This document shows, piece by piece, positions 1 through 64,000 of a stretch of 64,000 nucleotides of DNA (the stretch's first letter is position 1; each line of letters starts with the position of its first letter). Both the position numbers and the translations under genes were made by a program. Source of the stretch: Candidatus Electrothrix aestuarii (GTDB lineage: Bacteria; Desulfobacterota; Desulfobulbia; Desulfobulbales; Desulfobulbaceae); contig CP159373.1 of NCBI GenBank assembly GCA_032595685.2, positions 1,323,001 to 1,387,000 on the forward strand, given 5' to 3'. The notes beneath the pieces are model-generated. The model made no database searches, had not been told where the DNA came from, and saw only the letters and a list, made by a program, of their open reading frames with translations.

Positions 1-122
1 CGGAAGAGCAGAGGAAAAGCTCTGAAGGGCAACAGGCTCTGCAAGCTTTCAAAGCTAAATGCGACGACTTTGTCAACTTACTCGAAACTATTCAGGCTCA
101 AGCCGCAAAGGATAGTATTTGA
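1..122 (+). CDS. C-terminal end of an unidentified protein (partial)
   Basis: An open frame entering from the left edge reads about 39 codons to a TGA at 120-122. The visible tail is rich in Gln, Ala, Lys and Glu and looks like an amphipathic or coiled-coil C-terminus. Two intrinsic terminators follow within 165 bases, as expected after the last gene of a transcript. Too little is visible to name a family. The frame was chosen because the other two forward frames either stop early or give an unlikely composition. Confidence 0.4.
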   Translation, partial: EEQRKSSEGQQALQAFKAKCDDFVNLLETIQAQAAKDSI

Positions 123-157
123 TCATTTTTGAGTCGTTCTCGCTTGAAACAATTTTC

Positions 158-192
158 ACCGGGTACATGCCCAGCGCGTAACCCGGTTTTTA
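158..192 (+). terminator. Intrinsic terminator
   Basis: A 7-bp stem ACCGGGT/ACCCGGT is followed directly by a T tract, 36 bases after the stop of the partial gene at the left edge. The loop is long (about 16 nt), so it is weaker than the next one. Confidence 0.5.
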
Positions 193-255
193 TTGCCCAG
201 CCTCTGGGATTCGAACCCGCCCCCCGACCTCTCCCCCTCATAGCTGCGCGGTTTA

Positions 256-287
256 GGGCCGCCAGCTAATTGCTGGCGGCCCTTTTT
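256..287 (+). terminator. Strong intrinsic terminator
   Basis: A perfect 11-bp G+C-rich stem GGGCCGCCAGC/GCTGGCGGCCC with loop TAATT is followed by TTTTT. The rest of 288-553 contains no gene that I can see; a fragment TTTTTACACAAAACCCG recurs at about 1386. Confidence 0.75.
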
Positions 288-553
288 ACACAAAACCCGG
301 TCCCCTTACGGGCCTCCAAAATGTAAAGTCGCTCTTTACAAAAAAGTTATACATCTTTTCATGATGAACAAACTCTCTTTACATTCGTCGGATATTCTAT
401 GTGCGTAATGGAGAACGTTTTATCAAGAGTAGAAAAGCGCAACAGGCTTAAAAGTTCCTTTTTTTGATTCTCCTAGCCCTTTCTCTGTATTGAAGGTAGA
501 GTTAATATAATAACAAATATCGATAAATTAATTTTGTTAGTTGGTTTTGAAAA

Positions 554-1339
554 ATGTTTACAAAAAATATCACATCAATCCTTCTGGTAATGATCGCTTT
601 GTTTTTTTCGTTTCCCTCACGAGGCTGGAGTACCCTCTATGAATCTGGAGACCGTACGTATGAGGTAACGGCATATACTTTTTTGGAAACTGCTAACCTG
701 GAGAGTGTAAAGGGAAACTATGATGCCGCCAGGAAAGCATATTTTGAAGCTGAAAAACTCTTTAGGCGTGAGCAGAACTCGCTTGGTCTCGCTAAAGTGC
801 TTCTCGGAGTTGGCAACACAGAAAGCATAGGTGGAGACCTGGATGCTGCAAGAAAAGCATACATGGAGGCTGAAAAACTGTTTAGGAACAAGCAGGAATG
901 GCTTGATCTGGCTAGAGTGCTTCTCGGGATTGGTAATATGGAAAGGATAAGCGGAAATCTGGATGCCGCTAAAAAAATATACATTGATGCTGAAAAACTG
1001 TTTAGACAAAAACCGTATTGGCCAGGGGTGGCGAAAGTGCTCCACGGACTTGCAGAGGTGGAAAGCAGGCTGGGGAATTCAGAAAAATCTCTGGAAATAT
1101 ATAACGAACTAGCAAAAATACAGGATAGAATTAACGATCAATACAAGCAATTCGAGATTGTGAATGTATCAGAAGAACATTCATCAATACTACCTGATGA
1201 TACTGTAGAGAGTGACATCGCTTGTAACCTATCCGATATTTTTACGGGAAAAATAACAATAGTTATCTTTATAAGTGTTATTAGCGCACTGGTAGCAATT
1301 ATTATCTATCTTAAACCGCTTCGACGATTTAAAAAGTAG
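554..1339 (+). CDS. TPR-repeat protein, exported and membrane-anchored
   Basis: 261 aa. Residues 1-25 form a signal peptide or N-terminal membrane segment. Residues 48-87, 88-127 and 128-167 are three near-identical 40-residue TPR-like units built around A-A-R-K-A-Y-x-E-A-E-K-L-F, and 168-205 is a more diverged fourth. The unit length is the TPR-like 40-residue class. Residues 230-252 form a hydrophobic helix followed by a basic tail, so the repeats should lie in the periplasm anchored at the C-terminus. TPRs mediate protein-protein contacts; the partner is unknown. The repeats are also similar at DNA level (120-bp period, 695-1054), so copy number may vary between strains. The gene stands alone between terminators and an unrelated hypothetical. 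Confidence 0.75.
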   Translation: MFTKNITSILLVMIALFFSFPSRGWSTLYESGDRTYEVTAYTFLETANLESVKGNYDAARKAYFEAEKLFRREQNSLGLAKVLLGVGNTESIGGDLDAARKAYMEAEKLFRNKQEWLDLARVLLGIGNMERISGNLDAAKKIYIDAEKLFRQKPYWPGVAKVLHGLAEVESRLGNSEKSLEIYNELAKIQDRINDQYKQFEIVNVSEEHSSILPDDTVESDIACNLSDIFTGKITIVIFISVISALVAIIIYLKPLRRFKK

Positions 1340-1470
1340 CGAGTAAACCAGAGTAAACGAGGGACAGATCCCAATTCAACCCCTTTTTTTACACAAAACC
1401 CGCCCCCCAAACCGGCTTTTTGCCCATTTCCCCATTTTTGGCCGCCATGAAACGCCGTCGTCCTCGGTGA

Positions 1471-1908
1471 ATGATTATCAAAAAAAACACTCTTCAGCAC
1501 CCTGCTGTTGACCTTTCTTCGCCTTTCTGTTTCTTTGAATTAATCAGTTTTGCTTCTCTGGCATTTTCTTTTGTATTTATAATTCTAATTATTATTGAAA
1601 ACATGGATCAACATACAGTTAAAAAACAGGCAAAATTAGCAACTAGAAAAGTTATGAAATTCTGGAGGAAGTATGAAGTTATTGACAAGCAGGTATTTGA
1701 GAAAGGGCTTGATATTATAATAAAACAGGTAGCAAAGCAAGCAGGCGTATCGCTAGAGGGCGTGGGGCAATATACATGTAAGGTCTTGGACGAGTCTTTC
1801 GAGGATTTTGATAAAATTCCTGATGAAGAAAGAACTCATGAGGATATGATTCTAATTATATATTTTAGATATTTGTATCACATTGGGATATTAGAGGAGG
1901 CTTGTTAA
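1471..1908 (+). CDS. Hypothetical protein with one N-terminal membrane segment
   Basis: 145 aa, no family recognised. Residues about 22-43 are strongly hydrophobic; the rest is charged and probably helical. An internal ATG at 1603 would give a soluble 101-residue protein starting just after the hydrophobic stretch, and neither start has a convincing ribosome-binding site. The A+T-rich composition differs from the nickel genes further on. Confidence 0.45.
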   Translation: MIIKKNTLQHPAVDLSSPFCFFELISFASLAFSFVFIILIIIENMDQHTVKKQAKLATRKVMKFWRKYEVIDKQVFEKGLDIIIKQVAKQAGVSLEGVGQYTCKVLDESFEDFDKIPDEERTHEDMILIIYFRYLYHIGILEEAC

Positions 1909-1985
1909 CTGGAATAAAGCAGTAAACCAGGGACAGGCCCCAATAAACCACATAACGCTCCTTTGGCACGACGGGTTATTACTTC

Positions 1986-3339
1986 ATGGACAGATTAAAA
2001 GACGAATTTTCAAATGCCTTGCTCGGACGTCTTCGTCTTAGGTTTCATGAAAAGAAATTGGAAGCATCCTTTTTGGAGGATTACCGAAAGTTCTGGCACA
2101 GGCAATCCATCAGATATCTAAAAATGCTGATTGTTTTGATACCGATAGGGTGGACTGTTTTAAAATGTCTCAACGAATCATTCCTCAATAGATTTGAAAT
2201 TGTCTTTGCCGTAGTCTTTGCCGTAGTCTTTGTCGCTACTTTGTTCATAATTATATGTACCCATTTATGGCCAATAACCGATTCCATTCGATGGGGGCCC
2301 ATTGAAATTTTCACTGATGCTGTAAATATCTCATTCAGTTCTTTTTATATTGCTTTATGGATTCCAGAAGCTGAACGACTGGGCTTGCCTGTGGAATTGA
2401 TTTACCAAAGTGATACTATCTATGTACCCCTGATCTTTATAATCATTCATCTGATTGCTAATTTCATCCTGATTCCAAATCGTTTTATTCATTCACTTGT
2501 TGTCGGTGCATTTACAGTCGCAACTTCCGTGATAGTGATTGTTTTCTTCAGCCAACTTTCAATAGCAAATCAAAGCACTTTCATTATTTTTTTTATTCCT
2601 GATATTTATCATGCTGCTTCAGTCAGGTTTCCAAAGGGAAAGAAAATATCGTGAGACTTTTTATCAGTGGCAATTGGTGGAACAGCAAAAAAAAGAAATT
2701 GCCGCTGAAAGAGAAAAATCAGAATCCCTGCTTTTAAACATTCTGCCGGCACCGATAGCTGAACAGTTAAAGAAAAATCCGGGAACAATTGTTGATGCAT
2801 TCCCTGAGACAACCGTTTTATTTTCCGATATTGTTGGCTTTACCAAGCTGTCTCAAACAGTCACACCGGATAAACTGGTTAACCTCCTTAATAATCTTTT
2901 TAGCCGTTTCGATGATCTCGCTGAAAATCATGGCCTTGAAAAAATAAAAACAATCGGGGATGCATACATGGCAGCAGCAGGCCTTCCGGAGCATCGTGTA
3001 GACCACGCTGAAGCAACAGCATATATGGCACTTGATATGTGCCGGGAAATGATCAAATTCAATGAAAAAATCGATACACCTCTGAATATCCGAATCGGTA
3101 TCAACAGTGGTGCCGTAGTCGCCGGAGTTATCGGTAAAAAGAAATTTATCTATGACCTATGGGGAGATGCTGTTAATACCGCTGCCCGAATGGAATCCCA
3201 CGGAGTTCCTGGGGAAATTCAGGTTACAGCAACAACTTACGAGCTGCTGAAGGAAAAATTCAAGTTTGAATCCCGTGGTGATATTGAGGTTAAAGGAAAG
3301 GGGGTTATGGAAGTCTGGTTATTAAAGGGAACTCTGTGA
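1986..3339 (+). CDS. Class III adenylate cyclase with membrane domain (frameshifted)
   Basis: The gene is read in two overlapping frames, 1986-2654 and 2611-3339. The first carries about six membrane helices; the second carries the catalytic domain with both metal aspartates (D73 in F-S-D-I-V-G-F-T and D117 in K-T-I-G-D), the ATP-selecting pair K113 and D182 (Y-D-L-W-G-D), and N189/R193 for the transition state, so ATP rather than GTP is the likely substrate. The frames meet at a run of eight T at 2587-2594. Removing one T gives an uninterrupted hydrophobic helix leading into a short coiled linker and the cyclase domain, which is the usual layout of membrane cyclases making cAMP. Either a sequencing error, phase variation or a true lesion explains the extra base. 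Confidence 0.8.
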
Positions 3340-3450
3340 AAGAATCATCAACAGGGAGAGCGAAACCAGCAGGAGCTGAAAGGGCTTTACTCCCCAGAGG
3401 TACCCAAGCAGAGCTTGGGCATCAGCAAAACTTCTGGATAGATTACTCGC

Positions 3451-4056
3451 TCAGCAAGCAAGCTCATGCATGCTCACCTTGCGGGTACAGATATGAGTGA
3501 GGAGCTGTGGATTATGACTGATAACCAGCATACCGAGTTTCCGCTTTTCAACCATCGAGAGCAGCACCTGCCAGATCTGGGCCTGGCTGATGGCATCCAG
3601 CATGGCGGTGATTTCATCGGCAATGAGAAAGGCGGTCTGCGGATTCAGGGCACGGGCAATGGCAAAACGTTGAAGCTCGCCCCCGGACAGCTCATGGGGA
3701 TAGCGATTGAGCCAGGATGTTTTAATCCCTAATTGGGCGAGCAGCGAGTCCTTGGGCTGAAAGGATTCAGCCAGAGAACGCTCCAGGGTCCAGCGGGGAT
3801 TAAAGCCCTGCTCAGGATGCTGATTGATCAGCTGGACAGGATGAAAACTCCTGCGGGGAATAGGATTGCGGTTGAGTCGGATTTCCCCACCCTGCGCCGG
3901 AAGATGGCCGCTGAGAATCTTGGCCAGAGTGGTTTTGCCCGAGCCGCTCGGCGCGATAAGCCCGATTACCTCTCCGGGCTGGATAGTGAGGTTCATATTC
4001 GTGAAAAGAGGTTGCCCGCCATTATACGAAAAAGAGAGCTGGGTGCCTTCAAGCAT
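3451..4056 (-). CDS. ABC transporter ATPase, Nik/Dpp type (second ATPase)
   Basis: 201 aa from the ATG at 4056. Walker A (G-S-G-S-G-K-T-T with a preceding A-P), the signature L-S-G-G-E-L-Q and the Walker B aspartate-glutamate (L-I-A-D-E) are present, followed by the switch His (I-S-H-N). The start is fixed by a GAGGAGG ribosome-binding site and by an 8-bp overlap with the upstream ATPase gene, so the two are translationally coupled. It is shorter than typical DppF/NikE (about 260-330 aa) and lacks the C-terminal oligopeptide-type extension. It closes a five-gene operon (binding protein, two permeases, two ATPases). Substrate is probably nickel, another metal or a metal-ligand complex, judging by the shared leader with other nickel genes. 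Confidence 0.85.
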   Translation of the reverse strand: MLEGTQLSFSYNGGQPLFTNMNLTIQPGEVIGLIAPSGSGKTTLAKILSGHLPAQGGEIRLNRNPIPRRSFHPVQLINQHPEQGFNPRWTLERSLAESFQPKDSLLAQLGIKTSWLNRYPHELSGGELQRFAIARALNPQTAFLIADEITAMLDAISQAQIWQVLLSMVEKRKLGMLVISHNPQLLTHICTRKVSMHELAC

Positions 4057-4882
4057 GGGCCTGTTCCTCCTCAAGGATAAAACCATTTTGCGGCAAGGCC
4101 AGATACAGGGCCTGACTGTAGGGTTCAGCACAGATCCCCTGGCGAAAATCTGCTGCTGACATGGTCTCCACCAGAGCACCGTCCTTAAGAATAGTGACAT
4201 CATCGGCAAAGGGCAAAGCCCCGCTGATATCATGGCTGATCAGCAGGACAGCCCGGCCTTCATCAGCCAGTTGGCGGAGATGAGCAAAGACCTGCTCACA
4301 GTTTTCCTCATCCAGCCCCGTGGTGGGCTCATCAGCCAGCAACAGCTTGGCCCTGCCCACGGTGGCACAGGCCAGGAGCACCCGGGTGGCCATGCCCCCG
4401 GAAAGCTGAAAGGGATAGAGACGCAGAACATCGGGACCAAGTCCGTAGCGCGCAAAAACGGCTTCTGTCTGCTCGCTCGCTTCTTTTCTCGATAGACCCG
4501 CTAAACGGGCAGCCCTGCGCACCTGTTTTCCCACCCGCTGCAAGGGGTCCAGCCCCTCTGCTGATTGAGGGATCAAGGCTATCTCTTTTCCCCGCAACCG
4601 GGCAGGATTGCTGTATTCCTTTCCGTTAAAGAAAATATGTCCCTGACACGTGCTGTTGGCAGGCAGCAGACCAAGGATGGCAGCCAGCAGCAGGCTCTTT
4701 CCTGCCCCGCTGGCCCCGGCCACCAGGTTAATGGTACCAGGACGGACCTGAAGAGAAACCCCGCTCAAGCCTGTGACCTGCTGCCGGTGCAGGCCGTGTT
4801 CATAACGGCTGAAGCTGATATGCAATGTATCTATTGTTAACACGATGTGATCCTTGATTTTCAGACTGTAGGGGGACGGCAT
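4049..4882 (-). CDS. ABC transporter ATPase, Nik/Dpp type (first ATPase)
   Basis: 277 aa. Walker A G-A-S-G-A-G-K-S at about residues 56-63, signature L-S-G-G-M-A-T-R, Walker B L-L-L-A-D-E-P and switch I-S-H-D are all visible. Length fits NikD/DppD. The ATG at 4882 follows an AGAGG sequence and lies 16 bases after the permease stop; a GTG at 4843 with an AAGGA site is an alternative. It hydrolyses ATP at the cytoplasmic face together with the next ATPase to drive uptake through the two permeases. Confidence 0.85.
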   Translation of the reverse strand: MPSPYSLKIKDHIVLTIDTLHISFSRYEHGLHRQQVTGLSGVSLQVRPGTINLVAGASGAGKSLLLAAILGLLPANSTCQGHIFFNGKEYSNPARLRGKEIALIPQSAEGLDPLQRVGKQVRRAARLAGLSRKEASEQTEAVFARYGLGPDVLRLYPFQLSGGMATRVLLACATVGRAKLLLADEPTTGLDEENCEQVFAHLRQLADEGRAVLLISHDISGALPFADDVTILKDGALVETMSAADFRQGICAEPYSQALYLALPQNGFILEEEQAHA

Positions 4883-4897
4883 GCCGTACCTCTACGA

Positions 4898-5716
4898 TTA
4901 CCCCTGACTGGTGCGTGGTTGGAGGAGAACCCGCATATTCTCGCCCAGGATATCAAAGGCCTTGACCATCAGCAGCAGGGCTGCGCCGGGCAGAACCGCC
5001 AGCCACCAATGCCCAGTGGAGAGATGGCGCATGGCCTCGGCCAGGATGATACCTACCGCCGGTTCATGGGGCGATAATCCCAGCCCAACAAAGGTCAGGC
5101 CAGCTTCATGAAGAATGGCATGGGGAAAGAGCAACAGGAGCCCGATGATGAATTGCGGGATCAGATGGGGCAGCAGATGTTGCCAACCAATCTGCCAGGG
5201 AGTCCTGCCAAAGCAGCGAGCATGACGGATAAAGGGTGCATCCTTCAGCTGCATGGTCTCTGCCCGGATGATTCGGGCCAGCCTTGGCCAATGACTCAGC
5301 GCCACAGCAATGGTCACGCCTTTCAGGCCACCGCCAAAGGCAAAGGAGATCAGGATCAGAAGAACCAAGTGCGGCAGGGTGATGAAGATATCAATGAGCC
5401 AGGAGATGACCCCATCCACCCAGCCGCCCATGATCCCAGCGGCCAGCCCGAGAAACAAGGCAATGACGGCGCTGAAAGCTGCTGCCATCAAACCGGTCTG
5501 GAGACTGAGGCGCAGGCCAGCAATGGTGCGCAAAAGCATATTGCGGCCCATCCAGTCCGTGCCAAAGAGATGACTGAGGCCCGGTGGCTGATTACGCAGG
5601 CTCAGGTTGGTATGCAGGGTCTCCGGGACCAGAAAATAATACGCCGCCATAATGGCAAGCAAAAAGGTAGCGCAAGCGCCCGCTGTGACCAGGGCGCGGG
5701 TTCGTTGATGTTTCAT
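4898..5716 (-). CDS. ABC transporter permease, NikC/DppC type
   Basis: 272 aa from the ATG at 5716 (M-K-H-Q-R-T). An N-terminal helix precedes a periplasmic loop containing G-T-D-W-M-G-R, typical of DppC/NikC, and five further helices. The ATPase-contacting EAA-type loop (H-A-R-C-F-G-R-T near the middle of the chain) is present but diverged. An upstream in-frame extension to 5809 runs into a dispersed palindromic repeat and is not credible. It pairs with the frameshifted permease upstream in the same operon. Confidence 0.85.
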   Translation of the reverse strand: MKHQRTRALVTAGACATFLLAIMAAYYFLVPETLHTNLSLRNQPPGLSHLFGTDWMGRNMLLRTIAGLRLSLQTGLMAAAFSAVIALFLGLAAGIMGGWVDGVISWLIDIFITLPHLVLLILISFAFGGGLKGVTIAVALSHWPRLARIIRAETMQLKDAPFIRHARCFGRTPWQIGWQHLLPHLIPQFIIGLLLLFPHAILHEAGLTFVGLGLSPHEPAVGIILAEAMRHLSTGHWWLAVLPGAALLLMVKAFDILGENMRVLLQPRTSQG

Positions 5717-5756
5717 GTGATTGTATATTTGAGTTAAACTCCCCGATTTCAGGTGC

Positions 5757-5826
5757 GGAATTGTAGGGGCAGACCCGTGTGTCTGCCCGGCATAAAAGGG
5801 CGAACACATGGGTTCGCCCCTACGGC
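5757..5826. repeat. Palindromic dispersed repeat (REP-like)
   Basis: TGTAGGGGCAGACCCGTGTG starts one arm and a complementary GGGTTCGCCCCTACG arm closes it; a related copy lies at 62357-62428. It fills most of the 148-bp gap between the two permease genes. Confidence 0.6.
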
Positions 5827-5864
5827 ACCAAAAATAATGGGTAGAATCTTTTTTGTTACATCCC

Positions 5865-6841
5865 TTACGATACGGTGGCCTGCTTCATTCGGGGATCAAT
5901 AACCGTGTACAGAAGATCTGCTATTGCGTTGCCGAAAAAGACAAACAGAGCACTGACCAGGACTATCCCCAGCAGGAGGGGGATGTCTCCGCCCAGACCT
6001 GCCTTGATGGTGGCCTCACCCAAGCCTGGGTAGGAAAAGACCTGCTCTGCCAGGATTGAGCCACCAAAGAGCTCGCCAAAGGTGGCAAACTGGATGGTCA
6101 GGGCGGGCAGCAGGGTATGGCGCAGGGCATGACGATAAAAGACACCCCAAGTGGATTCACCCTTGGCACGGGCAAAGAGGACAAAGTCACTGTTCATCAC
6201 TTCCAGCAGCTTCTGTCGGGTGTGCAAGGTCACTGCGGCAACCGAGATAATGCTCAGGGTAGCGGCAGGCAGGAGGAGATGACGGAGCCATTGCCCTATG
6301 CTCACATCCGCAGGATCCATACCCGGCGGATAGGCGCAGCAGACCGGGGTCCACCCCAGCTGCACGGAAAAGACAATCACCAGCAGCATGCCCAGCCAAA
6401 AGGTCGGGGTGGAGGCCAGGGTATAGGCATAGAGACGGATGGCCCGGTCAATGAGCGAGTTTTCCTTGAGCCCGGCAATGATACCAAGGATAAAGCCGAT
6501 GATACCGGAAAGCAGCCAGGCTGCTCCCATCAGGGCCAGGGAAGGAAAAAACGACGGGCAATGACCGAAGTCACTGGTTCCTGAAAAATCAGGGATTGCC
6601 CCATATTGCCGGTCAGGATCTCCTTTTGCCAATGCAGGTAACGCAGCAATGGGGGTTGATCAAGCCCCCATCGTTGGGCAATCTGCTGCCGCTGCGCCTC
6701 ACTCATCTGGAGCATATCTGCCCCGATATAGGCCTGAACCGGATCAATGGGTGAGAGCTGGAGCAGGCCAAAGGAAAGCAGAGCCACCGCAGGAAGGATA
6801 AGCACGAGCTGAATAAGTTTTTTACGCAAGAAACGCTTCAT
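5865..6841 (-). CDS. ABC transporter permease, NikB/DppB type (frameshifted)
   Basis: Two frames, 6530-6841 and 5865-6632, together make a full-length NikB/DppB permease of about 325 aa: N-terminal helix, the loop with G-N-M-G-Q-S, five more helices, the EAA-like loop (A-R-A-K-G-E-S) and the C-terminal D-P-R-M. They are out of register at an A6 run (6546-6551); one extra A restores R-R-F-F-P-S-L-A-L in a single frame. The start ATG overlaps the stop of the binding-protein gene by four bases. The break may be a homopolymer miscall; if real, this transporter is inactive. Confidence 0.8.
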
Positions 6842-8520
6842 GGTTTTCCCTGTGCTCCCTGCCCTTTCTTCTCACCCGTATCTTTCTTCCACTGCCAGTC
6901 TACGATATTCGCGGTAATGGGCCAGCCATGACCGTGGGGTTCCACTCGGGTTGTGCCGATATCAAGGCCTTCACTCACCAGGTAGGTATGATCCAGATTA
7001 ACCAGCCAGGCCCAGGGCGCGTCTCCCTGGGGAGCAAGGCCGGTGTTGCCGTCCCATTGAGCGGCTCGCCAGAACTGTTCTGCCTCTTCCTGAGTGGCCG
7101 CTGCAAGGGCCTGATCCAGGTAGGCATCCACTGTCGGGTTTTGGTACAGGCCAGCATTGAAATAGCCCTGCCCGGAGACCTCACTATGATAGAGGTGGTA
7201 CATCTCTGTAGGATCGTAGCTGCCCCAGCCAAAGAGCACGGCCTGGGCATGCTGCACCTTTCTGATCTCGTCCCAGCTCTTGCCGGAGAGCTTCATGCGG
7301 ATGCCCAGGGGAGCCACCATATCTGCCACTGCCAGTGCCAGGGACTGGCGGATCAGCCGGTCCGCAGGATAAAAGAGAGTGAACTCCGCAGCCACTCCGT
7401 TCTTGTCCAGGATGCCGTCCTGATCCTGATCTGCCCAGCCCGCCTCTTTGAGCAGGGCTGCGGCCTTATCCAGGTCATTATCCTTGATCCGGGTCGCCAT
7501 TTCTTCCCAGGGCAGATGGCTGACTGAGCCATAGGCCGGGGTGCCAAAACCGTTGAGCACGCCCTCAACCAGGGCCTGTCGATCAATAGCATAGTTGATA
7601 GCCTGGCGGATGGCCGGATCGGCAGTAACATCATTCCCAACCGGCAGGCCGTTCAGGTCTGCATGATCCGCCTTTTGGCAGGGAAACATGATGCCCCGGT
7701 TATCCACACTGGTCACCCGGACCAAGCGCATGCCCGATACCGCCTTGTCGGCCAGTATCTGGGGCACTGCGGCCACCTGCACTGTACCTGCCTGAGCCGC
7801 AGCAAAGGCGGTATCTGCATCAAGGAAAAGAAAGACCAGACGCTTGATGGCTGGTTGTTTGCCGTAGTACAGGGGATTGGCTTCAACAATGAGCTGCTGT
7901 CCTTCATCCCAACGCACCATTGCATAAGGACCAGACCCGATAGGATGCCGACTGTAGTCTTTATTATGGGCATGCTTGGGAACAATGCCCAGGGTACGGA
8001 GGTGATGGAGAAAAGTGGAGCGCGGCTTGAGCAGGTGAAAGATAACCCTGTGATCGCCCACAGCCTCAGCCCGATCCATGAAACTCAAATCTACCAAACC
8101 ACCTGAAGCCTTGGCTGTATTATAGGTATAGGCCACGTCCTGGGCCGTCAGAGGCATGCCGTCAGAAAACAGGACATCCCCCCTGATCTCTACCTGCCAG
8201 CTCAGGCGATCCTCGCTCACAGAATAGGCAGTGGCCAGGTCGTATTCCACCTCCAGACTATCATTATAGCGAAGCAGGGTGGATTGAAAGAGCGGGGAGC
8301 CGTAGCGGCCCCAGCCCATGACCGGATCATAGCCCTGTTCCTCTTCACCGCCGATAGCCAGCACCAGGGTGTCGGACGAAGACGACTGCCTTGCCGCATC
8401 CTGCGACTGCACGTTCTTTTCCTGTTGTGGTCGATCACAGCTGACCAGCAGGAACATGAGGAGGATTGTTGTCAACCATTGCAAAGAAGGAGGAACAGCC
8501 TGGATGGAATTTTTGCGCAT
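6838..8520 (-). CDS. ABC substrate-binding lipoprotein, nickel/peptide family (SBP_bac_5)
   Basis: 560 aa. A lipoprotein signal ends in the lipobox L-V-S-C with the lipidated cysteine at residue 28, so the mature protein is anchored facing the periplasm. The body matches family 5 binding proteins (NikA/DppA/OppA), including the N-terminal block with P-V-M-G-W-G-R-Y-G-S and the mid-chain D-A-V-G-D-H family landmarks. It is the first gene of the operon and lies 3' of the leader at 8521-8790, shared with TonB receptors and FmdE-type genes, so I infer nickel or a nickel chelate as ligand; peptides cannot be excluded from sequence. Confidence 0.85.
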   Translation of the reverse strand: MRKNSIQAVPPSLQWLTTILLMFLLVSCDRPQQEKNVQSQDAARQSSSSDTLVLAIGGEEEQGYDPVMGWGRYGSPLFQSTLLRYNDSLEVEYDLATAYSVSEDRLSWQVEIRGDVLFSDGMPLTAQDVAYTYNTAKASGGLVDLSFMDRAEAVGDHRVIFHLLKPRSTFLHHLRTLGIVPKHAHNKDYSRHPIGSGPYAMVRWDEGQQLIVEANPLYYGKQPAIKRLVFLFLDADTAFAAAQAGTVQVAAVPQILADKAVSGMRLVRVTSVDNRGIMFPCQKADHADLNGLPVGNDVTADPAIRQAINYAIDRQALVEGVLNGFGTPAYGSVSHLPWEEMATRIKDNDLDKAAALLKEAGWADQDQDGILDKNGVAAEFTLFYPADRLIRQSLALAVADMVAPLGIRMKLSGKSWDEIRKVQHAQAVLFGWGSYDPTEMYHLYHSEVSGQGYFNAGLYQNPTVDAYLDQALAAATQEEAEQFWRAAQWDGNTGLAPQGDAPWAWLVNLDHTYLVSEGLDIGTTRVEPHGHGWPITANIVDWQWKKDTGEKKGQGAQGKP

Positions 8521-8790
8521 TATGTGAATTATTCAGTACATCTTTTACAGAACACTGGTTCTGTCCCTGGCCTGGGAGGAAGAGTCCAGGCCAGGGGACA
8601 GCGCCAGCAGAGAACAAAACAGCAAGGTATCAGGTATTGAAGAAGGAAGTAGGAGGAAACCTTCTTGTGGCTCATCAGGTTGAGGTACCCAAGTAACACA
8701 TTTGCTGGTTTTGTGTTACTTCTACCATAGCCTTAACCGCCTGCACAATAAGGTGAAGAGCTCATTTTGTCGGGTGGATTGCCCAGGTGC
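8521..8790 (-). promoter_or_regulatory. Nickel-type promoter, operator and structured leader (copy L1)
   Basis: Read on the minus strand: -35 TTATTG, 16-bp spacer, -10 TATGGT, then the palindrome GTAACAC-N13-GTGTTAC (8693-8719). A leader of about 170 nt follows with a long hairpin at 8561-8601 (15-bp stem, loop ACTCTTCCTC) and a conserved CTGTAAAAGATGTACTGA just before the start of the binding-protein gene. The same order recurs at 21.7, 45.6 and 49.1 kb. Confidence 0.65.
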
Positions 8791-8814
8791 CAGGGTAACG
8801 GGGTGGGAGGGGAG

Positions 8815-8893
8815 TTGCACTGTATGATCTTGAACTGGAAAATGATGAGGTGGTGAGCTGTAGTGGAGCAGGCGGGAGCAGTCGTAGAAGGGC
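8815..8893 (+). pseudogene. Fragment of a MNT-type nucleotidyltransferase
   Basis: Translates to L-Y-D-L-E-L-E-N-D-E-V-V, the same segment found in the larger remnant at 10994-11215. No start or catalytic motif remains. The neighbouring 8890-9000 bases carry no gene I can support. Confidence 0.4.
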
Positions 8894-9012
8894 ACGATGG
8901 TGACCTTGCTTACGGTGCCGTCGGCCAGGGTTTTGCCGGGCAGGCCCGGCGAGATCTCCCGGATCATGGGCCGTTGCCTTCCTTTTTTGTGTATTCGCCA
9001 ATATCATGCTCA

Positions 9013-9041
9013 TTGCATATGAGGCAAATAGTCTCTATAAT
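9013..9041 (+). promoter_or_regulatory. Promoter of the Fic gene
   Basis: TTGCAT, 17-bp spacer, TATAAT; the -10 box is consensus and lies 34 bases before the GTG start. Confidence 0.65.
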
Positions 9042-9075
9042 CACCTCATGAGTTGAGACGATTACAGAGGGCATA

Positions 9076-10218
9076 GTGAAAAAATACATTTGGCAACATC
9101 CAGACTGGCCTGATATGCACTGGGATGAGCAGGCACTCACGGCTCTTATCACCCGGTGTAGACTGAAACAGCATTTCCTGCTCGGAGCTGTCAGTGTCCT
9201 GGGGTTTGACCTGCGGCTACAGGCTCAAGGGATCGTCCTTGAAAAAGAGGTACTCGAAACATCCGCTATTGAAGGAGAGCTGCTTGACCCGGAAGGTGTC
9301 CGCTCCTCGGTAGCCCACAGGCTCGGTTTAGCAGGAGTCGGCTTACGTCCCTCGGATCGAAAAACTGACGGAGCCGTAGATGTTCTGCTGGATGCAGCCA
9401 GGCACTTCAACACTCCCCTTTCCGAAGAACGGCTCAAGGGCTGGCACGCAGCTCTGTTTCCTGACGGATATTCCGGTTTTCACCGCATAATCACCGGCGA
9501 CTGGCGACAGCAGGAGATGGAGATCGTTTCCGGGCCGGAAGGGCGACAACAGGTGCATTACAAGGCACCTCTGCCGGATGCTGTCCCGGAGGAGATCAGG
9601 CTTTTTCTCTGTTGGCTGAACGGACCTGCGCATACGGACGGACTCATCAGAGCAGCACTTGCTCATTACCGCTTTGTCGTTATTCATCCTTTTGATGACG
9701 GCAACGGCAGGATCGCCCGTGCTTTGACCGACATGGCCCTGGCGCAGGATGAAGGTTCTGCGGTCAGATTCTACAGCCTTTCCAATCAGATCATGCAGAA
9801 CCGGGATGCGTATTATGCCGTTCTGGGGCGTTGTTCAAACGGAGCAGGGGATGTTACCCCCTGGCTGGAGTGGTTTTTACGGAGTTTTGAGCAGGCTGTC
9901 GTCAATTCGCAGGAACTCATTAACTCTGTTGTAGTCAAAGCCGGTTTCTGGCAGGAATTTGCCGGGACAGAACTGAATCCGCGACAAAAAAAAGTAGTCA
10001 ACGCCCTGCTTGATGCGGGGAAAGGAAATTTTGAAGGGTATCTGGCTGCAAGAAAATATAGATCTCTGGCAAAGACGAGCAAGGCAACGGCTTCCCGTGA
10101 CTTGGAGGATCTTGTCGGAAAGGGTGTACTGCGGCGGTTGGACGGCGGCGGGAGGAGTACAAAATACGATCTCTGCTGGGAGAGATTCGAGTCAGTAGGG
10201 TTATCCGTCCCTGGATAA
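9076..10218 (+). CDS. Fic-domain AMP-transferase with N-terminal inhibitory helix
   Basis: 380 aa, GTG start behind AGAGG. The catalytic Fic motif H-P-F-D-D-G-N-G-R-I-A-R begins at H204 and is complete. An inhibitory motif T-S-A-I-E-G (residues 62-67, glutamate 66) lies N-terminal to it, the class II arrangement in which the glutamate blocks ATP until released. The N-terminus resembles DUF4172 and the C-terminus (about 300-370) is a winged helix, as in stand-alone Fic proteins. It would transfer AMP to Ser/Thr/Tyr of a protein target, which is unknown. Both neighbouring ends carry nucleotidyltransferase remnants, so it probably arrived by insertion into a toxin-antitoxin hotspot. Confidence 0.9.
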   Translation: MKKYIWQHPDWPDMHWDEQALTALITRCRLKQHFLLGAVSVLGFDLRLQAQGIVLEKEVLETSAIEGELLDPEGVRSSVAHRLGLAGVGLRPSDRKTDGAVDVLLDAARHFNTPLSEERLKGWHAALFPDGYSGFHRIITGDWRQQEMEIVSGPEGRQQVHYKAPLPDAVPEEIRLFLCWLNGPAHTDGLIRAALAHYRFVVIHPFDDGNGRIARALTDMALAQDEGSAVRFYSLSNQIMQNRDAYYAVLGRCSNGAGDVTPWLEWFLRSFEQAVVNSQELINSVVVKAGFWQEFAGTELNPRQKKVVNALLDAGKGNFEGYLAARKYRSLAKTSKATASRDLEDLVGKGVLRRLDGGGRSTKYDLCWERFESVGLSVPG

Positions 10219-10263
10219 TGATGAGGTGGTGGGCAGTATTATACAGAGCGGGCAGGAGTGGTC
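10217..10263 (+). pseudogene. Second nucleotidyltransferase fragment
   Basis: Immediately after the Fic stop, reads N-D-E-V-V-G-S-I-I-Q-S-G-Q-E-W-S, homologous to the segment spanning the IS66 insertion near 11.2 kb. Confidence 0.4.
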
Positions 10264-10276
10264 TTTTGCCTGAATA

Positions 10277-10573
10277 CTAATTTCTGCGACCTGACAACGC
10301 CCGCAACACAGCTTTCGGTTCCTTTGCCACAACATTCAGCAGTACACGCGCCGGACCTCGCGGAGTGCGGTCACCCCGTTCCCAGTGGCGAAGTGTCCCC
10401 AAGCTGATACCAAAGGCGGAAGCGAATTCCGCCTGGGTCATTCCTATATGCTGACGAACCGCCTTCACATCCGGCTGTGCAACCTCATGCACAACAGCCT
10501 TTATCGGTTTTCCTTTCGCGAAATCAATAGATTCACGTAGTCCCTGCTGAATACTCTCAAATGCGCTACTCAT
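10277..10573 (-). CDS. XRE-family antitoxin (HigA/NadS-like)
   Basis: 98 aa. A helix-turn-helix is clear at about residues 40-72 (M-T-Q-A-E-F-A-S-A-F-G-I-S-L-G-T-L-R-H-W-E-R-G). Its start overlaps the stop of the upstream RelE-type gene by four bases, giving the toxin-first order of HigBA systems. It should bind the toxin and repress the shared promoter. Confidence 0.85.
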   Translation of the reverse strand: MSSAFESIQQGLRESIDFAKGKPIKAVVHEVAQPDVKAVRQHIGMTQAEFASAFGISLGTLRHWERGDRTPRGPARVLLNVVAKEPKAVLRALSGRRN

Positions 10574-10923
10574 CTCACACCTCCTCTTTGTTTACTTCCA
10601 TATGTCGCCAGCAATTCTTCGGTTAATTTGGCCAGCATATTCCGCTCCGCTTTGCTGATGTTCGCCTTTTCCGATTTTCCGAACAAGGTCAGCAGAAACA
10701 ACGGGTATTGCTCACTGTGAAAATAGTAGATAACCCGGACACCGCCGCTTTTTCCCGTACCTTCCCGTTTCCAGCGCAGTTTCCGAATGCCGCCAGTACC
10801 CTGCAGGAGTACACCCGCCTCCGGATTAGCTGCAAGATATCGGATCAAATTTTCCCGCTCCGGGTTACGCAGCAATTTTTCCGCACGTCGGATAAATTCC
10901 GGGAGTTCGACTACTGTGTTCAT
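10570..10923 (-). CDS. RelE/HigB-family toxin
   Basis: 117 aa from the ATG at 10923 (M-N-T-V-V-E-L). Conserved family segments G-T-G-G-I-R-K-L-R-W, R-V-I-Y-Y-F and L-F-L-L-T-L-F-G-K are present. Upstream in-frame ATGs at 10941 and 10983 exist, but family members begin at the chosen Met. Such toxins are mRNA interferases that cleave in the ribosome; activity here is inferred from family only. Confidence 0.85.
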   Translation of the reverse strand: MNTVVELPEFIRRAEKLLRNPERENLIRYLAANPEAGVLLQGTGGIRKLRWKREGTGKSGGVRVIYYFHSEQYPLFLLTLFGKSEKANISKAERNMLAKLTEELLATYGSKQRGGVR

Positions 10924-10993
10924 AAGGATATTGTAATCCATTGGATTACTCTTGACAAGAGGAGAGGTGCCTTGGCGTAACAAAGCTCAGTGA

Positions 10994-11215
10994 GAGAAAA
11001 GCGACTTTCTGGCGATTTCCCCGCTGTGCCCTCTAATTCTGCACGGTTCCCGTGTCCGCAATGCAACCCGGCAGAATTCTGATCGGGATTTTCTGATCAT
11101 CGCTGATCATCCGCTGGACCGAGAGATCATAACAAAGCTGAAGAATGGGCTGTATGATATTGAGTTGGAAAATGATGAGGTGGTGAACAGTATTATACGG
11201 AGCAGGCAGGAGTGG
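10994..11215 (+). pseudogene. MNT-type nucleotidyltransferase remnant, split by IS66
   Basis: Open from a stop at 10991 without a usable start. Contains a degenerate nucleotidyltransferase motif L-H-G-S-R-V followed by N-S-D-R-D-F (the G-S-x10-D-x-D type signature, second Asp read as D-R-D). It is interrupted by the element at 11216-12760 and resumes at 12761 as S-S-P-A-Y-D-A-L-P-F-K-E-A-V-E, with the shared 8-bp duplication AGGAGTGG. MNT proteins pair with HEPN toxins; no HEPN gene is adjacent. Confidence 0.6.
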
Positions 11216-12760
11216 GTAACTAATCACAGGGTATCGAAACTAAAAGAATTAGTAGCGGCCCTTTCCGTAATCTGCTAGAGTTACATTCACTATAATGTAA
11301 TCTCTTTTTTCGTGACATATCCAATTTTGCCCTGATGTCCGCTGATAATCCTCTACCCGACGATCTCAAAATAACCGAAGTCGATCTTGCCGCCACTCCT
11401 CCGGCAGTATTGGATCTGGTGCGGATTCTTGCTGCCGAGAATGCTGCATTGCGCAAGCGGGTAGAAGAGCTGGAAGCCAAGCTCGGAGAGAATTCATCAA
11501 ATTCCAATAAGCCACCGTCTTCCGATTCTCCCTACGATGAAAAAGGGAAACTGAGGACAAGAAAAAGAAGGGGCAAGGATCGCAGAAACCACCCAAAAAG
11601 CGCAAAGGATCACGGCAGAAATTCATGTCGCCCACGGAAACGCAGGATGTAACGCCCTCCACCTGTTCCTGTGGCTGCAGCAGCTTCAAAAATCTCGAAC
11701 CATACTATACCCACCAGCACATTGAACTCCCCGAAATCGTGATGTCGGTCATTCATTTCACCCTGTATAAAGGGGAATGCACTGGCTGCGGAAAAACCGG
11801 TAAAGGATACGTTCCCGGAGAATTCCAGGCTGGCTTCGGTCCGAGATTCACAGCCCTGGTCGGCGAGATCAGCGGCATTGACGGCAATAGCCGCGAAACC
11901 GTTCAGACGTTCTGCTCTTCTGTCCTCGGTGTCCCCGTCAGCCTTGGAGCTATACAAAAAATTATTGATCGGGCCTCGGCAGCGGTCAAACCGCATTATG
12001 AAACCATACGGGACGTAGCCCGAAGCCAGGATGTCAATTATCTCGACGAAACCACCTGGAAAAAAGGCGGCAAACTCCACTGGCTGTGGGTTATGACCAA
12101 TTCGACGGTCGCCTATTTCATGATTCATCGACACCGATCCAGGGAAGCCTTTGAACAGCTTATCGGTATCTGGGAAGGTATTCTGGTCAGTGACGGTTAC
12201 AGGCTCTATCAAAGCTGGGTCAATGGCCGCCAAACCTGCCTTGCCCATCTGATACGCAGAGCACAAGGACTATCCGAGCGTGATGACCCGGAGCTTGCCA
12301 AATGCGGAAAATGGGCTGCCGCCGAACTGAGACGGTTGTGTAAGATGGCGAAGGATCCACCAACTCAGGGTGAATGGTCATCATTTTATGCCCGGCTTTG
12401 CCGACTTATTGCGCTGTATCGCGACTGCGACAGTGATGCGGGGAAGTTTGTCCGCCATATTGAGAATGAAATGGATTCACTTTTTACCTTCCTGTTTGAG
12501 GAGGGCGTGGACCCCACCAACAATTTTGCTGAACGAATGATTCGCTTCGCCGTGCTCTGGCGAAAACGCAGCCAGGGAACAAAGAGCGACAAAGGAAATC
12601 GATGGGTTGAGCGAATTCTCTCGCTGCGCCAGACATGCAGACTGCAAGGCAAATCCACGTTTGAGGTGCTCACCGATGCTGTGCGTTCTTATTTCAGGCA
12701 ACAGACTCCTGACTTAGACTGGATCAGACAGGCCGCTTGAGCTACCCTGTGATTAGTTAC
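11216..12760 (+). mobile_element. IS66-family insertion sequence (second type)
   Basis: 1545 bp with terminal repeats GTAACTAATCACAGGGTA at both ends and an 8-bp target duplication AGGAGTGG at 11208-11215 and 12761-12768. GTAA ends and 8-bp duplications are hallmarks of IS66. It inserted into the nucleotidyltransferase remnant. Its ends differ from the two IS66 copies at 15.6 and 53.5 kb. Confidence 0.9.
11335..12740 (+). CDS. IS66-type transposase (TnpC), two frames
   Basis: An N-terminal frame (11335-11652) has the leucine-rich coiled coil and the N-S-S-N-S-N-K-P-P-S-S-D motif of IS66; the second (11625-12740) has the zinc-binding C-G-C/C-T-G-C cluster and the DDE residues in L-D-E-T-T-W, S-D-G-Y-R-L-Y and N-N-F-A-E-R. 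One extra A near 11550 (G-G-G-A-A-A-C) would join them as K-G-K-T-E-D-K. No tnpA or tnpB is present, as in the ISBst12-like group. Confidence 0.8.
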
Positions 12761-12842
12761 AGGAGTGGTCTTCGCCTGCATACGATGCGTTGCCGTTCAA
12801 AGAGGCGGTGGAGAGAGATTTGGGTTATGAACTTGCAACTAA

Positions 12843-12958
12843 TTCTACTTTGGGGATCATGTTAGCAACTATCTGATAATATTAAGAAGGATAAAAAAGG
12901 AGCTTTTTAAATATTTTGCAAAAATCAGTTAGTTATACTTATGGTCGCCAAAGTAGAA
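12843..12958. mobile_element. 116-bp MITE-like element
   Basis: Inverted arms TTCTACTTTGGGGATCAT and ATGGTCGCCAAAGTAGAA, flanked on both sides by CTAA (12839-12842 and 12959-12962). No coding capacity. It sits in the tail of the nucleotidyltransferase remnant. Confidence 0.6.
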
Positions 12959-12962
12959 CTAA

Positions 12963-13064
12963 GTAACCGTTCACTCCCCTCTGATACTTTACGTTCATTT
13001 TGAGAGAACTAACTGAATTCTCGTTTTGAGAATCAGAATCACGGGAGTGGGTGTGAACGATTAC
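12963..13064. mobile_element. 102-bp miniature IS66-type element
   Basis: Starts GTAACCGTTCACTCCCCTC, identical for 19 bases to the right end of IS66 copy 1 (17351-17369, inverted), and ends with the related GTGAACGATTAC. Its right flank GTCCTTTA (13065-13072) reappears inverted as TAAAGGAC at 17370-17377, so it once sat inside the IS1-type transposase gene with an 8-bp duplication. Confidence 0.6.
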
Positions 13065-14050
13065 GTCCTTTACGACTTGAGAACTCCTGAAGAAACGGTA
13101 ATTATGGTTTTGAAGATGTTCCTGATACGGGTTGACCTCTCCGGTATTTGTTTTGTATTCGGAATAACCGAAGAAACTGCTTTGATGTGGCTCAAAAGGG
13201 CGGCCCGACAGGCTGACACTATCAATGCTCAACTGATGCGTAATCTTCCAGTGACAGAGATACAGCTTGATGAGATGTGGAATTTCATCAAACGGAAATG
13301 TGCAGAGGACTGTATGGCTGGAGGAGAGAGCCCTGAAAGCAGTGAAGATGGTCGTCAATGGATTTGGATCAGTTTCGCTGCTGAGTTTCGCCTCATACTG
13401 ACCACTTTTGTCGGGCCTCGAACCTCTGAAAGCGCCCTGAGGCTGATTGAGAAAACGGCTGAGATGGTCAAGGGGGTTCCATGTTTTTTTAGCGATGGAT
13501 TCAGTAGTTATCTTTCGGCCCTGATCGCTGTATATCATCAGATTGTTACTTTTCCGCATACAGGTAAGAAAGGTCGTCCGAAGGAGCCGGTTGAGGAACC
13601 ACATTCTGATCTTGTTTACGGTCAGATTATCAAAGAGAAAAAAAGCGGTCGTCTCAAGGCGTTAAAAACGCGTGTTCTCTGTGGAGCAGAACGACTTGAA
13701 AAACTCGGTCTCAAGATTAGCACCAGCTTGATTGAACGTTTGAATCTAACCCTGCGTCAGTCCTTGGCACCATTGGTTCGAAAGGGCTTGGGGTTTTGTA
13801 AAAACCGGGAACTGATGCGAAGACGGGTGACGTTTTTTCAGGTGTTCTACAACTTTTCACGGCCTCATCAGAACTTGCGGGTTCCTTTACCGGAGAATCA
13901 ACGGTATTCCCAAGGAGCGATCCATACAAAATGGCTTCGTCGAACACCCGGTATGGCTGCCGGAATTACAGACCATATTTGGTCTTTTCGAGAGCTACTG
14001 ACCGTTAAATTTGAGTCAGTTCATAATCAAAGTATTAGTGGGTGAGCACC
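13065..14050 (+). mobile_element. IS1-type element, transposase C-terminal part
   Basis: The right-hand 986 bp of an IS1-like element. The transposase frame runs to 14045 with the conserved L-D-E-M-W-N-F, the S-D-G-F-S-S-Y segment and the C-terminal block (L-N-L-T-L-R-Q followed by V-R-K-G-L-G-F-C-K-N). The element ends in GGGTGAGCACC at 14050, followed by the duplication AGAAGCTG. The missing N-terminal part is at 17370-17644 in the other orientation; joined through GTCCTTTA the frame reads D-T-V-L-Y-D-L-R-T-P-E-E without a break. Confidence 0.8.
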
Positions 14051-14184
14051 AGAAGCTGAGAGAATCGATAAATTGTAAGCCAATCAGCCGAATCAGGGGA
14101 GAAAACATTTGTAAAATGATATGCGATTAGCGAAGTAAATACGATTGCGGCCAAACCAACTTTTAACTGTGACTCGTTGCGCAT
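14051..14184 (-). pseudogene. N-terminal half of a split small membrane-protein gene
   Basis: ATG at 14184 with an AGGGAGA site; reads M-R-N-E-S-Q-L-K-V-G-L-A-A and a hydrophobic helix, ending at the IS1 duplication. The C-terminal half is at 17645-18076 on the other strand; CAGCTTCT is the 8-bp duplication common to both. The gene lies 94 bases after the nikC-like stop and in the same direction, so it was the next gene of that operon or close to it. Confidence 0.65.
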
Positions 14185-14277
14185 AGAATCTCCCTAAAGT
14201 AGCATCATTACACAAGTAGAAGTTTTTCATGCTACCATGAATCCACGAAAAGCGTAAACAGAAACCTCATTGCAGAA

Positions 14278-15096
14278 CTACCCCTGATACCTATCCCTCA
14301 ACCCATCCCCGGTCAGGTTGAAGGCCAGGGCAGTGAGCATAATGGCAATGCCGGGATACAGGGAGAGGTGTGGGGCACTGAGGATGAAGTCTTTGCCCTC
14401 CATGAGCAGAGTACCCCATTCCGGGGTGGGCGGCTGGGCTCCGAAGCCGAGGAAGCCCAGGGCGGAGACCGCAAGAATGGCCTTGGCCAGGCCGATAGTT
14501 GCCAAGACTATGACTGAGGGCAGGCAGGCGGGCAGGATATGGCGCAGCACGATGCGGATGCCGGAGACCCCGGAGATTCGGGCTGCTGCCACGTAATCCC
14601 GTTCTTTCACTGACAGGGTGATGCCCCGGACAAGGCGGGCATAGCGCATCCAACTCACCGAGGACAGGGCCAGGATCATGTTGACGGTACCTGGCCCCAT
14701 CAACCCGGCCACGGTCATGGCCGCAATCACCTCGGGGAAGGAGAAAAAGATGTCGGTGAGGCGCATGAGTCCTTCATCGGCAATGCCGCCGCTGTAGCCG
14801 GAGGACAGGCCCACGCTCAGGCCCAGCAGACAGGATACCGCAACCACGGCAAGACTGAGTCCCACTGAGATATGGGCCCCGGCCAGAATGCGGGAAAGGA
14901 GGCAGCGGCCCAGGGTGTCGTTGCCCAAAGGGTAGGTCCAGGAAGGCGGAGCCAGCCGCAGGTTCATATCAGTGTGCAGAGGATCATGCGGGGCCAGGAC
15001 AGTCCCGAACAGGGTGATGCAGAGCACTACGGCCACTATGAGCAGGGCTGCGGTCAGAACCGGATTGGCTGTTGCTTTTTTGAGATACTTCTTCAA
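14278..15096 (-). CDS. ABC transporter permease, NikC/DppC type
   Basis: 272 aa. N-terminal helix (residues 13-35), periplasmic loop with L-G-N-D-T-L-G-R typical of NikC/DppC, five further helices, and the ATPase-docking loop A-A-R-I-S-G-V-S-G. It follows the nikB-like stop by 15 bases. Its partner nikB is cut by IS66, and the ATPase and binding-protein genes are now 44 kb away at 58.9-62.3 kb, so this gene is probably cut off from its operon promoter. A diverged copy of its last codons lies inverted at 18270-18367. Confidence 0.85.
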   Translation of the reverse strand: MKKYLKKATANPVLTAALLIVAVVLCITLFGTVLAPHDPLHTDMNLRLAPPSWTYPLGNDTLGRCLLSRILAGAHISVGLSLAVVAVSCLLGLSVGLSSGYSGGIADEGLMRLTDIFFSFPEVIAAMTVAGLMGPGTVNMILALSSVSWMRYARLVRGITLSVKERDYVAAARISGVSGIRIVLRHILPACLPSVIVLATIGLAKAILAVSALGFLGFGAQPPTPEWGTLLMEGKDFILSAPHLSLYPGIAIMLTALAFNLTGDGLRDRYQG

Positions 15097-15111
15097 GGCA
15101 GTCCGTGATAA

Positions 15112-15630
15112 TCAGAGCCTGATGCGCGGGTCCAGCAGGCGGTAGGTCAGATCGGTGAGCAGGTTGATGGAGACAAAGACGAGCACGCAGAACAGCACCA
15201 ATCCCTGAATAAGCGGGTAATCCTGGTTGCTCACTGCGCTGACCATCAGCTCGCCCAGACCGGGCCAGGCAAACACGGTTTCCGTGATCACTGCCCCTTC
15301 CAGTATCATGCCGAACTCAATGCCGATGACCGTGACCAGCGGGATCATGGCGTTCCTGAACAGATGCCTGGTCAGGACCAGGCGGCTGTTCACCCCTCTG
15401 GCTTGCAGCGCCATGATATGTTCGGCCTGCATGGTCTCGATAATGGCGGAGCGGAGAATCCGGGTGGTGTAGGCGGTCAGGGCCGTGCCCAGCGTGATAG
15501 CGGGCAGGATGATGTGCTGCCAGGTGCCGCTGCCGAAGCTGGGCAGCCAGTGCAGGCGCACGGCAAAGAGGAGGATCAGGACCAGGCCGAGCCAGTAATT
15601 GGGCATGGAAACCCCGGCCACACTCAGGCT
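15112..15630 (-). pseudogene. C-terminal half of a NikB/DppB-type permease, cut by IS66
   Basis: 172 codons containing three to four helices, the EAA-type loop (A-L-Q-A-R-G-V-N-S) and the C-terminal D-P-R-I-R-L. The first half is at 55191-55607. Removing the intervening DNA and one copy of AACACTGA joins T-W-L-D-S-L-S-V to S-L-S-V-A-G-V-S-M-P in one frame, giving 311 aa, the normal family length. An internal GTG at 15621 could initiate a fragment, but it would not be a working permease. Confidence 0.85.
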
Positions 15631-15638
15631 AACACTGA

Positions 15639-17369
15639 GTAACCGTTCAGACCCCTCTCATTTTTTACGCAGCAAGAGGCAGAGGAGGTACATCCAGCCC
15701 CTGACGCCGAGCCGTGATAACCTCGGCGAGATATTTCCACGGACAGGCGTTGCGCTTCCTACACGTATCAATCACGCTCGCAAGTATGGCAAACACATGA
15801 CTACCTTGACCATTACGGGTACCGTGGCTTAATTTGCGCGCAATAACCCAATGACGTAACGCTTGCTCCGCCTCATTATTGGTCAGGGGCCACGTCGGAT
15901 TCGACAACACATGAAAAATCGTGTCCCAGTCGTTGAGAAATTCTCTGGACAGCTCGCGTGTTTTTTTATGATCTGAATCGCGATATTTCATGCAGCATTC
16001 CTTAAATTCGGCCAGGAATTCTCTGTATATTGGCAAAAGGTCCGTGGGAGGCCCCTCGCGAGCCTTGTAAATTACATCCATCAACTCGGTGAGCACCGCA
16101 TGGGCCTCGGTGCCGAATGTGCGGGGATCATCGCTCAGGCTCTGTTTCAAACCTTTTGTCTTGCGCAGTAAATGCGCCCAGCAGCGGAGCCTGTTGAGGA
16201 ACTTACGATAGGCATTGTAGCCGTCGCTCATCAGCAATCCCTTAAAGGTTTGGCCGAGCACATAATCAAGTACTTTTTGGCTGCGAAGGCCAATGATGTA
16301 AAAGGTGACTTTCAGCGAGGTAAAGACCCATAACCACTGTTTCTTGCCCCACTCCTTCCAGGATGTCTCATCCACGAACAGGATCAGTGATTCACGCACC
16401 TCCTCAAGAAACTCATCGCTAAGGGGAGAAGCGGCGCGGCCAGCTTCATGGATACATTGATTGATCGTACCGATGCCCAAATCCAATCGCAGCCAATCTT
16501 GCAGAAATTCCCGGATGCGGCGGCGAGAAAGGCGCATGCGCTTGGAGAGGCACACGATCAGAGCGGTCAATTTTGGGCCGACCATGTGCCATTGGCTTAT
16601 TTCAACCCCCCAGTCTTCGTTTTTTCGAGACGATGGGGCATAAGCCGATTGACATGACCACAGCCGCCGCAAGTCGTGTCTCCGTAGATATGCTTGGTGT
16701 TGATCACCTCTATTCCCGGACCGGTGGCATCGCCCACCTCAATATCAACGACATAATGACCGGTGCGAGCGGTGAAGTCGCATGTTTCGTCCAGCTCAAG
16801 GTTACAAGCCGAGCAGGTGCCTGCTTTGTGAATGATGGTGTCGTGTACGGGAAGTTTTTGCGTTCGACCATGCCCGGTGGCACCGGGTTGCTTGCCGGGT
16901 TTATTGCCCTTGGGGCGATCATCGGTATTTTCGGGGGAATCCTGCTGGTCGGACCTGTCCGCATTCTCATCATGCTCGGCGGACTCCTCGTCAGAATCGT
17001 CGAGTTCTATGTCCGTGGCTTCGACTTGCTCTTCATCCGGTTCCTCCTCGTCGGCTTGAGCGTCGGCATCAAACCGGGCCCAGGGGAAATTTGAGCTGGG
17101 AGGCATGGAGCTGTTTTCGGAATTTTGACCCAGCCGTTCGTGAAGTTCTTTGAGGTCATCAAGTGCGAGCAGGCACAGCTCCTTTGCACTCTTACCGGGC
17201 AAGGAGTCAATAAACTGCTTATCTATTTTTAGCAACTCTTCTCTGGATAGGTGCATGCGAACTCAGAGCGTAGATAGATCTCGTAAAAAACGTTGTGACT
17301 GTTAAACTATCGTGATCCTCTTTTTTGTCCAGTTCTTTTTTGTGTGGAATGAGGGGAGTGAACGGTTAC
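15639..17369 (-). mobile_element. IS66-family element, copy 1
   Basis: 1731 bp, ends GTAACCGTTCAGACCCCTCT and (inverted) GTAACCGTTCACTCCCCTC. Left flank AACACTGA (15631-15638) matches the right flank of copy 2 at 55191-55198; right flank TAAAGGAC belongs to the IS1-type element. The two copies differ by one substitution and one T in a T6/T7 run that I can see. The mixed flanks show that this copy has taken part in recombination. Confidence 0.9.
15665..17256 (-). CDS. IS66-type transposase (TnpC), copy 1, two frames
   Basis: N-terminal frame 16597-17256 (219 aa): helical start, long acidic linker, then a zinc ribbon (C-S-A-C ... C-G-G-C-G). C-terminal frame 15665-16672: DDE residues in F-V-D-E-T-S-W, S-D-G-Y-N-A-Y and N-N-E-A-E-Q. 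The frames are out of register by one base at an A6 run (16620-16625); a seventh A gives one polypeptide of about 530 aa. Identical in copy 2, so either a homopolymer undercall in both, a shared lesion, or a -1 frameshift site. Confidence 0.8.
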
Positions 17370-17644
17370 TAAAGGACTGTATCCCGTGTTTCTGAAAAGA
17401 ACGTCCTGCATTCCTTACAGTTAAAGATGCGTCTTCTCCCGCTTTGAGTCATATACGTTGAAGCAGCACGTATATTGCCACGACTCAGCAGGGTATAATA
17501 CTTACACTCGGAATTGGGACATGGCTGTTTCCAGTCTTTAGGTTTTCTCATGGCCTGTTCTCCTGTTGTTTTGAGCCTGCTACCACAAAATTATACAGGG
17601 AGAACGGGGCATTTTCTATTTCAAAGTATTAGCGGGTGAGCACC
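17370..17644 (-). mobile_element. IS1-type element, transposase N-terminal part
   Basis: Codes (17551 to 17370) for a 60-residue zinc-finger start of an IS1-like transposase: C-P-N-S-E-C and C-K-E-C-R-T-F-F-S-E-T. It stops where IS66 copy 1 begins; its first eight bases TAAAGGAC are the duplication shared with 13065-13072. The outer end GGGTGAGCACC at 17644 matches the end of the other half. Confidence 0.8.
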
Positions 17645-18076
17645 CAGCTTCTCGTTATTTCGTTATTTGTCGGCTATACAGTATGGTCTAGTATAGTGCC
17701 AAGGCTTCTTCCTACAGAAGCATTTATCTCTGGGGAATATAGAGGTGCCGCACAATGCATTAGTGTCAAAACTCCAGAGACTGTATTATTTGAACGGGAG
17801 CTGCTATTTACTATTAATCAATCGCTTTTCGAGTGTACAATTGATGGTAGCTCTAAGTTGCCTGGAAGCGATGAGATATATTCCCTTTGGTTTGGCCGAC
17901 GATTCAAGTGCCAAGGCGATGCTCACTACTTCGTTCTTGAATTCGATATGCCGGAAAATAGTGAGTATGGAATCGTAAAGTTAAGGATAACTAACGGAAC
18001 TGTTGACGGTATATTCTGGTCTGCCGACCCTAATTCATCGAACAAGTGGACGATACGAGCGGGTAAGTGCAGATAG
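17645..18076 (+). pseudogene. C-terminal half of the split small membrane-protein gene
   Basis: Begins with the IS1 duplication CAGCTTCT and continues with a membrane helix (L-L-V-I-S-L-F-V-G-Y) and a soluble domain with two cysteines ending G-K-C-R. Joined to 14051-14184 it gives I-Y-R-F-S-Q-L-L-V-I-S-L in frame: a protein of about 185 residues with two N-terminal helices and a periplasmic or cytoplasmic beta-rich domain. No family recognised. A GTG in the IS1 end could start translation of this half. Confidence 0.6.
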
Positions 18077-18145
18077 CAATCGTATCGTTTCGGCGTTGGT
18101 TGTCCCGCTCCTATATCGAACCGGCGCCATCCAACATCGCTATAG

Positions 18146-18283
18146 GTATCACGAAAAAATCGTTATTAGTATAACGGCAGATTCGTTATACGTATCACGG
18201 CAAAATCGTATTGAGTATAACGACCAATTCGCATCGGGTATCACGACCAAATCGTATCGAATATCACGGCAAGGCTATCATGC
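18146..18283. repeat. Six-unit 23-bp tandem repeat
   Basis: Units such as GTATCACGGCAAAATCGTAT plus 3 bases repeat at exact 23-bp spacing from 18146, alternating GTATCACG and GTATAACG starts. Non-coding. Two other arrays of the same period lie at 38641 and 41958. Confidence 0.7.
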
Positions 18284-18367
18284 TCATCGCCCTGGCCTTC
18301 AACCTGACCAGGGACGGGCTGTGAGACAGGTATCAGGGGTAGTTCTATAATGAGGTTTCTGTTTACG
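18270..18367 (+). pseudogene. Remnant of the 3' end of a second nikC-like gene
   Basis: Reads M-L-I-A-L-A-F-N-L-T-R-D-G-L then a stop, and the following bases continue the homology (D-R-Y-Q-G, then the downstream AGTTCT-ATGAGGTTTCTGTTTACG). It is a diverged inverted duplicate of 14253-14335, the end of the nikC-like gene. Confidence 0.6.
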
Positions 18368-18461
18368 GTTTCCGAAGGCTATGTTAATCGCTAGATGAAC
18401 GAGGTAATACCCCTGAAGACCGTAGATTCATTTTTCCGAAGAGGAAGTTCAATTAGTTGAG

Positions 18462-19394
18462 ATGTGGCAGCAATCCATCAATTTTATAGAAGAAGTAATC
18501 GGGGTCCCAACCTCTTTCTATGAAAGCATCTTTGCTACAATACTTGTCGTCTTTCTTTATTTTCTCATTCGAAAAGTCGGCTCTGCTATAATAGCTCGAC
18601 GGAGCAAAGATGCCTCCAGAGAATACATTCTGACCAAATCGCTTTCCTATTTTTCCGGGTTTCTGGTTGTTATCGTCCTTATTCGTATCTGGCTCGGCGG
18701 GATCAAGGGCATGATGGCGTATTTCGGGATACTGTCGGCCGGTTTGGCTATCGCGCTTCAGGATCTTCTCACCAATCTTGCAGGGTGGATATTCATTTCC
18801 AGTCGTAAGCCTTTCATTCTGGGGGACCGTATCCAAATCGGGGAGCATGCGGGTGATGTGATTGATTTGCGCCTCTTCCAATTTTCCTTGATAGAAATCG
18901 GGAAATGGGTGCAGGCGGATCAAAGCACAGGTCGCATCATAAATATCCCAAACGGCCTTGTCTTCAAGGAATCCGTGATAAATTTTACCCAAGGCTTCAG
19001 CTTCATCTGGCATGAAATTCCCGTCATGGTGACCTTTGAAAGTAATTGGGAGAAAGCGAAGTCCATTTTAACCGAGATCGTTAATCGTCATACGGCGATC
19101 AAAAGTGAACAGGCAGCCCAGGAAGTGCGACGTACGGCCAAGAAATACCTTATTCATTATCAGCACCTGACGCCCATTGTCTGGACCTCAGTGGCTGATT
19201 CCGGCATTGTCCTGACGATTCGCTATCTCTCAAATCCTCGGAAAAGACGCTCATCTGAACAAGTCATTTGGGAGGATATTCTTCGCACTTTTGCCCAACA
19301 CGAGGACATAGACTTTGCCTATCCGACAACCCGCTATTACGATAATGCTGTTGAGGGGAAGGAGGGTGCCCGTGCCAGCCGACCATCCAGATAA
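18462..19394 (+). CDS. MscS-family mechanosensitive channel
   Basis: 310 aa. Three helices in the first 110 residues, then the pore/beta-domain signature G-L-A-I-A-L-Q-D-L-L-T-N-L-A-G-W-I-F-I followed by P-F-I-L-G-D-R-I-Q-I, diagnostic of MscS. It releases small solutes when the inner membrane is stretched. It stands alone and unrelated to the nickel genes by function. The C-terminal Arg-rich tail may be a late extension. Confidence 0.9.
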   Translation: MWQQSINFIEEVIGVPTSFYESIFATILVVFLYFLIRKVGSAIIARRSKDASREYILTKSLSYFSGFLVVIVLIRIWLGGIKGMMAYFGILSAGLAIALQDLLTNLAGWIFISSRKPFILGDRIQIGEHAGDVIDLRLFQFSLIEIGKWVQADQSTGRIINIPNGLVFKESVINFTQGFSFIWHEIPVMVTFESNWEKAKSILTEIVNRHTAIKSEQAAQEVRRTAKKYLIHYQHLTPIVWTSVADSGIVLTIRYLSNPRKRRSSEQVIWEDILRTFAQHEDIDFAYPTTRYYDNAVEGKEGARASRPSR

Positions 19395-19568
19395 TCCTGT
19401 ATTGTTTTCATGTTTACCGCCTTGAGCCTTTAATCTGGCCGGGAACTGGCTACCCGATTAACTTTCCGCTATTGCTTTGCAATTTTCGTTTTTTACCAGG
19501 CCATCAAACTCCCCAAGTAATATTGCAGAGTCCGGGAGGAATAAATAAATATAATATCTCTAATTTTT

Positions 19569-21566
19569 ATGAAATTTAACGTGTTGAAGGACATTTTGAG
19601 AAAACAGGAGATTGTTGATTGGCAAGAAATCAATGAGGGAATTGTCTGTAATTATCGCGATGGTGGAGATTATGTATTGTTACGTGATCCGCCCGAAAAT
19701 CCACAGAGCTGGCTTGACCATTTTAAGCATACTGACTCTCGTCGATGGCGTTTTATCAATGCGTTACGCTGGTGGGCAAAGCAGAAGCATATCTCATTGT
19801 CGATTTCCGCAAACGGTAATGCCTGGTATGAACATGGGGATATTTCCGGAGAAATTGATTTGGGCAGGGAGTTGACCATGCTGCTTGAACAATATGATGT
19901 GTTGGAAGCTTATGATGAATTCAGAAAATCAAATTGGCTTGAAATCAAAAAGGAAGAGTTCTCCAACATATTGCAATTAGGTCCGTTTGTAGAAGGACAA
20001 GTAGCTCTGGAAACTGAAGCTGAACCAGAACCTCATATGTTAGGAGCTGCTGTTTCAACTGCTTTCAGCACGATGGTTCTGATGGATGAAGAGGATTTTA
20101 CTCAGGCAATTGAAGATAAAAATTTTGAAGATATCCCAGAGAAATATCCTGAATTGATATTGAGATCGAAAATGGTTGAATGCTTTGGAGAAAAATTTTC
20201 CATCGACATTTGCAAAAAGGATTTCTGCATCGAATTTGATATTGGCAGTAGCTATAGCATCAAATACAGGAAGTTAAAAAAAAGGTTGTCAAGGCAAAGT
20301 GTCGATGCTGTTTTTCGACAGATTTGTGCTGACTATGAAATAGCAAATCAACAGCGGAGTGAAAGTCGACGAATCCTGTTCGCTCATATGGCATCACTGG
20401 GATATATTGTCGATGAGGGTGACGAGGGATATGCTTTCGGGAGAATCAGACGCGAATATTTTTTTGATCCGGCAAAGCATCTGACTGGAAACGATGTCAG
20501 ATCAGATCTTATTTCTTGGCTGCGGGAACAGGATCTGCCCGATAAAATATCATTAGATGCTTCCACACCGATTAAAAAAAGACCGTTGCCGAATCAATCG
20601 CCGCAGAGCATTCCGATGTTGGAAGTTTACGACTTTTCTGCTATCGATACCAAAGCAAAAATAATTCTTGAAAACTATTGGTGTAAAGGTCATGAAACTC
20701 TACACCGACTCTGGGCAAGTCCCCGCTGGTATCAATCTGAGAAAGATTCCTGGCTGGATGAGAAATGGTGGTATGAACAGGCCAAAATGCATAATGATCA
20801 TTTGCTGCTTGCTGTGTTAGGCGATGAGCAGGCTCGTATGTGTATCATCCGAGACATGAAAGAGTTGGCTGATTCCGGATGGAGCGGCTCCTTTTCAATT
20901 TACGAGGGATATTCCCCTTTATACGCTTTTATGGCCAGGGATTATGTCTGGCCAGACGAAAATCCGGTCGAATTCTATCGTGGTCATGACGCTGCCTCCC
21001 CGGAAAGAAATCACTGGCTCAGATTTTTTAATCCGTTACCTTATGAAATCAAACGCTATGCTCAGGGCGTTATTCGCGATGCCATAGCAGCAGATCATGA
21101 TGAAGAGGGATTCGAACGCCTTGAATTATCATTGAGGGTGTTCAAGACAGATGAAATAGGAGAATTCCTTTCCCCGGACGAACTCAATCAGATACACAAA
21201 TTTTGTTCTGAAATAGCGATTATGCATTTTAGCGAGTATTGCACTGAAGATGCTTTTCTTAGGATTGCATATAAATTTGGATGGATAGATATTGTTGAAA
21301 AGTTATCCCACAATGAAAGTTTCTGGCAGCTGTGGGCAACTTGGCCGTTCAACTTTATTTATAGCGGAGACTTTGCGCTGACCCTTTCACTTTTTGACAA
21401 GGATGAATTAACCCAACGACTTTCTGCTTGGGTACTCAGCATGGATGAAAAGAGTCTCCCCCGAGAAATAGTCGAAACATTTAACATCACTGGGCCTGAG
21501 AGTATTATGAAAGAGCAGCAACTCCCTGCAGCCTTGGCATGGTCGCGTACCCGTTTACTGTTTTAG
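19569..21566 (+). CDS. Large hypothetical protein, no family recognised
   Basis: 665 aa, acidic, soluble, unusually rich in tryptophan (including W-R-F-I-N-A-L-R-W-W and W-L-D-E-K-W-W-Y-E-Q). No signal peptide, membrane helix or catalytic motif that I recognise. The start at 19569 has no strong ribosome-binding site. Its lower G+C composition than the following nickel genes suggests separate acquisition. The second half (about 360-480) looks helical and may be repeat-like. Confidence 0.6.
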   Translation: MKFNVLKDILRKQEIVDWQEINEGIVCNYRDGGDYVLLRDPPENPQSWLDHFKHTDSRRWRFINALRWWAKQKHISLSISANGNAWYEHGDISGEIDLGRELTMLLEQYDVLEAYDEFRKSNWLEIKKEEFSNILQLGPFVEGQVALETEAEPEPHMLGAAVSTAFSTMVLMDEEDFTQAIEDKNFEDIPEKYPELILRSKMVECFGEKFSIDICKKDFCIEFDIGSSYSIKYRKLKKRLSRQSVDAVFRQICADYEIANQQRSESRRILFAHMASLGYIVDEGDEGYAFGRIRREYFFDPAKHLTGNDVRSDLISWLREQDLPDKISLDASTPIKKRPLPNQSPQSIPMLEVYDFSAIDTKAKIILENYWCKGHETLHRLWASPRWYQSEKDSWLDEKWWYEQAKMHNDHLLLAVLGDEQARMCIIRDMKELADSGWSGSFSIYEGYSPLYAFMARDYVWPDENPVEFYRGHDAASPERNHWLRFFNPLPYEIKRYAQGVIRDAIAADHDEEGFERLELSLRVFKTDEIGEFLSPDELNQIHKFCSEIAIMHFSEYCTEDAFLRIAYKFGWIDIVEKLSHNESFWQLWATWPFNFIYSGDFALTLSLFDKDELTQRLSAWVLSMDEKSLPREIVETFNITGPESIMKEQQLPAALAWSRTRLLF

Positions 21567-21699
21567 GGGAAAATTTGTTGCTATGAGTATGTTGTTACGT
21601 TCCTCCATAGCTTCTCTATGCTTATTTTCTCGGACTCTAGGCTAGCCGGAGATAAGCTGCACGACACATCCATCCTCTGAAAACATACCCAGTATCCCC

Positions 21700-21999
21700 C
21701 ATCATCCGGGGCTTTTGCCCGACAAAATGAGCTCTTCACCTTATTGTGTAGGCGGTTCATGCTGTGGTAATAATAATACGAAATCAGCAAATGTATTACT
21801 CTGACCTTGATAAACCACAAGGAGGTCTCCTCCAACAACCTCCTCAATACCTTGCTGTTTACTTCTCTGTTGGTGTTACTCCCGGTTCGGACTCCTTCCT
21901 TCCGAGCCGGGGATGACCCACTCTTCTATACCAGATCTACTGATTTCCCCCCTGACAACATCATTCATCTCTTGAAAACCTTAACGAACGGAACATACC
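21700..21999 (+). promoter_or_regulatory. Nickel-type promoter, operator and structured leader (copy L2)
   Basis: Conserved upstream box (GACAAAATGAGCTCTTCACC), then TTATTG-N16-TGTGGT, then ATAATAC-N13-GTATTAC at 21773-21799. The leader carries a hairpin at 21881-21911 (10-bp stem CCCGGTTCGG/CCGAGCCGGG, loop ACTCCTTCCTT). It controls the exported FmdE-like gene at 22000. No other gene in 21567-21999. Confidence 0.65.
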
Positions 22000-23193
22000 A
22001 TGAAGACTTGTCTGCTCACTCTTATCTCCCTGCTCTTTCTTCTCATCGCAGGCCCTGGACAGGCGAAACAGAATGACATCAAGGACCTCGGTGCCGAGGT
22101 GATTCAGGCGGCCTTTTCCAAGCTCCATTTCTCCAGAGTCACGGCTGATAATATCGCCTGCCTGACCAATGCCGGTTATGTGCAGCATGAGGGAAAGAGT
22201 ACCCTGATTCTCTACGATGTGTTCCAGGATAGAACTGGAATCAGTCTGGGCCGGGGTAATCTGCTTCCCATATACAGCGGGCCGGGAGAGTCGCTCTGGT
22301 TTGCCTTTGTGTATAAGAAATCACCGGGCCAGCTGATGCTGACCTATGTTGTGCCCAAAGGGGAGGGTGCAGAGGCCACCAGGCCCATCAATATTTATGT
22401 ACGCAGGCATCAATCCTTTGTGCCCTTTACAGAGTTGCTCGGAGCAAAAACACTCCCCATCATCACCCTGGCGAACGGCTGGTCTGACGGGGTACCGGAA
22501 GATCTCCTTCAGGGAGCCCTGCAACATGATCAGTTCTGCCGAGGGGTCCTGACCGGCTACTTCACAGCTCGTTTTATCCAGAAACATTTTTCTCTGCTCA
22601 GTATAAACAACAGCTGGGACGATGTAACCACCAAGGATCTGCTGCAAGGTACCCTGTCCCATGATCATTTTTGCAGCGGGACGATTACCAGTTACCTCAC
22701 GGCCCGGTTTATCCTGGATGCCTTTCCGCTCCGGGAAGGAGAGCAATATACCTATATCGGCGCACCTGGATGGTGCCGGGATGATTATCTTCTCCATTAC
22801 CTCAACCTGACTCCGGGCGAACGCGGCTATTCCCTCATGCCACCTCCCAAGCCCTGGAAGAAAACGGAACAGAAGGAGGATAACGACGGCATTGTGATTC
22901 GTTTCAACAGTCAGGAGAATACCGGCCAGGCCGCAGCGCTCCGCTTTGATCGCCATGAAGATGCCTTCCGCAAGTTCATCGGGGAACCCGACTTGGAATT
23001 GGATTGGGAGAACCAGCCGTGGTTGCATGTTTGGTATAACCGCTTTTTCCTCCGTCATCGGGACGAACCAGAGTATTTTGTCTCTGTGGTGAAAACAAAG
23101 GATCTGGCGAGCAAAGAGGAGTTTGAGGCGCTGGTCAATCCGAGCACGAATCCGCTTGAGGCGATCCTTGGGGAGAAGAGCTCACGGAACTGA
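22000..23193 (+). CDS. Exported FmdE-like protein with duplicated motif
   Basis: 397 aa with a clear signal peptide cleaved near residue 23 (G-Q-A). Two consecutive segments resemble the metal-binding start of FmdE: L-Q-H-D-Q-F-C-R-G-V-L-T-G-Y-F-T-A-R (about 184-201) and L-S-H-D-H-F-C-S-G-T-I-T-S-Y-L-T-A-R (about 224-241), each His-x-His/Gln-Phe-Cys. A later G-A-P-G-W-C-R-D-D-Y resembles the second FmdE cysteine block. So this is probably a periplasmic metal-binding protein of the FmdE superfamily. It lies behind the nickel-type leader and upstream of fmdE and a FecBCD-type transporter. A role in binding nickel (or molybdenum/tungsten) outside the membrane is inference. Confidence 0.65.
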   Translation: MKTCLLTLISLLFLLIAGPGQAKQNDIKDLGAEVIQAAFSKLHFSRVTADNIACLTNAGYVQHEGKSTLILYDVFQDRTGISLGRGNLLPIYSGPGESLWFAFVYKKSPGQLMLTYVVPKGEGAEATRPINIYVRRHQSFVPFTELLGAKTLPIITLANGWSDGVPEDLLQGALQHDQFCRGVLTGYFTARFIQKHFSLLSINNSWDDVTTKDLLQGTLSHDHFCSGTITSYLTARFILDAFPLREGEQYTYIGAPGWCRDDYLLHYLNLTPGERGYSLMPPPKPWKKTEQKEDNDGIVIRFNSQENTGQAAALRFDRHEDAFRKFIGEPDLELDWENQPWLHVWYNRFFLRHRDEPEYFVSVVKTKDLASKEEFEALVNPSTNPLEAILGEKSSRN

Positions 23194-23343
23194 GTGGTTG
23201 ATGGAAATTTCCCACCTGCACGGTATCGCAGAGTTTCTATTTACTCTTTTCTGGCGACATGTTACATCTCTATGGGAATATGGGAAGGTTACACTTATTC
23301 ACACTGTAGTCTGTAGCAATCACAACTATGAGGAGTTTAACCT

Positions 23344-23757
23344 GTGAGTATAAAGCCAGGATCATGCCTTTGTGGTGAAGTCACTTTCGAAATAGACGGT
23401 GATTTTGATAAGTTCTATCTTTGTCATTGTAGGCGGTGTCGAAAAGATACAGGTTCGGCTCATGGAGCCAATCTTTTTTCGTCTTCTGCCAAGTTGAAAT
23501 GGGTATCAGGAGAGGACAAAGTCACAAATTTTACTTTGCCTTCAACTCAACACAACAAATCCTTTTGCTCAACTTGTGGATCTGCACTTCCAAATATTCA
23601 AATGGGAGGCAAACTTTTGGTAGTCCCTGCTGGAAGCCTTGATTGTGATATCACCATCACTCCAACAGCTCATACTTTTATTTCCAGTAAAGCAAATTGG
23701 GATAAGAATATTCATAAATTCCCTGCGATAGATACTTCGCCGGTAACTTCTCAATAA
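23344..23757 (+). CDS. GFA/CENP-V family zinc protein
   Basis: 137 aa, GTG start with GAGGAG upstream. Three cysteine clusters C-L-C-G-E-V, C-H-C-R-R-C and C-S-T-C-G-S-A-L-P define the glutathione-dependent formaldehyde-activating enzyme (GFA) fold, which binds two zinc ions. Most members are not proven GFA enzymes. It has no evident link to its neighbours. Confidence 0.85.
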   Translation: MSIKPGSCLCGEVTFEIDGDFDKFYLCHCRRCRKDTGSAHGANLFSSSAKLKWVSGEDKVTNFTLPSTQHNKSFCSTCGSALPNIQMGGKLLVVPAGSLDCDITITPTAHTFISSKANWDKNIHKFPAIDTSPVTSQ

Positions 23758-24374
23758 GTGCTGGTAAGTTTTGTTTTTATCGCACTTATAGCTAGTTGCA
23801 AGACTGTTGAAATATTCAAAAATCACTATTTCAAAAAGTTAATGTATTGAAATTACTTTGCTTGTAAATATCGACCGCTTCCGAAATAGCATTTTTGGAG
23901 CTTATAAGGTCGTTTTCTATGAGTCTCTAATTGCATGATTTATCGTTTAAATATTGAGTTGACAGCAGTTATTGAGAAGTTGCAACGGCAATGGCTCAAG
24001 AGTATATTTTCGGAAATCGATGCCGCGCATGAATTGATATAATATGGCTATTAAAAACGGCCAGTAAGTCCACCAAAAGAAAAAGATCCCCAGGTCAGCA
24101 GGCAAATCCGGGTAAAATCCATTGTAAAATAAACCTGTTTGTAGTCATTATCTCATCAATTTAAAAGTACTTCTTCCCTCTTTTTCACCCTTTCGTTCTG
24201 CCTGTTCTCACCCGCCTTTCCTCCCGCTTCGGGAAAGTTTCCTGATAAAATGAGACGCTCGCCTTATTGTTCAGGCACACTCTCTTTGGTAGCTTGAGGT
24301 ACCACAAATATTGTGCAGAAAAGCAAATTATCGGCGAGTGCGCCGCTACCCGATTAATCCTCAAGGAGAAGCCC
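23758..24374. other. 617-bp intergenic region with a decayed leader
   Basis: No gene supported. The stretch 24238-24280 (TGATAAAATGAGACGCTCGCC and following) is a diverged copy of the box that precedes the nickel-type promoters, but the palindrome is missing; a GGTAGCTTGAGGTACC palindrome occupies the place. The fmdE promoter is probably here. Confidence 0.4.
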
Positions 24375-24914
24375 ATGTCTGAAGAAAAAGAGAACTGGAA
24401 ACGATGTGTTGCATTTCACGGTCATACCTGCCCAGGCCTGGCTATCGGCTACCGGGCCGCGCTTGCAGCCCAGGCCCGCTTGCAGGCGCAGTTTTCCCCA
24501 GACGAAGAGATGGTCTGCGTGACGGAGAATGATGCCTGCGGTGTGGATGCAATTCAAGTGCTGACAGGTTGCAGCATCGGCAAGGGTAACCTGATTTACC
24601 GCGACACCGGCAAACAGGCCTTCAGCTTCTACAGCCGCAAGGATGGTCGCAAACTCCGCGTCATGTTTAAACTGCAAGGCACCGGGCATAGTCAGGCAGA
24701 CAGGGAGGCCTTTCAGGAAAAGATTCTCAATGCCCCTGATGAGGAACTTTTCAATTTCACAGAACCAGCAGACCTGCCGCCCGGTAAGGCCCGTATTTTC
24801 ACCAGCATTGTCTGTGAGGAATGCGGTGAGGCAGCCCCGGAGCATAAAATCCGCTTAAACCAGGGAAAAAAACTCTGCCTGGGATGCTTCCCGGATTATT
24901 CCAGAGGGTGGTAA
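24375..24914 (+). CDS. fmdE: FmdE-family metal-binding protein
   Basis: 179 aa from the ATG at 24375 with AAGGAG six bases upstream; a longer in-frame extension to 24267 lacks such a site. F-H-G-H-T-C-P-G-L-A-I-G-Y (H15, H17, C19) and E-N-D-A-C-G-V-D-A-I-Q are the FmdE core; a C-terminal four-cysteine zinc finger (C-E-E-C ... C-L-G-C) is complete. FmdE was named from formylmethanofuran dehydrogenase operons, but bacterial members occur with metal transporters. It is followed by a methyltransferase and FecBCD-type genes with one-base spacing or overlaps, so it is probably a metal carrier or sensor for that system. Confidence 0.88.
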   Translation: MSEEKENWKRCVAFHGHTCPGLAIGYRAALAAQARLQAQFSPDEEMVCVTENDACGVDAIQVLTGCSIGKGNLIYRDTGKQAFSFYSRKDGRKLRVMFKLQGTGHSQADREAFQEKILNAPDEELFNFTEPADLPPGKARIFTSIVCEECGEAAPEHKIRLNQGKKLCLGCFPDYSRGW

Positions 24915-24915
24915 A

Positions 24916-25698
24916 ATGAACCCAGCACTCTCTCAGGAACAGCAGCAGGAATTTTGGGAAAAAATGGCGGAAAAATATCCGCTTCCCTTTGATGAAAAAC
25001 ACCTGACCAAAACGCAGAAAATCATCGGCATGGCAGAACAACGGGGTGTCCAGCTTGATGGTGCAACCATTCTTGATGTAGGCTGTGGCACCGGGGTGTA
25101 TACCCTGCCTCTGGCCCAACGGGCAGCTCAGGTGACCGGTTTGGATCTTTCCGCTGAGATGATTCTTCGCTTTGAGAAAGAACAGCAAGAGCACGGCATA
25201 GAAAATGCTGCTGCCATCCAGATGCCCTGGAACGATGCTGCGGTCAGTGAGCACCAATTGGAAAATGGATTTGACATAGTCTGGGCTGCCATGACTCCGG
25301 CTATACGCACCCCAGAGGATGTGGCGCGGATGAACCGTTGCGCCCGCAACTGGTGCGTTTATATCGGTTGGGGCGGAGTACGGGAGAACCCTTTTCTTGA
25401 GGAAGTTTTCCAGGCCCACGACCAGACCTTTGGCCCTCCTCCTGGAGCCAAGTCTGTGCATAAACACTTAGCTGCAATGGGGATCACAACAGAACTTGAG
25501 CTATTCCGCGATCATTGGGAATGGCAAGGTACAGAAGAAGAGGCTGTTGCCCATGCACAAGGTATGTTGCGCACCCAGAGCGAGGCTCAACCCAACCTGG
25601 ACCTGATCCGGGAAGTCACAGCCCGCTTTACGAGCAACGGAACAGTGAGCCACCGCACTGACGTGGAAAAGGGGATTATGACATGGCAGGCAATATGA
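24916..25698 (+). CDS. SAM-dependent methyltransferase (class I)
   Basis: 260 aa; ATG one base after the fmdE stop. Motif I is D-V-G-C-G-T-G-V-Y (about residues 53-61) followed by the acidic end of strand 2 (G-L-D-L-S). A methyl acceptor cannot be read from sequence. It overlaps the binding-protein gene by 16 bases. A second class I methyltransferase lies with the other metal transporter at 62.4 kb, which suggests that methyl transfer is tied to this type of uptake, for example by making or modifying a metal ligand. Confidence 0.85.
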   Translation: MNPALSQEQQQEFWEKMAEKYPLPFDEKHLTKTQKIIGMAEQRGVQLDGATILDVGCGTGVYTLPLAQRAAQVTGLDLSAEMILRFEKEQQEHGIENAAAIQMPWNDAAVSEHQLENGFDIVWAAMTPAIRTPEDVARMNRCARNWCVYIGWGGVRENPFLEEVFQAHDQTFGPPPGAKSVHKHLAAMGITTELELFRDHWEWQGTEEEAVAHAQGMLRTQSEAQPNLDLIREVTARFTSNGTVSHRTDVEKGIMTWQAI

Positions 25699-26780
25699 AG
25701 AACACTCTGATAACAATCGCAACGACCCTTGTCCTTATCGGTTTCGTTGTCGGGACTGCCGGAGCAGGAACCCGCACCCTGACTGATATGAACGGACGAA
25801 CAGTCACGGTCCCGGACAAAATCCGTACCGTGGCCCCTCTGGGTAGTGCTCTGCGTTTTCTGGTCTATATGCAGAGCCTGGATCTGGTCAAGGGCATGGA
25901 GCGCATTGAACAGAAACGGATCGTCGCTGGGCGGTTGTACGGGCTGGCCACGGTTGATATTGCCCCGAAGCTGCCCATCATCGGAGAGGGCGGTGCAGGC
26001 GGCAGGCTGCCCAACTTTGAAAAGGTCATTGAGGTCTGGCCGGACGTAATCATCACTATGGGACAGGATACGACCCAGGTGAAAAACATTCAGGAGAAGA
26101 CCGGCATCCCGGTTTACTCCTTGAACTACGGTACACCGGGCATTCTTGATGTGCAGAGTGTGCGCACCGCACTGACCCATCTGGGTAAGCTGCTGGGACG
26201 GAGTGAACGGGCAACCCAACTCATTGCGACCATTGACCAACTCCAGGCGGATCTGGCCCAGCGAACTGCGGGCATTAGTAAAAAGGAACAACGTGCAGCC
26301 TATATCGGGGCTATCTCCTTTAAGGGTGCCCACGGGATTACCAGCACTGAGGCTGCCTATGCGCCGCTGACATGGGCAGGTGGTAAAAATATGGCTGCGG
26401 CAATCAACAGGCCCGGTCATGTTTTCATTGATCCAGAACAAATCCTGGCCTGGAACCCGGAGATCATTTTTCTTGATGCGGGCGGTCTGGAAACCGTGCA
26501 GCAGGATTACCAGAAAAAGACCGCCTTTTACCAACAGCTCAAGGCTGTCCAAAAGCAGCAGGTCTATCTGGTCATGCCCTATAACCTCTACCACACCAAT
26601 ATCGAGATTGCCTATGCGGATGCCTATGTCATCGGCAAGACCCTGTACCCGGATCGTTTCCAGGATATTGAGCCAGCGAGCAAGGCGGATGAGATCTTTC
26701 AGGCCTTTATCGGTATAAAGGGGTATGAAGCCCTGAAAAAGGAATACGGCGGCTTTCAGCAGCTGGTACTCGGAAACTAA
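25683..26780 (+). CDS. Periplasmic metal/metallophore-binding protein (FepB/BtuF type)
   Basis: 365 aa with a signal peptide (start at 25683 or Met at 25695). Family landmarks: the opening T-L-T-D-M-N-G-R-T-V-T-V-P, then P-D-V-I-I-T-M-G and W-N-P-E-I-I-F-L-D. Class III binding proteins carry haem, siderophores, cobalamin or nickel chelates to FecCD permeases. Operon context (FmdE, nickel-type leaders) suggests a nickel or cobalt complex. Confidence 0.88.
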   Translation: MAGNMKNTLITIATTLVLIGFVVGTAGAGTRTLTDMNGRTVTVPDKIRTVAPLGSALRFLVYMQSLDLVKGMERIEQKRIVAGRLYGLATVDIAPKLPIIGEGGAGGRLPNFEKVIEVWPDVIITMGQDTTQVKNIQEKTGIPVYSLNYGTPGILDVQSVRTALTHLGKLLGRSERATQLIATIDQLQADLAQRTAGISKKEQRAAYIGAISFKGAHGITSTEAAYAPLTWAGGKNMAAAINRPGHVFIDPEQILAWNPEIIFLDAGGLETVQQDYQKKTAFYQQLKAVQKQQVYLVMPYNLYHTNIEIAYADAYVIGKTLYPDRFQDIEPASKADEIFQAFIGIKGYEALKKEYGGFQQLVLGN

Positions 26781-26789
26781 GCGGGAACT

Positions 26790-27875
26790 GTGACGATGTC
26801 CTCTGTCAACTCCTCCCTTGCTGAGGATTACCTCCGCCTCCTCCGCAGGAAGAACCTGTTCAGCTTCAGTTTGCTGATGCTGCTCACCCTTGCAGCCGGG
26901 CTTTCCCTTCATACCGGTTCCCTGGCTTTGCCCTGGCGCGAGATCCTCTCGGCCTTGGCTGATTGGGAAACCACAGGCCGCACTGCCCATGTCATCCAGC
27001 AGATCCGCCTGCCCAGAACGGCAGCAGCGGTCCTGGCTGGCGGTAGCCTCGGTATAGCCGGAGCCGTGATGCAGAATGTGCTGAAGAATCCGCTGGCCTC
27101 TCCCTTTACCATCGGAGTTTCCCAGGGAGCCGCCTTTGGTGCGGCCTTTGCCATTATCTTCCTCGGGGCAGGGCAGACCCATTCCGCCTCGTCCGGCGCA
27201 TCTGCGGCGGTCAGCATCAGTCTGCCTAACCTGGTGGTGCTCTGTGCCTTTGCCGGGTCCCTGCTGGCAGTGCTCTTTATCCTGCTGCTCGCCTCACTCA
27301 AGGGTGTGAGCACTGAGGCCGTGATCCTGGCCGGGGTGGCCTTGTCCGCCTTTTTCGGGGCTGCCACCATGCTGCTCCAGTATTTTGCCGATGATATCCA
27401 GGTGGCGGCCTCGGTCTTCTGGACCTTTGGTGATCTGGGCAAAGCGGGCTGGACCGAAAACATCCTGATCGGGATCACCGTGGTCCTGGCCTTTGCCTTT
27501 TTCCTGGTCGGGCGCTGGGAGCAGAATGCCCTGCTCTGGGGGGATGAGGTGGCGGCCAGCCTCGGCATCCGGGTGCGGAACCTGCGCATCACGGCCATGC
27601 TCTTCTCCGCCCTGACCGTGGCCGTGACCACTGCCTTTCTCGGCATAATCGGCTTTATCGGCCTGATGGCCCCCCATCTGGCCCGCCTCTTTGTGGGCAA
27701 CGACTACCGCTACCTGCTCATCTCCTCGGCCTTGACTGGAGCCCTGCTGCTGCTTATCTCAGACATCATTGCCCGCAGCCTGATTCCGCCGGTCATTCTG
27801 CCGGTGGGCATTATCACCTCCTTTGCCGGAGCACCGCTCTTTCTCTATCTCCTGACCCGGAGGCGCAAGAACTAA
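26790..27875 (+). CDS. FecCD-family ABC permease
   Basis: 361 aa, GTG at 26790 (ATG at 26796 possible). About ten helices; conserved R-L-P-R-T-A-A-A-V-L-A-G-G, G-A-V-M-Q-N-V-L-K-N-P-L-A-S-P-F and the C-terminal F-I-G-L-M-A-P-H-L-A-R-L identify the family. It lies nine bases after the binding protein and two before the ATPase gene. G+C content is markedly higher than in the region before 23 kb. Confidence 0.92.
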   Translation: MTMSSVNSSLAEDYLRLLRRKNLFSFSLLMLLTLAAGLSLHTGSLALPWREILSALADWETTGRTAHVIQQIRLPRTAAAVLAGGSLGIAGAVMQNVLKNPLASPFTIGVSQGAAFGAAFAIIFLGAGQTHSASSGASAAVSISLPNLVVLCAFAGSLLAVLFILLLASLKGVSTEAVILAGVALSAFFGAATMLLQYFADDIQVAASVFWTFGDLGKAGWTENILIGITVVLAFAFFLVGRWEQNALLWGDEVAASLGIRVRNLRITAMLFSALTVAVTTAFLGIIGFIGLMAPHLARLFVGNDYRYLLISSALTGALLLLISDIIARSLIPPVILPVGIITSFAGAPLFLYLLTRRRKN

Positions 27876-27877
27876 CT

Positions 27878-28639
27878 ATGCTGGCACTTGATCAACTCTC
27901 CTTTGCCTTTAACGGCAGGCCCATCCTCCAGGATATCAGCTTTCGCCTGGGACGGGGTGAGATGGCAGCCCTGCTGGGCGTGAACGGATCGGGCAAGTCC
28001 ACCCTGCTCAAGACCATCAACGGTATCCTCAAGCCCAAACAGGGCACGGTGCTGGTGGAGGGCGTGTCTCTCAAGGGGATGTCCGGCAAGGAGATCGCCC
28101 GTCGGATCGGCTATATGCCGCAGAAAAGCGGTGGGGTGCTCTGCACGGTCTTTGATGCGGTGCTCCTGGGCAGGAAGCCCCATTTCGGGCGTACTGTCAC
28201 GCCCCGTGACCTGGAGGTGGTGGAAGACGTGCTGCAACGGCTGGATATGGAACGGCTGGCGCTACGCGAGACCACGGAGCTCTCTGGCGGCGAGTTGCAG
28301 AAGGTGGTCATTGCCCGGGCCCTGGTTCAGGAACCCAAGGTGCTGCTCCTGGATGAGCCGGTCAACCATTTGGACGTGCGCAATCAGCTGGAGACCATGT
28401 CCATCCTGCGAGAGGTCACCCTGGATCTGAACCTGCTCACCATCACCGTGCTCCATGACCTGACCATAGCCCTGCGCTATGCGGATCGTTTTGTCCTGAT
28501 TAAGGATGGGGGCCTGCACGCCTGCGGGGACCGCGAGGTCATGACGCCTGCGACTATTCGTGAGGTCTTTGGTATGCATGCCCTGATTCGGGAGATTGAT
28601 GGGATCCCGGTGGTGCTGCCGCTGGGGTCGGTGCAGTGA
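27878..28639 (+). CDS. ABC transporter ATPase, FecE/BtuD type
   Basis: 253 aa. Walker A G-V-N-G-S-G-K-S-T, signature L-S-G-G-E-L-Q, Walker B L-L-L-D-E-P and switch L-H-D-L are complete. It energises the FecCD permease. Its 3' half, with the following vapCB genes, is duplicated at 37361-38276. Confidence 0.92.
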   Translation: MLALDQLSFAFNGRPILQDISFRLGRGEMAALLGVNGSGKSTLLKTINGILKPKQGTVLVEGVSLKGMSGKEIARRIGYMPQKSGGVLCTVFDAVLLGRKPHFGRTVTPRDLEVVEDVLQRLDMERLALRETTELSGGELQKVVIARALVQEPKVLLLDEPVNHLDVRNQLETMSILREVTLDLNLLTITVLHDLTIALRYADRFVLIKDGGLHACGDREVMTPATIREVFGMHALIREIDGIPVVLPLGSVQ

Positions 28640-28664
28640 ATACCATCCCCTTGTGTCGGATGCT

Positions 28665-29054
28665 TTACCAGATGAGCTTGACTGGATAAGCGGGAAAGTT
28701 TTGGTCGCAGCTGATGACAGGCAGTCTTTCACAAATGGCTTGGGCAATAATCAGTCGATCAAATGGATCTCTGTGATGCAAAGGAAGATCCAGCAGCCGG
28801 GAAAGATGATCTGGATGTATCTGAAGCAGCTTGATCTGGTGCGTTTCGAGCTGCTCCGGGATAAGGGTAGCAAAGGGCTGGGCAAGTTCCAGTTTGCCTA
28901 TGTTGATTTTGATCGCGATCTCCCAGAGGGAGGCCAGACTCAGGTATAGACTGTTGTCAAAGTCCTCCATGAGGTCGCGGGCCGGACGGCTCAGACGCTC
29001 GCTACCGCCGATAAACCAAAGGAATGCGCAGGTATCAAGGAGCACCCGCATCAC
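28665..29054 (-). CDS. vapC: VapC-type PIN-domain toxin
   Basis: 129 aa. PIN acidic residues are visible in L-L-D-T-C-A-F-L-W, S-L-A-S-L-W-E-I-A-I-K and R-D-P-F-D-R-L-I-I-A-Q. Overlaps the antitoxin stop by four bases. PIN toxins are Mg-dependent ribonucleases; the target is unknown. Near-identical second copy at 37667. Confidence 0.88.
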   Translation of the reverse strand: MMRVLLDTCAFLWFIGGSERLSRPARDLMEDFDNSLYLSLASLWEIAIKINIGKLELAQPFATLIPEQLETHQIKLLQIHPDHLSRLLDLPLHHRDPFDRLIIAQAICERLPVISCDQNFPAYPVKLIW

Positions 29055-29275
29055 ATGTACTCCTTGAAATCGTCCGGGGTCTGATCGAAGTCATCGGCCA
29101 TACGAATCAGGCCCTTTGCGCTGCCGAACTGGCGCTTCTTGGCCGGTTTTTTCCGCACAGCCACCAGCCTGATAACGGGCATACCTTCCTGAGTAATGGT
29201 GATGTCACTGCCCGCAACCGTTTTTTTAAGCAGGTCGGCAAAGCAGGTCTCCGCCTTCTTGATATCTATGTTCAT
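29051..29275 (-). CDS. vapB: Phd/YefM-type antitoxin
   Basis: 74 aa, M-N-I-D-I-K-K-A-E-T-C-F-A-D-L-L typical of Phd/YefM N-terminal DNA-binding domains, with P-V-I-R-L-V and a toxin-neutralising acidic tail. Three copies exist in the window (29051, 38053, 57922). Confidence 0.88.
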   Translation of the reverse strand: MNIDIKKAETCFADLLKKTVAGSDITITQEGMPVIRLVAVRKKPAKKRQFGSAKGLIRMADDFDQTPDDFKEYM

Positions 29276-29325
29276 ACGTTCTCAATGCCTCCACCGGGTT
29301 CTTCCTTGCTCTGTCGCTTGTGATG

Positions 29326-29354
29326 ATTGTACTTGGTGTATTGCCTTTTATCAA
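29326..29354 (-). promoter_or_regulatory. Promoter of the first vapBC pair
   Basis: On the minus strand TTGATA, 17-bp spacer, TACAAT. The same boxes and spacing stand before the other two antitoxin copies. Confidence 0.7.
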
Positions 29355-29454
29355 GGGGTTAGCCCGACCGTACCTCGTAGCAGGCTGAAAGTAAAACCTG
29401 ACTTGACTTGGTTTCTCTGTCGATATTCCAGCTTGTGACTGCTTCCTCTCACCT

Positions 29455-29558
29455 AAGTACTCGACCAAAAATAACTTAACATTTTGAGTTGCCGATTTGC
29501 CTGTAAATAGGCGAATCAGCCAAATCCTTTTTGTTAAAATAATTTTGGTCGGGTACTT
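29455..29558. mobile_element. 104-bp MITE-like palindromic element
   Basis: Arms AAGTACTCGACCAAAA and TTTTGGTCGGGTACTT, with an inner hairpin GATTTGCCT/AGGCGAATC. Its right end supplies the stop codon of the neighbouring hypothetical gene. Confidence 0.6.
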
Positions 29559-30171
29559 ATCGCCGATCTGCTGACGGAGGAGGCGTGGCTCCTTTGATAA
29601 AGAGATCAAAAGCAAAGGCAAGAGGCCGTTCCTCCATGACTTTTAGCAGCTTTATGGCGTTAGCATAGTGACCCGTCTCAACAGCCCGCTTTGCCTCATC
29701 CTTGAGTCGCAGCACCTCTGGATCTTTCGACTGTATGGCTTCTACTTGGGCCAACAATTTCTTGTGGGCGGCGGCAATCTCCCGTAGCTTGGCATCTAAA
29801 TCGTTGCGAGGCACCTGTTGCTCATCTAGTATCCTGAAGAAGTTGGTAAGGGCCGCATCGGTCACGGCTAGTTCCCCTGCATAGTGGGCAAAGAGCTTCG
29901 GGTCAATCCCGCTTGTGTTGTAATTGTAGCTTACAGCCACATTGTCCCCGCCACCACTGTTCGTCTGGTGAATAGAATTGTCAGTGGTAACGTTCTTGTC
30001 CCCCCCGACATTATCCCCTTTGCCGCTGTGCGTTTGATGAACCGAGCTGTCAGGCGGCGGCAGAGGCGAGTCATTCCCCGCAGGCCAATAATGATTGATG
30101 ACCGCTCCAATGACTGCAACCGCCACTCCACTAAACAGCCAATCCTTATTCTTTTTGATCCAGGCAAGCAT
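29557..30171 (-). CDS. Membrane-anchored hypothetical with H-Q-T-x-S-G repeats
   Basis: 204 aa. Basic N-terminus and one helix at about 12-28, then a low-complexity linker with two copies of H-Q-T-[HN]-S-G-[KG]-G-D-N-V, followed by a helical domain. Similar G-D-N-V-x-G-D-K linkers occur in multidomain signalling and conflict proteins, but I cannot assign a family. The final R-R-stop is created by the MITE at 29455-29558, so the natural C-terminus may be missing. Confidence 0.55.
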   Translation of the reverse strand: MLAWIKKNKDWLFSGVAVAVIGAVINHYWPAGNDSPLPPPDSSVHQTHSGKGDNVGGDKNVTTDNSIHQTNSGGGDNVAVSYNYNTSGIDPKLFAHYAGELAVTDAALTNFFRILDEQQVPRNDLDAKLREIAAAHKKLLAQVEAIQSKDPEVLRLKDEAKRAVETGHYANAIKLLKVMEERPLAFAFDLFIKGATPPPSADRR

Positions 30172-30206
30172 GGTATATCTATCCTGTGCATGATATTAAT
30201 CCCTGT

Positions 30207-30277
30207 CATCCTTCTGTTACGCCAGCACGGGACAGGATACCAGCTCCGCCAGGAAGCGGCAAGGTCGTATAACTGCG
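30207..30277. repeat. Dispersed repeat, related copy near 42181
   Basis: TCATCCTTCTGTTACGCCAG through GCAAGGTCGTATAAC recurs at 42181-42250. The following 30300-30352 is a copy of the box that precedes the nickel-type promoters, here without the palindrome. Confidence 0.55.
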
Positions 30278-30373
30278 AACAGGTCACCTCCTCTCCCCCA
30301 CCCTCCGGGCAATCCACCCGACAAAATGAGCCTGTTGCCTTATTGCACGGGCGGAATCTTTGCAGGTAGTAGT

Positions 30374-30480
30374 TCACAGCTCTATAACCTCTTCCTCTAC
30401 CGCCTTTTTGAACGGCAACGCATCGTATGCAGGCGAAGACCACTCCTGCCTGCTCCAATATCCTTTTCGTATAATGACAA
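30374..30480 (-). pseudogene. C-terminal fragment of an MNT-type nucleotidyltransferase
   Basis: Reads S-R-Q-E-W-S-S-P-A-Y-D-A-L-P-F-K-K-A-V-E and a stop, matching the tail of the gene broken at 11.2-12.8 kb. Confidence 0.5.
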
Positions 30481-30521
30481 GGCAAACTGACTTTGTATAG
30501 TTGGTTTGCCTTGAATTGATT

Positions 30522-30550
30522 TTGGTGGTGTGGTTTTTTTGTGATATAAT
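30522..30550 (+). promoter_or_regulatory. Promoter of the usp-mrp operon
   Basis: TTGGTG, 17-bp spacer, TATAAT at 30545-30550, 42 bases before the stress-protein start. Confidence 0.55.
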
Positions 30551-30592
30551 GGGTTTTATCAATTGGGAATTAAGCACTACCGAGGAGACATC

Positions 30593-31540
30593 ATGAAACG
30601 TTTTAAGAATATTCTATTGGTTTTTAATGAAAGCACGCAGAACAAAGCGACGATTGAGCAAGCTAAAGATCTCTGCAAACGAAATCAGGCACGCCTGACA
30701 GTTGTTAATGTTGTTGAAGACGTGTTACGTGCAGGAGACCAGGGGCCAACCCCGGAAGTGTTATCCTCATTGCACTCTCATGACCTTGAGATTCGCAAGC
30801 AAGACCTGGAGCAACTTGTTGAACCCGTCCGGCAGGAGGGTATTCAAGTAGCAACGAAAGTGATTACAGGTACACCGTTTCTACAAATCATTCGGGAAGT
30901 ACTGCGCTTCAAACACGATCTGGTCATTATGACCGCCGACGGTAATGGTGGTTTAAGAGAACGTGTATTTTGTAGTACCTCCATGCACTTGATGCGTAAA
31001 TCTCCCTGCCCGGTGTGGGTGGTCAAACCGGATCATTCTGGTCACTACGCCCGCATCTTGGCGGCAGTGGACCCCGATTCTGACAAACAAAAAAACGAAC
31101 TGGCCATCAAAATTATGGATCTGGCCACTTCTAAGGCTCTGTGCTATAACGCTGAACTACACATTGTCAACGCCTGGACCTTGTATGGGGAATCTCTTTT
31201 AACGCACGGACGTGCCCAGATTCCACCGACTGAATTAGAAAAGTTGTTGCGCCGAACCGAAAGCGAGCACAAAGATGCGTTGGATAAACTGCTGTCCAGA
31301 TATGACCTGGAAAAGCTACAACACAAAATCCATTTCCTGAAAGGCGAAGCCAAAAATATTATTCCCGCCTTAGCTGAACAAAACAACATTGGTTTGATTG
31401 TAATGGGCACAGTGGGTCGCACCGGTGTTCCCGGTTTTTTCATCGGAAATACCGCTGAGAATGTACTCAATCAGGTAAACAGCTCGGTGATGGCCGTTAA
31501 ACCCGAAGGATTTGTCACTCCGGTCAAACTGGATGAATAA
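30593..31540 (+). CDS. Tandem universal stress protein
   Basis: 315 aa from the ATG at 30593 (GAGGAG seven bases upstream). Two Usp domains, about residues 1-150 and 155-310; the second keeps the nucleotide-binding pattern M-G-T-V-G-R-T-G then G-N-T-A-E-N-V-L. First gene of the operon with mrpA-G, 12 bases before mrpA. A regulatory or protective role under ion or pH stress is inferred from this context. Confidence 0.88.
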   Translation: MKRFKNILLVFNESTQNKATIEQAKDLCKRNQARLTVVNVVEDVLRAGDQGPTPEVLSSLHSHDLEIRKQDLEQLVEPVRQEGIQVATKVITGTPFLQIIREVLRFKHDLVIMTADGNGGLRERVFCSTSMHLMRKSPCPVWVVKPDHSGHYARILAAVDPDSDKQKNELAIKIMDLATSKALCYNAELHIVNAWTLYGESLLTHGRAQIPPTELEKLLRRTESEHKDALDKLLSRYDLEKLQHKIHFLKGEAKNIIPALAEQNNIGLIVMGTVGRTGVPGFFIGNTAENVLNQVNSSVMAVKPEGFVTPVKLDE

Positions 31541-31552
31541 CGAGACGTGAAC

Positions 31553-33862
31553 ATGACACCTGCCATTGCTTCCGAACAACAACCCGCCAACGGCAAATCC
31601 CGGTTGCATCGTCTCAACCCGGGATGGTTTGTTGCCCTGTTGCCGCTGAGTCTCACCCTCTTATTTGCCGGTTTGATTGGCCGGGTGGCTGCTGGTGAGG
31701 TCATCACCTTCAGCTACCCCTGGGTGCCCAGTCTGGGCGTCAACCTTTCTTTTTATATTGACGGTCTGAGTCTGGTTTTTGCCCTGCTCATCAGCGGCAT
31801 CGGCACCCTGGTGATAATTTACGCCGGAGGGTACCTGGCCGGGCATCCACAGTTGGGCCGGTTTTACATCTACCTGCTGCTTTTTATGACCGCCATGCTG
31901 GGGCTGGTGCTGTCGGGCAACATCATCGCTCTGTTTGTGTTTTGGGAACTGACCAGCCTGAGTTCTTACTTGCTGATTGGCTTCAACCATTGTCAGCCCA
32001 AAGCCAGAGCATCGGCGCTGCAAGCATTGCTGATAACCGGAGGAGGTGGGCTGGCCTTGCTGGCCGGTCTGGTGCTGTTGGGACAGGTTGGCGGCAGTTG
32101 GGAACTCTCCAACCTGTTAACTCAGGACATAGTCATTCAAAATCACCCGCTATACCTGCCTATCATCTTGCTTTTCCTGTTGGGCGCATTCACCAAATCG
32201 GCTCAATTTCCGTTTCATATCTGGCTGCCCAACGCCATGGCTGCGCCTACGCCGGTGAGTGCCTACCTGCACTCAGCCACTATGGTGAAAGCGGGCATTT
32301 TTCTGCTGGCTCGCTTTAACCCAATTTTGGGCAATACGCCAATCTGGCAATGCAGCCTGACCGCTACCGGGGCCGTCACTATGCTCTTGGGTGCTTACCT
32401 GGCCTGGCAACAAACCGATTTGAAGCGTATTCTGGCCTACTCTACCATCAGCGCCTTGGGCACATTGGTGTTACTGCTGGGCGTAGGTACGGCAATAGCG
32501 GTCAAAGCGGCGGTTGTTTTTCTGATCGTTCACTCGTTGTACAAGGGTGCGCTCTTTATGGCCGCCGGTGCCATTGACCACGAAACAGGCACGCGCGACA
32601 TCAACCAACTGCGTGGCTTGCGCCGGGTAATGCCCATCACCTTTGTGGCCGTCACCCTGGCGGCCCTCTCGATGGCCGGGGCGCTGCCCTTGTTTCTAGG
32701 CTACATTGGCAAAAAGCTCATTTATGAGGCTGCGCTGACCGCGCCATCGGCGGCTTGGCTGCTGACCGGATCGGTGCTGTTGACCAACACGTTCACCGTG
32801 GTGGTGGCCGGACTGGTAGCCGTGCGCCCCTTTTGGGGACGACTCAAGCCTACACCCAAACCGGCTCACGAAGCACCCCTCAGCTTGTGGCTGGGGCCGC
32901 TGCTCTTGGCCGGGCTGGGGCTGTTACTCGTGGGGCTGCTGGAATTTGTACCCAGCAGCCTGTTGACCCCATTTTTGGCAACCTCGGCCACAGCTATTGC
33001 CGATGAATTGGTACGGGTCAAGCTGGCCGCCTGGAGCGGGGTCAACGCCATTTTCTGGCTCAGCCTGGCTACCTTGCTCGCCGGAATTGGCCTATACACC
33101 GGACGCAACGGATTGCGTCGTTTGCTCTCACCTGCCAATGCTTTAACCGCCATCGGGCCGGAGCGTATTTATGAGCGGACGCTGGCCGGATTGCAAATCG
33201 TTGCTACCGGACAAACCCGCTTGTTGCAGCATGGGTATTTGCCGCTCTACCTGCTAACCATCGTCCTCACCGCCACCGGATTGATTGGTTACACGCTCCT
33301 GACTCGCTACGGCTTGAATATCGGAACTCATTGGTCGGGAGTGCGGGTGCATGAAATAACGGTGGCGGTTATTATTTTGTTGGCTACAGGAGCAGCAGTA
33401 GTTTCTAACTCTCGACTGGCTACCATTGCCGCTTTGGGCATGATCGGCTATGGGCTGTCGCTGCTGTTTGTTTTTTACGGTGCGCCCGATCTGGCGATGA
33501 CCCAACTGGCCGTCGAAACTCTGACCGTCATCATCCTGGCTCTGACGCTGTACCATTTGCCGGGCTTTTCCCGGTTGAGCAGTACGACCGATCGTACCCG
33601 CGATGCGCTGGTGGCACTGACGGTTGGTGGATTAGTGTCGGTGCTGGTATTGACGGTTCTGACAGTACCGATGCAGTCGCGTCTGACACCTTTCTTTGCT
33701 GAAAACAGCGCCCCCCTGGCAAAAGGGCGCAACATTGTGAACGTTATCCTGGTTGATTTCCGTGCGCTCGATACCCTGGGTGAGATCACGGTGCTGGCTG
33801 TGGCCGCCATTGGCATTTACGCGCTGCTGAAACAACAAAAACAAAATGAGCAAAATGAATAA
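31553..33862 (+). CDS. mrpA: Mrp Na+/H+ antiporter subunit A
   Basis: 769 aa from ATG 31553 (GTG at 31547 possible). About 20 helices. The Nuo L/M/N-like core ([20 protein letters not shown] and H-S-A-T-M-V-K-A-G) is followed by the MbhD/MbhE-like C-terminus ([12 protein letters not shown] and [10 protein letters not shown]). It is the large proton-channel subunit of a seven-subunit monovalent cation/proton antiporter in the inner membrane. Confidence 0.95.
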
Positions 33863-34358
33863 ATTACCTGCGCCTGCGCACCGAGTTGGGCGCTTACCAG
33901 AGAGGACAGCATTGATGCATTCTATGATCTTATCAACGGCAACTCGCTATCTGTTGCCTTTGCTGTTGATGTTCTCGATTTTCCTGTTGCTACGGGGCCA
34001 TAATGAGCCGGGTGGCGGGTTTACCGGCGGCTTGGTTGCCGCTGCGGCACTGGTTCTGTACGGCCTGGCTCTGGGCCTGCGCTCTGCACGGCAACTGCTG
34101 GGCATTGACCCACGCATGCTCATTTATGTTGGCTTACTAACAGCGGTGGTGAGCGGTTTGCCGGGCCTATTGAGCGGGCAGGTGTTTATGACCGGTCTGT
34201 GGAGCACCCAAACCCTGCCCGTCATCGGCAAGCTGGGTACGCCGCTGCTGTTTGATGTGGGCGTTTATCTGGTGGTCATTGGTGTTACGCTGACCATTAT
34301 TTTTGCCCTCATGGAAAATGAAACCGACTCCAAGACCGGTTCTATTAAGGAGGAATGA
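33846..34358 (+). CDS. mrpB: Mrp Na+/H+ antiporter subunit B
   Basis: 170 aa as drawn; the Met at 33915 (M-H-S-M-I-L, with GAGAGGAC upstream) fits other MrpB proteins better. Conserved [18 protein letters not shown] is diagnostic. Four to five helices; assembles with A. Confidence 0.93.
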
Positions 34359-34708
34359 CCGTGGAAATTGTACTGGCCTTGGTTATTGGCGGGCTGTTTG
34401 CCGGGGGCGTTTATATGCTGCTGCGGCGTAATCTGGTCAAGTTGCTGGTGGGGCTGATTCTGCTGGGGCACGGTGCCAACCTGCTCATCTTTTTGATGGG
34501 CCGCCTCATTCCCGGTCGACCTCCGCTTGTTCCGGTGAACGCAACCCAACCCGTTGGACTCTTTGCCGACCCGCTGCCGCAGGCCTTGGTGCTCACGGCT
34601 ATTGTGATTGGTTTTGGCCTGCAAGCCTTTGCCCTGGTGTTGGCCCGCCGCCTCTACCAGTCGGCGCACACCGATGACCTGGACCAACTGAGAACAACCG
34701 AAACTTGA
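34355..34708 (+). CDS. mrpC: Mrp Na+/H+ antiporter subunit C
   Basis: 117 aa, NuoK-like, three helices; contains [12 protein letters not shown] and [14 protein letters not shown] typical of MrpC. ATGA overlap with mrpB. Confidence 0.94.
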
Positions 34709-34721
34709 TAAGGACCTGCCG

Positions 34722-36227
34722 ATGAATATTTTTGTTTTGCTGCCAATTCTCATTCCCTTGATCACGACCATCGGCGTACTCTTGGCCCGTCAGCGACCTC
34801 GTCTCCGGCGTAATCTAAGCCTGGGCGGGGCCGGGCTGCTGCTTATTGTCGCCATTGAGCTGCTGGTGCTGGTATGGCGTGATGGCATCCAGGTCATCCA
34901 GGTAGGGGAATGGGCTGCGCCCTTTGGCATCACCCTGGTGGCTGATCTGTTCAGTGCCATGATGGTACTCCTGGCAGCCGTAATGGGCCTGGGTGTTATC
35001 ATTTACAGCCAGGCCACCGCAGAACAGCGAGCCGAACATTTTGGCTATTCGGCTTTGTTACATTTCATACTGATGGGCGTCAATGGTGCATTTCTGACAG
35101 GCGATATGTTTAACTTGTATGTCTGGTTTGAACTGCTGTTGATCGCCTCCTTTGTGCTTCTGGTGTTGGGTGGTCGGCGCGATCAGTTAGAAGGCACCTT
35201 CAAATACGTAGCCATCAACTTGTTCGGTTCGATATTGTTTTTGGTGGCCGTGGGAATTCTGTACGGGGTAGCCGGCACCCTGAATATGGCTGATTTGGCT
35301 GACCAACTTAACAGCCTGCCCTCGGGACTGGTTACCACGCTGGCGATGCTGTTTCTGGTGGCCTTCGGGATCAAGGCCGGGGCTTTTCCGCTCTTTTTCT
35401 GGCTGCCGGCCTCGTATCACACCGCTCCGGCGGCGTTGCTGGCTTTGTTTGCCGGGTTGATGACCAAAGTTGGCGTTTATGCGCTGGTGCGGGTATTTAC
35501 TCTGTTTTTTACGCAAGACACTGGCTACACACATACCCTTATTTTGATCATTGCCGGTTTCACTATGGTGACCGGCGTGTTGGGTGCTGTGGCTCAAACC
35601 GAGTTTCGCAAGCTGCTGTCGTTCCACATTATCAGCCAGATTGGTTATCTGCTGATGGGCCTGGGTCTGTTCAGTACGGCAGCGTTAGGTGGTGCGGTCT
35701 ACTTTATGGTGCATGTCATCCTGGCTAAGTCGGCCCTGTTTCTGGTAGGCGGCATCATTTACAAACTGCGCGGTACTTATAATTTGAAGCAACTAGGCGG
35801 TTTATCCATTCTCTATCCGGGGCTGGCCTTACTGTTTCTCATTCCAGCGTTGTCGCTGGCCGGTATCCCGCCGTTATCCGGTTTTTGGGCCAAATTTGCC
35901 CTGGTTCAGGCCGGACTGGCCGCCGAGCAGTATGTGATTGTGGCCGTGTCATTGGGTGTTAGTCTTTTGACACTGTTCTCCATGACCAAAATTTGGGCTG
36001 AGGTTTTTTGGAAAGACCAACCCGGTAAAGAGACACCTGTTCAAGCGGTCAGCTTTATACCCCACCAAGCCGGGGTGTCGATGCTGGTGCCGGTGGGCGT
36101 ACTGGCGGCTATTTTGGTGGTTATAGGACTGCTGGCCGAACCACTGGTAAACCTGTCATTGCTGGTGGCCGGACAATTGCTGAACCCGGCCGATTACATT
36201 GAGACCGTGCTGGGAGGCGTATTGTAA
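34722..36227 (+). CDS. mrpD: Mrp Na+/H+ antiporter subunit D
   Basis: 501 aa, about 14 helices, NuoN-like: [17 protein letters not shown] and L-P-A-S-Y-H-T-A-P. It forms one of the proton channels. Starts 13 bases after mrpC, with an AAGGA site. Confidence 0.95.
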
Positions 36228-36694
36228 TGTTGCTCTTGAATCTTTTACTGGCCCTGGCCTGGGTGGCCCTTACCGGACAGTTGACGCCTGTGAACTTTGG
36301 CTTTGGTTTTGTGGTGGGCTTCCTGTTGCTCTGGTTGCTTCGACACGCCTATGGGGAGTTGAGCTATTTCAGAAAAGTATGGCAGATCATCAAATTTATC
36401 GGTTTCTTTATCTGGCAACTGTTGTTGTCCAACCTGCGGGTTGCCTATGAAGTAGTTACCCCGCCCCACACGATGCGCCCAGCCATCGTTGCCGTGCCGC
36501 TGGATGTGAAGCATCCTGCCGCAGTGACGCTGCTGGCTAATCTGATCACCCTGACGCCCGGCACATTAACCCTGGACGTAGCACCCAACGGCAAAACTCT
36601 CTATGTCCACGCCATGTATGTGCAAGATGCCGACACGTTCCGCAGAGAAATCAAAGAAGGATTTGAATGCTACATCAAGGAGATTTTTGAATGA
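36227..36694 (+). CDS. mrpE: Mrp Na+/H+ antiporter subunit E
   Basis: 155 aa, two N-terminal helices, then the conserved soluble part with L-T-P-G-T-L-T-L-D-V. TAATG overlap with mrpD. Confidence 0.93.
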   Translation: MLLLNLLLALAWVALTGQLTPVNFGFGFVVGFLLLWLLRHAYGELSYFRKVWQIIKFIGFFIWQLLLSNLRVAYEVVTPPHTMRPAIVAVPLDVKHPAAVTLLANLITLTPGTLTLDVAPNGKTLYVHAMYVQDADTFRREIKEGFECYIKEIFE

Positions 36695-36978
36695 GTTTAC
36701 CGACCTTTGTTGTACTGGTGATTCTGCCGGTGTTGAGCCTGGCGCTCTTGTTAACCTTTGCCCGTTTGCTCCTCGGTCCCAGTCTGCCCGATCGGGTGAT
36801 AGCCCTGGATATGACCGCTACGTTGAGCATTGCTGTTGTGGCGGTTTACGCCCTGGCTACCGGCCAACCAGCACTACTGGATGTAGCCATTGTCTTGGCC
36901 TTACTGGTCTTTCTGGGTACGGTGGGCTTTGCCTATTATATTGAACGGCGGGGAAAACTGGAGGTTGGCGAAGAATGA
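36691..36978 (+). CDS. mrpF: Mrp Na+/H+ antiporter subunit F
   Basis: 95 aa, three helices, with L-L-G-P-S-L-P-D-R-V-I-A-L-D typical of MrpF/PhaF. Four-base overlap with mrpE. Confidence 0.93.
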   Translation: MSLPTFVVLVILPVLSLALLLTFARLLLGPSLPDRVIALDMTATLSIAVVAVYALATGQPALLDVAIVLALLVFLGTVGFAYYIERRGKLEVGEE

Positions 36979-37037
36979 ACCCGGTGATTTGTACCGGTCT
37001 CTCATCTTCTCATCTCTATCAAACAGGAGAGTTTATA

Positions 37038-37352
37038 ATGCAATTTTTTATCAGTACCCTACTTATAACCATTGGCTCACTTTTTATTCTACTGGCTGGC
37101 GTGGGCCTGGTACGGATGCCCGACCTCTTCTTGCGGGTGTCGGTCTCAACCAAGGCGGCCACATTGGGCGTAGGTGCTACCTTGCTGGGCGTTGCTTTCT
37201 ATTTTGGCGATTTTGCTACCTTTATCCGCGCCGGGGGCATCATTGTGTTTTTGCTGCTGACCGCACCGGTTGCGGCCCATCGCATTGGCCGGGCCGCCTA
37301 TCAAGATGGCGTGCCGTTGTGGGAGAAAACCAAGTTTGATGACTTACGCTGA
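37038..37352 (+). CDS. mrpG: Mrp Na+/H+ antiporter subunit G
   Basis: 104 aa from the ATG at 37038, behind AGGAGA; an upstream ATG at 36975 overlapping mrpF is possible. G-V-G-L-V-R-M-P-D-L-F-L-R is diagnostic. Last gene of the set; the duplicated fecE remnant begins 9 bases downstream. Confidence 0.92.
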   Translation: MQFFISTLLITIGSLFILLAGVGLVRMPDLFLRVSVSTKAATLGVGATLLGVAFYFGDFATFIRAGGIIVFLLLTAPVAAHRIGRAAYQDGVPLWEKTKFDDLR

Positions 37353-37360
37353 CATTACAG

Positions 37361-37641
37361 CCCCATTTGGGCCGTACTGTCACGCCCCGTGATCTGGAAG
37401 TAGTGGAAGACGTGCTGCAACGGCTGGATATGGATCTGGCGGTGAATTACAAAAAGTGGTTATTGCCCGTGCCCTGCGCTATGCGGATCGTTTTGTCCTG
37501 ATTAAGGATGGGGGCCTGCACGCCTGCGGGGACCGTGAGGTCATGACGCCTGCGACTATTCGTGAGGTCTTTGGTATGCATGCCCTGATTCGGGAGATTG
37601 ATGGGATCCTGGTGGTGCTGCCGCTGGGGTCGGTGCAGTGA
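37361..37641 (+). pseudogene. Decayed duplicate of the FecE-type ATPase
   Basis: Homologous to 28178-28639 but with two internal deletions that remove the signature motif and Walker B; the last 55 codons (R-Y-A-D-R-F-V-L-I-K-D-G) are intact. Part of the right-hand repeat bracketing the mrp genes. Confidence 0.8.
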
Positions 37642-37666
37642 ATACCATCCCCTTGTGTCGGATGCT

Positions 37667-38056
37667 TTACCAGATGAGCTTGACTGGATAAGAGGGAAAG
37701 TTTTGGTCGCAGCTGATGATAGGCAGTCTTTCACAAATGGCTTGGGCAATAATCAGTCGATCAAACGGATCTCTGTGATGCAGGGGAAGATCCAGCAGCT
37801 GGGAAAGATGATCTGGATGTATCTGAAGCAGCTTGATCTGGTGCGTTTCGAGCTGCTCCGGGATAAGGGTAGCAAAGGGCTGGGCAAGTTCCAGTTTGCC
37901 TATGTTGATTTTGATCGCGATCTCCCAGAGGGAGGCCAGACTCAGGTATAGACTGTTGTCAAAGTCCTCCATGAGGTCGCGGGCCGGACGGCTCAGACGC
38001 TCGCTACCGCCGATAAACCAAAGGAATGCGCAGGTATCAAGGAGCACCCGCATCAC
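37667..38056 (-). CDS. vapC: VapC-type PIN-domain toxin, second copy
   Basis: 129 aa, nearly identical to the copy at 28665 (for example P-I-I-S instead of P-V-I-S near the end). All PIN acidic residues kept. Confidence 0.86.
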   Translation of the reverse strand: MMRVLLDTCAFLWFIGGSERLSRPARDLMEDFDNSLYLSLASLWEIAIKINIGKLELAQPFATLIPEQLETHQIKLLQIHPDHLSQLLDLPLHHRDPFDRLIIAQAICERLPIISCDQNFPSYPVKLIW

Positions 38057-38277
38057 ATGTACTCCTTGAAATCGTCCGGGGTTTGATCGAAGTCATCGGC
38101 CATACGAATCAGGCCCTTTGCGCTGCCGAACTGGCGCTTCTTGGCCGGTTTTTTCCGCACAGCCACCAGCCTGATAACGGGCATACCTTCCTGAGTAATG
38201 GTGATGTCACTGCCCGCAACCGTTTTTTTAAGCAGGTCGGCAAAGCAGGTCTCCGCCTTCTTGATATCTATGTTCAT
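38053..38277 (-). CDS. vapB: Phd/YefM-type antitoxin, second copy
   Basis: 74 aa, identical in protein sequence to the copy at 29051 as far as I can compare. Overlaps vapC by four bases. Longer in-frame extension to 38430 crosses the promoter and is not used. Confidence 0.86.
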   Translation of the reverse strand: MNIDIKKAETCFADLLKKTVAGSDITITQEGMPVIRLVAVRKKPAKKRQFGSAKGLIRMADDFDQTPDDFKEYM

Positions 38278-38320
38278 ACTGCCTCCAACCGGATTCTTCC
38301 TTGTTCCATCGCCTGTGCTG

Positions 38321-38349
38321 ATTGTACTCAGTGCGTTACGTTTTATCAA
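38321..38349 (-). promoter_or_regulatory. Promoter of the second vapBC pair
   Basis: Minus strand TTGATA-N17-TACAAT, as for the first copy; upstream sequence diverges at once after the -35 box. Confidence 0.7.
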
Positions 38350-38452
38350 GGGGTTATCTCGGAAGGGGTATATCTTTGCCTTGGCATTTCCTTTCCGTTC
38401 GGTTCGATACTTTCCTTTAAAGATGAACAACTATTCAACAAGGAGGAGTATG

Positions 38453-38722
38453 ATGAACAGGCAACGATCAAGGCCGATACTGGCAGTGTTTCTATTGGCA
38501 ACAGCATTTTTGCCGTACCAGATGCAGGCGGCCACTGATTCGCCTACAGGGCTGAAGCTGTTGGCCTCAGACAAGGATGATCGTAATAATTTTGGCTACT
38601 CGGTGTCTATCAGCAACGATACGGCTCTCGTCGGCTCAAAGTCAGCATGCTGGTACCTGGCGAGTCAGCATGCTGGTACCTGGCGAGTCAGCATGCTGGT
38701 ACTTGGCGAGTCAGCATGCTGA
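38453..38722 (+). pseudogene. Truncated FG-GAP repeat protein
   Basis: Signal peptide (cleaved after M-Q-A), then K-L-L-A-S-D-K-D-D-R-N-N-F-G-Y-S-V-S-I-S, the start of an FG-GAP beta-propeller blade. After A-L-V-G-S the frame runs into the 23-bp tandem repeat and ends. AGGAGG upstream is intact, so a short secreted peptide could still be made. Full-length relatives have several blades. Confidence 0.65.
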
Positions 38723-38755
38723 TACCTGGGGTGTCAGCATGCTGGTACCGGGGGA
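38641..38755. repeat. Five-unit 23-bp tandem repeat
   Basis: Units GTCAGCATGCTGGTACCTGG plus 3 bases, nearly perfect, at exact 23-bp spacing, with a partial sixth unit. It interrupts the FG-GAP gene. Confidence 0.85.
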
Positions 38756-38904
38756 GTCAGCAAGGTGACTCCCTTCCTGCCGCTCCCCCGATGTTTCCCG
38801 TGAACCAATCCCACAAGGCGGACATACCCTTGCGGTGTGGAGAAGGCCGCGCCTCCAGCGAGAATCCACCTGTCCTCACCCGTTTCGCCCCGTAGGCACG
38901 GGAA

Positions 38905-39047
38905 ATATGCCTGGTGAAATGAGCTCTTCACCTCATTGTGCAGGCTGGTCATAATATGCTAAGTAACACGAAATATAAAAATGTGTGATATGTAGGGTCG
39001 CCTACCAGGCTACACCTCGTCAGCATCAGACAACTCGGGAGTTACTT
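38905..39047 (+). promoter_or_regulatory. Nickel-type promoter and operator (copy L4)
   Basis: Upstream box (GAAATGAGCTCTTCACCTCA), TCATTG-N16-TATGCT, then GTAACAC-N13-GTGTGAT at 38963-38989. Here there is no long leader: the NikL-like start follows within 60 bases, which indicates that the palindrome belongs to the promoter rather than to the leader structure. Confidence 0.6.
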
Positions 39048-39662
39048 ATGCGCAACAACATCCTTTTCTCTTTAACCATCCTTTCCGCAATACTCTTCCT
39101 TTCCCCAAATACCACCCTGGCCCATAAGGTGCGGGTTTTCGCCTATGGAGAAGGGAATGCCATTGTCGGGGAAACTGCCTTTAGCGGCGGACGCAAGCCC
39201 AAGAACGCTGACATCATCGTGGAGGATGCAGCCAGTGGCAAGCAATTATTCTCCAGCCGTACCGATGAGCAAGGCCTGTTCCGTTTTACTATTCCTAATG
39301 AAGCGCAAAATAAGCACCTGGACCTGCGGATTATTGTTCAGGCAGGCGACGGGCATCGGGGAGAATGGCTGCTGGAGGCGGCTGATTACCTCAGCGCAGC
39401 TCCAGAGACGCCCATAGTCCCAGCCGCAACTCCTGCTGCTGGGGCGGAAACCAGCATCCCCCTTCAGCAGATGCAGCAGGTTATGCAGGAGACCATCGAC
39501 AGGGAGCTCGCCCCGGTCAAGCGTATGCTGGCCCAGTCCAGCGAGCATGGGCCAACCCTTCAGGATATCCTTGGCGGCATCGGCTATATCCTGGGGCTGG
39601 CAGGCATCGCAGCCTATTTCAAGGCACAGCAGAAGAATAAGGGGATGCTCACAGAATGCTGA
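39048..39662 (+). CDS. NikL-like nickel-transport accessory protein
   Basis: 204 aa from the ATG at 39048 (GGGAG upstream). Signal peptide ending T-L-A, so the mature protein starts H-K-V-R-V-F-A-Y-G-E-G, then F-S-G-G-R-K-P-K-N-A and D-E-Q-G-L-F-R-F-T-I-P. These features match the NikL component seen with ECF-type nickel transporters, in which an exposed N-terminal His is thought to bind metal. A C-terminal helix (about 170-190) anchors it. No NikMNO genes are nearby; instead a TonB receptor follows. Confidence 0.75.
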   Translation: MRNNILFSLTILSAILFLSPNTTLAHKVRVFAYGEGNAIVGETAFSGGRKPKNADIIVEDAASGKQLFSSRTDEQGLFRFTIPNEAQNKHLDLRIIVQAGDGHRGEWLLEAADYLSAAPETPIVPAATPAAGAETSIPLQQMQQVMQETIDRELAPVKRMLAQSSEHGPTLQDILGGIGYILGLAGIAAYFKAQQKNKGMLTEC

Positions 39663-39889
39663 ATTTCTCCCCGAAGCTGCATATATTCATCTCTCTGCGC
39701 TGGCACTCTGTGTATAAGGCTCCAGTATGCCGGTCCTGAGGTGAACACCCCATCTCCGCAGCCGAGGGGAGAATCTTTGTTCTCCCACCCTTTTGCTCTC
39801 AATGACAATATCTATGGAATCGTTCCCTGCTTCCTGGCAGGAATTCCTTATTCTCTTACTCTCTTAACCTTTTAACGCGACAAGAAAAC

Positions 39890-41953
39890 ATGCATCACGC
39901 TCCATTCAGAAAAAAGATCCTCAGCACCCTGGCCCTGACAGCAACGGTCCTGCCTCATACAGTCCTGCCCCATAGCGTGCAGGCCGCATCCTCTCCTGAT
40001 AATGATCAGGTCATTCTTATGGATGAAATCACTGTCAAGGGCGAGGCAATTACCCCGGCTGATCAGCCGGGCACCGTCAATATGGTGGACATGGATGAGA
40101 TCCAGGAAGTCAAGCTATCCCAGCCGGAAGAAATCCTGGAAGAGATCCCAGGTATTGAGATCCATCGTTACGGCATGGGCGGGGTGGCTAATGAATTTGC
40201 CATTCGCGGTTTTCAGAATGCCGGGCACGGCGGTGATGCCGCCATTGCGGTTGACGGTATTCTTCTCAATGAGGGGGAATCCCATGCTGATGGCTATGCG
40301 GATATGAACGTGATTATCCCGCTGGAATTGGACCGGGTGGAGGTCTTTAAGGGGCCGTCCTCGCCGCTGTTCGGTAATTTCGCCAGAGGCGGGGCCATCT
40401 CCTTTCATACCCGCAAGAGCGGAGAATATAATACCGTGCAGACCACCGCAGGTTCCTATGAATCATATGATTTCCAGCATGTCTTTGGTCATGCCCTCAG
40501 CGACAGCCTGCAACTGAACACCGCCCTTCAGTATTCCTCCACAGGAGGGTATCAGGACAACTCTTCCTGGCTGCGCGGCAACTTCAGCGGGCGGCTGGGC
40601 TGGCAGGCCACCCCAGAGCTGGATGCCGCGTTCTCGGTTCGAGTCCATGCCTCAGAATGGGATGCCCCCGGCTATATCCCCAAGTATCAGTTTGATGATG
40701 AGGAAGCTGCCCGTCACCAGGCGGTCAATGCTGAGGATGACGGCGGCGATAAGGCCTTTACCACGGAACGCCTTGACCTGGGCTATAACCTGAGCGGGGA
40801 CCGGCGCGTCCTGGCCTGGGCATACTCCACCCAACAGGATTTCACCCGCTTTGCCAAATTCGGCTATGATCCGGGTGGACAGACCGAGCGCTTCTATGAT
40901 CGCATGGTCTACGGCACCGGAACCAGCTATAACTTCAGCGAAAACCTTGGGGATCGGGAACTGAAAGGGGTTGCCGGGATTGAGTACCTGCACGAAGCCA
41001 CGGAATGGGCCCGCTATAATACCGAGAACCGGGTCCGCAGCGAGCAAACCCAGGACCGGGATTTCACCATCAATACCCTTTCCCTGTTCGGTCAGGCAGA
41101 TTACGACCTCCACCCGCTCTTCAAGCCTTGGTTGGGGCTGCGCTACGATACCTTTTCCGGGGATTATGAGAATAACGATCCCGGTTCCACGCCATCGACC
41201 TCGGACATGAACGATTATGATCATCTGAGTCCGAAGATCGGTTTCCTCAGCAGCTTACACGAGACCCTGGACTTCCGGGCCAGCTACACCCAGGGCTTTG
41301 CTCTGCCCTCGGATGTGCTCAAGTATAATTCCGCTGCCGGGGACACCGCCACCACGGTGCATCAATACGAGACCGGGTTACTCTTTGAGCCCAGCGAGCT
41401 GCTCACGGCTGATCTGGCCCTGTTCCTGATTGATACCGAGGATGAGATTCAGGAATACCCCTCCGGTTCCGGCATCTATGTCAATCTGGGAGAGACTCGG
41501 CGGGAAGGGTTGGAGCTGTCCGCGACCCTGCGTCCGGGCATCCCCGGCTTTGAGCTGTTCGGGGATATCACCCTGATCAACACCGAGATCACCAGCAACC
41601 CGGATCCCACAATGGTGGGCAAGGGGGTCACCGGGGTGCCCGAGTACACCACTAACCTGGGCCTGCGCTATCACGCAGCTTCCGGCTTCAGCGGCAGGAT
41701 GAAGTGGCGCCATGTGGACAGCTATTATATTGACGGGGCCAACACCATCTCATACGAGGGCTATGATGTGACCGATGCCTCGCTGGGCTATGGGGGAATC
41801 ACCGAGAATGGTACAGGCTGGCAGATTAACCTGGATGTGGATAACCTCTTTGATGAGCATTACAGCCAGGCGGCCTGGAGCGGTTATGATACGATAAACT
41901 ATGCGGTCAGTCCGGGACAGGCGTTCTGGTTGCGCTTTACTTTGGATATGTAA
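39890..41953 (+). CDS. TonB-dependent receptor (nickel-type context), first
   Basis: 687 aa. Signal peptide (cleaved after V-Q-A), TonB-box-like D-E-I-T-V-K-G, plug domain with E-I-P-G-I-E-I and F-A-I-R-G-F, and V-E-V-F-K-G-P-S-S-P-L-F-G, then a beta barrel ending in W-L-R-F-T-L-D-M. A histidine-bearing plug segment N-A-G-H-G-G-D resembles S-H-G-N-H in the receptor at 49352. It imports a ligand across the outer membrane using TonB; nickel complexes are inferred from NikL next door. Confidence 0.92.
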   Translation: MHHAPFRKKILSTLALTATVLPHTVLPHSVQAASSPDNDQVILMDEITVKGEAITPADQPGTVNMVDMDEIQEVKLSQPEEILEEIPGIEIHRYGMGGVANEFAIRGFQNAGHGGDAAIAVDGILLNEGESHADGYADMNVIIPLELDRVEVFKGPSSPLFGNFARGGAISFHTRKSGEYNTVQTTAGSYESYDFQHVFGHALSDSLQLNTALQYSSTGGYQDNSSWLRGNFSGRLGWQATPELDAAFSVRVHASEWDAPGYIPKYQFDDEEAARHQAVNAEDDGGDKAFTTERLDLGYNLSGDRRVLAWAYSTQQDFTRFAKFGYDPGGQTERFYDRMVYGTGTSYNFSENLGDRELKGVAGIEYLHEATEWARYNTENRVRSEQTQDRDFTINTLSLFGQADYDLHPLFKPWLGLRYDTFSGDYENNDPGSTPSTSDMNDYDHLSPKIGFLSSLHETLDFRASYTQGFALPSDVLKYNSAAGDTATTVHQYETGLLFEPSELLTADLALFLIDTEDEIQEYPSGSGIYVNLGETRREGLELSATLRPGIPGFELFGDITLINTEITSNPDPTMVGKGVTGVPEYTTNLGLRYHAASGFSGRMKWRHVDSYYIDGANTISYEGYDVTDASLGYGGITENGTGWQINLDVDNLFDEHYSQAAWSGYDTINYAVSPGQAFWLRFTLDM

Positions 41954-41957
41954 GAAG

Positions 41958-42026
41958 GGTTGATCCTGACGAGCGTCAGCGTTTGATCCTGACGAGTGTC
42001 ATCGTTTGATCCTGAGCATGGTCAGC
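41958..42026. repeat. Three-unit 23-bp tandem repeat
   Basis: GTTTGATCCTGACGAGTGTC plus 3 bases, three units at 23-bp spacing, starting four bases after the receptor stop. Confidence 0.75.
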
Positions 42027-42029
42027 AGG

Positions 42030-42480
42030 AGTCCGGGGTGTTACCCCGGCCTGATTATATATTGCCCTTTCAGGGCATCAGTGCCGGTGTCCATCGCATT
42101 CCGATTATACAAGCGATACAATGCCCTGAAGGGGCTGTATATATCAGCTCAGGGTAACACCCTGAGCACCCTGACCGCCCTGTCATCCTTCTGTTACGCC
42201 AGGCACGGCACAGGATACCAGCTCGGGCAGGGAGCAGCAAGGTCGTATAACGGCAGGTGCTCAGTGCCCCGCGATAAATCACGGGGCTATTACCGGCTGT
42301 CCCTCCGGGACAAGGAAGGAAGACCGTCCCGGAGGGACGCAACGAACATAGCCCAGGGTTTTAACCCTGGGGCATCAAAGGTACGCAAACCAGAGGTCGC
42401 ACTCTGCCCGGCTGCCACCTCTTTCCCCCTGCCTCCGGCATTCCTTTTCCCGGCCTTATACTTTTCCCGCCAGCACAATA
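42030..42480. repeat. Intergenic cluster of palindromic repeats
   Basis: No gene supported in 42027-42591. It holds the repeat shared with 30207-30277 (42181-42250), a hairpin CCCCGCGATAAATCACGGGG (also at 45513 and inverted at 57805), GTCCCTCCGGGAC paired with GTCCCGGAGGGAC, and CCCAGGGTTTTAACCCTGGG. Typical of REP-type clusters. Confidence 0.55.
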
Positions 42481-42591
42481 AAGTCTTTGACAAGACAAAA
42501 ACCTGGAACTACCTTACTACAGTGCGGTGCGCATCCTGTCGGTTCAGGATTCCCTTTATCATCTCAACAGAAATCAGCAAGAGAGAACGCT

Positions 42592-45357
42592 ATGCAGGAG
42601 AAGAATATCAGCAGTGAACAGGATTCCAGCAGACTCTGGTATCAGATGGACGAGGCTGCGGTGCTGGAAGCATTAGCCACCAGCCGTTCCGGTCTGTCCC
42701 CGGAAACAGCAAGGGAACGGCAGCAGCAGTTCGGCGTGAACGAGCTGGAGTTCAAAAAGACCCCGGCATGGGTGCGGTTTCTCCGCCAGTTTAACGATCC
42801 CATGGTCATTATCCTCCTGATCACGGCAATCATCACCGGTGTATTGACCGCGTTCGGTCATCATATGTTACCTGACACCCTGGTGATCGCAGGGGTGGTG
42901 GTGATGAACTCAATCCTGGGCTTTGTCCAGGAGGGCAAGGCTGAAGGTGCCCTGGATGCCCTGCGTAACATGATGGTCCAGGAATGTCTGGTGGTGCGGG
43001 CGGGAAACCAGCAGATGATCGCGGCCCGTGACCTGGTGCCGGGTGATATCGTGGTGCTGGAAGGAGGGAACAAGATCCCGGCGGATGTCCGCTTTATTGA
43101 GACCAATAACGCCCACATCGACGAGTCCTCCCTGACCGGCGAGTCCGTGCCGGTGCAGAAGTCCACCGAGCCTCTGCAGGGCGGCCCGGACCTAGTCCCC
43201 GGTGATCAGCGCAATATGGGTTTCTCCGGTACCTATCTCACGCAGGGATCGGCCCTGACCGTGGTGGTCGCTATCGGAACGGAGACGGTGTTCGGCAAGA
43301 TTGCCGGTCTGGTCCAGGCTGCCGACTCCGGCGTAACGCCCCTGCAGAAGAAAATGCAGGAGTTCGTGCATACTCTCATCATCGCGATCCTGATCGTCGG
43401 TGGGCTTAATTTTCTCCTCGGGATATATCTGGGCTATGAGATGAGCTACAGTTTTCTCGGTGCGGTGTCCCTGGTCGTGGCATCCATTCCCGAGATGCTG
43501 CCCGCCCTGGTGACCTCGATTCTGGCCCTGTCCTGCACAGTCATGGCCGGACGCAAGGCCCTGATCAGAAAACTGCCTGCTGCGGAAACTCTGGGTGCCA
43601 CCTCGGTCATCTGTTCCGATAAGACCGGTACGCTGACAGAGAACCGTATGACTGTGACCCGCATCTTCGCCGGCGGGCAGGTCTACAGCGTGACCGGCAG
43701 TGGTGAAGCGATTGAAGGCAAGTTTCTCCTGGAGAACGAGGCCCAGGATGTCCATGCCCATCCTGCATTATTACAAACCCTCTATACCGGCTTCTATTGC
43801 AATAACGCCTCCCTGACTGTGCATGGGCCTGCTACCGGTGACCCCACCGAGATCGCGCTGCGTGTCTCCGGTGCCAAAGCCGAGCTGATGGTGGAGAGCG
43901 TCCACCGCTGTACGGAAATTCCCTTTGACAGCTCGACCAAGTATATGGCGGTGTTGGTCAAAGACCGGGAACAGCCCTATATCCTGGTCAAGGGCGCACC
44001 GGAGATGGTTGTTTCCATGTGCGCAACCCAGCTGAATGAAAAGGGGGAACAGGAACCCATTGATCGGGAGCAGGTACTGGCAGCGGCAAAGGATTTTGCC
44101 GGTGATGCCTTGCGTACCCTGGCCTTTGCCATCCTGCCGGTGACATCAGACTGTAATGACCTCAGCCATGATCAGCTTGAGGGGCTCTGTCTGGCAGGCC
44201 TGCAGGGCATGATTGATCCGCCCAAACAGTCCGCCATTGAAGCGGTTGCCCAATGCAAACAGGCGGGTATCCGTACAGTGATGATTACCGGAGATCATCC
44301 GGATACTGCTCAGGCCGTGGCACGACAGCTGGGCATTGCTGCCGATCATGCCATGACCGGTACAGAGTTGACAGGCTTAAGCGATGAGGAACTGTTTCAG
44401 GTGGTCGAAAAGGTATCCGTGTTTGCCCGGGTGGCACCGGAACATAAACAGCGGATTGCAGAAAGTCTGCAAAGCCACGATCTGGTGGTGGCCATGACCG
44501 GAGACGGCGTTAACGATGCACCGGCACTCAAGGCGGCGGATATCGGGATTGCGATGGGTATCAGTGGCACGGAGGTAGCCAAGGAAGCCTCTGATATGGT
44601 GTTGGCGGACGATAACTTCGCCACCATTGTCGCGGCGGTGGAAGAGGGGCGTCACGCCTGGAATAACCTGCGCAAGGCGATTCTCTATACCCTGCCCACT
44701 AATGCGGCCCAGGCATTGCTGATCATCGGCGCCATATTCATGGCCTCGTTTATTCCGTTGTTCTCAATACGCTTTGTCCTTGAACCGGTCCAGATTCTCT
44801 GGGTCAACCTGCTTGATTCCGTCCTGCTGACCATGCCTCTGATGATGGAAGCAAAGGAGAAGGGCCTGTTACAATCTCCGCCGCGCAGTTCCCACGTCCG
44901 TATTATTGACGCCTTGTTTTTGCGACGTGTTGTCTTTCTCGGACTGGCGATTTCCCTGCCCGGTTTCTGGATCTACCACCATTTCGGTGCAGCAGCCGTG
45001 GTCGATGGCCAGCTGGTTGATCCCCTCCTCCTGACCCAGGCGCAAACCGCTGCCTTCTGGGCGATCCTGTTTGCCCACTTCGGCTATGTTATTTCCGCCC
45101 GTTCCGTGGATGCCTCGGTCTTCACCTTCAATCCCCTGGGCAATCGCTGGCTGCTGGCCGGTATTGCCCTCAGTATCATGATTCGCTTTATTCCCACCGC
45201 TATACCTGCGGCGGCATCCTTATTCAGGACCGCGCCGTTTCCTGCCGAGTGGTGGCCGCTGATCCTGGTCTGCTTTTTCCCCAGCCTGATCATGATTGAA
45301 CTGGATAAGCTTCTGGGAAAAATGGGGGTTTTTCGGCTTGCTCGTGGAGCGAGGTAA
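42592..45357 (+). CDS. P-type cation ATPase (P2/P3-like)
   Basis: 921 aa from the ATG at 42592. N-terminal cation-ATPase domain, phosphorylation motif C-S-D-K-T-G-T-L-T-E-N with D343, actuator motif L-T-G-E-S, hinge T-G-D-G-V-N-D-A-P-A-L-K. Domain order matches Ca2+/Mg2+-type pumps of about 900 aa. The M4 motif is P-E-M-L-P-A, as in MgtA-like pumps, rather than P-E-G-L-P of SERCA-type pumps, so the transported ion is uncertain (Ca2+, Mg2+ or another divalent metal). Lies between two TonB receptors. Confidence 0.88.
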   Translation: MQEKNISSEQDSSRLWYQMDEAAVLEALATSRSGLSPETARERQQQFGVNELEFKKTPAWVRFLRQFNDPMVIILLITAIITGVLTAFGHHMLPDTLVIAGVVVMNSILGFVQEGKAEGALDALRNMMVQECLVVRAGNQQMIAARDLVPGDIVVLEGGNKIPADVRFIETNNAHIDESSLTGESVPVQKSTEPLQGGPDLVPGDQRNMGFSGTYLTQGSALTVVVAIGTETVFGKIAGLVQAADSGVTPLQKKMQEFVHTLIIAILIVGGLNFLLGIYLGYEMSYSFLGAVSLVVASIPEMLPALVTSILALSCTVMAGRKALIRKLPAAETLGATSVICSDKTGTLTENRMTVTRIFAGGQVYSVTGSGEAIEGKFLLENEAQDVHAHPALLQTLYTGFYCNNASLTVHGPATGDPTEIALRVSGAKAELMVESVHRCTEIPFDSSTKYMAVLVKDREQPYILVKGAPEMVVSMCATQLNEKGEQEPIDREQVLAAAKDFAGDALRTLAFAILPVTSDCNDLSHDQLEGLCLAGLQGMIDPPKQSAIEAVAQCKQAGIRTVMITGDHPDTAQAVARQLGIAADHAMTGTELTGLSDEELFQVVEKVSVFARVAPEHKQRIAESLQSHDLVVAMTGDGVNDAPALKAADIGIAMGISGTEVAKEASDMVLADDNFATIVAAVEEGRHAWNNLRKAILYTLPTNAAQALLIIGAIFMASFIPLFSIRFVLEPVQILWVNLLDSVLLTMPLMMEAKEKGLLQSPPRSSHVRIIDALFLRRVVFLGLAISLPGFWIYHHFGAAAVVDGQLVDPLLLTQAQTAAFWAILFAHFGYVISARSVDASVFTFNPLGNRWLLAGIALSIMIRFIPTAIPAAASLFRTAPFPAEWWPLILVCFFPSLIMIELDKLLGKMGVFRLARGAR

Positions 45358-45539
45358 CACTATCCAGTTTCGGGTGAGTGATAAAAAAATCCTGATCTTT
45401 GGATATAATCTTTGGATATGTAGATGGGGGAGGGGGCGCGGATGCCCCTTCTCGTTCCAGGACGTTATTTCCAGTGCAGTGTCAGGAATCTTCCCAGCCT
45501 CCGCATTCATGCCCCGCGATAAATCACGGGGCTTTGTCT

Positions 45540-46024
45540 CCCCTTCTCCTCCTCCCCCCCCCACCCTTCCGGGCAATCCACCCGACAAAATGAGCTTTCC
45601 GCCTTATTGTGCAGGCAGTTCAACCTATGGTAAAAGGTAACACGAAATTAGCGAATGTGTTACCTTGATGCTTCTCCCTTATAAAGCACAAGGAGGTCTC
45701 CTCAACAACCTTCTTCAATACCTTGCTGCTTTCTTCTCTGCTGGCACTGTCCCTTGGTTTGGACTTCTTCCTCCCTGGCCAGGGACAGAGCCGGTGCTTT
45801 GAAAAATCTTATTGATCATTCGGACAACCAGGCACAAAAACTCCCCCGAAAAGCCTTGGTAATCATATATGCAACAGTATGGTTGCTGTGCATGATTGTA
45901 TTTACCTGAGGATGCATCCTGTGCAGAAAAATATCAGGCAGTAAATAGGCTGGCGAGGAATCTTCGCCAGCGAAAAAGTATAACGTATAAAGCATATAAC
46001 TCATAAGAAAAGAAAGAAGAACAG
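45540..46024 (+). promoter_or_regulatory. Nickel-type promoter, operator and structured leader (copy L5)
   Basis: TTATTG-N16-TATGGT, then GTAACAC-N13-GTGTTAC (45637-45663) inside a 10-bp arm AAGGTAACAC/GTGTTACCTT. Leader hairpin 45747-45788 with loop ACTTCTTCCT. It precedes the TonB receptor at 46025. The last 200 bases carry no further signal that I can name. Confidence 0.65.
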
Positions 46025-48073
46025 ATGAGAACACAAAGGACAACAGAGATGAACCGCAGCAAAAACAGCCTACTGTTACTCAGCGGTATTTTTTTACCCT
46101 TGGTAATTTGCGGGATGCCGGTTACCGGAACAGGAGGTGAACTGTATCAGGGGGCAGCCGATGCTGGTACCGGTGCGCATACCCTTGATACGGTAACAGT
46201 GACAGCATCCAAGATGAAAACAGATATTGCGCGTACCCCGACCAATATCGCGGTGATCTCCAGAGAAGAAATCGAGCGGCATCCTTCAGCAGCCACGATA
46301 TTTGAACTGCTGCAGCAGGTGAATGTGCCGGGCGTCTACCTCCCTGTCCTGCCGGGCAGTCTGCCTGTGGACGGTCAACTCAGCACCAGAGGCAGCGAAT
46401 CCACCCCCTGGGCTGTGCGAATTCTGGTCAACGGGATTGAATTCAACAAGGGGAACGGATACATCGTGCCTCCAAGGATACCGACGCACGATATAGAACG
46501 GATCGAGATCGTGAAAACACCTTCCGCAGTGTATGGAGATCAGGCCATCTACGGCGTGATTAATATCATTACGCGCAGGTCGGACAAACCGCTTGAAGGC
46601 AAAGTAGGAGTTTCATCCGACAGCTTTGGTTCAAGCAATTTTCATACGGTGCTGAACGGACAGAAAAACAACTGGGAATACTTCCTGGATATCGGTATGA
46701 ACCGCTTTAACGGTTTTCAGGATCGAGCCTTTGAAGACGATAACATGCTGTATGCTCAGGTCCGGTATTATATGAATGACATATCCTCCCTTACCTTTCA
46801 TGCCTCGCATTTCGAATCAGATGCCAACTATGCAAACAACCTCAGTTTTGAGGAATTTGCTGCTGATCCGAGTCAGAATCCCGGACTTGATCAGCCCTTG
46901 GAAGATAATTACGATCTCTACGCCCTGGTCTATGACACCTCATTCGGTCCCCACGACCTCACAATTAAAACTGATTTCAAGGATGAGAACACCAAGATGT
47001 TCTGGTCCGGGTTGTACTTTGAGTTTGATGAATGGGAACTGCATCCGGAATTGAATCTCACCCTCCGCCATGATCTGGGTTCGGTACGTAACACCTTGGT
47101 GCTCGGCGGAGAATACCGGTATCACGAGCTGGATACCATGCTCTTTTCCGCACCGGACAATCTGGTTGGACTGCAGATCGGAGACCGGCACCGGGAAGAC
47201 ACAACCTATGCCGCTTTTCTTCAGGATCAGGCTGAAATAACAAGTCAGCTAACCTTGACCGCAGGAATCCGGTATGACAATTATCAGCAGGATCAGGAAG
47301 GCCGGGTGAATGCAAGCAACACCTGGAGCCAGTCAGATTCCTGTTTCAGCCCGAAATTGGGCATGACCTATACTGTTTCTCAGGCCGTGAAACTTTTTTC
47401 CGGCTTTAACAGCGGTTTTAAAAGCCCTGTACGGGTTCCCGGCGCCGCTGCTTCCGGCAACCTTAAACCGGAACGGATTAATGCCTATGAATTCGGTCTG
47501 CGGGGACAGGCACTGCCCTGGCTCCATTATGAAACAGCTCTGTTCTATCATCAGGTTGAGGATAAAATCGTTAGCGTTGCCCGGCAGCAGCTTGAAAACA
47601 TCGGCAAAACCGAAGCCAGAGGACTGGAACTCAGTTTGAACGCGCAGTTTGACAGCGGATTGTACAGTAAATTCGGCTACACCTGGCAGGAATCCGAGTT
47701 TAAGGAACATCAGATCAATGACGTATCCTATAATGGCAATATGCTCCCCAATGTTCCAGAGCATATTGTCGGCCTGACAATAGGTTTTCGTCACAGCACC
47801 TGGGGCGATATTGCAGTCAGTCCAACGTTCCACGGTGATATATATCTGAACGACAGCAACACCTCAAAGTGGGACAGCTACTGGCTTCTCGGAGCCAGAT
47901 ATGCAAAGCAGTTTCAGAGCTATCCGGGGATGGAGTTCTTTGTCCACGGAGAAAATCTGACCGATGAGCAGGAGGTCACGCAGAGCGGCAGCACCAGCTC
48001 GGAGGTAGGTTCAGAAGCTGTTTATCCTGTTCCGGGCATCAGGGTATCCACAGGGTTACGCTTTACCTTTTAA
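46025..48073 (+). CDS. TonB-dependent receptor, second
   Basis: 682 aa (Met at 46049, M-N-R-S-K-N, is an alternative start). Signal peptide, TonB-box-like D-T-V-T-V-T-A, plug with A-V-Y-G-D-Q-A-I-Y-G-V-I-N-I-I-T-R-R, and a barrel ending R-V-S-T-G-L-R-F-T-F with a C-terminal Phe needed for outer-membrane assembly. More similar in style to cobalamin/siderophore receptors than the first and third. The DUF4198 gene follows by 137 bases. Confidence 0.92.
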   Translation: MRTQRTTEMNRSKNSLLLLSGIFLPLVICGMPVTGTGGELYQGAADAGTGAHTLDTVTVTASKMKTDIARTPTNIAVISREEIERHPSAATIFELLQQVNVPGVYLPVLPGSLPVDGQLSTRGSESTPWAVRILVNGIEFNKGNGYIVPPRIPTHDIERIEIVKTPSAVYGDQAIYGVINIITRRSDKPLEGKVGVSSDSFGSSNFHTVLNGQKNNWEYFLDIGMNRFNGFQDRAFEDDNMLYAQVRYYMNDISSLTFHASHFESDANYANNLSFEEFAADPSQNPGLDQPLEDNYDLYALVYDTSFGPHDLTIKTDFKDENTKMFWSGLYFEFDEWELHPELNLTLRHDLGSVRNTLVLGGEYRYHELDTMLFSAPDNLVGLQIGDRHREDTTYAAFLQDQAEITSQLTLTAGIRYDNYQQDQEGRVNASNTWSQSDSCFSPKLGMTYTVSQAVKLFSGFNSGFKSPVRVPGAAASGNLKPERINAYEFGLRGQALPWLHYETALFYHQVEDKIVSVARQQLENIGKTEARGLELSLNAQFDSGLYSKFGYTWQESEFKEHQINDVSYNGNMLPNVPEHIVGLTIGFRHSTWGDIAVSPTFHGDIYLNDSNTSKWDSYWLLGARYAKQFQSYPGMEFFVHGENLTDEQEVTQSGSTSSEVGSEAVYPVPGIRVSTGLRFTF

Positions 48074-48210
48074 TCTGTTTTTTATATGAAAGTGTCAGGA
48101 AAAAAACTCATTTGAGCAGTCCGAGCAACTTTCATTTTTTGTTATCCCGTCCCAGAGGGCGGAATGGAATCTATTCTTATCGGTAATATAAAGGCACAAA
48201 AGGATATCTC

Positions 48211-48972
48211 ATGCAGAAACAGAGTGGACACACAACAGGCAAGGGTATACTGATTTTGGCGGCAGTAATACTGTACACAGTACTTGCTGTGCTGCCGGTT
48301 CAGGCGCATAATCTCTGGCTTATCGGCGATGCGGATGGAAAAGGTAGCGGTCTGGTGCATCTCTATTTTGAACATCATATCGGTCCGGGTGACGGTGCGT
48401 ATAACGGCCCGATTGTGGAACGCGGGAAAACGTGGCTCAGGAGGCCGGACAAAGACAGCCATCCTGTTGAACTCAAGGAGATTACAGAAGGAGAGACCAA
48501 GTATCTTACAGGCAGCACCGGGCCTGTATCCGGTTCCTACGCGCTTGATCATACCAGCCTGTACGGCATCTATGCAGGCCGTCTGGATTTCTTTCACGGA
48601 CGCTTTATCAAGGCTGACACAAAAGAAGATCTTGAAAAGCTTGCAGAGTCTTCCGATGTCCCGGTGCAGATTATTCCTTCCTGGACAGATAAAGGTCTTA
48701 TGCTGCAAATCAAATATTTTGCTCTCCCATGGGCCAGAACACCTCTCTGGATGATGCAGCCGGAAGAAAAGGGAGAAGATGGAAAAATGAAAGAAAAAGA
48801 GATGCAGACGAATAGTAAGGGTGAAGTTCTTATCGGGAAGCTCAAACCGGGAACTTATCACTTCAGTACCCGTATCGTTGAAGACGATCCTGCAGGTGCT
48901 TTTGAAAATCAGGCATACAAGGGCCTGATGCACGGTTCCACACTGACTCTGAAGCTTGGCAGTAACTTTTAA
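48211..48972 (+). CDS. DUF4198 periplasmic metal-binding protein
   Basis: 253 aa. Signal peptide ending V-Q-A, so the mature protein would begin H-N-L-W-L, with further His in L-V-H-L-Y-F-E-H-H. This N-terminal His plus downstream His pattern is typical of DUF4198/NikK-type proteins found with nickel and cobalt transporters. Two Ig-like beta domains are expected. It lies between two TonB receptor genes and probably hands over metal in the periplasm. Confidence 0.8.
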   Translation: MQKQSGHTTGKGILILAAVILYTVLAVLPVQAHNLWLIGDADGKGSGLVHLYFEHHIGPGDGAYNGPIVERGKTWLRRPDKDSHPVELKEITEGETKYLTGSTGPVSGSYALDHTSLYGIYAGRLDFFHGRFIKADTKEDLEKLAESSDVPVQIIPSWTDKGLMLQIKYFALPWARTPLWMMQPEEKGEDGKMKEKEMQTNSKGEVLIGKLKPGTYHFSTRIVEDDPAGAFENQAYKGLMHGSTLTLKLGSNF

Positions 48973-49079
48973 GGCTCTTTGCCTGATTCAGTAACGTAAT
49001 AGAGATGATCGGATCTCTGTAAACAACCTCTCCTTGGCGGCGGCCGCAGTTTCTCCATCTTCTTTCTCTGTGGTCGTCG

Positions 49080-49351
49080 TTTTTTCTTCCCCCACCCTCC
49101 GGGCAATCCACCCGACAAAATGAGCTCTTCACCTTATTGTGCAGGCGGTTAAGGCTGTGGTAGGGATAATACGAAATCAGAAAACGTATTATCGTTGCCT
49201 TGATAAACCACAAGGAGGTCTCCTCCAACAACCTCCTCAATACCTTGCTGTTTGCTTCTCTATTAGCGGCTACGTCCCGGTTTGGGCTTCTTCCTCTCCA
49301 AACCGGGGAAGGCCCTCTACTCTGTAAAAGATGTACTGATTATTTTTTAAA
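49080..49351 (+). promoter_or_regulatory. Nickel-type promoter, operator and structured leader (copy L6)
   Basis: Upstream box, TTATTG-N16-TGTGGT, ATAATAC-N13-GTATTAT (49166-49192) in a 9-bp arm GATAATACG/CGTATTATC; leader hairpin 49276-49307 (CCCGGTTTGG/CCAAACCGGG, loop GCTTCTTCCTCT) and CTGTAAAAGATGTACTGA before the start. Nearly identical to L2 through the middle of the leader. Confidence 0.65.
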
Positions 49352-51394
49352 ATGCGCAAGAATCCCAAGAAGCACCTCCTCTTTACACTGGCTATGCTCG
49401 CAATAGCATCTTCCGGTGCCGCTACGAACAATACAGAACCTCAAGAAAAGAACACCGAGAGAAAGGATGCCCCGCAACCCACTACCATAATGACTATGGG
49501 TGAGATAGTAGTGAGCGGTGAACAGGATAACCCTGCTGTGGATTTACCCGGCTCTGTGGATGTGGTCAGCGAAGAAGAGATCGCCCGCCAGAATAATAGG
49601 ACCGCCTTGGATGCCCTGCGCAATGTGCCCGGCATCACCATCGGCGATTACAACTCCGGCGGGGTGCCTAACGGTTTCACCCTGCGTGGCTTTGGCAACG
49701 GCAGCCACGGGAACCATACTGCGGTGACCATAGACGGTATTCCCTATAACTACCATATGGGCAGCGCGGATGGGGCCATTGATCTCAACCAGCTCATTGC
49801 CGATGACATCGTTGGCGTGGAGGTGGTTAAGGGGCCTATTGATGCCCGCTACGCCAACTGGAACCGGGCCGGGGTGATTCATTTCCACACCCGCAATGAG
49901 GGCAATTTCAGCCGGGCCAAGGCCGAGTACGGCAGTTTCAATACCCGCAAGGGCTATGCCTCGCTGGGCAGCGAACACCTGGACGGCAAGTTCAATCAGG
50001 TCTACTCGCTGGAGTATTTCGATACCGACGGCTATCGGGATAACTCGGCCTATGACCGGCAGAACTTCTACGGCAAGTGGTTCTATCATTTCACTGATGA
50101 TCTGAAGACCGGGCTGGTTCTCCATACCTATGATGCGGACTGGCACACTGCTGGCTACCTGCCCGCATACCTCTGGACTCAGAATCCCAAGCAATCCATC
50201 CAGGAAGATGACGGAGGCTGGAAGGACCTTTCCGAGGCGCAGTTGCACTTGGACTGGGATATCAACGAGGCTATGCCGCTGGAGTTTAAGGCCTGGGTAG
50301 TGGATGAAGATTACAGCCGCTGGGCCGATTGGGGTGGCGGCCAGACCGAAAGCCATTACGAACACCGCATCCTCGGGGCCCTGACCAATCTCGGCTATGA
50401 TCTTGAGGCAGGGGAGACCGGGCTGCTCCGTTTTGACACCGGCTTTGACTGGCGCTCCTTCAGCACCCTGGAACAGAAGTTCAATACCACCTACCGTCAT
50501 CGTACTGAACTGACCAGCGATAATGACTACGATCTTAACGACTTTGGTCTCTATGCCAAGGTGAATTATGATCCCTTTGCCTCTTTGCGTCTCTTTGCCG
50601 GAGGACGTTACGACCTGTTCAGCGGTGAGAGCACGGACAACAGTACTGGTGCATCTGCTGATATGCGGGATTACGATATCTGGACCGCCAGTGGTGGGGT
50701 TATCTATTCTTTTCTGGAGCATTACAGCCTCTACGCCAATACCGGCACCGGCTTCCAACTCCCCCAAGGCAGCGATAAATACCTGACCAATGCCCCTACG
50801 GAGAGTGATCTCCTCCACTGGGAGATTGGCACCAAGGCTGAGTGGGAGCGGGTTCGACTCCGCTATGCCTATTTTCACAGTGACGAGGACACCATCCGTT
50901 GGATTGCCGGAGAATATATTAATGAAGGGGATACAGAGAGGAATGGCCACGAGTTTGAAGTCAGCCTTTCGCCTTTGCCCGGTCTCCAGCTCTTCTCCTC
51001 CTGCACCTTGCACGAGGCCACCTACGAAGGCGGGGAGAATCAAGGCAAGGAGGTCCCCTCTATTCCTGAGTACATCTTTAAGGTCGGGGGTGAGTATCGC
51101 CTGGCCCAGGGCACCTCTCTCAGTCTCTGGTACCGGGATACCGGTGAATGGTACACCACAGAGGATAATCTTTTCTCCTACCCTGGCTATGAGGTCGTGG
51201 ACATGCGGCTGGCCCAGGAGATTAAGGAGGATTGGGAGCTGGCTCTGCATATTAAGAACCTCCTGGATGAGGAGTATTCCGAGTATGTGGGCTATTGGAG
51301 TGATCCCTACGGAGTGCCGGATAATCAGTATGCGGGCAGCGATGGTCGCTATATCGGGCTCACCCTGAGTTATAGGCATGGCGGTTGGAATTGA
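49352..51394 (+). CDS. TonB-dependent receptor, third
   Basis: 680 aa. Signal peptide, TonB-box-like G-E-I-V-V-S-G, plug with V-P-G-I-T-I-G-D-Y-N-S-G-G and F-T-L-R-G-F-G-N-G-S-H-G-N-H, barrel to the C-terminus. It resembles the receptor at 39890 in length and in the plug (A-V-T-I-D-G-I versus A-I-A-V-D-G-I), so the two are paralogues. The His-rich plug segment may touch the metal. Behind leader L6. Confidence 0.92.
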   Translation: MRKNPKKHLLFTLAMLAIASSGAATNNTEPQEKNTERKDAPQPTTIMTMGEIVVSGEQDNPAVDLPGSVDVVSEEEIARQNNRTALDALRNVPGITIGDYNSGGVPNGFTLRGFGNGSHGNHTAVTIDGIPYNYHMGSADGAIDLNQLIADDIVGVEVVKGPIDARYANWNRAGVIHFHTRNEGNFSRAKAEYGSFNTRKGYASLGSEHLDGKFNQVYSLEYFDTDGYRDNSAYDRQNFYGKWFYHFTDDLKTGLVLHTYDADWHTAGYLPAYLWTQNPKQSIQEDDGGWKDLSEAQLHLDWDINEAMPLEFKAWVVDEDYSRWADWGGGQTESHYEHRILGALTNLGYDLEAGETGLLRFDTGFDWRSFSTLEQKFNTTYRHRTELTSDNDYDLNDFGLYAKVNYDPFASLRLFAGGRYDLFSGESTDNSTGASADMRDYDIWTASGGVIYSFLEHYSLYANTGTGFQLPQGSDKYLTNAPTESDLLHWEIGTKAEWERVRLRYAYFHSDEDTIRWIAGEYINEGDTERNGHEFEVSLSPLPGLQLFSSCTLHEATYEGGENQGKEVPSIPEYIFKVGGEYRLAQGTSLSLWYRDTGEWYTTEDNLFSYPGYEVVDMRLAQEIKEDWELALHIKNLLDEEYSEYVGYWSDPYGVPDNQYAGSDGRYIGLTLSYRHGGWN

Positions 51395-51436
51395 TATTAA
51401 CGGCAGTTATCCGCATTAAGACGAAAGAAACAAAAA

Positions 51437-51483
51437 AGCCGTGAAATATGAGACCACGTTGAGTGGTACCATATTCCACGGCT
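51437..51483 (-). terminator. Hairpin with minus-strand T tract
   Basis: AGCCGTGAAATATG pairs with CATATTCCACGGCT, with an inner ACCAC/GTGGT stem; on the minus strand it ends in TTTTTT. It would stop transcripts coming from the IS element, and its symmetry may also end the receptor transcript. Confidence 0.55.
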
Positions 51484-51659
51484 CTCGCGGGACAGCGAAT
51501 TCTACCGGGAAGCTCTGTTGACGGACAAAGCCTACCGTAGGCAGTGTATGCAATGCGTATTTTCCTGTCAAGACAACGCTGTTTTTTTCTCTATCGTCCC
51601 CTCTAAACAAGCTTTCCTCGGCAGCTACAGTTTTTATCCATCTTCTTTTTCTGTGGCTG

Positions 51660-51744
51660 CCGGTTTTTCCCACCCCTCGGGCAATCCATCCAACAAAATG
51701 AGCTTTTCACCTTATTGTGCAGGCGGTTAAGGCTATGGTGCTAG
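51660..51744 (+). promoter_or_regulatory. Nickel-type promoter split by an IS (copy L7)
   Basis: The box and TTATTG-N16-TATGGT are followed by GCTAG and then the IS91-like element; the sequence resumes at 53414 as CTAGTAACAC-N13-GTGTTAT. Counting CTAG once gives TATGGT-GCTA-GTAACAC, the normal spacing. After about 15 more bases IS66 copy 2 begins, so the gene once driven by this promoter is gone. Confidence 0.6.
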
Positions 51745-53413
51745 TACAGCGCGGCGTAAATAACCCTCATCTTTTAGCAGAAAATTATGCGAAGTACCGC
51801 ATGAAAACTCCCCATTCGCTCATTTCAAAACGCAGTTCGGAGAATTTCACCAAACCTGACTAAAAAATCCTGATTTCGATGTCAGAGACGGTGAAATTCA
51901 TTTTATGTGACAACAAATTTCTCGCCCTTCAACATGTGGAGCGAAAAACTATCTGAAATTGATTTTGCGCAAAAAAACGACTCACGCAATTACAGAGAGT
52001 TAAAAATTCCTCAAACTGCAAAAAAAATAAGCGAATGGGGAGGAACAAAACGCCCTACGGGCGGATTAAAACGGAAGCAATTGCGGTATCCACTTAACCT
52101 GCCGACCCGAAGAGTTTCTCTTGTTGCATTCTTGTTTACTCTTGCTTTCCACAAAAGGTCCGTCTCTGCTCAGATCAAAGATATCTCCATAGTCAGGATG
52201 CCAAATCCGCCATAAAAACATTTTTTCTTTACAGTTTGGACATGTTAACGGATCTTTCCCGAAACTCTGTACTAGACGCTCTCTCCAGCTCAATGACCTT
52301 GAATCACTTTTCATGAATTCAAAAGTCTTCTGGATAAAACGTTTACAGTCCATCAAAATCTCTATCGCGATTGTTTTTGTACGTCGAGAATATAACCCAT
52401 AATGGCGGACCATCTTGAATCCCTTTAGCGGGATATGGTCAATTAATCGTTGTATGAACTCTTTGGCTGGAATCGCTTCGGTAACTTTAACTTCTGTTTT
52501 ATGATCAATATACCAAAATGTTACTTCCTCACCATCGTAATTCGTTATCTTGTGCTCTGCCAATGCTGGACGAGCCATATAGCGACCAATATATCGAGCT
52601 GCATGTCTTGCTGATGTCATCTTGCTTTTACCATTTACATAAAAACCATTACGTTGGCTTTTAAACAGGTAATCTATGAATCTTACATTTTCTTTTGTTT
52701 GCGGCAAGCTAGCCTTTATTTCAGTCAGCAAATAATATTGCCATTTTTTTCTAAGCAGACCATATGGCAAAAATGGAATATCAACCCACTGATTGGAAGA
52801 TGTTAATCCTCCTTCTGTCATTAACATATGGACATGCGGATTAAACTTAAGATCTCTTCCAAACGTATGGACAACTAATAGAATTCCCGGAACAGCATCA
52901 ACTCCTTTACTTTGAAGTACTTCCACAGCCGCTTTTGAAGCACAATCCATCATAATCTTGATCAGCATACGATCACTAAAAATTATCTTTCGGAGTTCTT
53001 GTGGAATGGTAAACACTAAATGTCGATGAACTACGTCGAATATACTTTTCACTGTCTTTTCAACCCATTCATCGACGTATCGCTTACCGCAAGACGTACA
53101 GAATCGACACTTACAGGTGAACCCTACTCTCTTTTTTCAAAACAATTCGGACAAATATACTCGACATAGCCATTGGTAGACTCTCCACAGTTGATCATTT
53201 TTTCTACATTTTCAACGATTGACTCCCAGTGAAGGCTTGAGTACCTGCTTGCCAATTCAACGCAGACTACATACCAAAAATCACGAAAGATTAATTTTAT
53301 CAGCTTATTTTTCATTAAGCTAATACTCTATTCGCAATTACAACATGTTGAAAGGAAAATTTTATAATTTCCTATACAATGAAAAAGTAGTGGTTAATTT
53401 ACGCCTAGCTGTA
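51745..53413 (-). mobile_element. IS91-like (HUH/Y2) insertion element
   Basis: About 1.67 kb between two CTAG tetranucleotides; the ends TACAGCGCGGCGTAAAT and, inverted, TACAGCTAGGCGTAAATT are related. If CTAG is counted as part of the element the limits are 51741-53417. The left 320 bases (51745-52065) are non-coding. Placed in a nickel-type promoter. Confidence 0.7.
52066..53315 (-). CDS. IS91-family Y2 transposase, frameshifted
   Basis: Two frames: 53124-53315 (N-terminal part with C-P-N-C) and 52066-53052. Between them C-R-F-C-T-S-C-G-K-R completes a zinc-binding domain if one base is added to an A6 run (53132-53137). The catalytic part has the HUH motif F-N-P-H-V-H-M-L-M-T-E-G-G and Y-G-L-Y near the end as the candidate tyrosine pair. 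HUH transposases nick single-stranded DNA. Confidence 0.78.
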
Positions 53414-53458
53414 CTAGTAACACGTAAGTGATAAAAGTGTTATTTGAGCTACGTAAGG

Positions 53459-55190
53459 GTAACCGTTCAGACCCCTCTCATTTTTTACGCAGCAAGAGGC
53501 AGAGGAGGTACATCCAGCCCCTGACGCCGAGCCGTGATAACCTCGGCGAGATATTTCCACGGACAGGCGTTGCGCTTCCTACACGTATCAATCACGCTCG
53601 CAAGTATGGCAAACACATGACTACCTTGACCATTACGGGTACCGTGGCTTAATTTGCGCGCAATAACCCAATGACGTAACGCTTGCTCCGCCTCATTATT
53701 GGTCAGGGGCCACGTCGGATTCGACAACACATGAAAAATCGTGTCCCAGTCGTTGAGAAATTCTCTGGACAGCTCGCGTGTTTTTTTATGATCTGAATCG
53801 CGATATTTCATGCAGCATTCCTTAAATTCGGCCAGGAATTCTCTGTATATTGGCAAAAGGTCCGTGGGAGGCCCCTCGCGAGCCTTGTAAATTACATCCA
53901 TCAACTCGGTGAGCACCGCATGGGCCTCGGTGCCGAATGTGCGGGGATCATCGCTCAGGCTCTGTTTCAAACCTTTTGTCTTGCGCAGTAAATGCGCCCA
54001 GCAGCGGAGCCTGTTGAGGAACTTACGATAGGCATTGTAGCCGTCGCTCATCAGCAATCCCTTAAAGGTTTGGCCGAGCACATAATCAAGTACTTTTTGG
54101 CTGCGAAGGCCAATGATGTAAAAGGTGACTTTCAGCGAGGTAAAGACCCATAACCACTGTTTCTTGCCCCACTCCTTCCAGGATGTCTCATCCACGAACA
54201 GGATCAGTGATTCACGCACCTCCTCAAGAAACTCATCGCTAAGGGGAGAAGCGGCGCGGCCAGCTTCATGGATACATTGATTGATCGTACCGATGCCCAA
54301 ATCCAATCGCAGCCAATCCTGCAGAAATTCCCGGATGCGGCGGCGAGAAAGGCGCATGCGCTTGGAGAGGCACACGATCAGAGCGGTCAATTTTGGGCCG
54401 ACCATGTGCCATTGGCTTATTTCAACCCCCCAGTCTTCGTTTTTTCGAGACGATGGGGCATAAGCCGATTGACATGACCACAGCCGCCGCAAGTCGTGTC
54501 TCCGTAGATATGCTTGGTGTTGATCACCTCTATTCCCGGACCGGTGGCATCGCCCACCTCAATATCAACGACATAATGACCGGTGCGAGCGGTGAAGTCG
54601 CATGTTTCGTCCAGCTCAAGGTTACAAGCCGAGCAGGTGCCTGCTTTGTGAATGATGGTGTCGTGTACGGGAAGTTTTTGCGTTCGACCATGCCCGGTGG
54701 CACCGGGTTGCTTGCCGGGTTTATTGCCCTTGGGGCGATCATCGGTATTTTCGGGGGAATCCTGCTGGTCGGACCTGTCCGCATTCTCATCATGCTCGGC
54801 GGACTCCTCGTCAGAATCGTCGAGTTCTATGTCCGTGGCTTCGACTTGCTCTTCATCCGGTTCCTCCTCGTCGGCTTGAGCGTCGGCATCAAACCGGGCC
54901 CAGGGGAAATTTGAGCTGGGAGGCATGGAGCTGTTTTCGGAATTTTGACCCAGCCGTTCGTGAAGTTCTTTGAGGTCATCAAGTGCGAGCAGGCACAGCT
55001 CCTTTGCACTCTTACCGGGCAAGGAGTCAATAAACTGCTTATCTATTTTTAGCAACTCTTCTCTGGATAGGTGCATGCGAACTCAGAGCGTAGATAGATC
55101 TCGTAAAAAACGTTGTGACTGTTAAACTATCGTGATCCTCTTTTTTGTCCAGTTCTTTTTTTGTGTGGAATGAGGGGAGTGAACGGTTAC
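53459..55190 (-). mobile_element. IS66-family element, copy 2
   Basis: 1732 bp, same as copy 1 apart from one substitution near 54319 and one extra T near the right end. Right flank AACACTGA (55191-55198) is the nikB duplication; left flank ACGTAAGG is the cut promoter L7. Confidence 0.9.
53485..55076 (-). CDS. IS66-type transposase (TnpC), copy 2, two frames
   Basis: Same as copy 1: zinc-ribbon frame 54417-55076 and DDE frame 53485-54492, out of register at the T6 run 54440-54445. Confidence 0.8.
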
Positions 55191-55607
55191 AACACTGAGG
55201 GAATCCAGCCAGGTGCCCTGCTTCATCCCGGCAAGGATGCCCAAAGGCAGGGAAATGCTCAGGGCGATCAGGATGGCTGCTGCGGCCAGAGTCAGGGTCT
55301 TAGGGAAACGTTGGCTGATAAGCTCGGCAACCGGGGCCTCCTCCACCAGGGAGCGGCCCAGATCCAGGCGGAGCACATGCCGGAGCCAGTACAGATACTG
55401 GAGATGGAGGGGCTTATCCAGGCCCTCGCTCTCCCGAATCCACTCCACCGTGGCCTGATCCACCTCGTAGGCCCCGCCGTAGCGGGACACGGCGATCTCC
55501 AAAGCCGGGTCGCCCGGCGCAAAGCGCATCAGGGTGTAGGTGCAGAAGGTTGCGCCCAGCGCCACCAGTAGGGTGCTGAGGATCTTTTTGCTGATAAGGG
55601 TCATCAT
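55191..55607 (-). pseudogene. N-terminal half of the NikB/DppB-type permease, cut by IS66
   Basis: 139 codons from ATG 55607 (GGAAGG upstream): first helix, the periplasmic loop R-F-A-P-G-D-P-A and D-L-G-R-S-L, then L-G-I-L-A-G-M-K-Q. It ends T-W-L-D-S-L-S-V at the IS66 edge; translation would read 22 foreign residues into the IS. The rest is at 15112-15630. Confidence 0.85.
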
Positions 55608-55785
55608 GAGGTACCTTCCATACCAGAAATCCTCCTCCCGGACAATAGGCTGACCGCCTCATATTTACCGGGAAGAGGAGCCGGGCGGCTTGGTAGGATG
55701 TTTCTTGTGGAGGGAAGACAGAATATTGTGTTATTATCATTATAGTGACGGTAACGGTTTGAGACTGATATGAAGAAAAGAAAAC

Positions 55786-55926
55786 ATGAAAATTTATTTG
55801 GATGCCTGCTGTTTCAACAGGCCGTTTGACGATCAAAGACAGAACAGAATACGCCTGGAATCAGAGGCCATCATCCTTATCATGGAGCGAATGCACAATA
55901 AGGAATGGGTGACCCGTCCTGAATGA
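55786..55926 (+). pseudogene. N-terminal fragment of a PIN-domain protein
   Basis: 46 residues [17 protein letters not shown] with the first PIN aspartate, cut off at the IS3 element. The 14-bp TGACCCGTCCTGAA is repeated at the junction. Confidence 0.65.
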
Positions 55927-55977
55927 CCCGTCCTGAATATAGTTGACACATTAATGACCATTCAGGAGGGGAATAAT

Positions 55978-56376
55978 ATGAAAAAAGAACCTGTCAAACG
56001 TTACAGCCAGGCACTTAAACAACAGGTTGTCAGAGAGTACGAAGAGGGCGTCAGCATATACAGCTTGCGTCAGAAATATGGCATTGGCGCTCACGGCACC
56101 GTAGAGCGATGGATTAAGAAGTTTGGCCGTTCCGGTTACCGCGCCGAGGTTGTGCATATCCAAACGGTTGAAGATCAGCTTGAATTTAAAGCAATGAAAA
56201 GCCGGATCAAGGAGCTGGAATCGGCATTGGCACAAAGCGTCCTTGAAAACCGGATGCTGGAAACCACGATAGAAGTAGCCGATCAATCATTGGGCACTGA
56301 TATTAAAAAAATTTCGGGAGGAAATTATAACCAGGGCAGCAGCTGTAAGGCAGATCAGCAGGCAGGCGGCCTGTAA
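55978..56376 (+). CDS. IS3-type OrfA (HTH)
   Basis: 132 aa from the ATG at 55978, AGGAGG upstream. Helix-turn-helix with Y-S-L-R-Q-K-Y-G-I-G-A-H-G-T-V-E-R-W and a C-terminal leucine-zipper-like helix. The A7 run at 56305-56311 is where OrfA and OrfB frames meet. Confidence 0.85.
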   Translation: MKKEPVKRYSQALKQQVVREYEEGVSIYSLRQKYGIGAHGTVERWIKKFGRSGYRAEVVHIQTVEDQLEFKAMKSRIKELESALAQSVLENRMLETTIEVADQSLGTDIKKISGGNYNQGSSCKADQQAGGL

Positions 56377-56413
56377 CTGGTACGGTATCAGTCGGCAGGC
56401 ATATTACCAGGCA

Positions 56414-57184
56414 TTGCAGCGACAGATGCTCCAGGCAGCCGAAAACCAACTCATCGTGGAACTGGTCAGGGCCATCCGCCAGCGTCACCCACGTATGGGC
56501 GGACGAAAACTGCATTACGAACTACAGGATTCGATGGCCGCCTTGGGAATTTCCAGGGGCAGAGACGCATTTTTCAAGCTGTTATCAGCACATAACCTGC
56601 TGGTCCCAACCAGACTCAGCCATCGCAAAACCACACATGCTGGCCTGTGGCGATGCCCCAATCTGTTGATTGATTTAACCATTACCCACGTCCATCAGGC
56701 CTGGGTTGGTGACATCACCTATATCACGACCGAGACGGGATTTGTTTATCTGGCTTTACTGACCGATGTTTTTTCTCGCTTTATTGTCGGCTTCGATCTC
56801 TCGTCGTCGCTTGCGGTCGAAGGGTGTGACCGGGCGCTGAAACAGGCGATAGCACAGGCTGACGGTGCTGATTTGCGTGGCCTGATCCATCATTCGGATC
56901 ATGGGGTGCAATACACCGCCTGGCTGTACCGGGAGCGATTGCAAAAGATGGAGATACGTTCCAGCATGGGAGAAGTGGGCAACTGTTACGAAAACGCCTT
57001 AGCTGAACGAGTGAATGGAATCTTAAAAGGCGAATATGGCCTTGACGACCTTTTCATTGATAAGGAACATGCTCAGAAAGCTGTCCGGGAAGCTGTATGG
57101 CTATACAATTATGAACGGCCTCACCTGGCACTCAACTATGGAAAGCCTGCAGAGATTTATTTTGAGAAAATTGATGTGAAGTAG
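56414..57184 (+). CDS. IS3-type OrfB (DDE integrase core)
   Basis: 256 aa as drawn; homology continues upstream in frame (R-Q-I-S-R-Q-A-A-C-N-W-Y-G-I-S-R-Q-A-Y-Y), so the functional product is an OrfAB fusion or starts earlier. DDE residues in V-G-D-I-T-Y-I, H-S-D-H-G-V-Q-Y and N-A-L-A-E-R-V-N-G. Confidence 0.88.
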   Translation: MQRQMLQAAENQLIVELVRAIRQRHPRMGGRKLHYELQDSMAALGISRGRDAFFKLLSAHNLLVPTRLSHRKTTHAGLWRCPNLLIDLTITHVHQAWVGDITYITTETGFVYLALLTDVFSRFIVGFDLSSSLAVEGCDRALKQAIAQADGADLRGLIHHSDHGVQYTAWLYRERLQKMEIRSSMGEVGNCYENALAERVNGILKGEYGLDDLFIDKEHAQKAVREAVWLYNYERPHLALNYGKPAEIYFEKIDVK

Positions 57185-57239
57185 TTACTATTTTGGTGTC
57201 AACATATTTCAGGACTTGACAGAATATAGTTGACACTAA

Positions 57240-57404
57240 CATCGTGCAATACAGCATCGGCAGGTGATTGACGGCAGCCTGACCATCGTCAATCCGTTTG
57301 CAGAGACATGAGGCGATGAACAACCGATTCGATAACAGCGGTGGCGGGACGATCTCACCACTAGTGGTGGGAGGGGTGGAGCAAATGTGCTATGATTTTG
57401 TTCT
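57240..57404. other. Short coding-like tail and palindrome downstream of IS3
   Basis: 57240-57311 reads D-G-S-L-T-I-V-N-P-F-A-E-T then a stop, possibly the far end of the gene broken by IS3; family unknown. A CCACCACTAGTGGTGG palindrome lies near 57358. Confidence 0.25.
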
Positions 57405-57605
57405 TTACTCAGTTAGATGACTCAGGTCGCCCAGAGATACATCGAATTTCCCTCCTTCAGGGAAGGAATATTTTATATTGTCTATAAAGCACGTATAATT
57501 ATTAATACCGGTAAGGTCGCCGATAGCTTTGGCTATGGTTTTTTCCAGCGTGCAAGTATCAACAGATTTCAGCTTGTTTTGGCATTGGTCTTCTTGGTTT
57601 AGCAT
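57405..57605 (-). CDS. Small hypothetical protein
   Basis: 66 aa, L-K-S-V-D-T-C-T-L-E-K-T-I-A-K-A-I-G-D-L, no family recognised. A CAGGAG sequence lies a little far upstream. 57606-57843 holds REP-type sequence, including the inverted copy of the CCCCGCGATAAATCACGGGG hairpin. Confidence 0.35.
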   Translation of the reverse strand: MLNQEDQCQNKLKSVDTCTLEKTIAKAIGDLTGINNYTCFIDNIKYSFPEGGKFDVSLGDLSHLTE

Positions 57606-57843
57606 ATCTCTTTAGCTCCTGATAGGCATGTATAATGTTGTCATCATTCAGCCAATGGTAACTACTGGAACTGCCTCTGTCAACCGGAAAAGGACCGCAG
57701 CTTTCGCCCTTCACTCCCGCCGTTAAAACGGCGCGCTATTCCCTGCCGCCCCTCCGGGGCTGGAATCGGAGGAAGATAGTGTCCCGGCGGGACTGCCGGT
57801 AATAGCCCCGTGATTTATCGCGGGGCAGGGTTTGGTCAACCCC

Positions 57844-57872
57844 TTGATAAAACGCTGCGTACCTAGTACAAT
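57844..57872 (+). promoter_or_regulatory. Promoter of the Phd-UPF0175-PIN cassette
   Basis: TTGATA, 17-bp spacer, TACAAT, the same core as the two vapBC promoters. Confidence 0.7.
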
Positions 57873-57921
57873 CAGCACATGCAACAGAACACAGGAACCC
57901 GGTCGGAGGCATTCGGAACGT

Positions 57922-58176
57922 ATGAATATAGATATCAAGAAGGCGGAGACCTGCTTTGCCGATCTGCTCAGAAAGACGGTTGCGGGCAGCGACATCACCA
58001 TCACCCAGGAAGGCATGCCCATTGTCAGGCTGGTGGCTGTACAGAAGAAACCGGCCAAGAAGCGTCAGTTCGGTAGCGCAAAGGGCCTGATCCGCATGGC
58101 TGAGGACTTTGACCAGACCCCGGACGACTTCAAGGAGTATTCACTCCTTCATGAACAAGCAATGAGTGAGCTATGA
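57922..58176 (+). CDS. Phd/YefM-type antitoxin, third copy
   Basis: 84 aa. The first 74 residues are nearly those of the antitoxins at 29051 and 38053; the end differs (E-Y-S-L-L-H-E-Q-A-M-S-E-L in place of E-Y-M). Instead of vapC, a UPF0175 gene follows with a four-base overlap. Confidence 0.85.
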   Translation: MNIDIKKAETCFADLLRKTVAGSDITITQEGMPIVRLVAVQKKPAKKRQFGSAKGLIRMAEDFDQTPDDFKEYSLLHEQAMSEL

Positions 58177-58442
58177 GAACGCTGACTTTAGATATACCCG
58201 AAGCAGTCCTGAGCGGTGTGAAGATTCCCAGAACCCGTCTGAAGAGCGACCTGAAGCGGGAGCTGGCGCTTCAGCTCTACCGCGAACAGATGATCTCCTT
58301 TGCCAATGCGCACCGAATGGCCGACATGAGCAAGGTAGAGTTCCACCATCTGCTCGGTGAGCGGCAGATACCGAGGCAGTATGACGTGGAGGATTACGAG
58401 AAGGACATGGAGAACCTTGCCCGCTGGAACAAGGCGCAATGA
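58173..58442 (+). CDS. UPF0175-family protein (putative antitoxin)
   Basis: 89 aa. L-K-S-D-L-K-R-E-L-A-L-Q-L-Y and K-V-E-F-H-H-L-L-G-E-R-Q-I-P are typical of UPF0175, small helix-turn-helix proteins usually paired with a DUF3368 PIN-like gene, as here. Four-base overlaps on both sides. Confidence 0.85.
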   Translation: MRTLTLDIPEAVLSGVKIPRTRLKSDLKRELALQLYREQMISFANAHRMADMSKVEFHHLLGERQIPRQYDVEDYEKDMENLARWNKAQ

Positions 58443-58921
58443 TTGTTTCTAATTCAACGCCGCTGATCAACTTCGCTGCCATCAACCGCCTGGATATCCT
58501 TGAACAATTATTCGACACAGTGGTCATCCCTCCGGCTGTTACCTATGAAGTCCTTGAAGGCAGTCACCGATATCCCAGCATGACTGCTATCCGGGAGGCA
58601 AGCTGTATTGCAAAGCACGACATCGGCAATATGATGCTGCGGGACGCTCTGCTTCTTGAGCTTGATCCGGGCGAAGCCGAGGCAATTACCTTAGCCCTTG
58701 AGCAGAAGGCTGATCTGCTTCTGCTTGATGAAATGGCGGGGCGGACAATTGCCGAGTCTTATGACCTTGCCTTCACCGGTTCAATCGGCTGCCTTATCAA
58801 GGCGAAACAGTCCGGAATCATTCCGGCTGTCAAGCCGCTGATGGATGCCATGCGTGACCAAGCGCGTTTCTGGCTGAATCCCCGTCTGTATGCCAGAATT
58901 CTCCAAGAGCAGGGTGAATAA
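58439..58921 (+). CDS. DUF3368 PIN-like putative toxin
   Basis: 160 aa. Starts I-V-S-N-S-T-P-L-I-N-F (first position is Asn/Ser rather than the Asp of canonical PIN), then D-P-G-E-A-E-A-I-T-L-A and L-L-L-D-E-M-A-G-R, all DUF3368 features. Predicted ribonuclease partner of UPF0175. Confidence 0.85.
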   Translation: MIVSNSTPLINFAAINRLDILEQLFDTVVIPPAVTYEVLEGSHRYPSMTAIREASCIAKHDIGNMMLRDALLLELDPGEAEAITLALEQKADLLLLDEMAGRTIAESYDLAFTGSIGCLIKAKQSGIIPAVKPLMDAMRDQARFWLNPRLYARILQEQGE

Positions 58922-58934
58922 CGGTCGGACACTT

Positions 58935-59903
58935 TCAAGGGAGCGAAGTACAGGGAAAATGGCAGCAGACCTCATGCTCATCCCCCAGCAGCTGCCTAGG
59001 CGGGGCATCTGTGGCGCAGAGGGCCGTCCGCCGGAAGCAACGGGGGTAAAAGACGCAGCCGGAGGTCGTTTCATCCGAGGATATATCTCCTTTGAGGATA
59101 ATGCGCTCCCTGTTCCAGAGGGCCGGGTCAAGGGCGCTGGACAGGAGGGCTTGGGAATAGGGATGGCCGGGCCGCCGGAAGAACTGCGCTGCCGGGGCCT
59201 GCTCCACGATACGGCCCAGGTACATGACCGCCACCCTGCTGCTGATCCGGGCGGCAAAGCTGAGGTTATGGGTGACCAGAAAGAAGGTCATCCGGTACTG
59301 TTCCCGCACCCGGACCAGGAGTTCCGCGACCTTCTGCCGGGTCAGGGTATCCAGGGCAGCAAGGGGCTCGTCGAGGAAGAGAATGTCCGGCTTGGCAGCC
59401 AGGGCCCGCCCGATGCAGGCCCGCTGACACTGGCCCCCGGAGACAGAGCCGGGCCTGCGCTCAAGTGCCTCCGCCGGAAGGCCCATCTGCTCGGCCAGCC
59501 TGTGGACAATCCGCAGCCGTTCCCTGTGCTTTATGCCCTGCGCCTGGAGCGGTTCCTGCATGGACTCCCCCAGCGTGCAGGAGGGACTCAGCGAGGTGGC
59601 GGGATCCTGAAAGACCAGCTGCATCCGGTTGGGAAAGCAGCGATATGCAGGCTTGTCGTGCCTGCTGATCTGCTGCCCGTCCAGGACGAAATGCCCCTCC
59701 TGAAAGGGGATCAGGCCGAGCAGTGCCCGGATCAGGGTGGTCTTGCCAGACCCACTTTCTCCCAGCAGGCAGAAGGTCTCGTTCCTGTTGATGCGGGCCG
59801 TGATGTGGCGGAGGATATAGGGTGCTGCTGAGCGGGCGGAGCGATTACGTTGCTCGGGAAAACGCACTCCGAGGTCAACGATATCCAGATAGGGCGCAGA
59901 CAT
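58935..59903 (-). CDS. ABC transporter ATPase, NikE/DppF type
   Basis: 322 aa. Walker A G-E-S-G-S-G-K-T-T, signature V-S-G-G-Q-C-Q-R, Walker B L-F-L-D-E-P, switch V-T-H-N, and the C-terminal oligopeptide/dipeptide extension with cysteines (C-V-F-Y-P-R-C ... C). Two bases after the next ATPase gene. Its permeases are the split nikB and the nikC-like gene at 14.3 kb. Confidence 0.9.
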   Translation of the reverse strand: MSAPYLDIVDLGVRFPEQRNRSARSAAPYILRHITARINRNETFCLLGESGSGKTTLIRALLGLIPFQEGHFVLDGQQISRHDKPAYRCFPNRMQLVFQDPATSLSPSCTLGESMQEPLQAQGIKHRERLRIVHRLAEQMGLPAEALERRPGSVSGGQCQRACIGRALAAKPDILFLDEPLAALDTLTRQKVAELLVRVREQYRMTFFLVTHNLSFAARISSRVAVMYLGRIVEQAPAAQFFRRPGHPYSQALLSSALDPALWNRERIILKGDISSDETTSGCVFYPRCFRRTALCATDAPPRQLLGDEHEVCCHFPCTSLP

Positions 59904-59905
59904 CC

Positions 59906-60766
59906 TCAGCAGCCTGCCTTGGCAACAAGTTCCTGGGTATAGGGATGCGTGGGGCTAGCCAGCACCTCCGTAACCGGGCCGCTCTCCACCATCCGCCCCT
60001 GCTGCATGACCGCTGCCCGGTCGCAGAGTTCCCGGACCACAGCGGTATCGTGGGTGATCAGGATGATGCCCGCCTTGCGCTCCTGCTGGAGCCTGCGGAT
60101 CAGGTCAAGGATCTCAAGGGTCACGGTGGGGTCCAGGGCCGAGGTCACCTCGTCCAGGATCAGCACCTGGGCATTGGTGGAAAAGAGCATGACCAGCTGG
60201 GCCCGCTGGAGCATGCCCCGGCTCCATTGATGGGGATATTGGCGGCAACGCTCACGGGGAGCCGTGATGCCCACTTCGCTCAAACGGCCATATATCTCGT
60301 CCTGCTGCATACTCTTCTTCTGCCTGCCAGCTCCCGCCGCCTGCATCACCTCCAGGAGCTGGCTCTCCATGCGAAAGACCGGGTCCATTGCGGAGCGAGG
60401 GTCTTGCACGGCAAGGGCGATCTTCCTGCCCCGGATGGCCCGCATTTCCCGTTGACTCTTCCCGGCTACATCCTGCCCGTCCAGGAGGATGGACCCGGCA
60501 GTGATCCGGGCCGGGGCCTCCAGGCGTAGCAGGGTGCGGGCAAGCACGGATTTCCCGGAGCCTGATTCGCCGATGATGCCCAGCACCTCGCCCTTATGCA
60601 GGGAAAAAGAGATATTATCAAGCACAGCGGCCTGACCGGGGAACTCGGCGGAGAGACCACGTACCGAAAAAAAGGGGACAGATTTATATGCCCCCTCGGG
60701 TGATTTCAAAGTTTGATTGAAAACAAATCTGTCCCCTTTTTGCATTACTTCTTCCGCCGGAGGCAA
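59906..60766 (-). CDS. ABC transporter ATPase, NikD/DppD type, start supplied by a repeat
   Basis: 286 aa as drawn, or 279 from the ATG at 60745. Walker A G-E-S-G-S-G-K-S, Walker B L-I-L-D-E-V and switch I-T-H-D are normal; the signature is W-S-R-G-M-L-Q-R, with Arg in place of the first conserved Gly. The first 25-30 residues are encoded by the 17-bp inverted repeat at 60669-60741, and no other start lies between the repeat and the Walker A region. Confidence 0.85.
   Translation of the reverse strand: MPPAEEVMQKGDRFVFNQTLKSPEGAYKSVPFFSVRGLSAEFPGQAAVLDNISFSLHKGEVLGIIGESGSGKSVLARTLLRLEAPARITAGSILLDGQDVAGKSQREMRAIRGRKIALAVQDPRSAMDPVFRMESQLLEVMQAAGAGRQKKSMQQDEIYGRLSEVGITAPRERCRQYPHQWSRGMLQRAQLVMLFSTNAQVLILDEVTSALDPTVTLEILDLIRRLQQERKAGIILITHDTAVVRELCDRAAVMQQGRMVESGPVTEVLASPTHPYTQELVAKAGC
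60669..60741. repeat. 73-bp palindromic element with perfect 17-bp arms
   Basis: AAAAAGGGGACAGATTT and AAATCTGTCCCCTTTTT. Lies in frame over the start of the ATPase gene. Confidence 0.8.
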
Positions 60767-62319
60767 TGGGTGAGCAGGTATTTCTCTGCCGGATGGCTGC
60801 GGAACTGCTCTATATCGCCGCGCACTGCCGAGATCATGGCCTGATGAAAGAGGGGGATCACCGGGCTGTCCTGAGAGATGATCTCCTGCACCCGGTCATA
60901 GATCTTCTTGCGGGCCGCCGGGTCAAAGGTCGTCTTCCCCTGCCGGACCAGCTCATCCAGCTCCGCATTCTGATAGCCCATGAAGTTGGAGCCGCCCTGG
61001 CTGGTAAAGACCTGCGAGAGGAAGAAGTCGGGATCGCCCTGCGGGGCTGTGTTCCACATCTGGAGACCGAGCTGCACCTGTCCCCGCTGCATGGCCTGAT
61101 TAATGGGTGAACCTTTCTTGGTGATGCGGGTTTGACTGGCAATCCCCACCCGCTTGAGCTGGGCCTGGATCAGTTCCAGGGCAGGCTTGAGAGCGGCCCG
61201 GCCTTCATAGGTCCAGATATTGAGCAGCAGTGGACGACCGTCCTTTTCCAACATCCCGTCACCGTTGGTATCCTGGAGACCGGCCTGACTCAGCAGCTGG
61301 GCAGCTTTTGGGGCATCATAGGGATAGGGGTGTAGATCCAGGTTGGCCCAGGGGAGAATTGCGGGAAAAACAGAGGCGGCAACAGTGCCCCCCTGCCCTG
61401 CCAGGACAGCCTGCACGATTTCCTCCCGATCAAGGGCGTAATTTAGGGCCTGCCGAATGAGCGAATCAGTTAGCGGGCCATCGCTGACCCGGACAAAGAG
61501 AAAGCAGAGCCGGGTGGTGGGCTGCTGCACGATCTGCACATCGTCCCGATTCTGAAGCCGTAGCGCATCCTGTTCCGGGAAATACGCTGCCACATCCAGC
61601 TGCCCAGCCTCAAAGGCCAGCATTCGCGTGGCCGGGTTGGTAATCATCTTGAGGCTGACCTGCTCGAAGCCCGGTTTTCCCTGCCAGTAGTCAGGAAAGG
61701 CACGCACGCGCATTTCCTGGTTCGGGACCGTCTTCTCCAGTACAAAGGGACCAGTACCGAAGAAGCGTTTTGTATTGCTGGCAGGTGAAAGAATGGCCGT
61801 ACCCGGTGCGGTCAGATTGTAAAGAAAGGCCGCATTGGGGCTCTTGGTGCGGAACAGCAGGGTCTGCTCATCCTGCACCGTGATGCTGCTGATATCCAGC
61901 AGCCCCTGGAGGCGCTTATTGAAGACCTCGCTGTCCGGGTTGATGATCCGCTCCAGCGACCACTTGACGGCCTCGGCATTGAGCGGCGAATGATCATGAA
62001 ACTGAATCCCCTGTTTCAAAGAGACCTCCCAGGACAGGGGATCAAGCTGTCGGGATGAGGCGGCCAGTAGCGGCTGAAGCTGCATCTCAAAGTCCAGGGC
62101 GAACAAGGTCTCTGTCACCCCGGCCTCGCTCAGGTACCAGCCGTTATAGCCCTTGGCCGGGTCCGGCACTACTGCGGAAAGGCCAAAGGGCTTGCCCACC
62201 ACCAGTTTGTTGCCACTATTGCTACTGTTGACCGGCAGAACCGGCCCCCCTGAAATGAGCGGCCAGGCCAGCCATGTCAGCCCGATGAAAAATAACAGGA
62301 AACATATTCCTTTGAACAT
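60745..62319 (-). CDS. ABC substrate-binding protein, nickel/peptide family (SBP_bac_5)
   Basis: 524 aa from the ATG at 62319; an in-frame extension to 62520 crosses a palindromic repeat and the methyltransferase end and is rejected. One N-terminal helix (about 4-22), no lipobox. Family 5 features: G-L-S-A-V-V-P-D-P-A-K-G-Y-N-G-W, Q-G-I-Q-F-H-D and Q-A-L-N-Y-A-L-D-R-E-E-I. It feeds the nikBC/DE system; nickel or a nickel chelate is inferred from the neighbouring receptor and methyltransferase. Confidence 0.85.
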   Translation of the reverse strand: MFKGICFLLFFIGLTWLAWPLISGGPVLPVNSSNSGNKLVVGKPFGLSAVVPDPAKGYNGWYLSEAGVTETLFALDFEMQLQPLLAASSRQLDPLSWEVSLKQGIQFHDHSPLNAEAVKWSLERIINPDSEVFNKRLQGLLDISSITVQDEQTLLFRTKSPNAAFLYNLTAPGTAILSPASNTKRFFGTGPFVLEKTVPNQEMRVRAFPDYWQGKPGFEQVSLKMITNPATRMLAFEAGQLDVAAYFPEQDALRLQNRDDVQIVQQPTTRLCFLFVRVSDGPLTDSLIRQALNYALDREEIVQAVLAGQGGTVAASVFPAILPWANLDLHPYPYDAPKAAQLLSQAGLQDTNGDGMLEKDGRPLLLNIWTYEGRAALKPALELIQAQLKRVGIASQTRITKKGSPINQAMQRGQVQLGLQMWNTAPQGDPDFFLSQVFTSQGGSNFMGYQNAELDELVRQGKTTFDPAARKKIYDRVQEIISQDSPVIPLFHQAMISAVRGDIEQFRSHPAEKYLLTHCLRRKK

Positions 62320-62356
62320 GTTCCCGAAAAGACGTTTCCTATCTTTCAGGCATATT

Positions 62357-62428
62357 GTAGGGGCAGGCCCCTGTGCCTGCCCTGTGTCCTGGGATGAACC
62401 GGGCGAACACAGGGGTTCGCCCCTACGA
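62357..62428. repeat. Palindromic dispersed repeat, second copy
   Basis: TTGTAGGGGCAGGCCCCTG and the complementary arm AGGGGTTCGCCCCTACGA; related to 5757-5826. Confidence 0.6.
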
Positions 62429-63169
62429 TTATTTTCCGGCATGGACAATAAAAAAAGAAGGTTCTTTTGGTTTCGCCTGATGTTTCTGATAAGGATGGGT
62501 AGCAAAACAGGCGGTATCATAACAGCCTATTTCCTTAAAACTGGCCTGCTCCAGCAGCTGAACCGCATCGCTTGCATTCAAACCGGCATAGAAGGGAAGA
62601 GAACGCTTCACTTTGGAATAGCTCCAGAAAAAATGCATGGAGCGCCTGCTGGTATCGCTGAACCGCTCCCGGAACATGTTCATCGCCAGACGGGGGACAC
62701 TCTTCCAGGTACTGTTCATCCAGAACCCATCAGAGACAACCAGTTTGCCACCCGGTTTGAGCACTCGTTGCCATTCCTTCAGGGCCAGATCCGGATGCGG
62801 CAGGGTCCAGAGCAGATTTCGCGACACAACCACATCAAAACTCTCATCGGCAAAGTCCAGATGTTCTGCATCGCCTGTCTGAAAACGAATGGGAAGCCCT
62901 TCCTGAGCAGCATTCTGACGGGCCGTGGCAATCATTTCCTCAGAAAGATCCACCCCAGTCACCTCAAAGCCCTTATTGGCCAGGTAAACCGCGAATTGCC
63001 CTGTGCCGGTGCCCACATCAAGGGCCTTTTTGCCAGCCCCGTTCTCGACCAGGTCATGCAAGACTGCGGACCAGGTTTCCGCTATGGATGAGGACTTATC
63101 CTTATCCAGGCCATAGCTGCTACTTCTTTTATTCCAGTACGTCTTGATTGGTTCTTTCACATATTTCAC
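62429..63169 (-). CDS. SAM-dependent methyltransferase (class I)
   Basis: 246 aa. Motif I A-L-D-V-G-T-G-T-G-Q (about residues 49-58), G-V-D-L-S-E-E-M, then D-A-E-H-L-D-F and the post-motif R-V-L-K-P-G-G-K-L. Methyltransferase 11 type; acceptor unknown. It sits between a TonB receptor and the binding protein, in the same position relative to transport genes as the methyltransferase at 24916, so a role in ligand (metallophore) chemistry is possible. Confidence 0.87.
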   Translation of the reverse strand: MKYVKEPIKTYWNKRSSSYGLDKDKSSSIAETWSAVLHDLVENGAGKKALDVGTGTGQFAVYLANKGFEVTGVDLSEEMIATARQNAAQEGLPIRFQTGDAEHLDFADESFDVVVSRNLLWTLPHPDLALKEWQRVLKPGGKLVVSDGFWMNSTWKSVPRLAMNMFRERFSDTSRRSMHFFWSYSKVKRSLPFYAGLNASDAVQLLEQASFKEIGCYDTACFATHPYQKHQAKPKEPSFFIVHAGK

Positions 63170-63209
63170 AGCCCATCTCCTCCTTTGGGTTCCCCGGCCT
63201 TAGCCCGGT

Positions 63210-64000
63210 TTAATAAGAAAAGCTCAGGGTTGCGAGAGCAAAGCGCCCTGGCCCCTTGTAATACTCGTAGTATTCCTCGTCGAGAAGGTTATCCACAGAA
63301 ACGGACAGCGCCAGATGCTCAGAGGGTCTGTAGGTCAGCTTGGCATCCATGACATAATATTCGTCATCGCCCTTATAGGAATTTTCTCCATAGGCTGCAT
63401 ACTCATCGTCATAGCGGGAGTCGCAGTAGCGATAGCTCAGGTTCAGGTCCAGATTATCGGTGAAATAATAACCGATCCAGGCGCTCCAGATATTCGTGGG
63501 CACCTCATCCACTTCCCAACCCAACTTGGAAGAATCCTTGGTCACCGTATATTCGGACCAGTTATGGGTATAGAACAGGCCGCCCCGCAGATCAGCGGTG
63601 AAAGATGCCTCCACAGCCGCCTCAATACCGTTGACCTCGGCCTCATCCGCATTGATCCTGGTTTTATCGATAACCTGCGTGCCATCAGCCAAGGTGGAGT
63701 TTTTACTGGTACTGACGATCATGTCTTCAAAATCGTTTTCAAAATAGGTCAGCTTGACCCGGACCCGTTTCTTCCAGAATTCCCATTCCGTACCCACTTC
63801 CCAGGAGGTATTGGTCTCCGGTTTCAGATCTGGATTAGGGCTGGCCATAGAGATAGTTCCACCCCCTTCCCAGTAATAGCTTGAGGTTCGGTAGTACAGC
63901 GAGGGCGCTGTAAAGGATTGGCCATAGGAGGCCCGCACAGTACCGTTCTCCAGGGGATGATAGACCACAGAAGCCTTGGGGCTGAACTGGCCGTCATCGG
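63210..64000 (-). CDS. TonB-dependent receptor, C-terminal part (runs off the window)
   Basis: The frame is open to the right edge. Beta-barrel segments (Y-G-Q-S-F-T-A-P-S-L-Y-Y, K-P-E-T-N-T-S-W-E-V-G-T-E-W) and the final R-F-A-L-A-T-L-S-F-S-Y are typical; the plug lies outside. It ends about 40 bases before the methyltransferase gene on the same strand. This is the fourth receptor of the region. Confidence 0.88.
   Translation of the reverse strand, partial: DDGQFSPKASVVYHPLENGTVRASYGQSFTAPSLYYRTSSYYWEGGGTISMASPNPDLKPETNTSWEVGTEWEFWKKRVRVKLTYFENDFEDMIVSTSKNSTLADGTQVIDKTRINADEAEVNGIEAAVEASFTADLRGGLFYTHNWSEYTVTKDSSKLGWEVDEVPTNIWSAWIGYYFTDNLDLNLSYRYCDSRYDDEYAAYGENSYKGDDEYYVMDAKLTYRPSEHLALSVSVDNLLDEEYYEYYKGPGRFALATLSFSY

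What the first reader, a model, noticed from the sequence alone, without database searches (positions are those of the whole stretch)
15631..55198. A nikB-type permease split over 39.5 kb by two IS66 copies, with its target duplication and reading frame intact
The last 172 codons of a NikB-type permease (15112-15630) and the first 139 (55191-55607) each abut an IS66 copy. AACACTGA lies at the outer edge of both (15631-15638 and 55191-55198). Joining the halves with one copy of that octamer restores T-W-L-D-S-L-S-V-S-L-S-V-A-G in frame and a 311-aa protein of normal length. So one IS66 insertion in nikB is the ancestral event, and everything between the copies was placed there by recombination or transposition. 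nikADE (58.9-62.3 kb) and nikC (14.3 kb) would then be one operon.
Basis: seen in the sequence. Interest (0 to 1): 0.85.

Follow-up and report, generated by a model that had tools for sequence, protein, structure and literature searches.

The report
Metal-uptake block moved into nickel gene
In a cable bacterium (electricity-conducting filaments that need nickel), a mobile element cut a gene of a likely nickel importer, and a neighbouring 36-kb block that includes metal-uptake genes came to lie, flipped, inside the cut; it is a striking natural gene loss made by ordinary DNA rearrangement.

Summary
Window nikB is split between 15112-15638 and 55191-55607, each part abutting a 1.73-kb IS66 copy, with AACACTGA at both outer edges. 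Candidatus Electrothrix scaldis GW3-3 and a MAG titled Ca. E. gigas hold uninterrupted nikB, so the empty site is seen directly. The interpretation needs one change. The 36 kb between the copies is not simply incoming DNA: 18.7 kb of it, in colinear pieces from one end to the other, is the neighbourhood of nikC in E. scaldis. There the order is O (paralogous Opp operon) - C (block) - N (nikC, nikB 3' part) - P (nikB 5' part, nikEDA, TonB receptor); in the window it is O - N - inverted C - P. A second relative shares the O-C order, so the window is derived. A second target octamer, GTCCTTTA, split between 13065 and 17370 in an IS1-like element, marks where C was detached; a 102-bp IS66-type MITE sits on that scar. 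Best route: C left as a circle with one IS66, through ends shared by IS66 and the MITE, then integrated into the IS66 in nikB. Double inversion fits equally on paper. The published putative nickel importer operon is thus broken; NikM (CbiM) is intact elsewhere.

The parts
14278..15096 (-). nikC-type permease, intact
   Evidence: passes NCBIfam NF045474 Opp2C, 309.1 vs cut-off 300; 96% identical to G007:473276-474094
15112..15630 (-). nikB 3' part (172 codons)
   Evidence: Opp2B model positions 131-300; 98% identical to G002 and G007
15631..15638 (.). AACACTGA, left copy of the nikB target duplication
   Evidence: single site in G007, 474629-474636, GACACTGA
15639..17369 (-). IS66 copy 1 (transposase 15665-16672, accessory ORF 16597-17256)
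   Evidence: PF03050 1.5e-36; ends GTAACCGTTCA / TGAACGGTTAC
17370..17646 (-). 5' part of an IS1-like element; its edge TAAAGGAC (17370-17377) is the reverse complement of GTCCTTTA at 13065
   Evidence: contiguous with the other part in an 81%-identical element of G003 with 8-bp overlap; outer end inferred from the sequence
17647..53458 (.). Relocated block C, inverted relative to E. scaldis (matching pieces lie between 18262 and 51668): MscS, FmdE-type proteins, methyltransferase, periplasmic-binding/FecCD/ATPase importer, Mrp antiporter operon, three TonB receptors, P-type cation ATPase, IS91-like copy
53451..53458 (.). ACGTAAGG, inner flank of copy 2 with no partner found
   Evidence: once in the window
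53459..55190 (-). IS66 copy 2 (transposase 53485-54492)
55191..55198 (.). AACACTGA, right copy of the nikB target duplication
55191..55607 (-). nikB 5' part (139 codons)
   Evidence: Opp2B model positions 2-128; 93% identical to G007
12955..12962 (.). AGAACTAA, left flank of the scar
12963..13064 (+). 102-bp IS66-type MITE sitting at the O-N scar
   Evidence: single copy in G000; relatives in G004, G005, G006; flanking 8-mers match exactly in G006, 7 of 8 in G005, not in G004
13065..14053 (+). 3' part of the IS1-like element, beginning GTCCTTTA
   Evidence: PF03400 3e-08; G003 junction
58935..59903 (-). nikE-type ATPase
   Evidence: below the NikE cut-off
59906..60673 (-). nikD-type ATPase
   Evidence: below the NikD cut-off
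60745..62520 (-). nikA-type solute-binding protein, 591 aa
   Evidence: PF00496; best NCBIfam Opp5A_nikA but below cut-off
62429..63169 (-). methyltransferase of the operon
63210..64000 (-). TonB-dependent receptor upstream of the operon (runs out of the window to window-equivalent 65561)
   Evidence: PF00593; one 775-aa alignment to G007:479472-481799
55950..58925 (.). further insertions between nikB and nikE: IS3-type (rve) transposase and a DUF2281/DUF3368 pair
   Evidence: window 55692-58952 answers to about 120 bp in G007
6545..6551 (.). frameshift in the paralogous permease nikB2 (one G fewer in a homopolymer than E. scaldis)

Best explanation
The window is a Candidatus Electrothrix chromosome. 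(1) An IS66 element inserted in nikB at AACACTGA (the empty site is shown in two relatives). (2) A mobile element inserted at GTCCTTTA in an IS1-like element just downstream of nikC (the uninterrupted kind of element is shown at another place in G003; the position next to nikC is inferred from the window). (3) The block C between the paralogous Opp operon and nikC left its place and came to lie, inverted, in the IS66 of nikB (block order shown; path inferred). Most likely path: an IS66 at the far end of C and the MITE at GTCCTTTA exchanged at their shared 19-bp ends, releasing C with one IS66 as a circle of 37.8 kb and leaving the MITE on the scar; the circle then integrated into the nikB IS66 by homologous recombination over 1.7 kb. 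nikB is therefore broken and the putative nickel importer lacks one permease; the cell would rely on NikMKLQO, of which I tested only NikM.
For: Empty nikB site in G007, identified as E. scaldis GW3-3 by its length of 5,089,909 bp. 18.7 kb of C, five colinear pieces, in G007 451061-473356, inverted and next to nikC. G006 has the same O-C adjacency and orientation, so the window is the derived state. GTCCTTTA split between 13065 and 17370; an element of the same kind is whole in G003 with an 8-bp overlap, though its letters at the site differ. No 11-base IS66 end, at up to 1 mismatch, in 60 kb of G007, 40 kb of G006 or 20 kb of G002 C110, so these relatives lack the insertions in those stretches. 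A token model of this path reproduces the observed order, orientation and flanks exactly; a single inversion cannot; a plain composite transposon predicts an empty scar and plain IS66/IS66 recombination a full IS66 there, not a MITE. IS66 recombination recurs in this genome: 5 of 9 near-full-length copies lack matching own flanks, and a second pair (L002/L009) separates by about 30 kb two flanks that are neighbours in G003 and G002.
Against: The IS66 assumed at the far end of C would have had unmatched flanks (AGAACTAA against CCTTACGT), so that step is not marked by a duplication. The exact O-scar and C-end boundaries have only short dispersed matches in relatives. About half of C (17.4 of 36.1 kb) has no match at the E. 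scaldis locus. G006 has no nikB orthologue, so it speaks only for the O-C order, and one 245-bp piece there is out of order. Two inversions through the same ends give the same product. Exchange over 19 bp is short for RecA and may need transposase (recalled). AGAACTAA also occurs inside the MITE, which my model does not explain. No reads were available.
Confidence: 0.7

Rival explanations
1. Two successive inversions, each through IS66-type ends, shuffled the blocks; no circle ever existed.
For: Reproduces the observed order and flanks exactly in the token model; an inversion-like split by IS66 is seen at the L002/L009 pair.
Against: Needs two exchanges over about 19 bp instead of one short and one over 1.7 kb.
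Confidence: 0.2
2. A composite transposon: two IS66 copies flanking C moved as one unit into nikB and made the AACACTGA duplication themselves.
For: Outer duplication with unmatched inner flanks is what a composite transposon leaves; copies are in direct orientation.
Against: Predicts a plain junction at the donor, but a MITE lies there without matching flanks.
Confidence: 0.2
3. Assembly error at the IS66 repeats: nikB carries one IS66, and C sits elsewhere or as a separate circle.
For: [quoted passage not shown] scaldis (passages of PMC10926707); copies are nearly identical.
Against: The O-N scar with the MITE has no copy of this IS66 and shows by itself that C is not in its old place; inverted C cannot arise by swapping direct repeats alone (inference).
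Confidence: 0.08
4. The block as a whole is foreign DNA that arrived on a mobile element.
For: 17.4 of 36.1 kb, among it the Mrp operon (30.5-37.4 kb) and the cation ATPase, has no match at the E. scaldis locus, so parts of C may be additions (or losses in E. scaldis).
Against: Five colinear pieces spread over 18262-51668, 18.7 kb in sum, are 90-98% identical to the neighbour DNA in E. scaldis.
Confidence: 0.04

Closest known systems
Nik/Opp/Dpp putative nickel importer of cable bacteria (PMC11247825)
   Same: TonB receptor directly upstream of the operon, A-B-C-D-E components, described as full in strain GW3-3 (section 18 read)
   Different: nikB split by 39.5 kb here; nickel as substrate is unproven in that paper too
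IS66-family insertion sequences
   Same: DDE_Tnp_IS66 transposase, 8-bp target duplications, inverted ends
   Different: the copies here served as recombination partners; 5 of 9 lack matching own flanks
Composite transposon
   Same: cargo between two IS copies with outer target duplication
   Different: donor scar carries a MITE, and the cargo came from the same locus
IS26-type translocatable unit (recalled)
   Same: a circle with one IS plus cargo integrating at a resident IS copy
   Different: IS66, not IS6 family; circle inferred, not seen
Block moves by IS-mediated homologous recombination (recalled)
   Same: ordinary mechanism in IS-rich genomes
   Different: both target octamers survive in two halves, so the history can be read

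Membership tests
Opp2-type nickel ABC importer (NCBIfam NF045470/NF045474) | permeases above the curated equivalog cut-offs | tested here: met
   intact G007 NikB 359.2 vs 350; window NikC 309.1 vs 300
Opp2-type nickel ABC importer (NCBIfam NF045470/NF045474) | solute-binding protein and ATPases above nickel cut-offs | tested here: not met
   Opp5A_nikA 272.9 vs 600, NikD 202 vs 318.7, NikE 184.3 vs 332.55
Opp2-type nickel ABC importer (NCBIfam NF045470/NF045474) | transports nickel | not testable with these tools
   no assay
IS66 family | DDE_Tnp_IS66 transposase | tested here: met
IS66 family | 8-bp target duplication | tested here: met
   4 of 9 near-full-length copies have matching own flanks; nikB duplication confirmed by the empty site
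IS66 family | accessory ORFs tnpA/tnpB (recalled as typical) | tested here: inconclusive
   besides the DDE ORF only a 219-aa ORF with a DUF6444 hit below cut-off
Composite transposon | outer target duplication around two IS copies | tested here: met
Composite transposon | donor site consistent with removal of the unit | tested here: not met
   MITE at the scar
Translocatable unit / circle | circular intermediate | not testable with these tools
   needs reads or PCR

The most novel reading that the evidence does not exclude
Block C with one IS66 is a still-mobile 37.8-kb metal-uptake unit that can leave as a circle and re-enter at other IS66 copies, so cable bacteria shuffle TonB receptors, importers and ion pumps as a package, at times at the cost of nickel import.
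Probability: 0.12. Interest if true: 0.6.

Novelty: new member of a known kind. Interest (0 to 1): 0.36.

Why it matters
Cable bacteria conduct current through fibres with a nickel cofactor, and which importer feeds it is open. A strain in which the putative Nik/Opp/Dpp importer is broken, beside a close relative with it intact, is a natural comparison: nickel content, cofactor signal and conductivity can be measured in both. The value is limited because Ca. E. yaqonensis YB6 is reported to lack this operon yet to show the nickel cofactor (passages of PMC12093952). The locus also shows how IS66 copies and a MITE rework a genome while leaving a readable record, and it suggests that presence tables built from gene hits could miss a split gene.

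Tried and rejected
Rejected: foreign island as a whole; single inversion; the two inner flanks as a target duplication of their own (TAAAGGAC and ACGTAAGG do not match); a known riboswitch in the repeated leader upstream of the TonB receptors (Rfam: in the window one match at gathering score, Acido-Lenti-1; none up to E 1 at 45400-46100, the one leader tested that way). Naming the window's own species failed: its length, 5,110,699 bp, matches none of the four sizes I saw (GW3-3, GW3-4, HY10-6, YB6). Paper searches for Electrothrix with transposase and insertion sequence gave none, and cable bacteria with closed genome and rearrangement gave one, PMC11247825; its sections 17 and 18 and passages speak of a nikMQO rearrangement in E. 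gigas, not of this locus. I saw no supplementary tables. PMC10926707, PMC12093952, PMC13047784 and PMC11976967 were seen as passages only. IS66 literature searches were seen as listings with abstract beginnings. The 113-bp duplicate of the nikC end (14246-14358 and 18262-18374, 85% alike) was looked at and left unexplained.
Full report
What was checked. Both IS66 copies, both AACACTGA octamers and both nikB parts are at the stated places. Joined with one octamer they give 311 aa plus stop. Two given octamers agree by chance about once in 65,000 (4^8), but the decisive evidence is the empty site: in G007 the two window parts abut with an 8-bp BLAST overlap at 474630-474637, and the gene there is 311 aa.

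Who it is. The window lies in G000, one contig of 5,110,699 bp. The nikBC contig of G002 is letter for letter a contig titled Ca. Electrothrix gigas AU1_5 over the 19,424 bases compared. G007 has 5,089,909 bp, the size printed for Ca. Electrothrix scaldis GW3-3. So this is a cable bacterium, Desulfobulbaceae. The species of G000 is not established.

Where the block came from. BLAST of the window against 60 kb of G007 gives, along G007: window 1666-10222 forward in pieces; 51668-45560, 42026-37471, 29361-24089, 23293-21674 and 19388-18262 reversed; then 14246-15639 forward, 55192-55692 forward and 58952-63998 forward. The five reversed pieces sum to 18.7 kb of the 36.1 kb between the IS66 copies and keep their order from end to end. 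So the core of block C belongs next to nikC and has been inverted and moved into nikB. The rest of C (among it 19.4-21.7 kb, the Mrp operon, the cation ATPase and the IS91-like copy) has no match at that locus and may be added in this lineage or lost in E. scaldis. G006 (75-82% identical in most of the matched pieces) has nikB2/nikA2 followed directly by the same TonB receptor end of C in the same relative orientation; it has no nikB orthologue, and one 245-bp piece is out of order there. Two relatives agree on O-C, so the window is derived. C is about as rich in G+C as its surroundings (51% against 51-55%).

The second split octamer. The IS1-like element is in two parts, 13065-14053 and 17370-17646. 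In G003, at another place, an element about 81% identical has the two parts contiguous with an 8-bp overlap, though its letters at the site differ. So something with an 8-bp target duplication sat in it at GTCCTTTA. The part next to nikC now carries a 102-bp element with IS66-like ends (12963-13064); the other part carries IS66 copy 1. The 102-bp element is a MITE: similar elements occur in G004, G005 and G006, with exact 8-bp flanks in G006, 7 of 8 in G005, and none in the G004 copy. In the window its flanks do not match (AGAACTAA, GTCCTTTA).

How it happened. I wrote the blocks, flanks and element orientations as tokens and tested routes. Excision at the shared ends of an IS66 at the far side of C and the MITE, then integration of the circle into the nikB IS66, reproduces the observation exactly. 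So do two inversions through the same ends. Composite transposition, or plain IS66/IS66 recombination, leaves the wrong scar (nothing, or a full IS66). One inversion cannot do it. I prefer the circle because only one of its two exchanges uses the short 19-bp homology. That preference is inference, and the IS66 at the far side of C is assumed.

A general habit of this genome. Of 9 near-full-length IS66 copies in G000, 4 have matching own 8-bp flanks and 5 do not. Copy 1, copy 2, L002 and L003 differ by 0-2 positions and all four lack matching flanks; L005, 3-5 differences away, and L006-L008, 28 or more away, have matching flanks. L009, split by an insertion near one end, lacks matching flanks too. 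L002 and L009 share GGCGCAGC, and their outer flanks are neighbours in G003 and in G002 C83 at 73-76% identity. In G003 a 711-aa frame with a NACHT match runs across that point; the frame in G002 was not examined. So a second gene seems to have been split by the same IS over about 30 kb.

What is lost. The E. scaldis operon reads TonB receptor - methyltransferase - solute-binding protein - two ATPases - nikB - nikC. This fits the published description of the putative cable-bacterial nickel importer with a TonB receptor directly upstream. NikC of the window and intact NikB of G007 pass the Opp2 nickel permease cut-offs; the solute-binding protein and the ATPases pass no nickel cut-off. In the window nikB is split, an IS3-type element and a DUF2281/DUF3368 pair separate nikE from nikB, and the paralogous permease nikB2 has a one-base frameshift in a homopolymer that could be a sequencing error. 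NikM (CbiM) is intact at C1:3173901-3174479; I did not test NikK, L, Q, O.

Limits. No reads; no supplementary tables; the far end of C and the left flank of the scar have only short dispersed matches in relatives.

Noticed in passing
window 8533-8784 (-), 21695-21945, 45558-45806, 49084-49351, shorter at 38917-38974 and 51601-51739: A roughly 200-250-bp leader is repeated upstream of a solute-binding protein, an FmdE-type gene and two TonB receptors, with an inverted repeat whose arms change together (GTAACAC/GTGTTAC, ATAATAC/GTATTAT). With one copy as query the genus search gave 4 matches in G000 and 4 in G007, all at this cluster, and 2 short ones in G004; other queries gave further short matches in G001, G002, G006 and elsewhere in G000 and G007. 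No Rfam match in the one leader tested. Perhaps a metal-regulated operator or RNA.
   Followed up: partly
window 52043-53386: IS91-like (Y2_Tnp) element: at least 38 places of 1.25 kb or more at 100% (rounded) in G000 counting this one, some head to tail (C1:169474-170816 and 170817-172160); 40 of 69 candidates were scored, so a lower bound. The longest match in the 7 other genomes is 559 bp at 95% in G006. A recent burst.
   Followed up: partly
window 28469-29361 and 37471-38356: An Mrp antiporter operon sits between 0.89-kb direct repeats (97% alike) that contain the 3' end of an ABC ATPase gene; E. scaldis has one copy and no operon there. Mrp DNA 96-97% identical lies elsewhere in G002 and G003. 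It looks like integration of a circle.
   Followed up: partly
window 14246-14358 and 18262-18374: The 3' end of nikC is present twice (85% alike), on the two sides of the old IS1-like insertion; E. scaldis has one.
   Followed up: partly
L036 / L085 (G002 C110): A MAG titled Ca. Electrothrix gigas AU1_5 carries intact nikBC and part of the operon, while PMC11247825 says the operon is absent in E. gigas; in this contig the ADE side is inverted relative to nikBC. Misbinning is possible.
   Followed up: partly
window 12955-12962 and 13005-13012: AGAACTAA flanks the MITE and also occurs inside it; three occurrences in 64 kb on this strand. Unexplained.
   Followed up: no
window 11220-12762: A different IS66-family element (PF03050 at 11625-12740) lies just left of the scar, with other ends (GTAACTAATCACAGGGTA); part of it matches E. 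scaldis 450030-450365.
   Followed up: no
G007:445164-446847 against window 6838-8520: The paralogous solute-binding protein is one 560-aa frame in the window but two overlapping frames (402 and 233 aa) in E. scaldis.
   Followed up: no
window 42325-42371 (-): Acido-Lenti-1 RNA match, 39.4 bits against a gathering score of 37.
   Followed up: no
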